Below are positions 1-64,000 of a DNA stretch of 64,000 nucleotides, one piece after another. The position numbers and the translations under genes are program-made. This DNA comes from Myotis daubentonii. Lineage: Eukaryota > Chordata > Mammalia > Chiroptera > Vespertilionidae. Position 1 is the first letter of the stretch, and each line of letters begins with the position of its first letter. The notes under the pieces were generated by a model. It was given only the letters and a program-made list of their open reading frames with translations, searched no databases and was not told the DNA's origin. Where the stretch lies: assembly GCF_963259705.1 (NCBI RefSeq), contig NC_081840.1:144009549-144073548 (forward strand). Reading direction: 5' to 3'.

Positions 1-31
1 TAAAAATGTATTTTACTTTTTTCCTTAATAG

Positions 32-65
32 TACATGAGATGTCTGAAGAAGAGTCTTTATACAG
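32..65 (+). CDS. Candidate 34-nt exon upstream of the exon array
   Basis: A T-rich tract ending in AG at 30-31 is followed by 34 open bases and a GTAGGA donor at 66. Read with two leading bases it encodes about ten residues (HEMSEEESLY) and ends in phase 2, which is exactly the phase required by the 52-nt exon at 3146. The exon is so short that chance occurrence is possible. The phase agreement and acidic, coiled-coil-like composition are the only support. Confidence 0.45.
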
Positions 66-488
66 GTAGGATTTTGTGGATTTTTAAAAACAATATTTTA
101 CCTAAAGGAATACTAAGAAAAGAATCTAACAGTTCTAGAGTAGTCAACTATTGGCTAGAGATGGCCCTATATTATGTAACTAACCTGTGTTATTTAGTCA
201 TCACAATAACTTTCAAAGTAGCTGTGCTATTGTAATAATTAGGCAAATTTTTATTAATGTGGTAACTGTGGTGCAGGGAGGTGGAGGAATTGACACCTGA
301 TTCTATAGTTACCATGTGTCCACCAGTTTGACTTCCAAATCTATTCCGTTGTTCCTCAACATGTCTGATAAATTCCTTTGTAGCACTGGCTTGAGATAGA
401 GATGCGAATCAGATAACTCAGAAAGCAAATCTGATTGTGTGTTAACTCTGATTTAGAGTTTTTCTAAAAGACCTAGTTAGTCCAAGCA
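66..488. other. Intron, unique AT-rich sequence
   Basis: Intronic sequence between the candidate first exon and the Ves pair. I see no gene, RNA or recognisable repeat here. Confidence 0.5.
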
Positions 489-505
489 CTTACCTTACTA
501 TTCTT

Positions 506-953
506 TTTTCTAATATATTTTAATGATTTTTTAGTATATTTCATTGATTTTTTACAGAGAGGAAGGGAGAGAGATAGAGAGTTAGAAACATCGATGAGAG
601 AGAAACATAGATCAGCTGCCTCATGCACACACCCCACTGGGGATGTGCCCGCAACCCAGGTACATGCCCTTGACCGGAATCGAACCTGGGACCTTTCAGT
701 CCACAGGCCAACACTCTATCCACTGAGCCAAACCGGTTTCGGCAATTTTAATGATTTTTTTATAGAGAGGAAGGGAGAGAGATAGAAAGTTAGAAACATA
801 GATGAGAGAGAAACATTGATCAGCTGCCTCTTGCATACTCCCTACTGGGGATTTGCCCGCAACCAAGGCACATGCCCTTGACCGGAATCGAACATGGGAC
901 CCTTGAGTCCGCAGGCTGATGCTCTATCATCCACTGAGCCAAATCGGTTAGGG
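506..953 (-). mobile_element. Two Ves SINEs head to tail inside one target-site duplication
   Basis: Two minus-strand Ves SINEs lie in tandem (about 506-743 and 744-953). Each reads, on the minus strand, from a tRNA-like head containing AACCGGTTT and a B-box-like GGTTCGATTCCGGTCAAGGGC to a pyrimidine-rich tail. The pair is flanked once by cttaccttactattctt at 489-505 and again at 954-970, with no duplication between the copies. This fits one insertion event of a dimer, or a second copy landing in the tail of the first. Confidence 0.85.
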
Positions 954-970
954 CTTACCTTACTATTCTT

Positions 971-1356
971 GACAATTGTAGTGGTATCAGTAAATAGAAC
1001 CTTTTTCTTCCCACCAAATCTACTAGGGTTTATAGCAGTTAGCTATGGCCACAGAACCAAAGAGTTTACCTAAGCAAGGCCTGGTTAAGTTAAAATGATA
1101 TCTTTACATCTTGTAATGAATTATTCATCTGTAAGTAGAGAATGTCTATGTATAAACCCTGTTATCTTAATTAAATTCAGCAGGTACTTAGAGGATATCT
1201 CCATTTGATTTCTTTATTTATTGTCTTCCCAGTCTGGTTTTCTATTCAGGCTAGTACCTCAGCATAGTTGTATGAGGTTTTTTCATTGTTGCTATACACT
1301 ATCTTAATTCTCCCATGACTTCTTGACTTTAAAATTTTTTATTCTCTATTTTTTTG
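971..1356. other. Intron, no recognised feature
   Basis: Intronic sequence between Ves insertions. No exon-like or repeat signal was recognised. Confidence 0.45.
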
Positions 1357-1373
1357 GACGTTTCTTTCTTTCT

Positions 1374-1588
1374 TTTTTTTAAATATGTTTTATTGATTTT
1401 TTAAAGAGAAGAAGGGAGAGAGATAGTTAGAAACATCGATGTGAGAGAAACATTGATCAGCTGCCTCCCGCACATCTCCTACTGGGGATGTGCCCACAAC
1501 CCAGGTACATGCCCTTGACTGGAATCGAACCTGGGACCCTTCAATCCACAGGCCGACGCTCTATCTACTGAGCCAAAACAATTTCGGC
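1374..1588 (-). mobile_element. Ves SINE
   Basis: Minus-strand tRNA-derived SINE: the T-rich tail (TTTATTGATTTTTT) comes first in plus coordinates and the tRNA-like head ends at about 1588. It is flanked by imperfect copies of ggac(a/g)tttcttt, consistent with a target-site duplication. Confidence 0.85.
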
Positions 1589-1589
1589 A

Positions 1590-2655
1590 GGACATTTCTT
1601 TCATTGTGTAATTTTTTTTTTCCAATTCTGCCACATATGGTGTTCTCCATTTTTCTATAGACAGAATCAAAGGCACAAAGAATTTCAGGAATTTAAGAAA
1701 GCCTAGAAATTAATTAAACACAATTCCCTCTAGCTCTTCAACCAGTGTTTAATGTCCTGGCCAAGTGGTTGGTTGCATGGAGTATTAGAAATTCAAAGAT
1801 TTTAAAATGACTTATTGGGGTATAGTAAAGGTTGGAACTGACTTGTAAATTCAGGTTGATGAGTGTAATACTCTTCCTTCTTTATCATTCTGCAGGTGAG
1901 GTTCAAAATACAAATATGGGGAGTGGGCAGTGAATGCAGTCAATAGAAGATAAGAATGGCTTTAGAAGGGGAATCCCAGGTTTCAAGAGGAACAACACTG
2001 GGTTGTGATTGGAATAGAGTTTTAGAATGCAGATGGAGATAAGACAAGTTAAAGATACATTTTAAGAAGGAAGGCCACATGATTTGGCAGATTAAAATAT
2101 TGGGCTCAAGGATCTCCTGAGGAGGTTGTTGTTCTCCTGTTTATATGTTTAATTGGAGGAGCTAGGAACATTCAAGGTTTCTTTAGAATGATATTTAAAA
2201 AAATTGGAGGCTCTGGAAAGATTCTTTTGATCACAAATACAACTATGGTCTCATCAACCTGAACTCTGACTCACAGAGTGGAGCTTAGGTTCCCTGGAGT
2301 CCTAGGGGATGGGAGATGGCTGAACTACATAGATCTATGGCCCAAGGCAGGTGTCTTCTGTCCTCTACCTGTTTTCCAATTAGCTGATGTGACTCCCATG
2401 TATACACAGAGGGTTGAGTAAGAGTAAGACTAGATGTCAAATCACAAATGGAGTTGGGTGACACACCTGTGTTATAAGTTGATCACTCAGACTTCCTTTA
2501 TTTTCTTTTCCAAGAGCAAGGGAAACAGAGAGCTCCTATTCTTGGTCTTTTGATCCCATGCTTGTTTCATGAGTCTGTGCCTTCATAAGCTGAAGATTTA
2601 AATGTTGGAGACTGCATGGAGCCTGCAAAAGTGTGATGTGGGAGTGGGAAGGCTA
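1590..2655. other. Intron, unique sequence before the array
   Basis: No gene or clear repeat is visible. Similarity to the later array units begins only at about 2657, so this stretch lies outside the amplified segment. Confidence 0.5.
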
Positions 2656-3145
2656 ACACCATATATATATGCATTTGAATATTTAATTTCCCACCATTTC
2701 AGAGAACTTCCTGTAGGGCTTGAGGGTTAATGGAAGGAATGGGATCTCCTTAATAAGTGGTTTCCATGCTAAAGAAACAAGAATGCATTTTTGACTGACA
2801 TCGCTTAGTCTTTGAACCAGGGACAGATGATGAGGAAGGAACAATGTATCTTCCTGCCTTAATTTGGGTCATCAGATGTGTTCTAGTTCAGGGAATAAAA
2901 GTTATGTCAGCCAGTAAGTGGTGAAAACCAATTAATCCTAGTCAGCGTGTGTCCATTAAATAGTTCATAGGCTGGGAGAGGTCACAGCAGAAGTAGATAA
3001 CTAAAAGCTTTATTCAAACATAGGCCTAGTGTTAATTATATAAAGAATCTTTATTTGATACACAGAAAGCTGATCTTTCACTGAAAATTTTGTTTTGTTT
3101 GTTTCTTTAAAATGAATTCCCTCATTTGTGCTGTGGATTTTTCAG

Positions 3146-3197
3146 CAAACGTCGCATTGCTGTTGCATGTCCTACATCAGACAACTTAGTCTTCAAG
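3146..3197 (+). CDS. ANKRD26-like: Array exon, unit 1, 52 nt (KRRIAVACPT)
   Basis: The acceptor TTTTTCAG ends at 3145 and the donor GTAAAG starts at 3198. The exon starts with one base that completes a split codon (phase 2) and then encodes KRRIAVACPTSDNLVFK, ending in phase 0. Paralogous exons at 10003 and 23054 have the same length, splice sites and nearly the same peptide. I do not know a function for this short segment. Its invariance across three units, compared with more diverged flanking intron, suggests the coding sequence is or recently was constrained. Confidence 0.72.
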
Positions 3198-3349
3198 GTA
3201 AAGTGCTCTCTTGTGGAATTGATTTTCTTGCTCTCAATTGAATTTTGTGTAACACTTACTCTTAAAATTTCCTAGTGGCCTTTCCTATCATTGTTTTATG
3301 TTTGCAATGTAAAATTAGGCTTTTCATAGTTAAATCCTCCAGCAAGGAA

Positions 3350-3390
3350 ATATTTGTTTGTTTTATTGATTTTAGAGAGAGTGGAAGGGG

Positions 3391-3426
<36 letters not shown>

Positions 3427-3580
3427 TGATGTGAGAAACAAACATTGATTAGCTGCCTCCTGCATGGTCCACAATAGGGATTGAACTGATAACTTGGGAA
3501 TATTGAAATGGGAATTGAACCTGTGACCCTTCAGTGCATGGGTGGACACTCCAAACACTGTGACCCACAGGCCACAGTGC
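3350..3580 (-). mobile_element. Old Ves-type SINE with (GA)n tract, array-shared
   Basis: Diverged minus-strand tRNA-like SINE containing a GA tract at about 3395-3421. It occupies the same place 3' of the 52-nt exon in units 2 and 3, so it predates array amplification. The GA tract is shortest in this unit. Confidence 0.7.
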
Positions 3581-3919
3581 AAAATATATTTACTTTATTG
3601 TATGATTCCTTTTATATGCAATTGCCCCAATAAGTGAGTCCATTGAAGCAGACATCAGACAAGTGTTTGACAGAGACTGGGTAGGGGAATGGAGATTTCC
3701 TATTTCATGAGAATGAGGTTCCCTTCTGGAGTGATGAAGGGTTTTGGAACCAAATAGAGGTGATCAGTGCACAACATGGTACATGTGCCAAATGCTTCTG
3801 GATTTTTCACTTTAAAATGGTTGATGTTCATTGAAGATAAATCACTAAGAAAAGAATACTGTCATAATCAATCAATAGAATTAAGATCATGTCACACACC
3901 TTTTAAAATAATCCAATAG

Positions 3920-4073
3920 GCCCTTGGGCGGCAAACCACGGCTCTGGAGCTACAAGCGGTTCTTTGGCCCCTTGAGTGTGGGTCTTCCACAAAATACCGC
4001 CATACTCAAGGGGCCAAAGAGCCACATGTGGCTCATGAGCTGCGGTTTGCCGAGCCGTAAGTTTGCCGACCAC
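3920..4073. mobile_element. Non-autonomous hAT relic with arms in inverted orientation
   Basis: The ends read GGCGGCAAACC... and ...GGTTTGCCGACCAC, and two inverted arms contain CCTTGAGTGTGG and ACTCAAGGGGCCAAAGAGCC. This matches the terminal pattern of the hAT elements of vesper bats. It is flanked by tccaatag (3912-3919) and ttcattag (4074-4081), a plausible 8-bp hAT target-site duplication with two mismatches. Units 2 (near 10790) and 3 (near 23855) have the uninterrupted tccaataggctcattt, so they are natural empty sites. Confidence 0.75.
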
Positions 4074-4834
4074 TTCATTAGGCTCATTTAAATCATGTCT
4101 TCTGGTAAAGGTTACATTGTTAATTTGAGATTTTTCTTATTTCTTGAGATAGGCCTGTACTGCTGTGAGTTTCCCTCTTAGAAATGTTTTCATGATGTCC
4201 CATAGATTTTTAGTTGTCATGTTCTCATTTCATTTGTGTCAAGGTATCTTTTGATTTCTTCCTTGATCTCATTTTTAACCCAGTCACTTCTCTGAACTCT
4301 CCAAGTGTTTGTGTGTTTTTAGGGTTTTTTTTTTTTTTTCTCAAATTGATTTCTTGTTGGATACCATTGTGCTTGGAGAAGATGTGTAAAATGATTTCAA
4401 TCTTTTTAAATTTACTGAGGCTTGTTTTATGGCTTTACTCGTGGTCTAGTTTGGAAATTATTCCATGTACACTTGAAGAAAATTTATACCCTGCAAGTTT
4501 AGGGTAATAACACTCTGAAAATAAAAATGAAATGCATCAGGTAAAATATGTCCTTAAAGGTGCTGTTATCTTCATGATTTTTTTGGTAAGATCTATTCTT
4601 TGATGTCAACGGAGAATTTAATATTTTAGCTATGATGGTATCAATATTTGCTTTATGGATTGAAGTGCTCCTGTTTATAAATGTAATTTCTTCTTGTTAG
4701 ATTGATCCCATATCATTATGCAATGGCCCCTTTTGTCTCTTTCTATAGTCTTAGATGTAACTTCTATTTTGTCTGAAATAAGTATTGCTATCCCAGCTTT
4801 TGCTGTTGTTTGCATTTAAAAATATTTAAGAAAT

Positions 4835-5062
4835 ATATTTTATTTTATTTTTTAAATACATTTTTATTGATTTCAGGGAGAGTAAGGGAGAGGGATAAAG
4901 AGCTCTAAACATCAAGAAGAGAGAAACATCCATCCTCTGCCTTCTTCATGCCTGCTTCTGAGGATTTGGCCTGTATTCCGGGCGTGTGCCCTGACCAGGC
5001 TGGTAACCTCTTGTTTCTTAGGTAGACACTTTCCTGTTGAGCAATACCGGCCACGGGAATAT
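4835..5062 (-). mobile_element. Old Ves-type SINE in unit 1
   Basis: Diverged SINE with a TTTATTGATTTCAGGGAGAG tail and a degraded tRNA-like head ending near CAATACCGGCC. An orthologous copy lies at about 11770-11955 in unit 2, so it predates that duplication. Confidence 0.6.
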
Positions 5063-5069
5063 TTTTTAA

Positions 5070-5265
5070 GTGAATTTGTATTTATTGATTTGAGAGAGAG
5101 AGAGAGAAAAGGATAGACAGAAAAAGGAAGAAACATTGATTTGTTGCTCCACTTATTTATGCATTCATTGGTTGCTTCTTATATATCCCTGATGAGAGAT
5201 TAAACCCACAAAGTTGGTACATTGGGCCAACACTCTAACCAAATGAGACACCAGACTAGGGCCCT
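5070..5265 (-). mobile_element. Old Ves-related SINE in unit 1
   Basis: Diverged minus-strand SINE with a TTTATTGATTTGAGAGAGA tail and a CCAACACTCTAACC head remnant. It is shared with unit 2 at about 11965-12178. Confidence 0.6.
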
Positions 5266-6052
5266 TTTTGTTTGTATTTTCAGGAAATATCTTTCTCCTT
5301 CTTTTTCCTTTCAGTATGTGTGTATCTTTTTCTGAAGTTGTTCTTTTGTAGATGGCACATATAAGGATCTTGTTTTCTTAGCCATCCATTTAACTCTGTC
5401 TTTTGATGGGAGCTTTTAAGACATATATGCCTCCTGCTGGGCATTTACAGGGATTATTGATAGGTACTGGCTTATTGCTATTTTATTCTTTAAAATTATG
5501 TCCCCTGCCTTTTTCTTTTGCATTTTATATAGAAGCCACTTTAACATTTCCCATGATATTGTCTCTTTTTTTGTGTGTGTGATGAACTTCTTTAGGTTAC
5601 CTAGGAAGCTCTTTATCTCCTCCTCAATTAGAAATGATACCTTTGATGAGTAGAGTAGTCTTGGTTGTAGGTCCTACTGTTTTATCACTTTGAATATTTT
5701 GTACCAGTAACTATCAGCCTGAAATGTTTCTGTTGAGAAAGCATCTAATAGACTTATGGGGACTCCCTTATTGGGTGCTATCTGGTTTTCCCTCTCTGCT
5801 TCTAAGATCGCCTTTTCTTTAAGCTTTTCCATCTTAATTACAAAGTGTCTTGTTTGGGACTCTCTTTGCATCCTGCACTTGTGTGTCCTCTTCTTCACCA
5901 GGCTAAGGAAGTTTTCAGTCATTATTTTCTCAAATAGGTTCTTAATTTTTGCTCTTGTTTGCCTCCTTCTGGTGTGCCTATGGACATTGCTATGTTTTCT
6001 GTTATCCAAGAAATTTCTTAAACTAGTTTAATTAAGAAAAATAATATATATA

Positions 6053-6487
6053 CTAGAGGCCCAGTGCACAAAATTCATGCACTAGAGGGGGTTCCTTCAG
6101 CCTGGCCTGCACCCTCTCCAATCCGGGACTCCTCAGGGGATGTCTTACTGCCGGTTTAGGCCCGATTCTGCAGTTGGACTTTCCTCTCGCAATCCAGGAC
6201 AGCGTACTCCTAACCACTCACCTGCCTGCTTGCCTGATTGCCCCTAAACACTCTGCCTGCCTGCCTGCCTGATCATTTCTAACCCCTTTGCCTTCCTGCC
6301 TGATGCCCCTAACCTCACTTCCCTGCCATCCTGATCGCCCCAAACCACTCTCTCCCACTTGCCTAATAACCCCTTCTGCCTTGGCCCCCGCCACTGTGGC
6401 TTTGTCCGGAAGGATATCCAAAAGGAAGTCTGGAAGATGTGCGGTCTATCCAGTCTAATTACCATATTATCCTTTTATTAGTATAGA
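6053..6487 (-). mobile_element. HeliBat-type non-autonomous Helitron, complete
   Basis: In minus orientation the element starts TCTATACTAATAAAAGG and ends with the hairpin GTGCATGAATTTTGTGCAC, then GGCCTCTAG. The host bases are A before TC and T after CTAG, which is the Helitron rule of insertion between A and T with no target duplication. The interior holds short GGCAGGCAG and GATCAGGC repeats. It encodes no helicase, so it must have been moved in trans. Confidence 0.88.
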
Positions 6488-6856
6488 TACTTTCATAAAA
6501 GTATCTCTTCTTTATATATACTTTTATAAAAGTATGTGTGCTTTTATAAAATTATATATATTGCTGCTCTAATTGGTTGCTTCCTGCTATATTCTCTTCT
6601 AAGTCAAAGATTCTATGCTTCATCTTCTCTGCTATGATTCTTTCTTGTGTTTTCTTCATTTCAGATATTATTTCTTCATTTCTGAGTGGATATTTTTTAT
6701 GACTTATTAACCCATTTTCATACATACTGTCTCCTTGTTGAAGTTCTCACTATGTTCCTTGAGCATCTTTGTACCCATGTTTTTGAACTCTGTATGTGGT
6801 GCTTATCTTGCCTCGATTTCATTTATTGGTTTTTTTCTGGGGATTTTTCCTGTTTC

Positions 6857-7765
6857 TTAATTAGAGCACATTTCTTTTTCTTCCCATTTAAGCTTTCCCT
6901 CTATATTTGTTTCCATGAATATGGGTAGATGTTCTTTGCCTCCAAGTCTTGGAAAAATGGCCTTCTGTATTAGGTGTTTTGTCAGGCTCATTGGAACATA
7001 CTTTCTGATCACCAGAGCTAAGAGCTCCAGGAATGTCACTTGTGTGTGATGTGAGCCCTCTTTTGTAGAGTGTTGATGTTGGTCTATTAGTGGATGGTGT
7101 TGCTGCTCAGGATGGCTGACCACAGTATACAAGCTGCTGTGTGATGGCTGACCCAATGTTGAGTAATTCACACCAGTGTGGTGTGGCGCGTGCCAAGACC
7201 TTCCTTTCAGTGTTTGGCTTGTGGAGATAATTGGTTCATGCTCTGTAGCTCCCCACTGGAGCCTCTTGATATGGGGGTGGTGGGCACTCTGTTGTAAGTC
7301 AATGTCAGTCTTTGCCTGTGATTTTTCCCGAGCAACCTGTATGGAGCTACAGAGTGATGCAGTGTTTGTGACAGCCTCTTCTAGGCCTAGGTGCGCCAGG
7401 GAGGGGCCAAGCTGCACAGCAATGCCTCCTTCTCCCAGCACCAAGCCCTTGAGGCAACTAAGAACAAAGCCCAAGTCACTCTGAGTTCCTCTTCTGCCTA
7501 CCAGCTTTCTGTTGGGGTCAATCACTGAAAGAGCACCCATTGGTATATGAGTCCCAAGAGATAAGTGAGTCACCAGGTAGGTGTGAATGGTGCTTACCAT
7601 GTTGACAGTTTGAAACTCAATTTCATTTCTGATTGTGAGGCCCCTCAGCAAAAGTCCCAGCATACACAAATACCAGCCACCACCACTGGGTACCCATGGA
7701 CGTAATGGTTTGATGGAACCTAAGAGACTCTTTGGGGTAAGGCCAGCAGAATTCATCAGGCCCAA
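6857..7765 (-). other. 302-codon open frame in the 5' region of an old L1
   Basis: A 909-nt frame is open on the minus strand in the 5' non-coding part of the old L1, where other L1 frames in the same element are broken. The middle of the predicted peptide (THIPMGALSVIDPNRKLVG) recurs in frames of 137 codons in unit 2 (20035-20448) and 146 codons in unit 3 (28471-28911). It may be chance openness in GC-richer sequence, or a remnant of an extra L1 5' frame. I recognise no protein family. Confidence 0.4.
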
Positions 7766-7829
7766 AATACCAAGATTTGGTCTGAAATTAGGGGAACATT
7801 ACTCACTTTCCAAAATTGTACTTTAACTA

Positions 7830-8401
7830 ACAATTCATTGGCTTCATTCTGCTCCAATGTTGTAGTATATTGGTTCATATTTTTATAAAATTCCACCAGT
7901 TTTGATTTTAAAGATCTTTTAAAAATTGTAAAAGGCATTTTGGGAAACAATAGCTTCATGAAGAAAGAGGAAAGTTTCCTATTTGCTACTGAGGCACAAT
8001 TTCACAACTTCTAAATCAATCTGTGTAATGCAAGACCAAGGTAGCAAAGACAAAAGTCGGAAATTTGGCATCTTTGCCATTTTAGTTCATTGTCTCTGAT
8101 AGATAAATGGGATGAGGTTGAGAAGGGGAAATGTCAGGTAGCAAAGAGTGGATATAATGTGAATAGGTGCACAAAATTAAGAAAGCCCTTTTAAAAATCT
8201 GGGTAATCCCTCGCCTATACAGAAACAGATAGGAAACAGAATTTACAATTTCAATGACCTGTTATGATAAAATTAAACATTCACAATATTTTTATTGATT
8301 CAAGTCATAGCAATTTCATTACTGTAATAAAATTAATGAAAATATAACTTTTGAATGAATAAGGTGATAACAATAATAGTAATATCAAACTTTCATCAAA
8401 G
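7830..8401. other. Intron before the exon cluster, unit 1, with exon relic
   Basis: Intron shared by all three units. At about 8330-8363 it holds a relic of the 3' end of a 177-nt exon (AATTAATGAAAAT... GAATAAG followed by a GTGATA donor-like site). Unit 2 (21205-21242) and unit 3 (29650-29686) carry the same relic, so the small exon cluster once had a further copy. Confidence 0.55.
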
Positions 8402-8578
8402 GTTGAAGAAGAGGAGGAAGTGAAAAGTAGAAAAAGGGAAACGTCAAAAAGCATGCATGATGGTGCTGATGATGACGGTAACAATGGTGGACTGAGTCAG
8501 CACAGCAACAGGGAACAAAGTGATAACCAGCAGCCAAAAGATAACATTAATGAGAATGCAGTCATTTTAATGAATAAG
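8402..8578 (+). CDS. ANKRD26-like: Array exon, unit 1, 177 nt
   Basis: The acceptor CATCAAAG ends at 8401 and the donor GTAATA starts at 8579. The exon is 59 whole codons in phase 0-0. The peptide is hydrophilic and acidic: a lysine/glutamate start, a KRETSKSMHDGADDD segment and an INENAVILMNK end. The KREVSENxxDGAD-type motif is, to my knowledge, typical of the linker before the coiled coil in CCDC144/POTE/ANKRD26-family proteins. No transmembrane or enzymatic motif is present. Paralogues are at 21280, 21566 and 29719. Confidence 0.75.
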
Positions 8579-8687
8579 GTAATAACAAACCCAAATGATA
8601 AAAGACAAGTGACAGAACTAATGACAACACACTCCTTTTAATGAATAAGGTAATAACAATATCCTCAATATCAAACTTTCATCAAAG

Positions 8688-8851
8688 GTTGAAGAACAAG
8701 AGAAAAAGTCAAGTAGTAAAAGGGAAGTGTCAGATAACATGCATGATGGTGCTGAAGAAAACAGTGACAATGTTGGTGTGAGGCAGAAAGGCAACATGGA
8801 ACAAAGTGAGAAGCAGCAGGTTCCTATTAAGGAGAAAGAAAATTCTCATAG
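8688..8851 (+). CDS. ANKRD26-like: Array exon, unit 1, 164 nt
   Basis: The acceptor CATCAAAG ends at 8687 and the donor GTAAGC starts at 8852. The exon starts in phase 0 and leaves two bases (AG), which the next 52-nt exon completes. It repeats the plan of the 177-nt exon (KREVSDNMHDGAEENSDN) but ends differently (KEKENSH). It begins 286 bases after the 177-nt exon, the same period seen in the other units, showing that the two exon types arose by local tandem duplication. Confidence 0.75.
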
Positions 8852-9290
8852 GTAAGCCTATAGCAGTATTTAGCAGTAGGTAATTATTCTTTTCCTATAA
8901 AACCAATTCCAATTTCAGCTGATATTCATGATTTACAGATTAACATTTATGCTAGATAGAACCTTGCCTGCTGATCAGAAAACAATGCATATCAACAAAC
9001 AATGAGATACCATTTTTTGAACATAAAATGATAATTATTAAATTTAAAAAATAAAAACAGAATGGCCATGAGAGGAAAAAGGCATTCTCCTGTACTATTG
9101 GTAGATGAAATGAGCACATCTTTTTAGAAGGGTAATTGAGCTTGTTTCAAAAATTCAAGTATGTCGTTCCTTTCCCAATAGCTTCACTTCCAGAACTAGA
9201 TCCTACATGAAAACATAACTTGTATAAACATACACATATGCAGCCTAGGGACATTCATTTTATGTTATTATGTGTATAAAACATACAGTA
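8852..9290. other. Intron, tail of unit 1
   Basis: Sequence shared with units 2 (22007-22440) and 3 (30168-30600). No coding or RNA signal was seen. Confidence 0.5.
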
Positions 9291-9711
9291 GGTCAGTACA
9301 TATGTATATATGTAATATTACAGAGGCTAACAACATATACTTTTGTTCTTTGGCATTTGGACATTTAACTTTCCACCATTTCAGGGAAATTACTGTGTGG
9401 TTTGAGGGAGAAAGGAAGGAGTAGGATCTCCTTAATAAGTGGTTTCCATGCAAAAAAAAAGCAAGACTGCCATTTTTGGCTGAGATCAATTAGTCTTTGA
9501 ACCAGGGACAGATGATGAGGAAGGAACAATATATCTTCCAGCCTTAATTTGGGCCATCAGATGTGTTCCACTTCAGGGAATAAAAGTTCTGTGAGCCAAT
9601 AAGTAGTGAAAAAAAATTACTCCAAATCAGAGTGTGCTTGTTAAATACTTCATAGGCTGGGAGAGGTGACAGCAGAAGTAGATAACTAAAAGTTTTTTAA
9701 AACTTAGGCCC

Positions 9712-9877
9712 TTGCCCTAACTGGTTTGGCTCATTGGATTGAGTGTCAGCCTGCGGACTCAAGGGTCCCAGTTTGGAGTCCAGTCAAGGGCATGTATCTT
9801 GGTTGTGTGCACATCCGCAGTAGGGAGTGTGCAGTAGGCAGCTGATAGATGTTTCTCTATCATCGTTGTTTCTAAAA
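9712..9877 (+). mobile_element. Ves SINE private to unit 2
   Basis: Plus-strand SINE beginning TTGCCCTAACTGGTTTGGCTC and ending near TCATCGTTGTTTCT, with a short tail. It splits the sequence that reads ATAGGCCTAGTGTTAATTAT in units 1 and 3, so the insertion followed duplication. Confidence 0.82.
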
Positions 9878-10002
9878 TATAGGCCCAATGTTAATTATAT
9901 AAAGAATCTTTATTTGATATACAGAAAGCTGATATTTCACTGAAAATTTTGTTGCCCTTTTTAAAGACATGGATTCTCTCATTGGTGCTGTGGATTTTAC
10001 AG

Positions 10003-10054
10003 GAAACGTCGTATTGCTGTTGCATGTCCTACATCAGACACTGTAGTCTTCAAG
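10003..10054 (+). CDS. ANKRD26-like: Array exon, unit 2, 52 nt
   Basis: The acceptor GATTTTACAG ends at 10002 and the donor GTAACG starts at 10055. Phase is 2 in, 0 out. The peptide is KRRIAVACPTSDTVVFK, two residues different from unit 1. The split codon at its start becomes arginine (AG+G) rather than serine (AG+C) in units 1 and 3. Confidence 0.7.
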
Positions 10055-10204
10055 GTAACGTGCTCTCTTGTGAAATTAACTTTCTTGCTCTCAATTGAAT
10101 TTTGTGTAACACTTACCCTTAACATTTCCTAGTGGCCTTCCTATCATTGTTTTATGTTTGCAATGCAAAATTTGTCTTTTTATAGTTAAATCCTCAAGCT
10201 GGAA

Positions 10205-10244
10205 AATGTTTTATTGATTTTAGAGAGACTAGATTGATGGGGGG

Positions 10245-10292
<48 letters not shown>

Positions 10293-10445
10293 TTGATGTG
10301 AGTGAAAGACATTGATTGGCTGCTGCCTGCAAGGAGGATGGTCCCCGACAGGGATTTGTCTGACAAACTCTATATATTCCCTGACTGGGAACTGAACCTA
10401 TGACCATCAGTGCATGGGATGATGCTCCATCCATGGAGCCCCACA
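10205..10445 (-). mobile_element. Old Ves-type SINE with (GA)n, unit 2
   Basis: Counterpart of the unit 1 copy at 3350. The GA tract (about 10248-10288) is longer than in unit 1. Confidence 0.65.
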
Positions 10446-11544
10446 GTCCAAAGGGGAAAATATATTTACTTTATTGCATTGTTCCTTTTATATGCAATTT
10501 CCATAATAATTGTGTCAATAGAGACAGAAATGAGACAAGTGTTTGCCAGAGACTGGGTAGGGGGAATGGGAGTTCCTATTTCATGGGAATAAGGTTCCCT
10601 TCTGGATTGGTGAAAGGTTTTGGAACTAAACAGAGGTGATCATTGCAAAACATGGTACATGTGCCAAATTATACTGAATTTTATACTATAAAATGGTATA
10701 TTTTAAATTTGGTGAAGTTTCATCACTAAGAAAAGAATACTGTCATAATCAATCAATCAAATTAAGATCATGTTACACAGCTTTTAAAGCAATCCAATAG
10801 GCTCATTTAAAACATGTCTTCTGGAAAAGGTTACATTGTTCATTTGAGACTTTTCTTATTTCTTGAGGTAGGCCTGTATTGCTGTGAATTTCCCTCTTAG
10901 GACAGCTTCCATCTTGTCCCATAGATTTTGAATTATCATGTTCTCATTTCATTAGTCTCAAGGTATTTTTTGATGTTTCTCCTTGATCTCATTTTTAATT
11001 CATTCACTTTTTAGTAACAGGTTATTTACCCTCCATGTGTTCGTGTGTAATAATTTCTAGTTTGACACCACTGTGGTTGGAGCAGATGTGAGGAATGATT
11101 GCATTCTTCTGAAATTTACCTAGGCTTGTTTTATAGCCTTGCCAGTTCCATGGCCTACCTAAGAACTGTTCCATGTGCACTCAAAGAAAATTTACACTCT
11201 GCATTTTTAGGTTAATAATGCTCTGAACATATCAATAAAATTCATTAGAGTTTTGGTTGGAACTTTTAAGATATATACATTTACCTTATTGATTTTTTTT
11301 TGAAAGATCTATCTACTGATGTCAATGGGGTATTGAACTCCCTAACTTTGATTATATTGATATTTGTTTAATATATTGACGTGCTCCTCTGGCTGATGGA
11401 TATATATTGATAAGGTTTATTTCTTCTTGTTGGATTGATCCCATATCATTATGTATTGACCTTCTTTGTCTCTTTTTATAGCCTTACATTTAACTTCTAT
11501 TTTTTCCTCACATAAGTACTACTTTCCCAGCTTTTTTTCTGGTT

Positions 11545-11735
11545 TGCATTTTAATTAATTTATTTATTTAATTAAATTGTATAGGGATGACATTAGTCTA
11601 CATGAACATATCGGTTCCATGTGGAGATTACTAATTTACAAAATCTGTAAATAGGACCATGTGCCCACCACCCAAATTCAAATCTCCTGTCACCTCATAT
11701 TAGGACACTTTCTTCCCACAACCACTCGTTGTTTG
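11545..11735 (-). mobile_element. L1 3'-region-like fragment
   Basis: The sequence around TTGTATAGGGATGACATTAGTC to CCACCACCCAAATTCAAATCTCC resembles a mammalian L1 3'-untranslated fragment that also occurs at 24600 and 33965. It is flanked by gtttgcatttta-like repeats. Unit 1 lacks it (near 4810), so it inserted in the lineage leading to units 2 and 3. Confidence 0.5.
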
Positions 11736-11769
11736 CATTTTAAGTATTTTAAAAATATGTTTTATTGAT

Positions 11770-12178
11770 TTTTTAAAATATTTTTATTTATTTCAGGGAG
11801 AGAAAGGGAGAGGGATGTACAGATAAAAACACTGATGAGAGAGAAATATCCATCCTCTGCTTTTGCATGCCCCCATGTGCCCTGAAAAGATAACAGATTG
11901 TCACCTCTTTTTTCCTTTGTAAACACTTGACCACTGAGCAACACTGGACAGGTGAACATTTTTTCAGTAGAAATTTTACTGATTGATTTTTAGAGAGAAA
12001 AAGAGAAAGCAAGAGAGACAGACAGAGAGAGAGATAGAAAGAGAGACAACCATTGATTTGTTGTGCGACTTACTTATGCATTCATTGCTTGCTTCTTGTA
12101 TATGTCCTAATGAGAGTTTGAACCAGCAAACTTGCTGTATAGGGACAACACTAGCCAATTCAGCCACCAGTTCGGGCC
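11770..12178 (-). mobile_element. Two old Ves-type SINEs, unit 2
   Basis: Counterparts of the unit 1 SINEs at 4835 and 5070, in the same order and orientation. Confidence 0.55.
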
Positions 12179-12303
12179 TTTTTTGTTTCTATTTTCAGAA
12201 AATATCTTTTTCTATCCTGTTACTATCAGTATGTATGTATGTTTTGCTGATGTTGTTCTCTGGAAGACAGCACATGTAGGGAATTTGTTTTCTTTTTTAA
12301 AAT

Positions 12304-12354
<51 letters not shown>

Positions 12355-12399
12355 TTTTTTATTGCTTAATGTATTACAAAGAGTATTACATATGTCTCT

Positions 12400-15300
12400 T
12401 TTTTTTTTTTCCCCCGCCCTTGACAATCCCCGGGCTTCCCCTACCCCCCAGTGTCTTATGTCCATTGGTTATGCTTATATGCATGCATACAAGTCCTTTG
12501 GTTGATCTCTTACCCACCCCCCCCTGACCTCCCACCCTCCCCGGCCTTCCTGCTGTAGTTTGAGCTGTTCTAGGCAGCTCTGCCTCTGTATCTATTTTTG
12601 TTCATAAGTTTATAATGGTCTTTATTATGCAGAAATCAGTGAGATCATGTGGTATTTTTCCTTCATTGACTGGCTTATTTCACTTAGCATAATGCTCTCC
12701 AGTTCCATCCATGCTGTTGCAAATGGTAAGAGTTCCTTCATTTCACAGCAGCATATTATTCTATTGTGTAGATGTACCACAGTTTTCTAATCCATTCATC
12801 TACAGATGGGCACTTAGGCTGTTTCCAGATCTTAGCTATGGTGAATTGTGCTGCTATGAACATATGGGTGCATATATCCTTTCTGACTGGTTTTTCTGGT
12901 TTCTTGGGATATATTCCTAGAAGTCAAATGGGAGTTCCATTTGTAGTTTTTTGAGGAAATTCCATACTGTCTTCCATAGTGGCTGCACCAGTCTGCATTC
13001 CCAACAGTAGTGCACAAGTGTTAATTTTTCTCCACATCCTCTCCAGCACTTGTCGTTTGTTGATTTGTTGATGATAGCCAGTCTGACAGGTGTGAGATGG
13101 TACCTCATTGTTGTTTTGATTTGCATCTCTCAGATGATTAGTAACTTTGAGCATGTTTTCATATGTCTCTTGGCTTTCTGAATGTCCTCTTTTGCAACGT
13201 GTCTATTTAGGTCCTTTGCCCATTTTTTGATTGGATTGTTTATCTTCCTTTTGTTAAGTTGTATGAGTTCCCTATAAATTTTGGAGATTAGGCCCTTATC
13301 AGATATGACATTGGTAAATATGTTTTCCCACGCAGTGGGTTTTCTTGTTGGTTTGTTGATGGTTTCTTTTGCTGTGCAGAAGCTTTTTATTTTGATGTAG
13401 TCCCATTTGTTTATTTTCTCTTTAGTTTCCAATGCCCTAGGAGCTGTATCGGTGAAGATATTGCTTCGGCATATGACTGAGATTTTGTTGCCTTTGGATT
13501 CTTCTAGTTTTTGCATAGTTTCCCCTCGTATATTTAAGACCTTTATCCATTTTGAGTTTATTTTTGTGTATGGTGTAAGTTGGTGGTCTAGTTTCATTTT
13601 CTTGCATGTATCTTACCAATTTTCCCTATACCATTTATTGAAGCGACTATCTTGACTCCATTGTATGTTCTTGCCTCCTTCGTCAAATATTAATTGAGCG
13701 TATTGGTTGGGGCTGATTTCTGGGCTCTCTATTCTATTCTATTCCATTGATCAATATGTCTGTTCTTGTGCCAGTAACAGGCAGTTTTGAGAACAGTGGC
13801 TTTGTAATACAGCTTGATATCTGGTATTGAGATCCCACCTACGTTGTTCTTTCTCAGGATCGCTGCAGCTATTCGGGGTCGTTTTTTATTCCAGATGAAT
13901 TTTTGGAGAGTACATTCTAGGTCTGTGAAATATGCCATTGGTATTTTAATGGGAAGTGTGTTGAATTTATAGATTGTTTTGGGCAGTATGGACATTTTAA
14001 TGATGTTGATTCTACCAATCCAAGAACATGGTATGTTCTTCCATCACTTTATGTCTTCCTCTATCTCTTTTTTCATCGTCCTGTAGTTTTCTGAGAAGAG
14101 GTCTTTTACCTCTTTAGTTAAGTTTATTCCTATGTAGCTTAATTTTCTTGGTGCGATGGGAAATTGGATTACTTTTTTAGTCTTTCTTTCTGCACATTCA
14201 CTATTGGTGTATAGAAATGCCATAGATTTCTTGGCGTTAATTTTGTATCCTGCTGCATTGCCGAATTCTTTTATTAAGTCTAATAGTTTATTGATGGAGT
14301 CTTTAGGGTTTTTTAAGTATAATATCATGTCGTCTGCAAATAAGGACAGTTTTACTTCTTCTTTTCCAATTTGGATGCCTTTTATTTCTTCTTTTTGTCT
14401 AATTGCAATGGCTAATACTTCCAGTACTATGTCAAACAGGAGTGGTGAGAGTGGGCATCCCTGTCTTGTTCCTGTTCTTAGGGCAAATGGTGTTAGTTTT
14501 TTGTCCATTGAGTATGATGTTGGCTGTGGGTTTGTCATATATGGCTTTTATTATGTTGAGGTATGATCCTTCAATTCCCACATTGCTGAGAGTTTTAATC
14601 AGAAATGTTTGTTGGATTTTGTCAAATGCTTTTTCTGCATCAATTTATATGACTATGTGGTTTTTTTTTTCTTTCAATTTGTTTATGTGATGTATCACAT
14701 TTATTGATTTGCGGATATTGTACCATCCTTGCATCCCTGGGATAAATGCTACTTGGTCGTGGTGTATGATCTTTCGGATGTACTGCTGGATCCGATTTGC
14801 TAAGATTTTGTTGAGGATTTTGGCATGTATGTTAATGAGGGATATTGGCCTGTAATTCTCTTACATTGTGTTGTCTTTACCTGGTTTTGGTATTAGGGTG
14901 ATGCTGGCTTCATAGAATGAGCTTTGAAGTGATTATTCCTCTTGGATTTTTTGTAGTAGTCTGAGGAGGATAGGTTTTAGTTCTTCCTTGAATGTTTGGT
15001 AAAACTCCCCTGGGAAGCCATCTGGTCCTGGGCTTTTGTTTGCTGGAAGCGTTTTGATGACTGCTTCAATTTCTTCCATAGTTATTGGCCTATTGAGATA
15101 TTTAGATTCTTCTTGATTAAGTTTTGGAATGTTGTATTTTTCTAGGAATATGTCCATTTCTTCCAGGTTGTCTAGTTTGTTGGAGTAGAGTTGTCTATAG
15201 TATCTTTTAACAATCATTTGTATTTCTGTGGGGTCTGTTGTTATTTCGCCTCTATCATTTCTGATTTTGTTGATTTGGGTCCTTTCTCTTTGCTTCTTGG

Positions 15301-16340
15301 TGAGCCTGGCTGGAGGTTTGTCAATCTTGTTTATCCTTTCAAAGAACCAGCTCTTTGTTTCATTGATTTTCTGTATTGTTTTTTTGGTCTCTATGTCATT
15401 TATTTCTGCTCTAATCTTTATTATCTCCTTCCTTCTGCTCACTCTGGGCTTTTCTTGTTGCTCTCTTTCTAATTCTTTGAGCTGTAGATTTAGATGATTT
15501 ACTACCATTTTTTCTTCTTTGTTGAGATAGGCCTGTAGAGCTATAAACTTCCCTCTCAGGACTTCTTTCATTGAGTCCCAAAGGTTTTGGATTGTTGTGT
15601 TTTCATTGTCATTACTTTCCAGGATGTTTTTAATTTCTTCTTTGATCTCATTGGTAACCCAATCAATATTTAATAACGTGCTATTCAGCTTCTAAGTGTT
15701 TGAGTATTTTGAGTTGTTTTTGTTGTAGTTTATTTCTAATATTATGGCCTTGTGGTCTGAGAAGATGCTTGGTATGATTTCAATCTTCTTGAATTTAGGG
15801 AGACTTTGTTTGGGACCCAATATGTGGTCTATTTTTGAAAATGTCCCATGAGCACTTGAGAAGAACGTATATTTTGTGGCTTTGGGGTGAAGTGTTCTGA
15901 AGATGTCAATTAAGTCCATCTGATCTAGTGAGTCATTTAGGATTGCTGTTTCTTTGCTGAATTTTTGTCTCACGGATTTATTCAGTGATGTCACTGATGT
16001 ATTAAAGTCCCCTACTATGATTGTATTCTTGTCGATCTCTCCCCTGATATCTTCCAGGAGTTTTCTTATGTATGTGGGTGCTCCTACATTGGGTGCATAT
16101 ATGTTTATCAGGGTTATATGCTCTTGTTGTATTGATCCCTTTAGTATTATGAAGTGGCCTTCCTCATCTCTTGTTATGGCCTTCACTTTGAGGTCTATTT
16201 TGTCTGATATAAGTATTGCTACCCCAGCTTTTTTTTCATTTCCATTTGCCTGAAAGATATTTTTCCATCCCTTCACTTTCAGTCTGTGTGAGTCCCTTCT
16301 AATGAGGTGGGTCTCTTGTAGACAGCAAATATATTGGTCA
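12400..16340 (-). pseudogene. L1 ORF2p of the full-length element, multiply disrupted
   Basis: ORF2 encodes the endonuclease and reverse transcriptase that copy L1 RNA at the target. Visible parts are the endonuclease (15692-16276, with NIYAPN, IIVGDFN and SDHKAIIL motifs), the RT start (14933-15571, with [18 protein letters not shown]), the RT active site (14044-14538, with GCPLSPLLF and FADDMILY) and the C-terminal part (12917-13995). Stops and frameshifts separate these pieces, so no functional protein is expected. Confidence 0.85.
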
Positions 16341-16356
16341 TGTTTTTTTTATCCAT

Positions 16357-17336
16357 TCAGCCACTCGATGTCTTTTGATTGGACCGTTTAGTCCATTTAC
16401 ATTTGAAGTTATTATTGAAAGGTACTTGTTTGTAGCCATTTCTATTTTTTTTTTTTGTGGCAGTTTTCTTTCTGGGCTTTTTAGTTCTTCTTTTTACACC
16501 AGTCCCTTTAGCATTTCTTGCATTGCTGGCTTTGTGGTGATAAACTCCCTTAGCCTTTTTTTTGTCTGTGAAGCTTCTTATTTCCCCTTCAATTTTGAAT
16601 GATAGCCTTGCTGGATAGAGTATTCTTGGATTCAGTCCTTTGCTTTGCATCACTTTGTAAATTTCTGTCCATTCTTTTCTGGCCTGATGTGTTTCTGTTG
16701 AGAAATCATTTGATAATCTGATGGGGGATCCTTTGTAGTTAACTCTCTGTTTCTCTCTTGCAGCCTTTAAGATTCTCTCTTTGTCTTGTACATTTGCCAT
16801 AGTTATTATGACGTGTCTTGGTGTGGGTCTTTTGGGGTTCATCTTGCCTGGGACTCTCTGTACTTGTGTAACTTTTTCCTTCCCCGTATCTGGGAAGTTT
16901 TCTGACATTAATTCTTCAAATAGATTTTCTAATCCTTGCTGCTGTTCTTGTCCTTCTTGCAGCCTTATTATGACTATGTTACTTCGTTTCATGTTGTCCC
17001 GAAGCTCCCTTAGGCTCTCCTCCTGCTTTTTAATTTTTTTCTCCAGTTGCTGTTCAGATTGAGCTTGTTTCTCTGCCTTATCTTCTAATTCACTAATTCG
17101 GCCCTCTGCTTCTTCTAGTCTCCTGTTGAAACTTTCTATGGAGTTTTTGATTGTAGCTATATCACTTTTCATTTCTTCCTGATTCTTGCATAGGTTGTTG
17201 ATTTTCTCATCCATCCGGTGAATGAATTCATTATTCTGAATTCTTTTTCTGTCATGTTGCATGCTTCAACTTCATTAATTTCATTTCTTGGCGACTCCTC
17301 ATTGTCTTTCCTCTGGGTGTTGTTTGGTCTCTTCAT
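16357..17336 (-). pseudogene. L1 ORF1p of the full-length element, one frameshift
   Basis: ORF1 encodes the RNA-binding chaperone of L1 particles. The start (MKRPNNTQRK) is at 17336. Its frame runs to about 17213, where reading must shift to the frame that stays open to 16357 (up to 301 codons from 17262). Visible parts are a long heptad coiled coil (FNRRLEEAEGRISELEDKAE), the RRM-like middle (RHVIITMANVQDKERIL) and the C-terminal domain (LSNDFSTETHQARKEW). Length and order are normal for mammalian ORF1p. A single frameshift is the only clear break. Confidence 0.85.
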
Positions 17337-17439
17337 TCTGATTATCTCCCGATGGTTCAAACGTCGAGCGAGTTGCGTGGGCATCGGCTGTGTGCAGTGG
17401 GAGCCTCCCACCACTCTAGTGTCACTGAAGAGCTCTGAC

Positions 17440-18556
17440 ACTAAGATGTGTGGTTGTTGTGGGTTGGTCGGAACCAGGCTAGCTCAGAGTCAGAGTTGTC
17501 AGCGCTCAATGTGGCCTCGTAAGCGTCCTCAGAATCAGGGACCCTGCCTACACTGTGCTGAAACAGAGACCCCCTGAAGCGTGTTGAAAACCAGAGCCCC
17601 CTAGCGTGCGCCAGGAGTCAGAGTTCCCCAGAATCCAGTATCAGAGTCTCTGTTGCTTCGCTTTGAGAATCAGGTTCCCTGTGTGCCCTTGCACCAGGAA
17701 TTGGAGTCACTGGCTCTTAGTATGAATGCACAGGAAATCAGGATCTTAGGCGCAGGTGATAAGAAACACAGTCAAGTGACTGGTGCTTGGTGCTGACTCC
17801 TGCCCAGAGACTCGGGGTCCCTGGGCCTGTGATATGTGGGACAAATACCTAGTGTTTGCAGGATTGCTCCCAGCCCAGTGCTCTGAAGCCGGCAGTGGGC
17901 ATAGGCTCAGTTCCTGAGGTTCGCGCATTTGCTCCCAGCCCAGGGCACAGAAGCTGGCAGTGCGCATAGGATCAGTTCCTGGGGTTCCCGGGATTGCTCC
18001 CAGCCCAGGACTCCTGTACCTCTCCCTAGGCGGGATCAGTTCCAAGGTGCTCACACACTTCCAGGCTAAAGTTCCTGGAGCGCTGAGGCCCTGGCAAGGG
18101 GTGGGTCTATCAGTTAGTTACTCTGGTGCTGCCCTCAAGCCTGTGGGAAGGGGGGATGGGCTCTGTTACTCATGGATCTGCCGCGGTTATTTCTGAAGTT
18201 TTGTTGTCCCCAGGTCTGTAGCTTTGGTCACAGGTCTCTGTCCCCAGTGGCTGCAGGATCCTGGTATGCGTCTGAGATCAGACTGGGTGGTTCTGAGGCC
18301 AGGATCCTAGTCTCAAGCAGCTCTGTTTCCCAAGATGGCGTGGTCGCCATGCCTGTGCTGGCCGCCCAGGAGTGTCTGAGCAGGGAGCGGGACTCCGCCG
18401 CCTAAGACTGCCTGGTTTAGCAGCCCCTTAGAAGATCTGCACAATCTAAGTGTCCCTAGCTCATACACACACACCACACACGTCCACACACTCCTCTAAC
18501 ACTTCCTTGCGCTCTCACACTCTCTCCCTCCCTACCTTTCTGCCTGTCGCCATTTT
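17440..18556 (-). promoter_or_regulatory. L1 5' untranslated region
   Basis: GC-rich region upstream of ORF1 and at the 5' end of a full-length L1, where the internal promoter is expected. It contains repeated blocks such as GATTGCTCCCAGCCCAG near 17863 and 17990. Promoter activity is inferred from position only. Confidence 0.6.
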
Positions 18557-18629
18557 GTAGGGAATTTGTTTTCTTATCCACCTATCTACTCTATGTCTTT
18601 TGATTGGAGCTTTTAAGATATATACATTT

Positions 18630-18849
18630 GCCCTAACCGGTTTGGTTCAGTGGATAGAGCATTGGCCTGCAGACTGAAAGGTCCCAGGTTCAATTCTGGT
18701 CAAGGGATGTACTTTGATTGCGGGCACATCCCCAGTAGGAGGTGTGCAGGAGGCGGCTGATCGATGTTTCTCTCTCATTGATGTTTCTAACTCTCTATCA
18801 CTCCCCCTTCCTGTCTGTAAAAAATAAAAAAATATATATATTTAAAAAA
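18630..18849 (+). mobile_element. Ves SINE, near-consensus
   Basis: Plus-strand, well-preserved Ves: GCCCTAACCGGTTTGG head, B-box-like GGTTCAATTCTGGTCAAGGG, body with GATCGATGTTTCTCTCTC and an A-rich tail. It is flanked by gatatatacattt on both sides (about 18617-18629 and 18852-18864). It is absent from unit 1 at the matching place. Confidence 0.9.
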
Positions 18850-20034
18850 ATGATATATACATTTACAGGGATTATTGATAGCTACTCGCTTGTTGCTATT
18901 TTATTCTTATAATTATGTCTACGGCCTCTTATTTTTACTTTATATACAAATATCTTTAATGATTGCTCTAATACAATCTTCTTTTTGTGTTATCAACTCC
19001 TTTAGGTACCCTAGAAAGCTCTTTATCTCTTTTCAATATTAAATATGACAGCTTTGCCATGTGGAGTAGTCTTGGATATAGGTCCTTCTTTTTCATCACT
19101 TTGAATATTTTTTTCTAATCATGACCAGCCTGAAATGTGTCTGTTGAGAAGGCCTCTCACAGTCTTATTGGGGCTCCCTTGTAGGTAACTATTTGTTTTT
19201 CATTTCTGCTTCAAAGATCCTCTCTTTGTGTTTAACTTTTGCCATTTTAATTATGAAGTGGCTTGGTCTAGGTCTCTTTCAGTTCATCTTGTTTGAGACT
19301 GCCTTTTCCTGCACTTCTATGTATTTTTCTTCACCAGGTCAGGGAAATCTCAGTCATTTTGTTTCTTTAAATAGATTCTTAATTTTTGGTCTCACTCTCC
19401 TCCTTCTGGTACCCCTATAATGTGGATGTGGCTATGCTTTCTGTTATCCCAGAATTAAAGTTGATTCCTTCTTTTGTATTGTTCATTTCAAGTATTGTAC
19501 TCTTCATTTCTGAATGGATATTTTATGATTCATTTATCCTTTTTTATTTCTTTTGTCATTGTCAAAGTTCTCACTATGTTCCTTTAGCATCTGTGTAACC
19601 ATTTTCTTCAACCTTGAATCTGGTGCATTTCTTCCCTTCATTTCATTTAGCTCTTTTCTCAGGGGATTATCCTATGGTTTTTTGTTTGTTTGTTTGTTTA
19701 TTGTGTGTGTAAGTGTGTTTGTGTGTGTTTCATTTGGTGCATCTTTTGTCTTTTCCTTATTTAAGCTTTCTCTCTGTGTTTGTTTCTAGGAATATGGGTA
19801 GATCTACTATGCCTCCCAGTTTTGGAACAATGGACTAATGTGTTAGGTGTCTTGTCAGGCTCATTGGCACAATCTTTCTGATCATCAGAGCTGGGTGCTC
19901 CTGGAATGTCACTTGTGTGTGTTATGTGAGCTCTCCTTTTGTAGAGTCTTGATGCTGTCCTATTTGTGGATGGGGTTGATGCTCATGCTGGCTGCCCACA
20001 GTGTATGAGATGCTATGTGAAGTCTGACACCATG

Positions 20035-20448
20035 TCAAGTAATACACTCCAGTATGTTGTGGTGCCTTTTGAGACCTTCATTTGGGTGTACTGATTGTGG
20101 AGTAATTGCTTCATGTTCTGTAATTCCCCACTGGAACCTCTTGGGAAGGGGGTGGTGGGCACACGGTTGTATGTCAATGTCAGTCTTTGCCTGTGATTCT
20201 CCCTGGGAGACCTGTGTGGAGCTACAAAGTGATGCAGTGTTTGTGACAGTCTCTGCTAGGCCTAGGTGCACCAGGGAGGGGCAAAGCTGCACAGCAATGC
20301 CTCCTTCCACCAGCACCAAGCCCTGGAGGCAGCTAAGAACAAAGCCCAAATCTCTCTGAGATCCACTTCTGCCTACTAGCTTTCTGTTGGGGTCAATCAC
20401 TGAAAGAGCTCCCATTGGTATGTGAGTCCCAAGAGATAAGTGAGTCAC
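20035..20448 (-). other. 137-codon open frame, unit 2 L1 5' region
   Basis: Paralogue of part of the 302-codon frame in unit 1. It keeps the THIPMGALSVIDPNRKLVG segment and the following GGIAVQL and QAKTDID segments. See 6857-7765. Confidence 0.35.
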
Positions 20449-20719
20449 CAGGTAGGTGTGAATGGTGTTTACTATGTTGATACAGATTCAAACTCAGCTT
20501 CAATTCTGGCTGTGAGGCCACTCAGCAAAAGTCAGAGGCTGTGCTAACAGCAGCTATCATGCACTGGGTACCCAAGGACCTTATGGTTGGGAGGCACTTC
20601 AAAGAGTCATTACTCTAAGGCCAGCAGAAGTCATTAGGCCCCAAAGACCAAGACTAGCTTGCGAATTTGGGGAGCATTACTCACTTTCCAAAATTGTATT
20701 TTAACTAACAATTCATTGG

Positions 20720-21279
20720 CTTCACTCTGCTGCAATGTTGTAGTATGTTAGTTCATATATTTTATAAATGCCATCACTTTTGATACCTTTAAAGATCTTG
20801 AAATAAATTTAAGGCAATGTGGGAAACAATAGCTTTGTGAAGAAAGAGGAAACCTTCCTATTTGCTACTGAGGCACAATGTCACATCCTCTAAATCTATC
20901 TACGTCATGCAAGACCAGCTAGTAAAGACAAAAGTGGGAAATGTTGCATCCTTGTCTTTTTCTTTCATTGTCTCTGATAGATAAATGGGATGGGGGTGAG
21001 GAGGGAAAATGTTAGGTAGCAAAGAGTGGATATAATGTGAATAGAAGCACAAAATTAAGAAAGCTCTTTTAGAAATCTTGGAAAATCTGGCTCCTATACA
21101 GAAACAGAAGTGAAGCATAATTTACAATTTCAATGACCTACTATGATAAAATTAAACATTCAAATATTTTTATTGATTCAAGTCATAGGAATTTCATTAC
21201 TGTAATGAAATTAATGAAAATATAACTTTTGAATGAATAAGGTAATAACAGTAACCATAATATCAAACTTTCATCAAAG
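20720..21279. other. Intron before the exon cluster, unit 2
   Basis: Counterpart of 7830-8401 in unit 1, with the exon-end relic at about 21205-21242. No other feature was seen. Confidence 0.5.
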
Positions 21280-21456
21280 GTTAAAGAAAAAAATAAGCAG
21301 ACAAACAGTAAAAGGGAAGTGTCAGAAAACGTGTATGATGGTGCTAATGAGGACAGTGACAAAAATGGATTGAGACAGCAAATCAACAGTGAACAAACTG
21401 ATTCCCAGCAGCCAAATGGTAAAATTAATGGCAACACAGCCTTCTTAGTGGATAAG
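21280..21456 (+). CDS. ANKRD26-like: Array exon, unit 2, first 177-nt exon
   Basis: The acceptor CATCAAAG ends at 21279 and the donor GTAATA starts at 21457. It has 59 codons, phase 0-0, and is open throughout. The peptide carries KREVSENVYDGANEDSDKNG and ends INGNTAFLVDK. It resembles the unit 3 exon (29719) more than its neighbour at 21566. Confidence 0.73.
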
Positions 21457-21565
21457 GTAATAACAAACACAACTGATATAAGCCAAATGTCAACATTAAA
21501 TAAAACACATTTGTTTTAAAGAATAAGGTGACAATAATATCCTTAATATCAAATTTTCATCAAAG

Positions 21566-21742
21566 GTTAAAGAAAAGGAGAAACAGAAAAGTAGCAAAAG
21601 GGAAGCGTCAGAAAACACATATGATGGTGCTGATGATGACAATGAGAATGATGGATTGAGTCAGCACAGCATCAGGGAACAAACTGATAACCAGCACCCA
21701 AATGATAACATTAATGAAAATGCAGTCATTTTAATGAATAAG
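21566..21742 (+). CDS. ANKRD26-like: Array exon, unit 2, second 177-nt exon (extra copy)
   Basis: Same splice sites, length and phase as the exon 286 bases upstream. The peptide has KREASENTYDGADDDNENDG and ends INENAVILMNK. The segment LSQHS...REQ and the INENAVILMNK end match the unit 1 exon (8402) closely. Unit 2 therefore carries both 177-nt subtypes, whereas unit 1 kept only this one and unit 3 only the other. Confidence 0.73.
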
Positions 21743-21842
21743 GTAATAACAACCCCAAATGATAAAAGCCAAATGACAAAATTAATGAAAACACACTCTT
21801 TTTAATGAATAACGTAATAACCATATCAAACTTTCATCAAAG

Positions 21843-22006
21843 GTTGGAGAACAAGAGAAGAAGACAAGTAGTAAAAGGGAAGTGTCAGGTAACATGCATG
21901 TTGGTGCTGAAGACAACAGTGACAGTGTTGGTGTGAGGCAGAAAAGCAACATTGAACAAAGTGAGAAGCAGCAGGTTTCTATTAAGGAGAAAGAAAATTC
22001 TCATAG
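21843..22006 (+). CDS. ANKRD26-like: Array exon, unit 2, 164 nt
   Basis: The acceptor CATCAAAG ends at 21842 and the donor GTAAGC starts at 22007. Phase is 0 in, 2 out, and the exon is open. The peptide is nearly the same as the unit 1 164-nt exon, with KREVSGNMHVGAEDNSDS and a KEKENSH end. Confidence 0.74.
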
Positions 22007-22460
22007 GTAAGCCTATAGCAGTATTTAGCAGTAGGTAATTATTCTTTTCCTATAAAACCAATTCCAATTTGAGCTGATATTCATGATTAACAAATTTATA
22101 TGTATACTAGATGGAACCTTGCTTGCTGATCACAACCAAATGCCTATCAACAAACAATGAGATGCCATTGTTTCAAGTTATAATGATAATTATTGTCTGT
22201 AAAAAATAAAAGCCAGAATTGTCCCATGAGAAGAAAAAGGCAGTCTCCTGGACTATTGGTATATGAAATTAGAACACCTTTTAGAAGGGTAATTGAGCTT
22301 GTTTCAAAAATTCAAGTATGTCATTCCTTACGCAATAGCTTCACTTCCAGAACTAGATTCTACATGAAAACATGACTTGTATAAACATACACACACGCAG
22401 TCAAAGGACATTTATTTTATGTTATTATGTGTATAAAACATACAGTAGGTCAGCACATGT
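22007..22460. other. Intron, tail of unit 2
   Basis: Counterpart of 8852-9290. No coding or RNA signal was seen. Confidence 0.45.
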
Positions 22461-22466
22461 GTACAA

Positions 22467-22545
22467 ATATATATATATATAGTTTTACATATATATATAA
22501 CTGTATTCATATATATATATTTGTATATATATATATATATATATT
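22467..22545. repeat. (AT)n-rich microsatellite at the unit 2/3 junction
   Basis: Several TATATATA runs that replace the shorter tract at the matching place in unit 1 (about 9296-9320). Confidence 0.8.
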
Positions 22546-23053
22546 TACATAGGCTAATAAAATATACATTTGTTCTTTGACATTTGGACATTTAACTTCC
22601 CAGCATTTCAAGGAAATTATTGTGTGTTTGGAGGACAAAAGGAAGTTGTAGGATCTCCTGAATAAGTGGTTTCCTTGCGAAAAAAAACAAGACTGCCATT
22701 TTTGACTGAAATTAATTAGTCTTTGAACCAGGGACAGATGATGAGGAAGGGACAATGTATCTTCCTGCCTTGATTTACGTCATCATATGTGTTCCAGTTC
22801 AGGGAATAAAAATTATGTCAGCCAGTAAGTGGTGAAAACAAAGTAATCCTAGTCAGAGTGTGTTCATTAAATACTTCATAGGCTGGGAGAGGTGACAGCA
22901 GAAATAAAAAACTAAAAGCATTGTTTAAACATAGGCCTAGTGTTAATTATATCAAGAATCTTTATTTGATATACAGAAAGCTGATATTTCACTGAAAATT
23001 TTGTTGCCTTTTTAAAGACATGGATTCCCTCATTGGTTCTGTGGATTTTACAG

Positions 23054-23105
23054 CAAACGTCGCATTGCTGTTGCATGTCCTACATTAGACAATGCAGTCT
23101 TCAAG
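23054..23105 (+). CDS. ANKRD26-like: Array exon, unit 3, 52 nt
   Basis: The acceptor ATTTTACAG ends at 23053 and the donor GTAAAG starts at 23106. Phase is 2 in, 0 out. The peptide is KRRIAVACPTLDNAVFK, two residues different from unit 1. Confidence 0.7.
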
Positions 23106-23264
23106 GTAAAGTGCTCGTTTGTAAAATTGATTTTTTTACACTCAATTGAATTTTGTTTAACACTTACCCTTAAAATTTCCTAGTGGCCTTCCTATCATTT
23201 TTTTATGTTTGTAATGCAAAATTAGTCTTTTTATAGTTAAATCCTCAAGCTGGGAAATGTTTAT

Positions 23265-23296
23265 TTTTGTTTTATTGATTTTATAGAGAGTAGAGG

Positions 23297-23358
<62 letters not shown>

Positions 23359-23515
23359 TTGATGAGAGAGAAAGACATTAATTGGTTGCCGCCTGCAAGG
23401 AGGATGGTCTCTGACAGGTATTGATCTGACAACCTGTATATATGCCCTGACTGGGAATTGAACTTATGACCCTTCTGTGCATGGGACGATGCTCCATCCA
23501 CTGAACCCCACAGTC
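23265..23515 (-). mobile_element. Old Ves-type SINE with long (GA)n, unit 3
   Basis: Counterpart of the copies at 3350 and 10205. The GA tract (about 23302-23354) is the longest of the three, so the tract has changed length independently in each unit. Confidence 0.65.
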
Positions 23516-23919
23516 CAAAGCGGAAAATGTATTTACTTTATTGCATGATTCCTTTTATATACAATTTCCACAATAAGTGAGTCGATATTGATAGAAATCG
23601 GACAAGTGTTTGCCAGAGACGGGTAGGGGGAATGGGAGTTCCTATTTCATGGGAATAAGGTTCTCTTCTGGATTGGTGAATGGTTTTGGAACTAAATAGA
23701 GGTGATCATTGCACAACATGGTACATGTGCCAAATGATACTGAATTTTATACTTCAAAATGGTATATTTAATGCTTGGTGAAGTTTAATCACTAAGAAAA
23801 GAATACTGTCATAATCAATCAAATTAAAATCATGTTACACACCTTTTAAAGCAATCCAATAGGCTCATTTAAAACATGTCTTCTGGAAAAGGTTACATTG
23901 TTCATTTGAGACTTTTCTT

Positions 23920-24600
23920 ATTTCTTGAGGTAGGCCTGTATTGCTGTGAATTTCCCTCTTAGGACAGCTCCCATGTTGTCTCATAGATTTTGAATTATCA
24001 TGTTCTCATTTCATTAGTCTCAAGGTATTTTTTGATTTTTGCCTTGATCTCATTGATAACCCCTTCACTGTTTCATAACAGGTTATTTACTCTTCATGTG
24101 TTTGTGTGTAATTGATTTCTAGTTTGACACCACTGTGGTTGGAGCAGATGTGAGGAATGATTGCAGTCTTCTGAAATGTACTGAGGCTTGTTTTATAGCC
24201 TTACATTTGGCCTATCTAGGAACTGTTCCATTTGCACTTGAAGAAAATTTATACCCTGCATTTTTAGGTTAATAATGCTCTGAACGTATCAACAAAATTC
24301 ATTGGAGTTTTGTTTGGAGCTTTTAAAATACATACATTTACCTTCTTGCTTTTTTTTTTTTTAAGATCTATCAATGTCAAAGGGGTACTGAACTTCCTAA
24401 CTATGATTGTACAGATATTTGCTTTATATATTGAAGTGCTCCTCTGGTTGGTGCATATATGTTCATAAAGGTTATTTCTTCTTATTGGATCGGTTCCATA
24501 TTGTTATGTAATGACCTTCTTTGTCTCTTTTTATAGCCTTACATTTAACTTCTATTTTGTCTGACATAAGTATAGCTATCCCAGCTCTTTTTGTGTTTGC
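23920..24600 (-). mobile_element. Old LINE-1, unit 3, first part
   Basis: ORF2 part of the array-shared old L1. It is cut at 24600 by the L1 3'-like fragment and the provirus, and resumes at 28112. Confidence 0.68.
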
Positions 24601-24603
24601 ATT

Positions 24604-24635
<32 letters not shown>

Positions 24636-24766
24636 ATTTTATTGGGGTGACATTAGTCAATATGAGCATATAGGTTTCTTGTGTGTGGATTATTAATTTA
24701 CAAAATCTGTATATAGGACCATGTGCCTACCACCCAAAGGCAAATCTTCTCTTGTCTCCTCATATT
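24600..24766 (-). mobile_element. L1 3'-region-like fragment, unit 3
   Basis: Counterpart of 11545-11735, starting with a (TTTA)n tail. It is interrupted at 24767 by the provirus LTR. Confidence 0.5.
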
Positions 24767-25223
24767 TGTATGGAGGGGTCTCTCTTTTCTGTCACAGCGT
24801 GGAAAGAGAGTGGTCTGGTTATTTGAGTAGAGGCTACTGGGGATTTGAGAAACGAAAGAAGAAGACAAGACACAAAGATGGAAGGAAAAAGCTAGGACCG
24901 GGTGGGACCACCGTCCTCTTCTAAGGGACAGACAGGGACCCAGCACTGAAGCAGTGTGTTTATTTTATACCCCAAATAGCAGGAGGTTTCACCAAAATTC
25001 AAGATAAAGGGGCTTGGCTAGGCAGGAGTCCTATTCATTCCTTAGACTGGATTTATGTAACAAAACCCACTCCCAGACACCTGGGCAAAATGAAATCAAG
25101 CTGAGAACACTTCTGCCTTTTTGGTAAGATGTGTATCCTGGACCTGGCTCTGCCTGTCACCTTGGGTTCAGCTGGTAGTTATTAATTATAAATGCCCATG
25201 TGCCTTTCCAGGGGCCCTCTACA
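24767..25223 (-). mobile_element. 3' LTR of a class II (betaretrovirus-like) provirus
   Basis: A 457-bp block that reads TGTAGAGGG... to ...CCATACA on the minus strand, so it has TG/CA ends. A polypurine tract (AAAAACGGGGGAGA on the minus strand, 25224-25237) adjoins its 5' side, as expected for a 3' LTR. A TATAAAATAAA sequence on the minus strand (about 24960-24970) could supply promoter and polyadenylation signals. Confidence 0.8.
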
Positions 25224-25239
25224 TCTCCCCCGTTTTTAA

Positions 25240-26900
25240 ACATATCTTGTGGACATCTACTTGGAGCCTTCAGACTTGAGATCACAGGAGCTTGCTGATG
25301 AGTGGGGAAAAAAAAAGGATAAGATTAGTAGTACACAAAGGAATCCAATTAGGTACCAGGTGGTGTTTTTTAATATATTCCATGCATTAAATTCTTTTAA
25401 ATCATCCAGCAATTCTTTTGCTAGTTTTGCTTGAGATAGAATATCATCATGACTATTCTGAATGGTTTGCACATGTTTGTGTAGCCGCACTAGGTCTATA
25501 CTGATATTATTATGATGCCATATTCACTGTAGATGCATCTTGATGTTATTCGAATCCCATAGAGAACTGTTATAGTGGGCTGAAATCACACAAATATATG
25601 TAAAGGCAGCATGACACTGCAGCTGCTGTCTAATCTTGATGCTTTCTAATTGATTACTTAGTCCTATCACTACAGCTTCCAAAGCATTTAGCTTTGTTCT
25701 AGCCTTTTGTCTATATCTTCTTGATCATGAAATGTGGTTGAGGTGTTGTGAGCCAATTCATTGACAAGCTTCGCATTCTGGATGCTTTGGGTCAATGCAA
25801 GAGAAGAAGTTATAGCAGATGCAATAACAGCAACTAGTTTAACAATACCAAAAATAATAAGTCCCAAAGCACGCTTTTCCCGGGACAATTGTGTAATTCC
25901 TGCAATGCCTGAAGGCCTGCACCATGATACGATTTTTCTGTTATATTGGTAGGAAGCATAATAAAAGAAGACTGATTTAAAATTTATATATCCTCATTCA
26001 GGTTATGCCTAGAAACGCAGCTGGTAAGGTTACAGTGATGGCATTGGACAGCATAAAGTTTTCCAATCTGTTGATGTTCACATTTCCAGTTACCAATACA
26101 TATGGGGGCTGGGCACAAGCTCATAGCCATAGCAAGGGCTCGATGAACAGCTCCTTTAGTATTAGCTAAGAAAGAGCCAGTAAAATTAAGAAAGTCAAGG
26201 GCAGCAGCTAACAGCCGTGGATCTTTCTGTAAATTTCCTGTTTTCATGGTCAGGGCATTACTTACAAAACCTCCTGGTAACATAGGCTCATAATGGGGAT
26301 ATTTAACATCAAGCCTGTGGGACCAACCCAATACATAGAAGTCAGAGCCAGAAATAGTATGTCTCAGTGGTATAGGATTGGCATAATCCTGCCATTGAGG
26401 ACATGCTCCCAACTCAGTAGTGGTGCTATTAGGGCACGAAGGGGGCAGGGGATGCTTATCAGACAGCCATCCGGTGGCCTTAGGAAATCCTAGTTTAGTA
26501 ACTGTCTGAATATGTTTTCCCATATCCCAATGTTTGCGCCTCCAGAGGATGTCTTATTTTCTTGGCCAAGCTGCAAACATCCTGAAGTCCCCCTTTTAGA
26601 TAAACAAATAGGGAGCTCCCCACTAAAACCATTATAAGTATAATCACCTTGGGAAGAAGGAGTTATAGGCTTGTTGGAGATACCCCGGACCGGGTTAGTG
26701 TTATAGGTAAATACTGGCACTGATTCTCTGGTACAGGTGGCTGGATTGACCATAGCGGGGTCTGGAACATAAGTCCAGTATGTTTCTGCTGCAGCCATAC
26801 CTACCTGACAGCTGACAAGCGCCAGCATAGCAACAAAAAGGTTGGAGGGGGTTACCTGAACCCACTGTTCATTCACCACTTGCTGAGCATCGGTGGTCAG
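25240..26900 (-). pseudogene. Endogenous betaretrovirus-like env, broken
   Basis: Env mediates receptor binding and membrane fusion in the living virus; here it is a disrupted endogenous copy. On the minus strand there is a surface-subunit start with a hydrophobic signal-like segment (26490-26879), the rest of the surface subunit in another frame (25984-26523), a furin-type site (REKR) followed by a hydrophobic fusion-peptide-like stretch (25688-25888), and a membrane anchor (25257-25490). At least one frameshift and several stops separate these parts. The class assignment rests on the overall layout and nearby integrase. Confidence 0.78.
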
Positions 26901-27540
26901 CCTCTTCAGTTGACCCCATGTGGGGACACTAGCTCCTCAGGTGGCCTTGGCCAGCTGCCTTCTGCTTTTCTCCTTCTTCGGGGCCGGTGGCTGAGCTGCC
27001 ATCATCACCGGATGTGTGATCTTCAGCTTCTGGAATGGCAGGGTGAGCTGTTCTCCCTGGATCCATGGTCGTGACACACCGCTGGCTCTGGCACCCAGAT
27101 GGGGTTAGAAGCACCTTCTGGAAAGATACAAACATGGCCTCTTCTCCACATCATTACTGGATCTGGCCCTCTCCACTGCCCTGTTCGTAAATCCTTCCAT
27201 CGTGCCATACCGGCAGATGTCACGGGACCAGGAGGTTGATGCCTCCTCTCGGCTGCTGTGTGACACTTATTGTCAAAACTTAAAGTGTAAAGGGCATGAT
27301 TTAACTGATTCTGTGAAGTAGGATAATACCCCTCTCCCCCTTTCTGTTTTTGTAACTGAGTCTTTAAGGTTTGATTAGCTCTTTCTACAATTGTCTGTCC
27401 CTGAGGATTATAGGGAATTCCTGTTTTATGTATTATTTGGTACTGCTTGCGAAACTGCTGAAAGGAGAAGCTAGTCAGTATAGGCAGTTCCATTATCTGT
27501 TTTTATCTCTCGGGGCCATCCCTTGACTGAAAAAGCCTCT
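26890..27540 (-). pseudogene. Endogenous betaretrovirus-like pol, integrase C-terminal part
   Basis: Frame 27023-27493 on the minus strand shows an integrase core remnant (GIPYNPQGQ), a downstream tryptophan-containing C-terminal domain (WKDLRTGQW) and an overlap with the env leader frame (26929-27135). The rest of pol, gag and the 5' LTR are absent; the provirus stops at the SPIN element. Confidence 0.75.
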
Positions 27541-27544
27541 AGGC

Positions 27545-27851
27545 CATCGGTTCTCTACCTGTGGGTCACCAACGTGTGGGTTGCGACTGCTTTGGGGGTC
27601 GAAGGACCCTTTCACAGGGGTCGCCTAAGACCATCGGAAAACACATATATAATTACATATAGTTTTTGTGATTAATCACTATGCTTTAATTATGTTCAAT
27701 TTGTAACCATGAAAATACATCCTGCATGTCAGATATTTACATTACAATTTATCACAGTAGCAAAATTACAGTTATGAAGTAGCAATGAAAATAATTTTAT
27801 GTTTGGGGGTCACCACAACATGAGGAACTGTTTTAAAGGGTCGCAGCATTT
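27545..27851 (+). mobile_element. SPIN (Space Invaders) hAT element, non-autonomous, 3' end lost
   Basis: The start CGGTTCTCTACCTGTGGGTC and the segments GGGGTCGCCTAAGACCATCG, GTGATTAATCACTATGCTTT and GGGGGTCACCACAACATGAG match the SPIN hAT family as I know it. The 3' terminal inverted repeat that should follow GGGTCGC(A/G)GCATT is missing, and the sequence passes directly into array-unit DNA. SPIN is a well-documented case of horizontal transfer among tetrapods, including vesper bats. Confidence 0.88.
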
Positions 27852-27869
27852 CATTTAGCTCTTTCTTTT

Positions 27870-28094
27870 TTTTTTTTTTTTGAAATATATTTTATTGATT
27901 TTTTACAGAGAGGAAGGGAGAGAGGTAGAGAGTTAGAAACATCGATGAGAGAGAAACTTCAATCAGCTGCCTCCTGCACATCCCCCACTGGGGATGTGCC
28001 TGCAACCCAGGTACATGCCCTTGAGCGGAATCGAACCTGGGACCCTTCAGTCCCAGGCTGGCGCTCCATCCACTGAGCCAAACCGGTTTTGGCA
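27870..28094 (-). mobile_element. Ves SINE with perfect 17-bp target-site duplication
   Basis: Minus-strand, near-consensus Ves from the T-rich tail to AACCGGTTTTGGC. It is flanked by atttagctctttctttt at 27853-27869 and 28095-28111. Unit 2 (near 19640) has an uninterrupted, slightly diverged version of the site. Confidence 0.92.
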
Positions 28095-28111
28095 ATTTAG
28101 CTCTTTCTTTT

Positions 28112-29160
28112 GGGGGATTTATCCTGTATTGTTTTATTTTGTTTTGTTTTGTTTTTGTGTGTGTTTTCATTTGGGGCATCGTTCTTCTTCTCCCCATTTA
28201 AGCTACCACTTTGTATTTGTTTCTATGAATTGGATTGACATACTATGTCTCCCAGTCCTAGTAAAATGGACTTATGTGTTAGGTGTCTTGTCAGGCTCAT
28301 TGGCATCATTCTTTCTGATCACCTAAGCTGGGTACTCCAGGAATATCACTTGTGTGTGTTATGTGATCCCTCCTTTGTAGAGTCTTAATGCTTGCCTATT
28401 TGTGGATGGGGTTGATGCTCACGCTGGCTGACCACAGTGTATGAGATGCTATGTGAAGGCTGGCCCCATGTCAATTAATACATGCCAGTATGTTGTGGTG
28501 CCTGTTGAGATCTTCATTTGGGTGTACTGATTGTGGGGCAATTGCTTCATGTTCTGTAGCTCCCCATTGGAGCCTCTTGGGAAGGGGGTGGTGGGCACAC
28601 GGTTGTATGTCAATGTCAGTCTTTGCCTGTGATTCTCCCTGGGAGACCTGTGTGGAGCTACAAAGTGGTACAGTGTTTGTGACTGGCTCTGCTGGGCCTA
28701 GGTGCACCAGGGAGGGGCCAAGCTGCACAGCAATGCCTCCTTCCACCAGCACCAAGCCCTGGAGGAAGCTAAGAACAAAGCCCAAATCTCTCTGGGATCC
28801 ACCTCTGCCTACTAGCTTTCTGTAGGGGTCAATCACTGAAAGAGCTCCCATTGGTATGTGAGTCCCATGAGGTAAGTGAGCCATCAGGTAGGTGTGAATG
28901 GTTCTTCCCATGTTGATACAGATTCAAGCTCAGCTTCATTGCTGGCTGTGTGGCCACTCAGCAAAAGTCACAGGCTATGCAAATAACAGCTATCACGCAC
29001 TGGGTACACATACCTTATGGTTGGGGGCCACCTCAGAGAGTCATTACTGTAAGGCCAGCAGAATTCATCAGGCCCTAAAGACGAAGACTTGGCAGTGTGA
29101 CATTAGGGGGGCATTACACACTTTCTCAAATTGTACTTTAACTAACAATTCATTGGCCTC
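28112..29160 (-). mobile_element. Old LINE-1, unit 3, second part (5' region)
   Basis: Aligns with unit 1 from about 6840 to 7800 and unit 2 from about 19660 to 20700. It contains the 146-codon open frame at 28471-28911. Confidence 0.68.
28471..28911 (-). other. 146-codon open frame, unit 3 L1 5' region
   Basis: Paralogue of the frames at 6857-7765 and 20035-20448, with THIPMGALSVIDPYRKLVG and GGIAVQLGPSLVHLG retained. No family was recognised. Confidence 0.35.
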
Positions 29161-29718
29161 ACAATGCTCCTATATTGTAGTAAACTTTGGTTCATATATT
29201 TTATAAATGCCACACTTTTTTGATATCTTTAAAGATCTTGGACAATGTAAAAGGCAATATAGGAAACAATAGCTTCTTGAAGAAAGAGGAAAGCTTCCTC
29301 TTTGTTACTGAGGCACAATGTTACATCCTCTAAATCTGTGTAATGCAAGTCACAGGTGGGAAAGACAAAAGAAGCATATTTGCATTTTTTGTCATTTATT
29401 TTATTGTTTCTGTGAGATAAATGGGATGGGGTAAGTATGGGGAATATTAGGTAGCAAAGGGTGGATTTTGTGTGAATAGGAGCACAAAATTAAGAAATCA
29501 CTCTTAGAAGTCTTGGAAAATTTGGCTTCTATACAGAAACAGACACAAAGCAGTATTTAGAGCAATTTCAATGACCTTTTATGATCAAATAAAACACTCA
29601 AAATATTTTCACTGATTCAAGTCATAGCAGTTTCATTAATATCATGAAATTAATGAAAACAGAATCTTTTGATGAATAAGGTAATAACAATATCTTTAAT
29701 ATCAAACATGCATCAAAG
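29160..29718. other. Intron before the exon cluster, unit 3
   Basis: Counterpart of 7830-8401, with the exon-end relic at about 29650-29686. Confidence 0.5.
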
Positions 29719-29895
29719 GTTGAAGGAGAAAATGAGCAGAGAAGCAGTATAAAGGAAGTATCAGGAAACATATATGAAGGTGCTGATGATCACAGTGACG
29801 GAAATGGATTGAGACAACAGAGAAACAGTCAACAAACTGATACCCAGCAGTCAAAGGATGAAATTAATGAAAACACAGTCTTTTTCATGAATAAG
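29719..29895 (+). CDS. ANKRD26-like: Array exon, unit 3, 177 nt
   Basis: The acceptor CATCAAAG ends at 29718 and the donor GTAATA starts at 29896. It has 59 open codons, phase 0-0. The peptide has KEVSGNIYEGADDHSDGNG and ends INENTVFFMNK. The LRQQ...QQTDTQQ portion groups it with the unit 2 exon at 21280. Confidence 0.73.
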
Positions 29896-30003
29896 GTAAT
29901 AGCAAAACTAAATCATAAAACCACATGAGAAAGGTAATGAACACACAGTCTTCTTAATGAATAAGGTAATAACAATATTGTCATTGTCAAACTTTCATCA
30001 AAG

Positions 30004-30167
30004 GTTGAAGAAAAGAAGGAGCAGAAAAATAGTAAGAGGGAAGAGTCAGGAAACATGTGTGATGGGGCTAATGATGACACTGACAGTGTTGGAGTGAGAC
30101 AGAAAAGCAACAGTGAACAAAGTGATAAGCACCAGTTTCCTACTGTGGAGAATGAAGACTCTGATAG
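30004..30167 (+). CDS. ANKRD26-like: Array exon, unit 3, 164 nt
   Basis: The acceptor CATCAAAG ends at 30003 and the donor GTAAGC starts at 30168. Phase is 0 in, 2 out, and the exon is open. The peptide has KREESGNMCDGANDDTDS and ends VENEDSD, more diverged from units 1 and 2 than they are from each other. It is the last array exon and its phase fits the next exon at 34381. Confidence 0.74.
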
Positions 30168-30628
30168 GTAAGCCTATAGCAGTATTTAACAGTAGGTAAT
30201 TATTCTTTTCCTATAAAACAAATTCCAAGTTGAGTTAATATTCATGATTAACAAATTTTGAATTTATAGTAGAGTGAACCTTGCTTTCTAATTAGAAAAT
30301 GTTCATCAACAAAAAATGAGATACCATTTTTTTTAACTTATAATAACTAATTATTGTATTTAACAAATAAAACCAGAATTTTCCCACTGGAGGAAAAGGC
30401 ATCCTCATGCACTATTGGTAGATGAAATTACCACATCTTTTTCAAAGGGCAATTGAGCTTTTTTCAAAATGTCATGTACGTCATTCCTTTATCACAATAA
30501 CTTCACTCCCAGAACTAGGTCCTTCATACAAACATAACTAGTATAAACACAAACATACACAGTCTAAGGGTATTTATTAGATGTTATTATGTATATAAAA
30601 CATACAGTAGGTCATTATGTATATAATA
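30168..30628. other. Intron, tail of unit 3
   Basis: Counterpart of 8852-9290. It ends where the HeliBat element begins. Confidence 0.45.
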
Positions 30629-30994
30629 CTAGAGGCCTAGTGTATGAAATTCATGCACTAGGGTAGGGGGTGGGTTTCCCTCAGGCTGGCTTGCACCTTC
30701 TCACAGTCTGGGACTCCTAGCTCCTTACTGCCCACATGCTAGCTGCTCCTTACTGCTTGGCTCTCTGCTCCTTAGCACTGCTACACAGGCTGGAGAGGCT
30801 CCAGCCACCGCCTCTCTGCACACCAGCTGTGAGCCTGGCTTCTGACTGAGGAATGTTCTCCCTGTGAGAGGGCACTGACCACCAGGGGGCAGCTCCTGCA
30901 TTGAGCATCAGCCTAATGGTGGTCACTGTGCATCATAGCAACCAGTTATTCTCTCATTCAGTCAATTTGCATATTAGGCTTTGATTATATAGGA
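30629..30994 (-). mobile_element. HeliBat-type Helitron
   Basis: On the minus strand it starts TCCTATATAATCAAAGCC and ends with a decayed hairpin (TAGTGCATGAATTTCATACACTA) followed by GGCCTCTAG. It shows the start and end pattern of HeliBat elements, without coding capacity. It truncates recognisable similarity at the end of array unit 3. Confidence 0.85.
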
Positions 30995-31079
30995 CTGGAA
31001 ACTAGGCTAGAGTATACAAAAGTTACCAAACATTTTACTTTGTAAGAAAATCATAAGTCATTGGTTTGCTGCCATTTTC

Positions 31080-31103
31080 TAGATATATCTATATATATAT
31101 TAA

Positions 31104-31163
<60 letters not shown>
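31080..31163. repeat. (AT)n microsatellite
   Basis: About 80 bases of alternating AT immediately next to the HeliBat element at 31164. Confidence 0.9.
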
Positions 31164-31164
<1 letters not shown>

Positions 31165-31473
31165 TAGAGGCCCGTTTCATGATAATTCACGCAATAGGCC
31201 TTCCTTTCCCTGACTGTCAGCCCCGGTTTTCCCCCAGCACCCAGGACCCAGGCCTTTGGTCTGGCTACAGCAGAGAAGCCAAGCCTCTTCAGTCTTCAGT
31301 CTTCAGTTGTCTTCAAACTTCCCTCAGGCCAGAGCCTTCAGTTTTCCCTCTGCACCTGCTTATGCAAATTAACCCGCCACCTTTGTTGGGTTACTTTGCA
31401 TACTCACCCTGATTGGTGAGTGGACGTGGCAGAGCGACAATGAATTTACATATTTCTCTTTTATTAGTGTAGA
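31164..31473 (-). mobile_element. HeliBat-type Helitron with CTAA end
   Basis: On the minus strand it starts TCTACACTAATAAAAGAG after a host A and ends ...GGGCCTCTAA. CTAA fits the Helitron CTRR rule but differs from the CTAG of the other copies. The subterminal palindrome is degraded (CGTGAATTATCATGAAAC). Confidence 0.8.
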
Positions 31474-31992
31474 TTGCCATGTGGATATTTTACTTTTTCA
31501 AATTTCAAATTTCTATTTTTCCCTTAACTTTATTGACTCATAATTGACATGTAACATTGCATATTTTGAAGGTATATTGTGTGTTCATTTGATACACTTT
31601 TATGTTGGTAGGTGATCAGCACAGGAGTGTTGGTTCACATTTCCATTACAACACATAATTACCAATTCTTTTTTTTGTGATGAGAACATTTAGATCTACT
31701 CGCTTAGCAACCTTCAAGCACATAATACAGTATTTTTAACTATAATCACCATGCTGTACATCAGACCCCAACATGTGATCGTCTTATAACTGAATTTTGT
31801 ACCTTTGACCAACATCCCCTCCCCTTTACCCACACCCTCAGCCTCTGGCTACCACCACTGTACTCTCTGATTTTGTGAGTTTAGGTACTTTAGATTCCAC
31901 ATGCAAGAGAGATCATGCAGTATTTGTCTTTGTCTGACTTAGGTTTGCTAGTCTAATGCTCTCTAGGTTCACCTATGTGGGCACGATTGGTA

Positions 31993-32588
31993 GTGAAACC
32001 TGACAAGTAAGTCCAGTCTGCCTGTCACTACTTGAGCCAATTAAGCAGAGGCAGGTTTGATTCATATATGAGCATTAATTCCAACAATGCTGGCAGTATG
32101 GGGGAGCAGCAGGTCATCCAAGAATATTTGCTCTGCACACCATCCACCTCCCACCCCAATAAACCAGCTTCTTGGATGGGGTAGAATAACAAAGATTACA
32201 TGGGGAAGTAGGCAAATGAAATAAGAATGGTTATGTAAAAGTAACAAAACTGGGTCTTATAGGCATGGGAAAATAGGCAAAAGGAAATAGATGGGTATAT
32301 TGTTTACAGATCACAGGCAATGCAAGCTGAGGGGTTGCAAAGTGTGGGCACCTCTGCGACTCCATTGTTGCTCCAACAAGGTAATTAATCTTTCCATGAT
32401 ATTAGGCAGTTAAGGAGGATGGGCCACATTTCCAGGTAAACTCCCAGGTCCCAGAGGGGTGGAGAGAGCACCCAGCAGATCAGAACATACTTTCTTTAAT
32501 CAGAACAAAATAATCATGGTTAATAGAGCATGATTAATATTTCTTATAACTATAGCCAGTCTCTATCATTCTATTTCTTTCTGATGCC
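31993..32588 (-). mobile_element. Probable solo LTR
   Basis: A 0.6-kb block interrupts the old L1 and shows no similarity to its neighbours. Minus-strand reading gives a CCTATAAGA TATA-like box in the middle and a TG...CA-like span, as in an LTR. No clear target duplication was found, so the class and exact ends are open. Confidence 0.42.
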
Positions 32589-32607
32589 AGAGAAAATTCC
32601 ATTGTCT

Positions 32608-32660
32608 AAGTATGTATGTTTTTATGTATGTATGTATGTATGTATGTATGTATGTATACA
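32608..32660. repeat. (TATG)n microsatellite
   Basis: Repeated tgtatgta units within the old L1. Confidence 0.85.
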
Positions 32661-32848
32661 TAGACACACATGATTATATACATAATATACACATACCTAC
32701 ATACATATATGCAAACATACATACCACATCTCTTTATCTGTTCATCTATTGGTGAACACTTAGTTCATATATCTTGGCTATTGTAAATAAGGTTGCCATA
32801 TTCATGGGAGTATAGCTATCTCTTTGAAGTGGTGTAAAAAATGTATGA

Positions 32849-33198
32849 TTATGCTAAGTGAAATAAGCCAGTCAGAGAAAGATAACTATCACATGATCTC
32901 ACTCATTTGTGGAATATAATGAACAGCATAAACTGATGAACAAAAACAGATCCAGAGACAGAGAGGCATCAATCAGACTGTCAAACCTCAGAGGGAAGGT
33001 AGGGGAGGGTGGGGGTAAGGGGGAAAGATCAACCAAAGGATTATATGCCAGCATATAGGTCTAAACAATGGACACAGACAACAGGGGGGTAGGGGCATGA
33101 GTGGGGATATGGGGGGTAATGCAGGGATAAGGACACATATGTAATAAGTTAATGAATTAAAAAAATAAATAAAAAGTATTCCACTATTTGTCAAAAAA
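32849..33198 (+). mobile_element. Truncated young L1, 3' end only
   Basis: Plus-strand L1 3' untranslated region (AAGCCAGTCAGAGAAAGATA ... AATAAATAAAAAG and A-tail). It is flanked by aaaaatgtatga-like copies at about 32836-32848 and 33196-33208, a normal target-site duplication. Confidence 0.75.
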
Positions 33199-33618
33199 AA
33201 TATGTATGACTGCTCTCTAAATGTCCATTAGGTCCATTTGTTCTGATGTTTAGTTCAAGTTTAACATATCCTTGTTGATATTGTGTCTAGATGATCAAAT
33301 CATTGCTGAAAGTGGGGTATTGATGCTCCCTGCTATTATTGTGTTGTTGGATATTTAAACCTTTAGTTCTGTTAAAATTTGTTTAATATTTTTAGGGGAA
33401 CACATGTTGGGTGCATACCTATTTACAATTGTTATATCTTCTTTATGAAGTGATACCCTTATCGTTATATGAAGATCTTGCTTGTGCCTTGTTACAGTTT
33501 GTGGCTTAAATTCTGTTTTGTCTAATAGAAGGATATCTATGAATGGTCTCTTTAGTTTGCCCTTGCAAGGGGTATCTTTTCTCTCTCTCCGCTTTGAGTC
33601 TTTAATAAGGACTTGAAT

Positions 33619-33860
33619 CTTGGCTAGTGTTGCTTTCTTGGTTGGAGCACCATCCCATATACCAAAAGGTTATAGGTTTGATTCCAGGTTAAGGCATATA
33701 CCTAGATTGTGGATTCCATCTCTGGTCTGGGTACATAGGAGAGGGAACCAATTGATGTTCTCTCTCACATTGATGTTTCTCTATCTGTCTGTCTGTCTGT
33801 CTGTCTGTCTGTATCTCTATCCATTCCCCTCTCTCTAAAATCTTTGAGCACATCCTCTGG
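33619..33860 (+). mobile_element. Old Ves-related SINE with (CTGT)n
   Basis: Diverged plus-strand tRNA-like SINE (GGTTTGATTCCAGGTTAAGG, ATTGATGTTCTCTCTCACATTG) with a CTGT tract at about 33785-33811. Confidence 0.65.
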
Positions 33861-33964
33861 TGAGGATTTTTTTTAAAAGTTAAGAAAATGATTGGGGTCT
33901 CTTGAAGGCAACAAGTAGTGGGGTCTTATTACTTAATCCATCAAACACTGTATGCCTCTTTTCC

Positions 33965-34075
33965 TTTTCCTTGAATTTATTGAGGTGACTCTGGTTATCA
34001 AAAGACTACAGGTTTCAGGTGCATATTTCTACAACACATAGTCTGCCTGCCATTTTGTGTGTTCTCTACCCCTAG
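33965..34075 (-). mobile_element. L1 3'-region-like fragment
   Basis: Resembles the fragments at 11545 and 24600 (TTTATTGAGGTGACTCTGGTTATC and following). Confidence 0.4.
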
Positions 34076-34380
34076 TCATTCCATGCCTTTTGATTAGAGA
34101 ATTCAATCCATTTACAAAGAAATTATTGACAGGTAAAGTATTACTGATGCTATCTTGTTCTCTGGCTGTTTTGTAGCTCCATTGTTACATTCCTTCTCTC
34201 TTGCTGCCTCCCTTTTTGAATTGAAGATTTCCGTAGTGGGCTTTGGGTTCCTGCTCTTTATCTTTTGTGAATCTGCTGGAGATTTTTGTTTTGTGGTTGC
34301 CATGAGGTTTACATAAGATATCATATAAATATAACAGTACATTTTATGTTGATCACAGCTTTGATTGTGTTTAACTGCAG

Positions 34381-34558
34381 ATTAACCTTACAAGAAGAAA
34401 AAGAGAAGAGACAAAAAGTTGATCTGTTAAGCAAGAAGAATACAGGGCAGTCAAAGAAAAAAGAAAGGCAATCTATTAAAAATGTTGAAATGAACCCCAA
34501 AGTTGCAAACACCACTGCAACACAAGTGATGCCATTGAAGACTGTAAGAAGGAATACG
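34381..34558 (+). CDS. ANKRD26-like: Coiled-coil exon, 178 nt, after the array
   Basis: The acceptor TTTAACTGCAG ends at 34380 and the donor GTAAAT starts at 34559. One base completes the AG left by the array, then 59 codons are open to a phase 0 end. The peptide is charged (LTLQEEKEKRQKVDLLSKK) and ends PLKTVRRNT, which I align with the stretch of ANKRD26-family proteins ending in ELK(T/S)V...NLNQ. The middle differs clearly from relatives. Together with the phase fit this makes it the first exon of the conserved coiled-coil region. Confidence 0.72.
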
Positions 34559-35092
34559 GTAAATTTATCTTTGGTAAAAATTTCTTATATCTAACAGTAT
34601 TTTATCAATAATTGTATCTTTTTTATTTAGTGTACATTAAGACATTTTAAACAAGCCCAAAATGTTATCTCATTCAAAACATGAACTGTGACATTTAGGA
34701 CTAAAATTATTAATTTACTACTATCCTTGGCAGGTAGTATATACTCTGTATATGTTTTCTAAATGAAGAAGGGGACGATAAATTGAGTTTAATCATTCAC
34801 AGCAACGTTAATTTTGGCTTTAAAAAATGTTAACATACAGGATAAATTGCCTTGACACTGTGATGGAATTACTCAAATGTTCATAAATAAATTTTCTTTC
34901 ACCATACTGCATTTTTGCTCAATGACAAATTTAGCTATCACTTAAGTTAAAATTTGAGTTTTTCATGAAGATGAAAGATCCTTATGCTTAAAAAGGCTAC
35001 TTCCTTTTAACAGTTTTTTAAGGAGCTGTTCCTAAGCTTTGAACTTGTTGTTAAAGGTATGAGCTCACAAACTAAATGAAATATGTCCCTAG

Positions 35093-35233
35093 GTTGTTGA
35101 AGAACAAAATTACACTCAGAGGCGACTTTCTCAAGAACAGAATGCCAATATATTACAAGATGGAATTCTGACCAAACACCATTGCAAACCAAAGGGGACA
35201 GAAAGCGCTCATAAGAGCAACCTGGGGAAAATC
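35093..35233 (+). CDS. ANKRD26-like: Conserved exon with apparently lost splice donor
   Basis: The acceptor TGTCCCTAG ends at 35092. The peptide VVEEQNYTQRRLSQEQN continues with NILQDGILTKHHCK and aligns well with a family exon (QRQLSREQNARILQDGILTNHLCKQK), so the homology is firm. At the place where the exon should end (about 35220-35235, after HKSN) no GT donor is present; the sequence reads AACCTGGGG. The frame stays open to a stop at 35278, with a weak GTGTGA at 35275. The exon would be phase 0-0, so skipping it keeps the frame. The end coordinate is approximate. Confidence 0.58.
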
Positions 35234-35826
35234 CAGAAGTTGCTTATCTTTTTAACCTCTCCATTCCAGATTGTGTGAACTAAAGGGTCCATTGATGGAT
35301 GTAGAAGAGCTTAGGACAATCCCGAGATGATCAGTTATTAGTAGGGGTAGTTTTTATGACTGAAAGTACTAAAACAGTAGACTATCTATGAGATAATCAT
35401 TGAAAGATCTTTTTTAGGAAATTTAGTTTCTCCTAGTATATGCAGGGTTAACACTCTCACTGTGGGGTAGCTGTATATTCTGTTTATAAGCTCAATTTTT
35501 AAGTGTAGTTAGAGTTATTAATCTTTTACGTAATGTATTCTGGGTTGGTAGTGATTCAGAAAAAGCCCTTTCCAATTCTGAGATTCTTAGAAAGTACCTT
35601 GTGGTTTGATTTCATTTTAAAAAAATCCAACAACTTATATTAATTTTTTGAACTTTGGAGGAGGTAGGCTTGTATAAAGTTAGAGGTTTGGTGCAATTCT
35701 AATTTTTATGAGGGATATCCGCCTATTGGAACCTTTTTATTGTAAACATAAAGGTTTCTTTAATTTCAGAGGCTATCATGAAATATCATTTCAATGAGTT
35801 AGCTAAAGTCTCCTTATTTTTCTTAG
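35234..35826. other. Intron, no recognised feature
   Basis: Contains a polypyrimidine tract and acceptor at its end. No repeat was recognised. Confidence 0.45.
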
Positions 35827-36765
35827 GTTTCTGATAGTGATGAAAAAGAAAAACGTCTGTTATGTGAAAATCGCATGTTGAAGAATAAAATTGCCAAGCT
35901 AACACTGGAACTAGACACAGTGAAAAATCAGAACCCAGAAATGGAGAAAAAAAAAGATTTTTTGGACATTGTGATTGTCAAAGAAAAGATTGACCATCTT
36001 GAAAAGACAATAACAGAAACACTATTTCAACAAAAAGCACAGCTTGAATTTCTGAGAGCTGATCTTACAATGCTAAGCTCTAAACTGGAGGATGAACGAC
36101 AAAACAGAGGAAGACTGGAAGCAGAAGGTGAATCACACAGGTCTAGCCAGGCTACTGTTGTACAGGATCATGAGCACTGCCAGACTTTAAAAGGATATCT
36201 ACAAGTTGATTTCAAGAAAGAAAAAGAAGAATGGATTTGTTCCCAGGACAAAAATAAATCTGATATGTCTAATCTAAAATGTGACTTTGAGATTCTTTCT
36301 CAAAAATTTTCTGTACTTGAAAGCAAATCCAATCGCCTAGAAATTGAGTTGCATCACACAAGAGATGCTCTCAGAGAAAGGGCATTAGTTTTAAAAGATG
36401 GAGAAAGAGACCAAAGCCAAACACAGTGTCAAAAGGAGGAAACTGAAAATGTGTCTCAAAAGGAACAAGGGAAAGTGAATGCAGACATTGGAAAGCAGGA
36501 ATCTTTACAGGAGAGGCTATCTCACCTGCAGAGAGAAAATAAGTTGCTTCAACAGCAACTGGATCAGGCTCACAACAAATCTGAGAAGAAAAGAAAGACA
36601 GTCATTAGAATCCAAGATCAGTTTGTGGATACCATAAAAATATTGCAAGCCAACAGTGAAAAGCAAGGTCTTGTGCTGAATGAAACATGTAAGGAATTAA
36701 TCAACGAATGCCATCTTTTAAAAGAAGGCAGACTTCAGTATGAAAATGATAAAGCAGAAAGAGAT
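35827..36765 (+). CDS. ANKRD26-like: Large coiled-coil exon, 313 codons
   Basis: The acceptor TTTTTCTTAG ends at 35826 and the donor GTAAGT starts at 36766. The exon is 939 nt, phase 0-0, and open. It encodes a long heptad coiled coil. Landmarks matching the ANKRD26/CCDC144/POTE core are LTLELDTVKNQN (residues 22-33), MLSSKLEDERQNRGRLEAE (about 85-103), LEIELHHTRDALRE (about 175-188), RDQSQTQCQ, KQESLQERLSHLQ, QQLDQAHNKSEKK and YENDKAERD at the end. Exon length, internal order and both phases are as in relatives. No break was seen, so selection probably maintains it. The core is expected to mediate oligomerisation or scaffold contacts. Confidence 0.88.
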
Positions 36766-38279
36766 GTAAGTATCCAGACAGATAAATATTTTCAAATTTC
36801 CTCAAAGAAAGTTCATAGCAATATTTGAAAATGGCTAAATGTTGAATCCAGGTGAATATTAAAAATGTATAGATTATAAAGCTGTTTGTTCTATCATCTT
36901 AGAAGTAGACATTGTATCCATCAAATGAACATTAGACCTGAGAAGTACTTTGTTAAGTAGAGACATTGTGTTGCCCAGGAAATTTTAAGAGGTTAAGTTC
37001 CAGATTGGTAATAGATGTAGATTGATAATACTTAAGTCTTATACTGATAGAATAATAATTTTAGTGTTTCTGTCATCGAATTTTAATATTGTTAGGAAGC
37101 AGATAAATGGAAATGTTCTTGCCTCAAATTAGTATTTTCAAATTAAGATTTAATTAAGTGGGTTTTCTTGACAATCAAGTTCAGATTTCCCAGATGAACT
37201 GAAGTGTAGATGTTGTATGTCATAGTACCTTTCCTCTCCTGGCTCCTTGTACATTTAGGTTGATATAGTGTTAGTTTTATTCATGCCAATTTGAATGAAA
37301 TTTGGAAATATGTAGTCTCAATAATATGTTCATGTGACCTCTTGATCTTTTAAAGGTATCTAATTTTCATTCAATCATAATTTGGGACAAATGTGAGTTT
37401 TAGCAAATGTATACCTGATTTAGACTTTCAAATACTATTTACAATTTTATTTGAATATATTTACAAATAATTTGCTCATATTTCTCATGTTAAGGCCTAA
37501 TTACTATCATTTTGTGCTGTTTGTTCAAGACAGAAAGCATTGTAGCTCTCTGTGATTTACTAATTTGACATTGGATCTCTATTTCAGTCTACTGAGGGGT
37601 GGAGGGATTTATGTGTAGCAGGGAGGGAGGTCAAGGCCAGGTTACCTAAGACCTTGAAGACCCTCGGAATGGCTTCACTTTTCTTTGAAGATAGGAACCT
37701 ATTGGAAGGATTTGAGCAGTGAATTGAATATTCCAGGAGCTCTGACATTAATAGAAACCTATGGTTAAAAAAAGAAATAAAAAGAGAAAATGTTTCATAA
37801 TAGTGAATTCACTACCACTTGATCCACTTACATACCCATTTTTCTTTGTGATGTCAGTAGATTGTAAAGCGTTGAGATTCATGAGGGGAGGAGGAGGGAT
37901 TGAGAGTGTGGCTGAGTCAGCTGTCTAAGTACCTAATACTGATTAGGCAGGAGGATTACATTTTCTGTGACTTTTACCTGAGTAAGCAAACAGGTGCATG
38001 TCCATATGAGGAAAAGAAGGTGAATTGAGTCTGGTAATGATACTTTTAAAGTTACATTTTATGTTAATAATATATGACTCTAACAAAATATATCCAGTGT
38101 GGGCCAAAAGTAGCTTTCTAGTTGTGTAGTATGGAGAGTAATATTATAAGTAGTAAGTAACCTACTCACAACTGTAAACCTTCTTTTGCCCAATCCCGCA
38201 TGTGAATTTATCTATCATTAACACAATTTAATAATGATGTGATTTATAAAATCAGTAAGAGAAATATCTTACTTACTAG
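36766..38279. other. Intron, unique sequence
   Basis: No recognised repeat or RNA gene. Confidence 0.5.
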
Positions 38280-38516
38280 GCAGTCGTGAGACAACTTCAA
38301 GGAGAACTGGCTGATACCCAAAGAAAACTGAGACAACTTCAAGGAGAACTGGATGATACCCAAAGAACACTGAGACAACATCAAGGAGAACTGGCTGATT
38401 CCCAAAGAAGACTATTTATGACGGATGCTTCACTGAAGATTGAATCACATCGTCACATGCGTTCACAATATAAAATACAAGAGTTGCAGAAGGAATTAGA
38501 TGAAATCAGTAGTCAA
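38280..38516 (+). CDS. ANKRD26-like: Coiled-coil exon with a triplicated 14-residue unit
   Basis: The acceptor TTACTAG ends at 38279 and the donor GTATGT starts at 38517. It has 79 codons, phase 0-0. It begins AVV, then three 42-nt repeats (38289-38330, 38331-38372, 38373-38414) encode RQLQGELADTQRKL and two variants, each two heptads long. The rest (FMTDASLKIES ... KELDEISSQ) aligns with the family exon. From memory that exon is 51 codons in ANKRD26 with one unit; 51 plus two extra units of 14 is exactly 79. Reading through the donor gives VCMKLNMSS and a stop at 38586, resembling the C-terminus I recall for ANKRD20A-type proteins. Confidence 0.85.
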
Positions 38517-38588
38517 GTATGTATGAAATTGAACATGTCATCGTTACTCTATAGCTGGTTAAATAATATAAAGTGTTTTAGGATATGA
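38517..38588 (+). other. Possible alternative C-terminal tail by intron retention
   Basis: The frame of the 38280 exon continues past its donor for 23 codons (VCMKLNMSSLLYSW ...) to a TGA at 38586. ANKRD20A/18A-type human proteins, as I recall them, end at this same point with a very similar VCMKLSMS tail. This suggests an old alternative end of the family. No polyadenylation signal was verified. Confidence 0.45.
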
Positions 38589-39139
38589 CTTTTCATGGGC
38601 AGCTTTCTTTTGTATTTTATTGTGATTAATTTATTATAATTTCATTATCTTTATAGTGCACTTATTTCTTAAAACATGGCTTTTATTCTGCCATTTGTAA
38701 TTTATGTTTTTTCTTATTATATCTGCCCTTAGGAATTTTGACAGTTATGCATCATTCTTCATAGTGGGCAAAAGGCTTTCCTTCCCTTACAACACAGTAT
38801 TTTCAGTGATATTTCCATTATCATGATGAGGCAGCCAGATCAAATAAGAAATTAGTGTTAACTTTAATGTTCCAGAAAATTGTTTTATGTCTTATCTTCA
38901 CTTTGGTGAACCCATATTCCATAGATTTCAGAATAAGTCGTACAGGAAGGTCATTATAGTAACCAATTGAAGTAGGCATAGCCTTCATTCTCACTCACTT
39001 AGAAATGAAAGCATGGAAATATTCAGATCATTGTAATATGTATAACCACAACAGACAATTAAGCACATTAAATCTAGAGCTCCTAATGTTATTAAAAAAA
39101 AACTGTATCGATACAATTCAGAGAGCCAGATATAATTTG

Positions 39140-39337
39140 CAAATATCCATTGTACGATTTAATATTTTAAAACATAAATTTGTGCATCTGTCACCTCAAT
39201 CAATTATAGAATATGTTTATCACTCCAAACACCAACTACACACCACTTAGCAGTTGCTACCAGCTTATCGTCTTGCCCTGCACCGGGCAGCAATCAACCT
39301 AATTTCTGTCTCCATTGATTTGCTTATTCTGAATAAT

Positions 39338-39389
<52 letters not shown>

Positions 39390-39411
39390 GTATGTATATG
39401 TGTATATACAT

Positions 39412-39464
<53 letters not shown>

Positions 39465-39770
39465 ATCACACAAATTGCAGTTCTTTGTGATTGGCATTTT
39501 TCATTTGATGTCACATTTTAAAGGTTCATTGACATTATAACAGATATAAATATTTTATTCATTTATTTTTATTGCTGAACTATATTTCATTGTGCTGCTC
39601 AACCATTTATCCATTCATCAGTTGAGGGACCTTTGTGTCGCTTTCACGTTTTGGCTATTAATAATTGTACTATGATCATGAGTGCACAAGTCATTGTGGA
39701 ACGTAGGTTTTCCCATCCTGTCCATTGGATTTTAACCCTGGGAGATAACTGGACTGATTTCAGCAACTCT
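39140..39770 (-). mobile_element. Old LINE-1 3' fragment with (AT)n
   Basis: Minus-strand old L1 3' sequence (CAATTATAGAATATGTTTATCAC ... CATTCATCAGTTGAGGGACC), with a long AT microsatellite at about 39343-39461 inside. Confidence 0.55.
39343..39461. repeat. (TA)n/(TATG)n microsatellite
   Basis: About 120 bases of TA and TATG repeats. The open frames through it encode only Ile-Tyr repeats. Confidence 0.9.
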
Positions 39771-40690
39771 CCACCTTTACTCTTGCTGTCTAGGCTGTCT
39801 TTTCAGTTTCTGTTCCCTGGCCTAATGCTTCATCTATTCAGACCTGGTTCTCAACCTCTCCTTTTCCATGAAATGTACTCTCACTGTTTGAACTCTCACT
39901 GAACTCATTTTTTTCCAGCACTTGTCATCTAGTCTGTGAGAAAAAGTTAGCCCCTAATTTCACATGGTTTTGATTTCTTCATGAAGGAGAAACTTGTCTT
40001 TCTGAGTATAATTAGTCTGTGGAGGCTATTATTTGATATGAGGGTGCCTGTCTTTGTGTACATTGAAAATATTTCAGCTTAACTATTGTTAGGATAAAAT
40101 TAAATGCTTTTATATCACTGGTGGTCTTGGGATTCAAACCTACATATTTGAACAACACAGGGATGAGGTGAGGAGTCAAAATTAGCAAGAAGGTAGCTCT
40201 AGATTTTTCAAGACTTCAAAGAATATAGTTGAGTAAGCCAGTGAAAAGAAGTTCAGGAGACTTCCATAGGTCAGGTCTCTATGGAATAGGAAACTATTAT
40301 TATTTTTTAAAGGCCAATAATTGATAATCTATTGCTTGTAAAAAACATTTGCATTATAAGAGAAAAACAAGACACAGAATGTTGGTCAACATCCTAAGGG
40401 TAAAGGCGCCCCCAAATTAAGAACATAACAGTCATACACTCAAAGTTGCACCAATAAGAACCAACATAAAATGTACCAGATCAGCTATCTACAAAGGTGA
40501 TCCGTATCGCTCATGGATTATGAGTATGTGGCTAAGGATATTGTCTATGGAAGCAAGAAGAGAGAAAGAAATATAAAGTACAGGTGACCTTAGTACAGGG
40601 GTCAAGGCTGAAATATTAATTAGGGATCCTGGTTTGACCTGCTGAGGTTTATGGATCTCTGATAGGATTTTTAAAAAGAAATAGACTGAT
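39771..40690. other. Intron, no firm feature
   Basis: The stretch 40320-40690 loosely recalls an LTR but I could not define ends. Confidence 0.35.
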
Positions 40691-40699
40691 CTCTATAAT

Positions 40700-41500
40700 T
40701 CTGTGTCTATTTTTCTTGGTTGCTCATTAAATGCCACATCTGAGTTAAATCATATGGTACTTGTCTGTTGGTAGTGTTGATGCTGTTGGGGTGTGGTGTA
40801 GGGGTGGAGTGAAAAAGAAAAAAATAATAGAGAAAACCCATGAACATTGACAACACTGTGGTAATTTCTGTAATGGGAGGGATTGTGTGGCAATGGAAGA
40901 GACCATAGAAGGGATACATGTGGATGGAAAGAAAGAAAAAAAAGAGAAGTGATATAGGAAAAAAAAAAAAGAAAATTGTGAACCTGGATGACGAACTATG
41001 GAGGATCAACACAATATTCTATCTTCTTCTGCTTCTGGTTAGATAATCTCTATAATAAAAGGTTAAAAAGGATCCTCTTAGATTAACACTGTCTGTATCT
41101 GCTGCTAGACTGGAGCTCCCCTAATTCCTTTTTGTGTAGTATTCCTCTTCTACATCTGTCTGAATTTGATATTATCAGTTTTGATCTTATCAGCTTTCTG
41201 CATTTTAGGGATTCTTAGGTTGATGCTATTATCTTCCTGTCTTTTAGAAAGTCCTCATAATTTCTGTTGTATTGATTATATACATATGTTCATATGACAA
41301 GTATATAATCTCTAGCCATATCTTTAACTTAAATATTCAAAACATCAGATTTTAGTTATTACCTTAAATATTCAACTGCAATGTAGTTCTAGTACATGGC
41401 CTTCAACAGGTGAAGAAATATAGGCAAATAACCATGATACCACTTCATATCCCTCAAAACAAGCAAAAATAAAGATAAAGATAAATAAAAATGGAATTGA
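40700..41500. mobile_element. Probable old L1 3'-derived sequence
   Basis: Pieces such as AGTTAAATCATATGGTACTTGTC and CATTGACAACACTGTGGTAA resemble L1 3' regions in both orientations. Boundaries are not clear. Confidence 0.3.
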
Positions 41501-42383
41501 AAGCGTCGAGGACTGGACATCATGGTCACTGTTTAGAAATGCACTGTGGACGGAGAACCTAATGGAGAGAGTGGATGTGGTGGTCATTGTTATCAGTTTC
41601 TGCTGAGAAGTAAAGCATTAAAGGACTAAAAAAGATGATCCTCAACATTTTTTAGTGCAATTATAGGATTGAAATTATGATTCTCATACAAAAGAAAAGA
41701 ATGAGTGGTTAAAATATGAATATATGCAGATGAGACCTTGTAGTAAAAATGTTAGAGTTTAATGGAAGGGGACAATAGGACGATAGAAAAAGCTACACAA
41801 ATCAAGTAGAAGTTATGTTTACTATATAATATAGAGAAGACGCTTTATTTAAAGAGAAAAGTGTTTAATAGAAAAGGAGAAACTGAAACCTATGGAAGAA
41901 AACTTATAGAGAATGAGAGTCTTTATCTCATTCAAAGTCAGATTATCATCATAAGGTAATGGGAACTGCATGGGAATTTTTCAAAGATGACCTTAGTAAG
42001 CTGTGGTTTAATACAACCTAGAATATCTTGACCTATTGATGAAAATGTATCTAGGGCACCTTTTGAAACTAAAAGGTCAATGTAGCCTTAAAAAGTATTT
42101 TAGCACTTACTATTTTATATCTCAAAACCTCTGTTTGAACAAATTTTGGCAATTTTAGTTCCAGAAAGAATTTGGTGGAAATGTAAAGTCAATTTAAGCT
42201 GCTGTAAGAAGTCATTTTTCTTAAAATCTGTACTGATTGGCATCTAGTTTATAAACCCCTCTACTACATTTCATAAACTTGTCCACACATATTATTCATG
42301 AACCCAGGAGAAATCACACTTTTAGGAAAGAAAGGCAAATCTCTAGATTCCCACAAATAATTTTCTTTAAATTTTTTTCAAAG
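41501..42383. other. Intron, no recognised feature
   Basis: AT-rich, ending in the T-rich acceptor tract of the next exon. Confidence 0.45.
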
Positions 42384-42496
42384 TGTCATCATGAAAAGGA
42401 AGCATCCAAGAAGTACATTGATTTAACCATGTCTCTGCAACAGAGCTTGCATGAAGTAATGAAGCAAAAGAGTGATCTAGAAAAATCAATGGCCAG
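42384..42496 (+). CDS. ANKRD26-like: Coiled-coil exon, 113 nt
   Basis: The acceptor TTTTTTTCAAAG ends at 42383 and the donor GTAAAA starts at 42497. It starts in phase 0 and leaves two bases. The peptide CHHEKEASKKYIDLTMSLQQ continues with LHEVMKQKSDLEKSMA and has heptad-like spacing. I do not recognise the exact counterpart in ANKRD26. The split codon (AG+A) is completed by the exon at 43740, which supports the junction. Exons that would carry the several-hundred-residue central coiled coil of ANKRD26 were not found on either side. Confidence 0.62.
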
Positions 42497-43739
42497 GTAA
42501 AATTATAGCTCAGATCATTTCTACCATGAATTAAGATTCATCAGTCACTTACTTTATTAAAACCAAAATAAAAGTTTATTTCCTATCTGTAATTTTCATA
42601 ATTAAACAAATTATCCTACTTAAAAATTGTCTGCAGAAACTCACAGCACAATGTGAAACTGTTTTGAGGGCTATGATATTATACTTACACTTGAATGATT
42701 CTAAAACCATAATGAGGATGCCTTTTGCATATCCTGTCACCTGCAAGTTCCACGTCTAGCTTGAATGTTTATTTCTGCAAAATATCTTCTCTGTCTGCTG
42801 ATCTTCTTTTCCTAGTGTGCGTCCAATCAGCATACAAATAGGCTAATATCTTGGTTCGGCTTATCTTTCTGTCTTTGTTTAGTTATAAAAGATATCTTAC
42901 ATACAAAAATGTCCGTATGACCTAAAGAAGAAGTTGGGTAATCCTGTTTTTACCTCTCATAGAAACACAACAGCATTTTTCCCATACCTGGGAAGCCCCA
43001 CATGGCTTCCTTTCAGTTTATTGGCTGAGTTCTTAAGTTTGTTCTCTGATTCTCATCATCAGTGCTTTTCCTCTCACTTAACTGTCTTGCTCTACTTTAT
43101 TTCATAGCCCTTTCATTTTGTTAACTTTGTGCTAGCAAAGATCTCTTCTTAAAGCAGACTTGAGGAGACTGTTACACATTATCTCTCTGACTTCACTTCT
43201 TCTAAAGCCCTTCTCCTTCCCCATTTCCCCTTCCACTCAGACTTCAAAGAGTTTTCTTTCCTGCTTCTCCTTGTACTTTGAATGATCTGGTTGATGTTGG
43301 TACTTTCCTTTCCTTCTCGTAGACTGCTGTCAGTAGGTACCAAAAGGTATTTTGTGTCTTTCCAAAATATTCACATATCATTATGCTTTTCTGCTTCACC
43401 TTAGATACTTATCTCTGGTTTTTAGTTGATATTTGATAACAGGTTCATGTTTTATATTAACATAGTAAAATGAATATTAATAATTACTTACTTATAAGAG
43501 CTCTATACAGTTACTATATTAACTCTATATCACACATGTCATGACTTGTTTTTCATCTTATTCATATAAGATTATAATTTAGCTGGTATGTTTTCAAACA
43601 AATTTAGATTGGGACAAATAAGAGGATCATAATTTGTAGATTTGTGTATTTTATATGAAGGAACATAATATCTGTCTAAATAATTATTAAATATTTACTC
43701 TGAAAGAATTTGACACTTTTCTTTTGTACATTTCTGCAG
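42497..43739. other. Intron, no recognised feature
   Basis: Unique AT-rich sequence. Confidence 0.45.
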
Positions 43740-43857
43740 ATTTCAGGAACCCTTAAACATGCCAAAAAGGAATTTGAATGAAGACCTCAGTTTCCCCAGA
43801 GATTTAAGACCAAGTCTAACAGGAATGGGAATGCAGACTAGCAGGTTAATACAGGAG
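43740..43857 (+). CDS. ANKRD26-like: Exon, 118 nt, near the C-terminal end
   Basis: The acceptor ACATTTCTGCAG ends at 43739 and the donor GTAATT starts at 43858. Phase is 2 in, 0 out. The peptide has RNLNEDLSFPRDLRPSLTG and MQTSRLIQE. It loosely resembles the segment of ANKRD26 with NNSLDLNRKLIPRENL, after the coiled coil. Both phases fit the flanking exons. Confidence 0.66.
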
Positions 43858-44833
43858 GTAATTATAAATCAGTTTGGGGACCCCAAAATACCTAATTTGG
43901 GGAAATAGATATCATTCAATGTTTTGAACAATGAAATATAGATGTTTCCGTTTATTTTAAAGACTTGTCATCAGGGAAAAAGACAGCATTTTTCTTTATC
44001 ACTTTTCCATAAGAAGGGCCTACTGTTAACTCTCCATGTCTTAAAGCCTGGCACCAGCACCAAATCACAAAGTTTGTGGAAGCAGCTTGATTGAGACATA
44101 ATGAATATACCATGCAGGTCACTCATTTAAAGTGTACAATTCAGTGGCTTTTTCTGTATTCAAAGAGTTACACAGTCATCATCACAATCACGTTGAGGAC
44201 ATTTTCATCCCCCTAAAAAGTAGACCTGTGCCCTTTAGCAACCACCCTGTGCCAACTTCCACTTCCTCACTCTTCCTAGCCCTGGAGAACCACTACTGCC
44301 CTCTCAATCTCCCTAGAGTTGTCTATTCTGCACATTTTTATCAGTGGAATGAAACAATATGTGCTCCTTCAGGACTGCCATTTTATGAAGCAGAATGTTG
44401 TCAAGGTGCTGCTGTCTTGTAGCATGTATCACAAATACTTCATTTCTGTTTATTGCTGAACAACATTTCATCGTATGAAGTGATTACATATTTTTAAATT
44501 TACTCATCATTTGATGAACCTTTGGGTTATTTCCACTTCTGGTTTGTTAAAAATACTGCGATGAACATTCATGTCCAATTTTTTATGTGCACATATGTTT
44601 TCATTCTCTTGGAATATAGTTATAAATGGAATCGCTGGAGCATATCTTTAACCTGCGGGAAATTTCCAGACTGTTTTCCACGGAGGCTGCACCATTTTGC
44701 ATTTTCATTGACAGTGTGTGAGGGTTCCAGTTTCTCCACATTCTTGTCAATGTGCCATTACTTGTCTTTTGATTGTAGCCATCCCAGTGGGTATGAAGTG
44801 GCATCTCAGTGTTGGTTTTGATTTGCAATTTTC

Positions 44834-44918
44834 TTTTTTTATATATTTTTTTATTGCTTAAAGTATTACAAAGAGTATTACATATGTCTCCTTTTTCACC
44901 CCCGCCCTTGGCAATCCC
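44834..44918 (-). mobile_element. 85-bp L1 3' end with unusually long flanking duplication
   Basis: The insert is only the end of an L1 (TTATTGCTTAAAGTATTACA). About 60 bases of the old L1 on its left (44775-44833) are repeated on its right (44919-44978) with a few mismatches. This is far longer than a normal 7-20 bp L1 duplication. Confidence 0.7.
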
Positions 44919-45090
44919 GTAGCCATCCCAGTGGGTATTAGGTGGCATCTTAGTGTTGGTTTTCATTTGCAATTTTCTATTGACTAATGATGTTGACCAT
45001 CTTTCAACATGCCTAATAACCATTTGTACATTTTCTTTGAATATCTGTCTACTCAATTTCTTTGCCCATTTTAAATTGGATTATCTTTTT

Positions 45091-46350
45091 TTTAACTTGT
45101 TTAAAGTATTACATATGTCTCCTTTTTGCCAGATTGACTGTTCCTACCCCTGGCTACTCGCCCCCCTCGAGGGCCCACCTCCACAGCCCCAGTGTCTTTG
45201 TCAGTTGGTTGTGCTAATATGCATGCATACAAATCCTTTGGTTGATCTCTAACCCCACCACCCTGCCAGTTGTTTTTGGATATATTTTCGTGCATCAGTT
45301 TACGTTGATCATTATACTGTACATCTGAGTGATACCATATCATAGTCATCATTCTCGGACTGGCTTGTTTCACTTAGCATAATGCTCTCCAGTTGCATCC
45401 ATGCTGCTGCAAATGGTAAAAGTTCCTTCTTTTTATAGCAGTGTAGTTTTCCATTGTGTAGATGTACCACAATTTTCAATTCATTCATCTGCGTATTAGC
45501 ACTTAGGCTGTTTCTAAATCTTAGCTATTGTAAATTGTGCTGCTGTGAACATAGGAGTGCATATATCCTTTCTGGTTGGTGTTTCTGGTTTATTGGGATA
45601 TATTCCTAGAAGTGGGATTCCTGGGGTAAATAGGAGTTCCATCTTAACTTTTTGAGGCAACTCCATAATGTTTTCCACATTGGCTGCACCAGTCTACATT
45701 CCCACCAGCAGTGCAGGAGGGTTCCTTTTAGTCAAGGCAGTCTCTTCAATAAATGGTGCTGGGACATTTGGTCAGATACATGCAAAAAATGAAACTATAT
45801 CACCAGCTTACACCATAAACAAAAACAAACTCAAAATGGTTAAAGGACTTAAATGTAAGACAGGAAACCATTAAAATCTCAGAAGAACCCATAGGCAGCA
45901 AAATATCAGACATATGTTGTAGTAATATCTTTACCGATACATCTCCCAGGACAATGGACACTAAGGAGAAAATAAACAAATGGGACTACATCAAAATAAA
46001 AAGCTTCTGTACAGCAAAAGAAACCATCAACAAAAAAACAAGAATGCCCCTGCCGTGGAGAACATTTTCGGCAATCCTATTTCAGATAAGGGTTTAACCT
46101 CCAAAAGTTACAAGGAACTCACACAACTTAACAAAAGGAAGAGGAACAATCCAATCAAAATGTGGGCAAAGGACCTAAATAGACACTTTTAGAAAGAGGA
46201 CACACAGAAGGCCAAGAGACATGTTATTACATGCTCAAAGTCACTAATCATCTGAGAAATGCAATTCAAAACAACAATGAGGAATCATCTCACACCTGTC
46301 ACAAGGGCTATCATCAACAAATCAACAAATGCAAAGTGCTGGGGAGGGTG
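45091..46350. mobile_element. L1 with 5' inversion (twin priming)
   Basis: 45091-45715 is the L1 3' part on the minus strand, and 45716-46350 is a more 5' ORF2 part on the plus strand (TGGGACTACATCAAAATAAA and similar). The whole is flanked by tggatt(a/g)tctttt at about 45078 and 46351, so one insertion event with an internal inversion explains it. Confidence 0.78.
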
Positions 46351-46850
46351 TGGATTGTCTTTTATTATTGCATTTTAAGAGGTCTTAGTTCTAGAGATAC
46401 AAACCCCTTAGACAAAGAATTTTCAAATATTTCTCCCATTCAGTAGCTCACCTTTTCTTTTTCCTGATGGTGTCTTTTAAAGCACAGAAGCTTTTTATTT
46501 TGATGAAGATCAGTTGATCGATTTTTGTCTTTTTGCTTTCACATCTACAAAATACTCAAATCCAGTCTTGAAGATATAGACATATGTTTACTTGTAAGAA
46601 TTTCATAGTTATAGCTTTTACATTTTGAGTTAATTTTGATATGTGGTATGATGTACAGGTCTAATTTTATTCATTTGCATGTGGATATTAAGTTGTCTCA
46701 GTACAAATTGTTAAAAAGACTACTCATATCTGATTTAATTTGGCACACTTGACAAAAGCACTTGGCCATAAAGGTGAGGGTGGTGTTGGAATTCTCCCTT
46801 CTACTTCATGGATGGGAAAGTCTGTCCTTATGCCAGTACCAAATCAAATT

Positions 46851-47219
46851 TTATGAGTACTCTTTCCCAGTCATCTTGCATATTATCACTTGTTTAATAA
46901 TAAAAAAGTCAGTGTAGTGGAATGTTTTTTGGAGATGTTTTGAATCTTGATAAAACCTGTGGCCAGCTTATGTTTTGCTGACCCTGTAACATGATGGGAT
47001 AATACCCATTACTTTTTTCTCCATTCAAACCTTTAACCTTTAACCTTTAACCATAGGCCTCCCACTTCACTTTCATTCCATGGAATCCTGGTCACAGGAT
47101 CTGCTGAATTAGCCATTTTCTTCATTGTGTTTAACTCATATTTCATAGACTCAATGCCTGGGGAGGAGAAGATTAAAATCTGGACTGTCATCATTCCTCT
47201 TCAGAAGTGTCTCAATTTG
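46851..47219. other. Intron, no recognised feature
   Basis: Includes a short AACCTTT repeat near 47027-47052. Confidence 0.4.
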
Positions 47220-47362
47220 AGCACTAGCTGATTTGGCTCAGTGGATAGACGGGGTTTGGTTCTGATCAAGGACACATACCTTGATCAGGTTGCAGGCTTC
47301 TCCATGGCTATTGATGTTTCTTTCCTTCTCTCTTTCACTCTCCCTAAAACAAATAAATGGAA
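47220..47362 (+). mobile_element. Old Ves-type SINE
   Basis: Plus-strand diverged SINE (CTGATTTGGCTCAGTGGATAG), shortened in the middle, with an AAACAAATAAATGG tail. Confidence 0.7.
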
Positions 47363-49762
47363 AACTAAACTTGGGCCAGGATTAAAAAATATTAAAAGAA
47401 AAAATAAATGTCTCAATATTAAATCTCAAAATTTTACAGCCAGTTTGTTTTCTGTGGAGAAACATTGTGCAATAAAATACAAGCAAGCTTGAAGTAAGCT
47501 AGAGGAGACCTTGTATTTAAATGGTGCCAAAGGACATTGCATTGGTTTCTCCCCTGAGATTTAAAATGGTTTCATAGTGTTGTCTGTTTCCTCACTGAGG
47601 AAAGGAAAACTTTTTCCTAACCATGGAATGCTTCTCTGTGGACCTTGGCTGTGCCCTCTGAGCCTTTGCTCTGTCCTTTTCATAAGAAATGACCTGTGCT
47701 TACAGCTCTTGTCTCAGTCTGCTTCCTCCCTGTAGAACATCTGAAATCCACAGGCCTCTTTTTATTGTGTACTGTGTTGGTCTCCCTTCAGGTGCTAGCA
47801 GGCAGGGTTTGTGCTACTACAATTCTCTTAGGAGCTTTGAGTTTCCTGTGAATTTTATTGGGGTTCATGGCATTAGAAAAGCCACCTTACAAATTGTTTT
47901 CAGATAAGCTCTTCACCTGGGGCATCCTGGAGGTGTTGTAGGGCAGTGCCCTTAAATTCTTACATTCTGAAAATCCTTGACGGAATTTGAGGCACCACGT
48001 TAATGTTTCTGAGATCTTTAGGACTTTCATATGTCATGGCTTCATCCTTAGACTGTGTTTTCCTGGATTTGATGTTAGCCCAGAAACCCATTTCTTTACT
48101 TCCGAATTATTTGACAAATGGACATGAAGGAGCAGCTGTGAATGGGAAGTGGGTACTTGAAAGCCATAAATCCAGGTTCTTTTATTGTTAATTGTCTTTC
48201 TTAGCTTATCTTTCTCATTGATTTCAATTTCAGCGGCTTCCTAGCGAGAATCTCTCTCATCTTCATTCAGTGTCACTTTTGCACTTGCCCAGAAGCCCTT
48301 GCTGTGAGCCTCCTCAGGAGCCATGAGGGCTCCACTCAGTGTTCCTTGGAGGCCCTCTTGGTGTTCATTTTCACGCTTCACTACATTATGTCAGGTTCCA
48401 CCTACCTCCTGTTCAGAGGCATTCCCATGAGTGTGTGTTTCTTTCTTAGTGTCAGCACTCCATTGTTCTATCAGTATCTGTGCCAGTTATTTCTTGCTGT
48501 TTAATAAACCATTTCCAAACCTCCTATCTTAAAATAGCATTTACTTTGTTCACAAATCTGCAGTGAGGCCACCTCATTTCCTTTCCACCAGCTGGTATGA
48601 CGTGAAGCTGGGAAGTGGAATCATCTTGAGGCTGGTTCCCTCTCTGGTTAGACAGTTGCAGAAGGCTTTTGGCTGGGACCTTCACTGGGGCAGTGTCAGC
48701 TGGACTCCTGTGTGAGGACTGACCATGTGGCCTGGGCTGCTTCGTTCTTCACAACATGGTGGCTGGGTTCCCAGGGTGAGCTCCCTTAGGGACGAAGTCA
48801 GATGGCACCCAGACATAGAGGTCACACAACAGTCACCATATCCTATTCACCGCAACCCCGCGAGCACTCAGGCCAGCACCTATTTCATGGACAAGTGCCA
48901 AACAATCTGGAGACGTGCTTCAAGAACTCGGCATCACTCACCATGTCTTACCAAAGAATCATTGTATCGAAAGGAAAGTAGTTCTTCCCAAGTGGTTATC
49001 ATTGACATTCCAGCAAGTTTGTTGTTATTGATGGTGTTGTTTTGGTTTAGTCTGTTCCCTTATTTTGTGGGATGTAACAAAGAATTTCAAGATAGCACTG
49101 TTGAATCAAGGCCCCTCCTCATTTTATCGGTTCTGAAAAATACAGGGCTCCTCTTGCTAAAGTTTCACAGGGAGAGATGCAATTTCTAAGTAAACCAGGG
49201 AATCATCTCATCATGAAATGCAATTCAAATTAGCATCAAAAGTTTGTAGTTCAGTAAGAGACTTATGGCAGTAGAATCCAAATATATCAGATTCATTAAT
49301 TAATCTATTTTGAAAGTGCTATTTTTGGAGGCATTTGGTGAATCAGTCCTGAATACTTCAATATGATATCCCTAAAATGTTTTTAAAGATTCTGAGGTGT
49401 TAAGATGGGGAAAGAAGAATGGGACTTTCTACTAAGAGGCAATGTATAGTCATTTTGTGGAGGAGAGACATGGAAAAGTCATAGTAAAGAAAGAGTCTAA
49501 AAGCAAGTGCAGACGTTATGTGGCAAAGACAAGGATAGTAAATGTATTTTTGGGATTCCTGGTCATTCTCACTTTGGCCTTGATTCTGAGTAACTCAAGG
49601 TCCCACATTTTAAGACTCTAGAACAGTGCAGATAACATTTTATTGCTATTGGATTTGTTTCAGAATTTCGTGTGGTTAAACTATGAAGAACTTAAATTAA
49701 AAAAAAATTTCAGACCGGTGTCCATATCTTCATAACCAAACTCTATTCTTTTATTCATGCAG
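47363..49762. other. Long intron, mostly unrecognised
   Basis: The stretch about 48490-49000 (TTATTTCTTGCTGTTTAATAA, CACAACATGGTGGCTGGG) recalls an old mammalian interspersed repeat whose family I cannot name. No exon-like sequence with good splice sites was found. Confidence 0.4.
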
Positions 49763-50050
49763 TCTGAGGAGCCTCTTGCAGCTTCAACAAGTAATCATAG
49801 CCCTGAAGATAATACTGCTCAGCTGGAGGAAGAATTCAAAGTACTTCTAAAGAAATGTGAAGAAATGACAGCTAGAGCAGAGTGGAGGAAAGAAGAAGGA
49901 TTAAGAGTGCGAAGACAAATGCAAATAAATAGGGCAAAACACCTTGAAGAAGAACAGCGTCTAGACAGGATTGGAGAATGTTCAAGACCCGACATAGCAT
50001 ATAGATCAGAACAAATCAGGCAATTTTACCAGGATTTTTTTGCCCTTTAA
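49763..50050 (+). CDS. ANKRD26-like: Terminal exon, 95 codons and stop
   Basis: The acceptor TTATTCATGCAG ends at 49762, phase 0, and the frame runs to TAA at 50048-50050. The peptide starts SEEPLAASTSNHSPEDNTAQ, continues with a charged helix (LEEEFKVLLKKCEEMTARAE, RRQMQINRAKHLEEEQRL) and ends QIRQFYQDFFAL. I do not recognise this C-terminus in ANKRD26 or POTE. The phase matches the 43740 exon and the frame is the only long open one here. A separate gene or an unrelated exon captured by the locus are alternatives. Confidence 0.66.
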   Translation, partial: SEEPLAASTSNHSPEDNTAQLEEEFKVLLKKCEEMTARAEWRKEEGLRVRRQMQINRAKHLEEEQRLDRIGECSRPDIAYRSEQIRQFYQDFFAL

Positions 50051-50318
50051 TATGCTTTATTTCATTTTACTGCAAATGAAACACTGAATACAGGCAGCAT
50101 ATGTGTTTTCCCTTCTTCCCGTAATAACAGCTTGTTCTTTAGATTTCAGGAAGGAAGGTGGCAAATTTCTCCTTTCAGTATGTTAGTTTCCATCACTCCC
50201 ATCACTGAGTTGAGCTCTTAGAATGATTCTTACTAGAGGATCATTTTATTTTCAAGGTCATTGATGAAAAACAAGACTATTAGGAAAAAATAAAAGTCAT
50301 GATCAAAATATTATACAA
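50051..50318 (+). other. Probable 3' untranslated region and polyadenylation signal
   Basis: Follows the stop codon and contains AATAAA at 50289-50294. A Helitron begins at 50319, just beyond the expected cleavage site. Confidence 0.55.
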
Positions 50319-50418
50319 CTAGAGGCCTGGTGCACAAAAATTAGTACACTCGGGTGGGTCCATCAGCCGGCCTGTGCCCTTTCGCAATCTGGGGCCTCTT
50401 TGGGGCCCCTTTTCTGGC
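50319..50418 (-). mobile_element. HeliBat 3'-end fragment
   Basis: On the minus strand it ends in a decayed hairpin, then CCAGGCCTCTAG, before a host T. Only about 100 bp remain; the other end is lost at an L1 junction. Confidence 0.75.
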
Positions 50419-50734
50419 TAACAGTTTTTTGATGGAGTCTTTAGGGTTTTTTTATGTACAATATCATGTCATCAGCGAATAAGGACAGTTTCACTTCCTC
50501 TTTTCCATTTTGGGTGTCTTTTATTTCTTCTTCTTGTCTAATTGCAATGGATAATACTTCCAGTACTATGTCGAAAAGGATGGTGAGAGTGGGCATCCCT
50601 GTCTTGTTCCTGTTCTTAGGGGAAATGGTTTTAGTTTTTGTCCATTAAGTATGATGTTGCCTGTGGGTTTGTCACATATGCCTTTATTATGTTGAGGTAT
50701 GATCCTTATATTCCCACCCTGCTGAGAGTTTTTA

Positions 50735-50735
<1 letters not shown>
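50419..50735 (-). mobile_element. L1 fragment, reverse-transcriptase region
   Basis: Minus-strand ORF2 piece that includes the active-site region (complement of FADDMI near 50465). It abuts the polypyrimidine tract. Confidence 0.8.
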
Positions 50736-50765
<30 letters not shown>

Positions 50766-51010
50766 TCTCCTCCTCCTCTCCTTCTCCTCCTCCACTTCCT
50801 TCTCCTTCTTCTTCTTCCTCCTTCCCCCTTCCTTCCTTCCTTCCTTCCTTCCTTCCTTCCTTCCTTCCTTTTTTCCTTCCCTCCTTCCCCTCCTCCTTCT
50901 CTTCCTCCTCCTCCTTCTTCTTCCTTCTTCCTTCCCCTCCTTCTCTTCCTCCTCCCCCTCATCCTCCTCCTCTCCTCAGCCTCTGCCTCCTGCTCTTCTT
51001 CTTTACCTTC
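50736..51010. repeat. Polypyrimidine/polypurine tract, about 275 bp
   Basis: Nearly all C and T on the plus strand, with (CTTC)n at about 50831-50868 and (TCC)n around it. Open frames through it on both strands are low-complexity. Confidence 0.92.
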
Positions 51011-51399
51011 TTGCATTTTTCTACTTTATTGCATTGTTATTATGTATTGTCTCTTTTTTATTTCCTATCTTTTAGTTTTTGCTTCACTTTTTTGGGGTGA
51101 CTTTTTTTGCTTTTAATTTCTTTTTTATTTCACTGTGTTTTTTTTTATTGCTTAAAGTATTACAAAGAGTATTACATATGTCTCCTACCCCCTGCCCCTT
51201 GACATTCCCCCAGCCTCCCATACATCCCAGTGGCTTTTGTCCATGGGATATGCTTATATGCATGCATACAAGTCCTTCGGTTGATATCTTAGCCACCCTT
51301 CTGCCCCCCCTCCTCCAATGCTCCTTGGCCTTCCTGCTGTAGTTTGACAGTTTGTTCTATGCTGCTCTGCCTCTGTATCTATTTTTGTTCAGCAGTTTA

Positions 51400-54327
51400 T
51401 AATGTTCTTTATTATCCATAAATGAGTGAGATCATGTGGTATTTTTCTTTCATTGACTGGCTTATTTCACTAAGCACAATGTTCTCCAGTTCCATTGATG
51501 CTGTTGAAAATGGTAAGAATTCCTCCTTTTTCACAGCAGCATAGTATTTTATTGTGTAGATGTACCACAGTTTTCTAATCCATTCATCTGCGGATGGGCA
51601 CCTAGGCTGTTTCCACATCTTTGCCATGCTAAATTGTGCTGCTATGAACATAGGGGTGCATATATCCTTTCTGATTGGTGTTTCTGGTTTCTTGGGATAT
51701 ATTTCTGGAAGTGGGATCACTGGGTCAAATGGGAGTTCCATTTTTAACTTTTTGAGGAAACTCCATACTGTCTTCCATAGTGGCTGCACCAGTCTGCATT
51801 CCCACCAGCAGTGCACGAGTGTTCCTTTTTCTCCACATCCTCTCCAGCACTTGCCGTTTGCTTATTTGTTGATGATAGCCATTCTGAGAGGTGTGAGATG
51901 ATACCTCATTGTTGTTTTGATTTGCATCTCTCAGATGATTAGTGACTTTGAGCATGTTTTCATATGTCTCTTGGCTTTCTGAATGTCCTCTTTGGAAAGT
52001 GTCTATTTAGTTCCTTAGCCCATGTTTTGATTGGATTGTTTATCTTCCTTTTGTTAAGTTGTAGGAGTTCCTTATAAATGTTGGAGCTTAAACCCTTACT
52101 GCTGATAACATTGGCAAATATGTTCTCCCATGCGGTGGGCTTTCTTGTTGTTTTCTTGAAGGTTTCTTTTGCTATGTAGAAGCTTTTTATTTTGATGTAG
52201 TCCCATTTGTTTATTTTCTCTATAGTTTCCAATGCCCTGGAAGCAGTATCAGTGAATAAATTGCTTCGGCATATGTCTGAGATTTTGTTGCCTTTGGATT
52301 CCTCTAGTATTTTTATGGTTTCCCATCTTCCATTTAAGTCCTTTATCCATTTTGAGTTTATTTTTGTGTATGGAGTAAGTTGGTGGTCTACTTTCATTTT
52401 TTTGCATGTATCTGTCCAATTATGCCAAAACCATTTATTGAAGAGACTGTCTTGACTCCATTGTATGTTCTTGCCTCCTTTGTCAAATATTAATTGAGCA
52501 TATTTCTTTGGGTTGATTTCTGGGCTCTCTATTCTATTCCATTGATCTGTATGTCTGTTCTTGTGCCAGTACCAGGCAGTTTTGAGAACAGTGGCTTTGT
52601 AATACAGCTTGATATCTGGTATTGAGATCCCACCTTTAGTACTTTTTTCTTCTTTCTCAGGATGGCTGCAGCTATTCGGGGCCTTTTTAAATCCAGATGA
52701 ATATTTGGAGAGTACGTTCTAGATCTGTGAAATATGCCATTGGTAATTTAATGGGAAGTGCATTGAATTTTTAGATTGCTTTGGGCAGTATGGACATTTT
52801 AATGATGTTGATTCTACTAATCCATGACCATGGTCTGTTTCTCCATCTGTTTATGTCTTCCTCTATCTCTTTTTTCAACGTCCTGTAGTTTTCTGAGGAG
52901 AGGTCTTTTACCTCTTTAGTTAAGTTTATTACTAAGTATCTTAATTTTTTTGGTGTGATGATAAATGGGATTGTTTTTTTAGTCTCTCTTTTTGTAAGTT
53001 CACTATTGGTGTATAGAAATGCCATAGATTTTCTTGGCATTAATTTTGTTTCCTGCTACATTGCCAAATTCATTTATCAAGTCTAATAGTTTTTTGATGG
53101 AGTCTTTTGGGTTTTTTATGTACAATATCATGTTATCTGCGAATAAGGGCAGTTTTATTTCTTCTTTTCCAATTTGAATGCCTTTTATTTCTTCTTCTTG
53201 TCTAATTGCAATGGCTAGTACTTCCAGTACTATTTCTAACAGGAGTGGTGAGAGTGGGCATTCATGTATTTTTCTTGTTCTTAAGGGAAATGGTTTTAGT
53301 TTTTGTCCATTGAGTATGATGTTGGCTGTGGGCCTGTCATATATGGCTTTTATTATGTTGAGGAATGACCCTTCTATTCCCACCTTGCTGAGAGTTTTTA
53401 TCAAAAATGGTTGTTGGATTTTGTCAAATGGTTTTTTCTGCATCAATTGATATGACCATGTGTGTTTTTTTTTCCCCTCTCAATTTGTTTGTGTGATGTA
53501 TCACGTTGATTGATTTGCGGATGTTGTACCACCCTTGCATCCCTGGGATAAATCCTACTTGGTCATGGTTTGTCATCATTCTGATGTACTGATGGATGTC
53601 ATTTGCTAAGATTTTGTTGAGGATTTTGGCATCTATGTTCATGAGGGGTATTGGCCTGTAATTCTCTTTCTTTGTTTTGTTTTTACCTGGTTTGGTATGA
53701 GAGTGATGCTGTCTTCATAGAATAAGCTTGGAAGTGTTCCTTCCTCTTGATTTTTTGGAATAGTCTGAGGAGGATAGGTTTTAGCTCTTCCTTCAATATT
53801 TGGTAAAACTCCCCTGTGAAGCCGTCTGGCTCTGGCTTTTGTTTGCTGGGAGCTTTTTGATGACTGCTTCAATTTCTTCCATAGTTATTGGCCTATTGAG
53901 ATTTTTAGATTCTTCCTGATTGAGTTTTGGAAGATTGTATTTTCCTAGGAATAGGTCCATTTCTTCAGGTTGTCTAGTTGGTTGGAGTAGAATTGTTCAT
54001 AGTATTTTTTAACAATCATTTGTATTTCTGTGGGGTCTGTTGTTATTTCACCTCTGTCATTTCTGATTTGTTTACTTCGGTCCTCTCTCTTTGTTTCTTG
54101 GTTAGCCTGGCTAAAGGTTCGTCAATCTTGTTTATCCTTTCAAGGAACCAGCTCGTGGTTTCATTGATTTTATGTATTTTTTTTTTTTGGTCTCTATGTG
54201 ATTTATTTCTGCTCTAATCTTTATTATCTCCTTCCTTCTGCTTACTCTGCATTTTTCTTGTTGCTCTCTTTCTAATTCTTTGAGATATAGAGTTTGATGA
54301 TTTACTACCATTTTGTTTGTTTGTTTG

Positions 54328-54358
<31 letters not shown>

Positions 54359-55280
54359 GAGGTAGGCCTGTAGAGCTACAAACTTCCCTCTCAGGACTGC
54401 TTTCATTGTGTCCCATAGGATGTGGATTGTTGAGTTTTCATTGTCATTAGTATCCAGGATGTTCTTAATTTCTTCTTTGATCTCATTGGTAACCCAATCA
54501 ATATTTAATAACATTCTATTCAGCTTCCAAGTTTTTGAGTCATTTGGGTGGTTTTTATTGTAGTTGTTTTCTAATATTCTGCCATTGTAGTCTGAGAAGA
54601 TGCTTGGTATGATTTCAATCTTCCTGAATTTGGGGAGACTTTGCTTGTGAACCAATATGTGATCTATTTTTGAAAATGTCCCATGTGCACTTGAGAAGAA
54701 TGTATATTCTGCCAGTTTGGGATGAAATGTTCTGAAGATGTCAATTAAGTCCATCTGATCTAGTGAGTCATTTAGGATTGCTGTTTCTTTGCTGATTTTT
54801 TGTCTAGAGGATTTATCCAGGGATGTCAGTGGTGTGTTGAAGTCCCCTACTATGATTGTATTGTTGTCGATCTCTCCCTTGCTATCTTCTAGGAGTTTTT
54901 TTTTATGTATTTGGGTGCTCCTACATTGGTTGCATATATTTTATCAGGGTTATACCTTCTTGTTGTATCGATTCCTTTAGTATTATGAAGTAGCCTTCTT
55001 TATCTCTTTTGATGGACTTTACTTTGAAGTCTATTTTGTCTGATATCAGTATTGCTACCCCAGCTTTATTTCATTTCCATTTGCCTGAAAGATATTTTCC
55101 CATCCCTTCACTTTCAGTCTGTGTGAGTCCCTACTTCTGAGGTGGGTCTCTTGTAGACAACAAATGTATGGTCATGTTCTTTTATCCATTCAGCCACTCA
55201 ATGTCTTTTGATTGGAGCATTTAGTCCATTTACATTTATAGTTATTATTGAAAGGTACTTCTTTTTAGCCATTTTTATTT
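51400..55280 (-). pseudogene. L1 ORF2p of the second L1, multiply disrupted
   Basis: Broken frames retain endonuclease (54305-54754, MDLIDIFRTFHPK), RT (53003-53446, with [20 protein letters not shown] and FADNMILY) and C-terminal parts (51412-52397). The active-site motif reads FADN instead of FADD, so even locally the enzyme would be dead. Confidence 0.8.
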
Positions 55281-55319
55281 TTGTGCCTGTTTTCTTTCTT
55301 AGCTTTTTATTTCTTCTTC

Positions 55320-56120
55320 TTACACCAGTCCCTTTAGCATTTCTTGCATTGCTGGCTTGGTGATGATGAACTCCCTTAGTCTTGTTTGGTTGGTGAAGCT
55401 TTTTATTTCCCCTTCAGTTTTGAATGATAGCCTTGCTGGATAGAGTATTCTTGGATTCAGTCCATTGCTTTGTATCACTTTGTAAATTTCAGTCCATTCT
55501 TTTCTGGCCTGATGTGTTTCTGTTGAGAAATCATTTGATAATCTAATGGGAGATCCCTTGTATGTAACTTTCCGTCTCTCTCTTGCAGCCTGTAACATTC
55601 TCTCTTTGTCCTGAACATCTGCCATGGTAATTATGATGTGTCTTGTTGTGGGTCTTTTCGGGTTCATCTTGCTTGGAACTCGCTGTGCTTGTGTGACTTT
55701 TTCTTCCCTACTGCAGGAAAGTTTTTGACATTATTTCTTCAAAAACGTTTTCTAATCCTGGTTCCTCTTCCTGTTATCTGGCACCCCTATTATTCATATG
55801 TTGCTTTGTTTCATGTTGTCCCATAGCTCCCTTAGGCTCTTCTCCTGTCTTTGAATTTTTTCTCCAATTGCAGTTCAGTTTGGGTGTGTTTTGCTTCCCT
55901 GTCTTCTAATTCGCTAATTTGGTCCTTCGCTTCTCCTCGCCTACTTTTGAAACATGGTGTTTTTTATGACAGTTATATCACTCTTTATTTCTTCTTGATT
56001 CTTACATGTCATTGTTTTTTTTCATCCATTTCTTCTTGATTCTTACATTCGTTGTTGATTTTTTCCTCCAACCTGTTTATGCACTCTAGGACCCTTATTC
56101 TGAATTCTTTTTCTGACATA
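55320..56120 (-). pseudogene. L1 ORF1p of the second L1, fragment
   Basis: The frame 55320-55667 holds the middle and C-terminal domains (RHIIITMADVQDKERML, LSNDFSTETHQARKEW). The N-terminal coiled coil lies upstream in broken frames. Confidence 0.75.
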
Positions 56121-56289
56121 TTGCATGCCTCTTTTCATTTAGCCCCTTTTGTTGGGGGCCCTCCTTTTCTTTCCTTTGGGAGTTTCTTTGTCTACCCATT
56201 TTTGGTCTCACCCACTCATCTAGATCTTGAGTCATTCAGGGGCTGATCCAAGGGTGGCAGTTTTTCCTCGTGCTGCAGTTGCTCAAGTA

Positions 56290-57560
56290 GTCACAGTAGT
56301 GGTTGCTTCTCAGTTTGCAGCAGCTCCTTGGTGGGTGCTGTTCACAGCAGTGGTGTCTCCTCTGTTTGGTAGGTGAGGCTGCTTGGACAGCTGCTGTTTC
56401 TTGGACAGGGGTAAGCGGAGCATGGCTGCTGCTCCTTGGACAGGAGCGGGGTGTTCACGTGGCTTCTGCTCCTCGGATGGGCTTGGACTGCTCATGTGGC
56501 TGCTGCTCCTTGGATCGGGGCTGGCTGCATGCTGCTGCTGTTCCTCAGATGGGGCGGGCTGCTAGTGAGGCTGCCGCTGTTTGGACAGGGGCAGGATGCT
56601 TACAGGGCTCCTCAGATGGTTGCAGGCTGCTCGCTCAGCTGTTGCTCCTCAGATGGGGGGTGGGCTGCTTGTGTGGTGCTGCTCCTCAGTGGGGGTTAGC
56701 TGCACGTGTGTCTTCTGCGCCTTGGATGGGGGAGGGATGTTCACCCAACTGCTGCTCATTGGTTAGGTGCCGACTGCTTTTGGCTGCTCTCCTTCCACCA
56801 GTGTAGGCTGCGCAGGGCTGCCACTCCACAGATAACCTTGGGCGGGACGATCTGCTAGGGCGGCTGCTGCTCCTTGGGCTGGAATGAGCTGCACGTGTAC
56901 CTGCTACACCTCGTACGTGGGCTGTCTGCTGCTGTGGCTGTTGTTTCTCGGAAGGGGGTTGGCTGCTTGCATAGCTGCTTCTCTTCATGGGGGAGAAAGC
57001 TGCATGTGTGTCTGTTGCTCCTCGGGTGGGGGCAGGTCGCTTACCCAGCTGCTGCTCTTCAGATAGGTGCAGGCTGCATGTGTGAGCTTCTCCTCTGACC
57101 AGTGTGGACTGCGCAGGGCTGCCGCTCCTCAGATGTGTGTGGTCTGCTCGTGTGGCTGCTCCTCCTCGTACTGAGGGGGGCTGCTCAGGTGGCTAATGCT
57201 CCTTGAATGGGAGTGGGCTGCTCAAAGCGATGCTCTTCCACGTATGAGTATGGGCTGTTCACATCACTGTTGCTCCTCAGATGGGGGCGGGCTGGGTGCG
57301 TCTGTCGCTCCTCAATCATGGGCAGGCTGCTCTTGTGGCTGCTGCTCCTCAGATGGGGCAGGCTGCTCACATGATTGCTGTTCCTCGGATGAGGGAGCAG
57401 GCCACTCTCACAGCTGACAGCTGCTGCTCCTTGGACTGGGGCAGGCCACATGAGGCTTCTCCTCGTAGGTCTGGGGCAGGCTGCTCATGGGGCTGCTGCT
57501 CCTTGGACTGGAGTGGGCTGCTCATGTGTCTGCTGCTTGCGTGGTTGCAGTGCCCCGGGA
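56290..57560 (-). repeat. Minisatellite in the L1 5' region, GCTGCTGCTCCTC units
   Basis: About twenty imperfect units containing GCTGCTGCTCCT(C/T)(A/G)GA and GGGGGCGGGCTGCTC-like blocks, with unit size in the range of 50-65 bp. Tandem 5' units are known in some mammalian L1s (mouse monomers), but the first L1 of this window does not have this array. The Cys-rich open frames across it are a by-product of the repeat. Confidence 0.78.
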
Positions 57561-57872
57561 AAAGGCGTTGAGCTGGTCAGGGGTGAACATGCTTCAGAAC
57601 TCACAGGAGTCTGTGCCCAAGGTGGCTGGAGATTCGTTGACCATGGGGCCCCAGCTAAGGTAGCACGTCCCTGGCAGGGGTGTCTGTAGAGTCCCAGGGG
57701 TTATCTGAGGGCACCCTGGTTGGTGGGTGAGGCCTGGCTCCCAGTTACAGCAGCTCTCCCTTTAAAAACACTAGGCTTCATGGAACTGCATACACAGTAG
57801 CAGAGTCTGCCTAGTTACGCGAGTTCGTTTAGCCTGACCCCGAAGGTACTGTGGGATCTATCTGTGCCTCAC

Positions 57873-57873
57873 T

Positions 57874-57904
<31 letters not shown>
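57873..57904. repeat. (CA)n microsatellite
   Basis: About 30 bases of CA repeat near the 5' end of the second L1. Confidence 0.9.
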
Positions 57905-57905
<1 letters not shown>

Positions 57906-58050
57906 TCCCCCATGGCCACATACTCCTCTTTTGGCCCCTCACTCATTCATGCTCTCTTCCTCACTGCCGCCTTCTTCCTGCCTCTCTAGTTGGGTCTGGG
58001 GTGTTATTGACCCTATTGTGGATGGAGTTTCCTCTCCAGGTGTCTGGTTA

Positions 58051-60430
58051 TGAGGCTCACTCTCTAACACCTGGCCAGACAGGATTAAATTCACCTCGGC
58101 AAGACACAACACAAAGGGAGCAAAGCACGAATCTACTATTTGTATTCCTAATAAACTTATTGTTTATCTATAACAGGATTTCTGGAAAAAATGACAAGTG
58201 ATTATTGCATATACAAGAGCAGAAATATTATTAGTAGAAAACTTTATTGTTATCATCAATTCAAATACTTAATAGGTACCTAGAGAAAAAATTGAAATTA
58301 CATATAAAAATGTTTAAAGGTAAAGTTTCAAAAGAATGTTGATATACATTTCCATAATAAAAACTAGGGCACGCAATTACATATTTTTGATAGAGTGATA
58401 AATTAGCTTACATTGAATTCATTTTAAGTTCTTTTTTTAAAATTTTACACCTATAAGAAATTTTAAAAGTACATAAATTGAAAGATATGATTGATTTAAA
58501 TTCCCACCAGACATGCAATAAATGAAGATACTGGATATCCATGGTTGTGACGTTCTATTTGATTTTCTCCTGAAATTGCAAAGGGCTTTCACTAGGTTTA
58601 TACGAGTACTAGTTCTGTGCCATTATTTCAACATCTTATTATATGAGTACTTATTAAAAGAGCAATGAAACATCATGAATTCTATGTTCACACAGGCATC
58701 ATTTATATCCACAAATATTAATAAAATTTAAGAAAAATAAACTGCATAAACTTACATCAAACATTTCATAATAGATCTAAGTTTCATATATATAACAAGA
58801 TAATAACATTGTTTCTCTATTAGCAGTTTACCAATTCAGGGGAAATATTGATGCAAGTAAAATACAGTACAGCAGAGACAAATAATTAGAGAGGGTTTTC
58901 AATCTGATTTTCATAGGGTTGTGCCAATGCTTCCTCCAACAGGGAAATGACATCTCTGTTGACGCAACCAAGTATGAGTACTTCTAGAATAAACTCTTAC
59001 TTGGAAGATTGGAATCAAAAAGAAGCATGTGTTGTCAATATTCTTCAATATATTAAAAAATAAGACATGCTCTCAGTTTTTCTGGTTTCTGCAAGATCAT
59101 ACCTATGACATTGCAGTCAGGTACTGGCTATTACATAGAGCAGCCTTTATCACTGTTAAAGCACTGGCCCACATTGCTTCTGACTGGGGATGTATTAGTA
59201 GTAAACAGGCCCTTAGATCAAACTGAAAATTGCTGCAGAGTGATTTCTAGTCTGTTGAAATCATCATAGGTCACCTCAGCTCACAGAACTCCTTGCCTTG
59301 CAGAATTCCTATTAGATATGCTGTTTATAATCAACTTACTCATTTCCTTAACCAAAGTTGATGAGTTCCTGTTATGTAACCTGAAAGATATTGTGAAATG
59401 TATGATATTCTTTGAGGAGCTCAGACTGTATTGGACAGAAGGAAGAGCAAATTCACATTAGGGTGAGAGGTGCTGTGTTTGGAATATGCAGAGGATTCTT
59501 TTGAAACATTAAAGAAGGGGATGTTATTCAGGCTTGAAAGAGGAAATCCATTCTACAAAATTTGACATTGGGAAGATGAGTAGTACTAACTTGAAAATGA
59601 GTTAGTGGGGAAAATATTTAAGGGAAGAAAATATCACATATGCAGTCATGAACCCATGAAATGGGATAGTTTCTCTTAGAGACAAGGCTGTATGTGAAGG
59701 ATCAGAGCTAGAAAAATGTAGGAATGAATCAGACCAGTATACTAGTATATGTTGTGTACTAAATTAAGGAGTTCAGAGCAATAGAGAATTATTGAGGATG
59801 GTTAAGAAATGGAGTGTAGTGATAAAACTCCAGTGGCTGAGAGGAGAATAACTGGAGAAGAATGAGCTAAACACAAGGCCTTGCTTAAAAGACTAGCGTA
59901 ATGATTTATGTTTTTAACTACATTAAAGCTCGTAGCTTTTAAATTTTCTTGGGTTGTGAACTCCTTAGATAATCTAACAAATGCTGCTCATGCTGGCATT
60001 GCATATTCACATTTTTTATAAGTTGGAAAATATGTTTTCACAGATTGCAGAGGTTGCACTTATGAGAAAAAAAATCCATAATGAAAACCACACTGCACAT
60101 TTCTGGAGATTTCTGGTTTCTGAGTTCTGTTTATAAAGCAAAGTGTAGGAATGGGTGCTAAGAAGTATAAGAATGGCATGGTGACAAGGGGCTATGTAGA
60201 GAATGAAATGGCTCTATGAAAATACATTGAAGAACTGAATTCAATAGAGGAAATATCAGAGGATTTTAAATGACTAAATCTTATCCCAGAAAATGATATA
60301 AATAAATAGATCAATTACCAATGACTAGAAAATTTCAAATGTAAAGAAAGTTGTCAAATAAAAATCCAGCTTTCTCTTCTCCCAAAACATACATGTGCAG
60401 AAAGCTTCACAGGGAAATTCTATGAAACTG
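58051..60430. other. AT-rich intergenic DNA
   Basis: No gene, RNA or recognisable repeat. The short open frames here lack splice or family support. Confidence 0.5.
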
Positions 60431-60443
60431 TTAAAAATTGCTA

Positions 60444-60651
60444 ACAGCTCAGCCAGTGTGGCTTAGTTGTTGAGTGCCAACCCATGAACCAGGAGGTTGT
60501 GGTTCAATTCTGAGTCAGCGCTCATGCTCAGGTTGTGGGCTCAATCTCCAGTGGGGGGTTTGCAGGAGGCAGCCAATCAATGATTCTTACTCATCATTGA
60601 TGTTTCTATTTCTCTTCCCCTCTCCCTTCCTCAATAAAAATATATTTAAAA
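60444..60651 (+). mobile_element. Ves-related SINE
   Basis: Plus-strand diverged SINE (CAGCTCAGCCAGTGTGGCTT head, ATCATTGATGTTTCTATTTC body). aaactgttaa at 60425 and 60653 may be the target duplication. Confidence 0.75.
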
Positions 60652-60661
60652 AAACTGTTAA

Positions 60662-62150
60662 GTACACTGTGAATAAAATATGAAGAAAGCCTAAAATATG
60701 AAGAAAATCTTTTACATTAAATTCATTTGGGAACATAATATGTCCATACAAAAGCCTGACAAAGTTTAAAAAATAAATTATGGATCAGATTCAATATGCA
60801 TATTGATGCACATATCCCCAATGTATATCATAACAACATAATCTGGTATAATATAACTCCAAATTGTGGAATTTTTCCAAAAGTGGAAAGGCAGCTCCAT
60901 AATTCATAATACAAACACACCTGAAGAGAAAAATCATATAATCTCAACCATGAGTACCTATATTAAGAGGCATATTTGATGGGCCATCTAGTTTTGATAA
61001 ATTATTTTAATAAAATATTTTAATATATAAAATATGTACATACCTCATCCTACATGCCAACATTATTCTTAATGTGAAAGTATACATCATATTCAACTCA
61101 GAAAAAGACAAAGGTATTTATGATTACCCCTGTTATTTTATTTTTCTAGATTTTAGTAATTATTTTAGTTCCTAATACTTCTGCTATTTTTAACAGCTCT
61201 TAGTTGATATGTAAAGAAAATCAAGTGAGCAGAAATTAATACTCCCTGAGGAAGAACATTTATGTATTTAATTTATTCTGGGGATATAACTTCTTCAGCA
61301 ATGCAGCTTGTAAAAATTAAAATAACAAACATTCACATAGTGCTTACTGTGCTTCAAGCATTTCCCCAGCACTTCTTATTAATAATTTAATATTCAAAAC
61401 TACCCTGCGTTAGGAAAATCTCAGATTAGAGGAGTGGAGGAATTTGCCCAGGATCACATAAATAGCAAGTGGCAGAATGGTCTCTACAACTATACACCTG
61501 GACTGCTCATAGGATTATGGTTACTTCTGGTACGATTGGTCAATCGGTTTGAAATTAAGCTAATAATCCTACTGGCTTTTGTCTCCAGTGGATACAACTT
61601 TTTCTGGAACTCCCTTTATTTTTTTTTTTCACATTAACTTTTTAATATTTGGACTAGGTAATCAACCAGCATTGCCCTTTTTGACAATTTAGGAAATCAA
61701 ATTCTAGAAAGTTAGACAAGTTGACTGAGGACACTTATCTAGTAAGCAGCAAAAGTAGAATCTGAATCCAGTTCTTTGAATGCCATTCCTTGTTCAGCAT
61801 TCATCCATTGCAGGGAATGTAGATTTTCTTAGACCGCACAGAGGAAAGGAGGATTCCAGTGGAACACTGGTGGAAGGGTCCTGGGACTGGGAGGCTATTC
61901 AGGGTCCAGGAAACTCTGGGGCCACAGGGCTTCATTTGTGTAGCCTTAGCTGCTTTGCAAAGGATTGTTCCACTCTCAACTTGCTCCTGTCTGGCCAATT
62001 TTCTCTGGACTTGCTAGCACAAAAGTAATTGGTTCCTGCTGTCGTTATCTATCACCCCTACTCAACAGCACCTTTAGTGATAGGCCCCCTCATGGTTTGC
62101 TGGCTGCCCTGGGAATCCAGCCTCCAGTTCAATACTGCCTTTACAACTGT
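60662..62150. other. AT-rich intergenic DNA
   Basis: No gene supported. The frames at 61434-62277 have no family match or splice context. Confidence 0.45.
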
Positions 62151-62152
62151 AG

Positions 62153-62380
62153 GTGGCCATAACCAGTTGGCTCAGTGGAGAGAGTGTAAGATTGTGGGTT
62201 CAATTGCAGTGAAGGGCACTTACTACATACCTCCATTGTGTGGGAGGCAAAAAAACAATGTGTCTCTCAAACATTGATTTTTTTCTCTCTCTCCCTGTTG
62301 CTTCCTCTCCCTTCCATTCTCTCTAAAATCAGTGGAAAAATTATCCTCATGTGAGGATTAACAACAATAAAAAAAAACAT
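62153..62380 (+). mobile_element. Old Ves-related SINE
   Basis: Plus-strand SINE (CCATAACCAGTTGGCTCAGTG head, TCTCTAAAATCAGTGG body and A-rich tail). Confidence 0.72.
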
Positions 62381-62804
62381 GAAAAAACACTTCTTGTGTA
62401 TATTGTGTTTATCTGTAGCTGTTAATTTGTAAAAATACTTTCAAGATGAAGTAATTTTCTAATTAGACCAATATGAAATGTTATTTTTCTTCATAATTGG
62501 GAAAAAAACCTATCTTTATTTGAATTCTTAGATGTTCCTCTTTCTTTCCAGGTAAAAACATACTTTTAAATTTAAATTAAACCAAATCATAATAATCAAG
62601 AGTGTTGTGATTATTAAATGAATTAATACACACAGTATTATATATATGATATAGTATATATACTAACACATATGTAATACGTAACTTTACATATATAAAC
62701 GCTGTTACATACATGTGCATATGTAATGCAATATATATAATTACACTATGACATTATATGTGGACATAGTGACATATATTATGTACCTAATTATATATAA
62801 TATA
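62381..62804. other. AT-rich sequence with TATA repeats
   Basis: No gene or element was recognised. The Helitron at 62805 inserted into its AT-rich end. Confidence 0.45.
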
Positions 62805-64000
62805 CTAGGGGCCCGGTGCACGAAATTCGTGCACTGGGTGTGTGTGTTGGGGGGGGAGTGTCCCTCAGCCCAGCCGGCCCCCTCTCACATACTGGGAGCC
62901 CTCAGGCGTTGACCCCCATCACCCTCCAATCGCAGGATCGGCCCCTTGCCCAGGCCCCTTTCCCAGGCCTGACGCCTCTGACAGAGGCGTCAGGCCTGGA
63001 CAGGGGACCCTCATTTCCCCCCATCACTGGTTCTGCCCCCAGCCCAGGCCTGATGCCTCGGCCAGAGGCGTAGACCCCCATCACCCTCCAATCGCAAGAT
63101 CGGCCCCTTGCCCAGGCCCCTTGCCCAGGCCTGACGCCTCTGACAGAGGTGTCAGGCCTGGACAGGGGACCCTCATTTCCCCCCATCACTGGTTCTGCCC
63201 CCAGCCCAGGCCTGATGCCTCGGCCAGAGGCGTAGACCCCCATCACCCTCCGATCGCCTGATCGGCCCCTTGCCCAGGCCTGACGCCTCCACCAGAGGTG
63301 TCAGGCTTGGACAGGGGACCCCCATCTCCCCCCGATCACTGGCTCTGGCCCCCGCCCAGGCCTGAGGCCTCTGGCCCAGGAATCATGCCTGGGCAGGGGA
63401 CCCCCATCTCCCTCTGATCGCTTGCTCCACCCCCCGCCCAAGCCTGATGCCTCTGACCCAGGCTTCAGGCCTGGGCAAGGGGACCATCATATCCCCCCAA
63501 TCCCCAGCTCCGCCCCCCGCCCAGGCCTGATGCCTCGGCCAGAGGAGTTGACCCTCATCACCCTCCGATCACCAATCACCGGATCGGCCCTTTGACCAGG
63601 CCTGAGGCCTCCGGCAGAGGTGTCAGGCCTGGGCAGGGGACCCCCAGCTCCCTGCGGTTGCAGGCTCCGCCCCTGCCCAGGCCTAACGCCTCTGCCCTAG
63701 GCGTCTGGCCTGGGCAGCGGGCACCCGCAGCTGCAGCAGCACCGCGATCGTGGGCTCCGCTTTAGGCCCAGGCAAGGGACCCCTAGCTCCCGGGACTGCC
63801 AGCTTCAACCGTGCCCAGCTCCCATCGCTGGCTCCACCCCTACTTCCAGGGCGGCAAAGGCGCCTGATTGTCTGATCATGGCTGGGGGGCAGGGCAAAGG
63901 TGGCCCCAGGGCCGCCTTTGCCCTGCCCCCCAGCTCTTAGCTCCCCCCTTGGTTTCTGATCACTGTCAGTGGCAGGGGGCTTCTTCCTGCTTTCCCTTTC
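62805..64000 (-). mobile_element. HeliBat-type Helitron, 3' part, runs off the window
   Basis: On the minus strand it ends with the perfect hairpin GTGCACGAATTTCGTGCAC, then CGGGCCCCTAG. The interior is very GC-rich and contains a minisatellite. The start lies outside the window, so autonomy cannot be judged. Confidence 0.85.
62908..63720. repeat. 162-bp GC-rich minisatellite inside the Helitron
   Basis: Units starting GACCCCCATCACCCTCC begin at 62911, 63073 and 63235 (period 162), with more diverged copies up to about 63720. Each contains AGGCCTGACGCCTC-type inverted segments. Open frames exist on both strands but follow from the repeat. Confidence 0.85.

What the first reader, a model, noticed from the sequence alone, without database searches (positions are those of the whole stretch)
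2657..30628. Amplified exon module that preserves the reading frame
Three tandem units each carry a 52-nt, one or two 177-nt and a 164-nt exon. Each module enters and leaves in phase 2, so one more or one fewer unit changes the protein by 131 or 190 residues without a frameshift. All ten array exons are open and all splice sites are consensus-like, although introns differ by kilobases of insertions. This looks like a copy-number-variable linker domain in an ANKRD26-family protein.
Basis: partly seen in the sequence, partly recalled or inferred. Interest (0 to 1): 0.75.

Follow-up and report, generated by a model that had tools for sequence, protein, structure and literature searches.

The report
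Amplified linker exons in bat ANKRD26-like gene
A gene in a mouse-eared bat carries three back-to-back copies of a small group of exons that always fit the reading frame, and gene models of related bats carry more copies, so the same protein seems to come with a longer or shorter flexible spacer; similar exon arrays are already known in other genes, including a human relative.

Summary
Ten exons in three tandem units (52-177-164, 52-177-177-164, 52-177-164 nt) are open, GT-AG and phase-compatible. Seven downstream exons continue the frame to a stop. [quoted passage not shown] P0006 has ankyrin repeats before the array and a CCDC144C coiled coil after it. Gene models differ in length in frame: 3 units in each of two M. 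daubentonii genes, 4 in M. yumanensis, 6 in Eptesicus fuscus; canonical ANKRD26 models show one module. Unit 2 is a mosaic: unit-3-like left of about 20.65 kb, unit-1-like right of it, as expected from unequal crossing over. Best reading: a disordered spacer, little constrained in sequence but held in frame, whose copy number turns over by unequal exchange. Variation within a species and transcription could not be tested. The kind is known: human ANKRD30A holds a 4 x 11.1-kb array (PMC2588610).

The parts
32..65 (+). candidate 34-nt exon upstream of the array (HEMSEEESLY + 2 nt), ends in phase 2
   Evidence: GT-AG, open and in frame with unit 1; counterpart HELSEEDSLCR in M. daubentonii CCDC144C-like P0005; not used in P0006
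2650..9299 (+). unit 1 (52-177-164)
   Evidence: blastn between units
3146..3197 (+). unit 1, 52-nt exon
   Evidence: in P0006
8402..8578 (+). unit 1, 177-nt exon (type b)
8688..8851 (+). unit 1, 164-nt exon
9296..22455 (+). unit 2 (52-177a-177b-164), a mosaic of unit-3-like and unit-1-like sequence
10003..10054 (+). unit 2, 52-nt exon (88-nt form starts at 9967)
20613..20681 (+). support interval of the switch from unit-3-like to unit-1-like sequence in unit 2
   Evidence: logLR 59.5; 0 of 2000 permutations reach it
21280..21456 (+). unit 2, first 177-nt exon (type a)
   Evidence: equally close to the 177 exons of units 1 and 3
21566..21742 (+). unit 2, second 177-nt exon (type b)
21843..22006 (+). 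unit 2, 164-nt exon
22523..30617 (+). unit 3 (52-177-164)
23054..23105 (+). unit 3, 52-nt exon (88-nt form from 23018 is the one in P0006)
29719..29895 (+). unit 3, 177-nt exon (type c)
30004..30167 (+). unit 3, 164-nt exon, positional orthologue of the last 164 exon in M. yumanensis and E. fuscus
   Evidence: support 99/94
34381..34558 (+). downstream exon D1 (start of CCDC144C region)
35093..35272 (+). downstream exon D2; donor gtgtga weak, 3' end differs from relatives
   Evidence: in P0006
35827..36765 (+). downstream exon D3, long CCDC144C coiled-coil exon
   Evidence: Pfam PF14915 4.3e-107
38280..38516 (+). downstream exon D4 with an in-frame 42-nt x 3 repeat
42384..42496 (+). downstream exon D5
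43740..43857 (+). downstream exon D6
49763..50050 (+). terminal exon D7 with stop
   Evidence: present in P0006-P0009

Best explanation
This is the middle of a protein-coding ANKRD26-like paralogue of Myotis daubentonii in which the exons of a charged, probably disordered linker between ankyrin repeats and coiled coil were amplified at two scales: 286-bp repeats that add or remove one 177-nt (59-codon, phase 0-0) exon, and units of about 7-13 kb that add or remove a whole 52/88-177n-164 module (phase 2-2). Because both unit types are multiples of three with matching phases, unequal crossing over lengthens or shortens the spacer without a frameshift. Unit 2 is itself such a product, unit-3-like on its left and unit-1-like on its right. 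Selection keeps frame and openness but hardly the amino-acid sequence. Shown: anatomy, open frame, mosaic unit, copy-number differences among gene models. Inferred: disorder, spacer function, translation of all units, unequal crossing over rather than conversion.
For: 10 of 10 exons open, phased and GT-AG. Identity with P0006 from the array to the stop except one 12-residue insertion; P0006 carries ankyrin repeats and CCDC144C. Module exons: 7 and 7 in two M. daubentonii genes, 10 in M. yumanensis P0009, 15 in E. fuscus P0008 (11 full, 4 short), against 1 in the nine mammalian ANKRD26 or ANKRD26-like models P0011-P0017, P0019, P0020. Tree of 48 modules: last 164 exon orthologous in both genera (99/94), four E. 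fuscus 177 exons private (99/98), two M. yumanensis 177 exons private (100/99). Mosaic unit 2: 334 of 469 informative sites unit-3-like on the left, 174 of 245 unit-1-like on the right, logLR 59.5, permutation maximum 14.5. 0 stops and 0 indels where neutrality predicts several. AlphaFold2 of E. fuscus array model P0001: pLDDT 44.3, 236 of 276 residues below 50.
Against: dN/dS 0.31-1.92 over 17 comparisons, none distinguishable from 1 by bootstrap; exon and flanking-intron divergence equal in 7 of 7 comparisons, smallest p 0.138. Composition is at best weakly held (hydropathy: 109 of 3000 simulations as low; charge: no deviation). Acceptors weak. All relatives are predicted models that share the bias of gene prediction; P0009 contains odd insertions and an L1-type Pfam domain (PF02994), and P0008 an intron-like stretch. 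The 177a exon is not clearly of unit 1 or unit 3 type, so the exchange was not one simple event there. The low pLDDT rests on 9 aligned rows.
Confidence: 0.78

Rival explanations
1. The array is a decaying, non-functional tract of a young paralogue: exons still open by recency and chance, substitutions neutral, copy number drifting without effect on a protein.
For: dN/dS about 1, exon divergence equal to intron divergence, weak acceptors, D2 donor apparently lost and replaced, no transcript seen.
Against: Up to 22-27% divergence between copies without a stop (simulated P 0.0085) or an indel; seven downstream exons open to a stop; modules open in three species, with the last unit orthologous across Myotis and Eptesicus, genera separated for over 33 million years if the Oligocene Myotis fossil is right (PMC5342209, abstract seen).
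Confidence: 0.15
2. Unit 2 arose by a plain tandem duplication and its mosaic look comes from later gene conversion between units.
For: Conversion gives mosaics too; the 177a region is ambiguous, and a second, weak switch is seen at about 10,161 (logLR 6.7).
Against: One strong switch point with long one-sided stretches on both sides, which is what a single unequal crossover predicts.
Confidence: 0.25
3. The three units are an assembly artefact of collapsed or duplicated haplotypes.
For: No reads are available here.
Against: Units differ by 11-17% in flanking introns and by kilobases of insertions; a second gene model P0007 has the same order.
Confidence: 0.02

Closest known systems
Human ANKRD30A intragenic tandem array (10p11.21), Table 2B of Warburton et al. 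2008, PMC2588610 (section 7 and passages seen)
   Same: A gene I recall as a member of the same ankyrin/coiled-coil family, with an array wholly inside the gene, unit 11.1 kb, 4 copies, each unit carrying exons.
   Different: Copies over 95% alike there; here 11-17% divergent in introns. Homology of the amplified exons between the two genes was not tested.
NBPF genes (DUF1220/Olduvai), DMBT1, LPA
   Same: Exon-bearing units repeated inside one gene so that copy number changes the protein in frame (PMC2588610).
   Different: The repeated part there is named as a protein domain; here it is a low-complexity, probably disordered linker.
Myotis daubentonii ANKRD26-like P0006/P0007, M. yumanensis P0009, Eptesicus fuscus P0008 and P0001 (public gene models)
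   Same: P0006 is this very gene; the others carry the same modules.
   Different: 3, 3, 4 and 6 units in P0006, P0007, P0009, P0008; P0001 is a shorter model with 5 module matches.
Canonical ANKRD26 (P0011, P0012) and CCDC144C-like genes (P0005, P0010)
   Same: One 164-type exon at the corresponding place; P0005 also has the 52-type exon.
   Different: No amplification; the ANKRD26 models keep the C-terminal domain PF12001, which P0006-P0009 lack.

Membership tests
ANKRD26 family | CCDC144C coiled coil (PF14915) | tested here: met
   E 4.3e-107 for the D3 ORF; also D1, D2, D4 ORFs (D1 scored below the curated cut-off, 29.1 against 35 bits)
ANKRD26 family | N-terminal ankyrin repeats | tested here: met
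   not in the window; precomputed Pfam ankyrin domains on the identical model P0006
ANKRD26 (the orthologue itself) | C-terminal PF12001 (DUF3496) | tested here: not met
   absent from the domain list of P0006-P0009, present in P0011 and P0012; hence filed as an ANKRD26-like paralogue
Intragenic, exon-bearing tandem array | several head-to-tail genomic units inside one gene, each with coding exons of matching phase | tested here: met
Intragenic, exon-bearing tandem array | copy number varies among individuals | not testable with these tools
   only between loci and species
Intragenic, exon-bearing tandem array | transcripts contain the repeated exons | not testable with these tools
   only predicted models seen

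The most novel reading that the evidence does not exclude
A mammalian gene uses a two-tier, frame-safe exon array (59-codon exons inside 131/190-codon modules) as a length-tunable disordered spacer: sequence is almost free, frame is guarded, and unequal exchange resets spacer length repeatedly and independently in vesper-bat lineages, probably as a polymorphism within species, with a possible effect on the geometry of a coiled-coil scaffold.
Probability: 0.3. Interest if true: 0.65.

Novelty: new member of a known kind. Interest (0 to 1): 0.42.

Why it matters
It is a clean natural case of a protein whose length can change in module steps without a frameshift, with the recombinant unit still readable and outgroup species at hand. 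It would let one ask whether spacer length, rather than spacer sequence, is what selection sees. The public models already contain the exons; I found no description of the array in my paper searches, which cover open-licence papers only and are ranked, capped lists.

Tried and rejected
Positive selection: dN exceeds dS in some pairs (w up to 1.92), but bootstrap does not exclude equality in any, and exons are not faster than their own flanking introns. The pooled comparison had suggested faster exons (22.4% against 16.6% in U1-U3), but it sets a type-b against a type-c 177 exon, which are older paralogues, so I dropped that reading.

Purifying selection on composition: weak at best; hydropathy 109 of 3000 simulations as low, hydrophobic fraction 217 of 3000, charged fraction and net charge unremarkable.

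Frameshift in D1: suspected at first from the ORF list, rejected because Myotis models read the same frame.

A solved structure for the coiled coil: none at E 0.1. RNA families in the window: none at gathering threshold. Pfam on the array protein: nothing above a curated cut-off.

Whole-genome search for further copies: not completed. The EMBO J paper on ANKRD26 and PIDD1 is not held, so the centriole function is mentioned nowhere here as evidence.

Full report
What is there. The plus strand of the first 50 kb holds the middle and 3' part of one gene. The ten array exons were located exactly: unit 1 at 3146-3197, 8402-8578, 8688-8851; unit 2 at 10003-10054, 21280-21456, 21566-21742, 21843-22006; unit 3 at 23054-23105, 29719-29895, 30004-30167. 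All are open in one frame and have AG before and GT after. Lengths 52+177n+164 make whole codons; the 177-nt exons are phase 0-0, the module phase 2-2. The 177-nt and 164-nt exons are related to each other: they sit on a 286-bp repeat (family D2).

The gene. Seven downstream exons carry the frame on to a stop at 50050; four of them hit the Pfam coiled-coil family CCDC144C, D3 with E 4.3e-107 and D1 below the curated cut-off. [quoted passage not shown] My model and P0006 agree letter for letter from the first array exon to the stop, except that P0006 has 12 more residues at the start of the unit-3 52-nt exon. Those come from an in-frame acceptor 36 nt upstream that exists in units 2 and 3 but not in unit 1. 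The 5' neighbour differs: P0006 skips the 34-nt exon at 32-65, whose counterpart is in the CCDC144C-like model P0005. P0006 has ankyrin domains upstream and lacks PF12001, which canonical ANKRD26 has. So it is an ANKRD26-like paralogue.

Copy number elsewhere. A profile of the shared 47 residues found modules in 20 of the 21 proteins returned (recounted; P0018 had none at the cut-off). Counts: P0006 7, P0007 (second M. daubentonii gene) 7, P0009 (M. yumanensis) 10, P0008 (E. fuscus) 15 of which 4 short, P0001 (E. fuscus) 5 of which 1 short, P0021 (M. yumanensis CCDC144C-like) 3, and one each in the other 14. By 164-type exons I read 3, 3, 4 and 6 units in P0006, P0007, P0009, P0008. These are predicted models, and P0009 and P0008 contain stretches that look like mis-predicted exons.

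History. A tree of 48 modules (12 of 20 proteins; the 5 matches under 41 residues dropped; 47 columns, so many forks are unsure) separates 164 from 177 exons and shows the last 164 exon of M. daubentonii, M. yumanensis and E. fuscus as one clade (99/94), while E. fuscus has four private 177 exons (99/98) and M. yumanensis two (100/99). So at least two units predate the split of the genera, and the inner part of the array has turned over since. A label test over species found no overall clustering by species, in line with an old array plus local expansions.

Mosaic unit. Among 714 sites where unit 2 agrees with only one of the other units, 334 of 469 left of 20.65 kb agree with unit 3 and 174 of 245 to the right agree with unit 1; logLR 59.5, largest of 2000 permutations 14.5. 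One unequal crossover between an old first and an old last unit would give exactly this. Exceptions: the first 400 bp of the unit are undecided, a weak second switch lies near 10.16 kb (logLR 6.7), and exon 177a is equally close to both.

Selection. Nei-Gojobori dN/dS runs from 0.31 to 1.92 in 17 comparisons and never differs from 1 by bootstrap. In 7 of 7 local comparisons exons diverge like their flanking introns (smallest p 0.138). Against that, 139 substitutions from family consensus produced 0 stops where a simulation gives a mean of 4.78 (P(0) 0.0085), and 0 indels where the introns show 0.057-0.081 frame-breaking indels per substitution, that is about 8-11 expected. The exons are therefore guarded for frame and openness, not for residues. 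The simulation uses a star tree from consensus and is approximate, and the pairwise intron rates are not independent.

Mechanism. The array peptides are about 37% charged and 16% hydrophobic, and AlphaFold2 gives no confident structure for the E. fuscus array model P0001 (mean pLDDT 44.3, 9 sequences). I infer a disordered spacer between ankyrin repeats and coiled coil whose length is what varies. No function was tested.

Known kind. PMC2588610 (section 7 and passages seen) lists human ANKRD30A with an 11.1-kb unit in 4 copies inside the gene, together with NBPF, DMBT1 and LPA, and states that such copy changes alter the number of repeated domains. PMC11797053 (passages seen) counts ANKRD26/ANKRD62 as a family whose copy number varies with diet in mammals, which concerns gene copies, not exons. 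PMC3906575 (passages seen) names ANKRD36B among duplicated genes with accelerated exons. No paper in my searches described this bat array.

Noticed in passing
38287-38413: In-frame coding minisatellite in exon D4: 42-nt unit x 3.0, 92% matches; 14-residue unit RQLQGELADTQRKL. Three copies in P0006, P0007 and P0009, one in E. fuscus P0008 and M. yumanensis P0004: a second in-frame length variable in the same gene family.
   Followed up: partly
35093-35272: Exon D2 has lost the 3' end seen in Myotis relatives (AHKKVKSE); the frame runs on into a 19-residue tail to a weak donor gtgtga, which P0006 also uses.
   Followed up: partly
8603-8666, 21481-21544, 21767-21830, 29919-29982: Copies of the 3' end of the 177-nt exon (family D9) lie about 71 bp behind array exons outside any predicted exon: relics of earlier rounds of the 286-bp repeat.
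   Followed up: no
62904-63643: GC-rich tandem array, period 162, 4.7 copies, 76% matches.
   Followed up: no
51412-55730, minus strand: Long minus-strand ORFs that look like LINE-1 ORF pieces (recognised from memory), downstream of the gene.
   Followed up: no
outside the window: P0007: A second M. daubentonii gene with the same unit order, on a contig of the same listed length as P0006: a recent duplicate of the whole array gene.
   Followed up: partly
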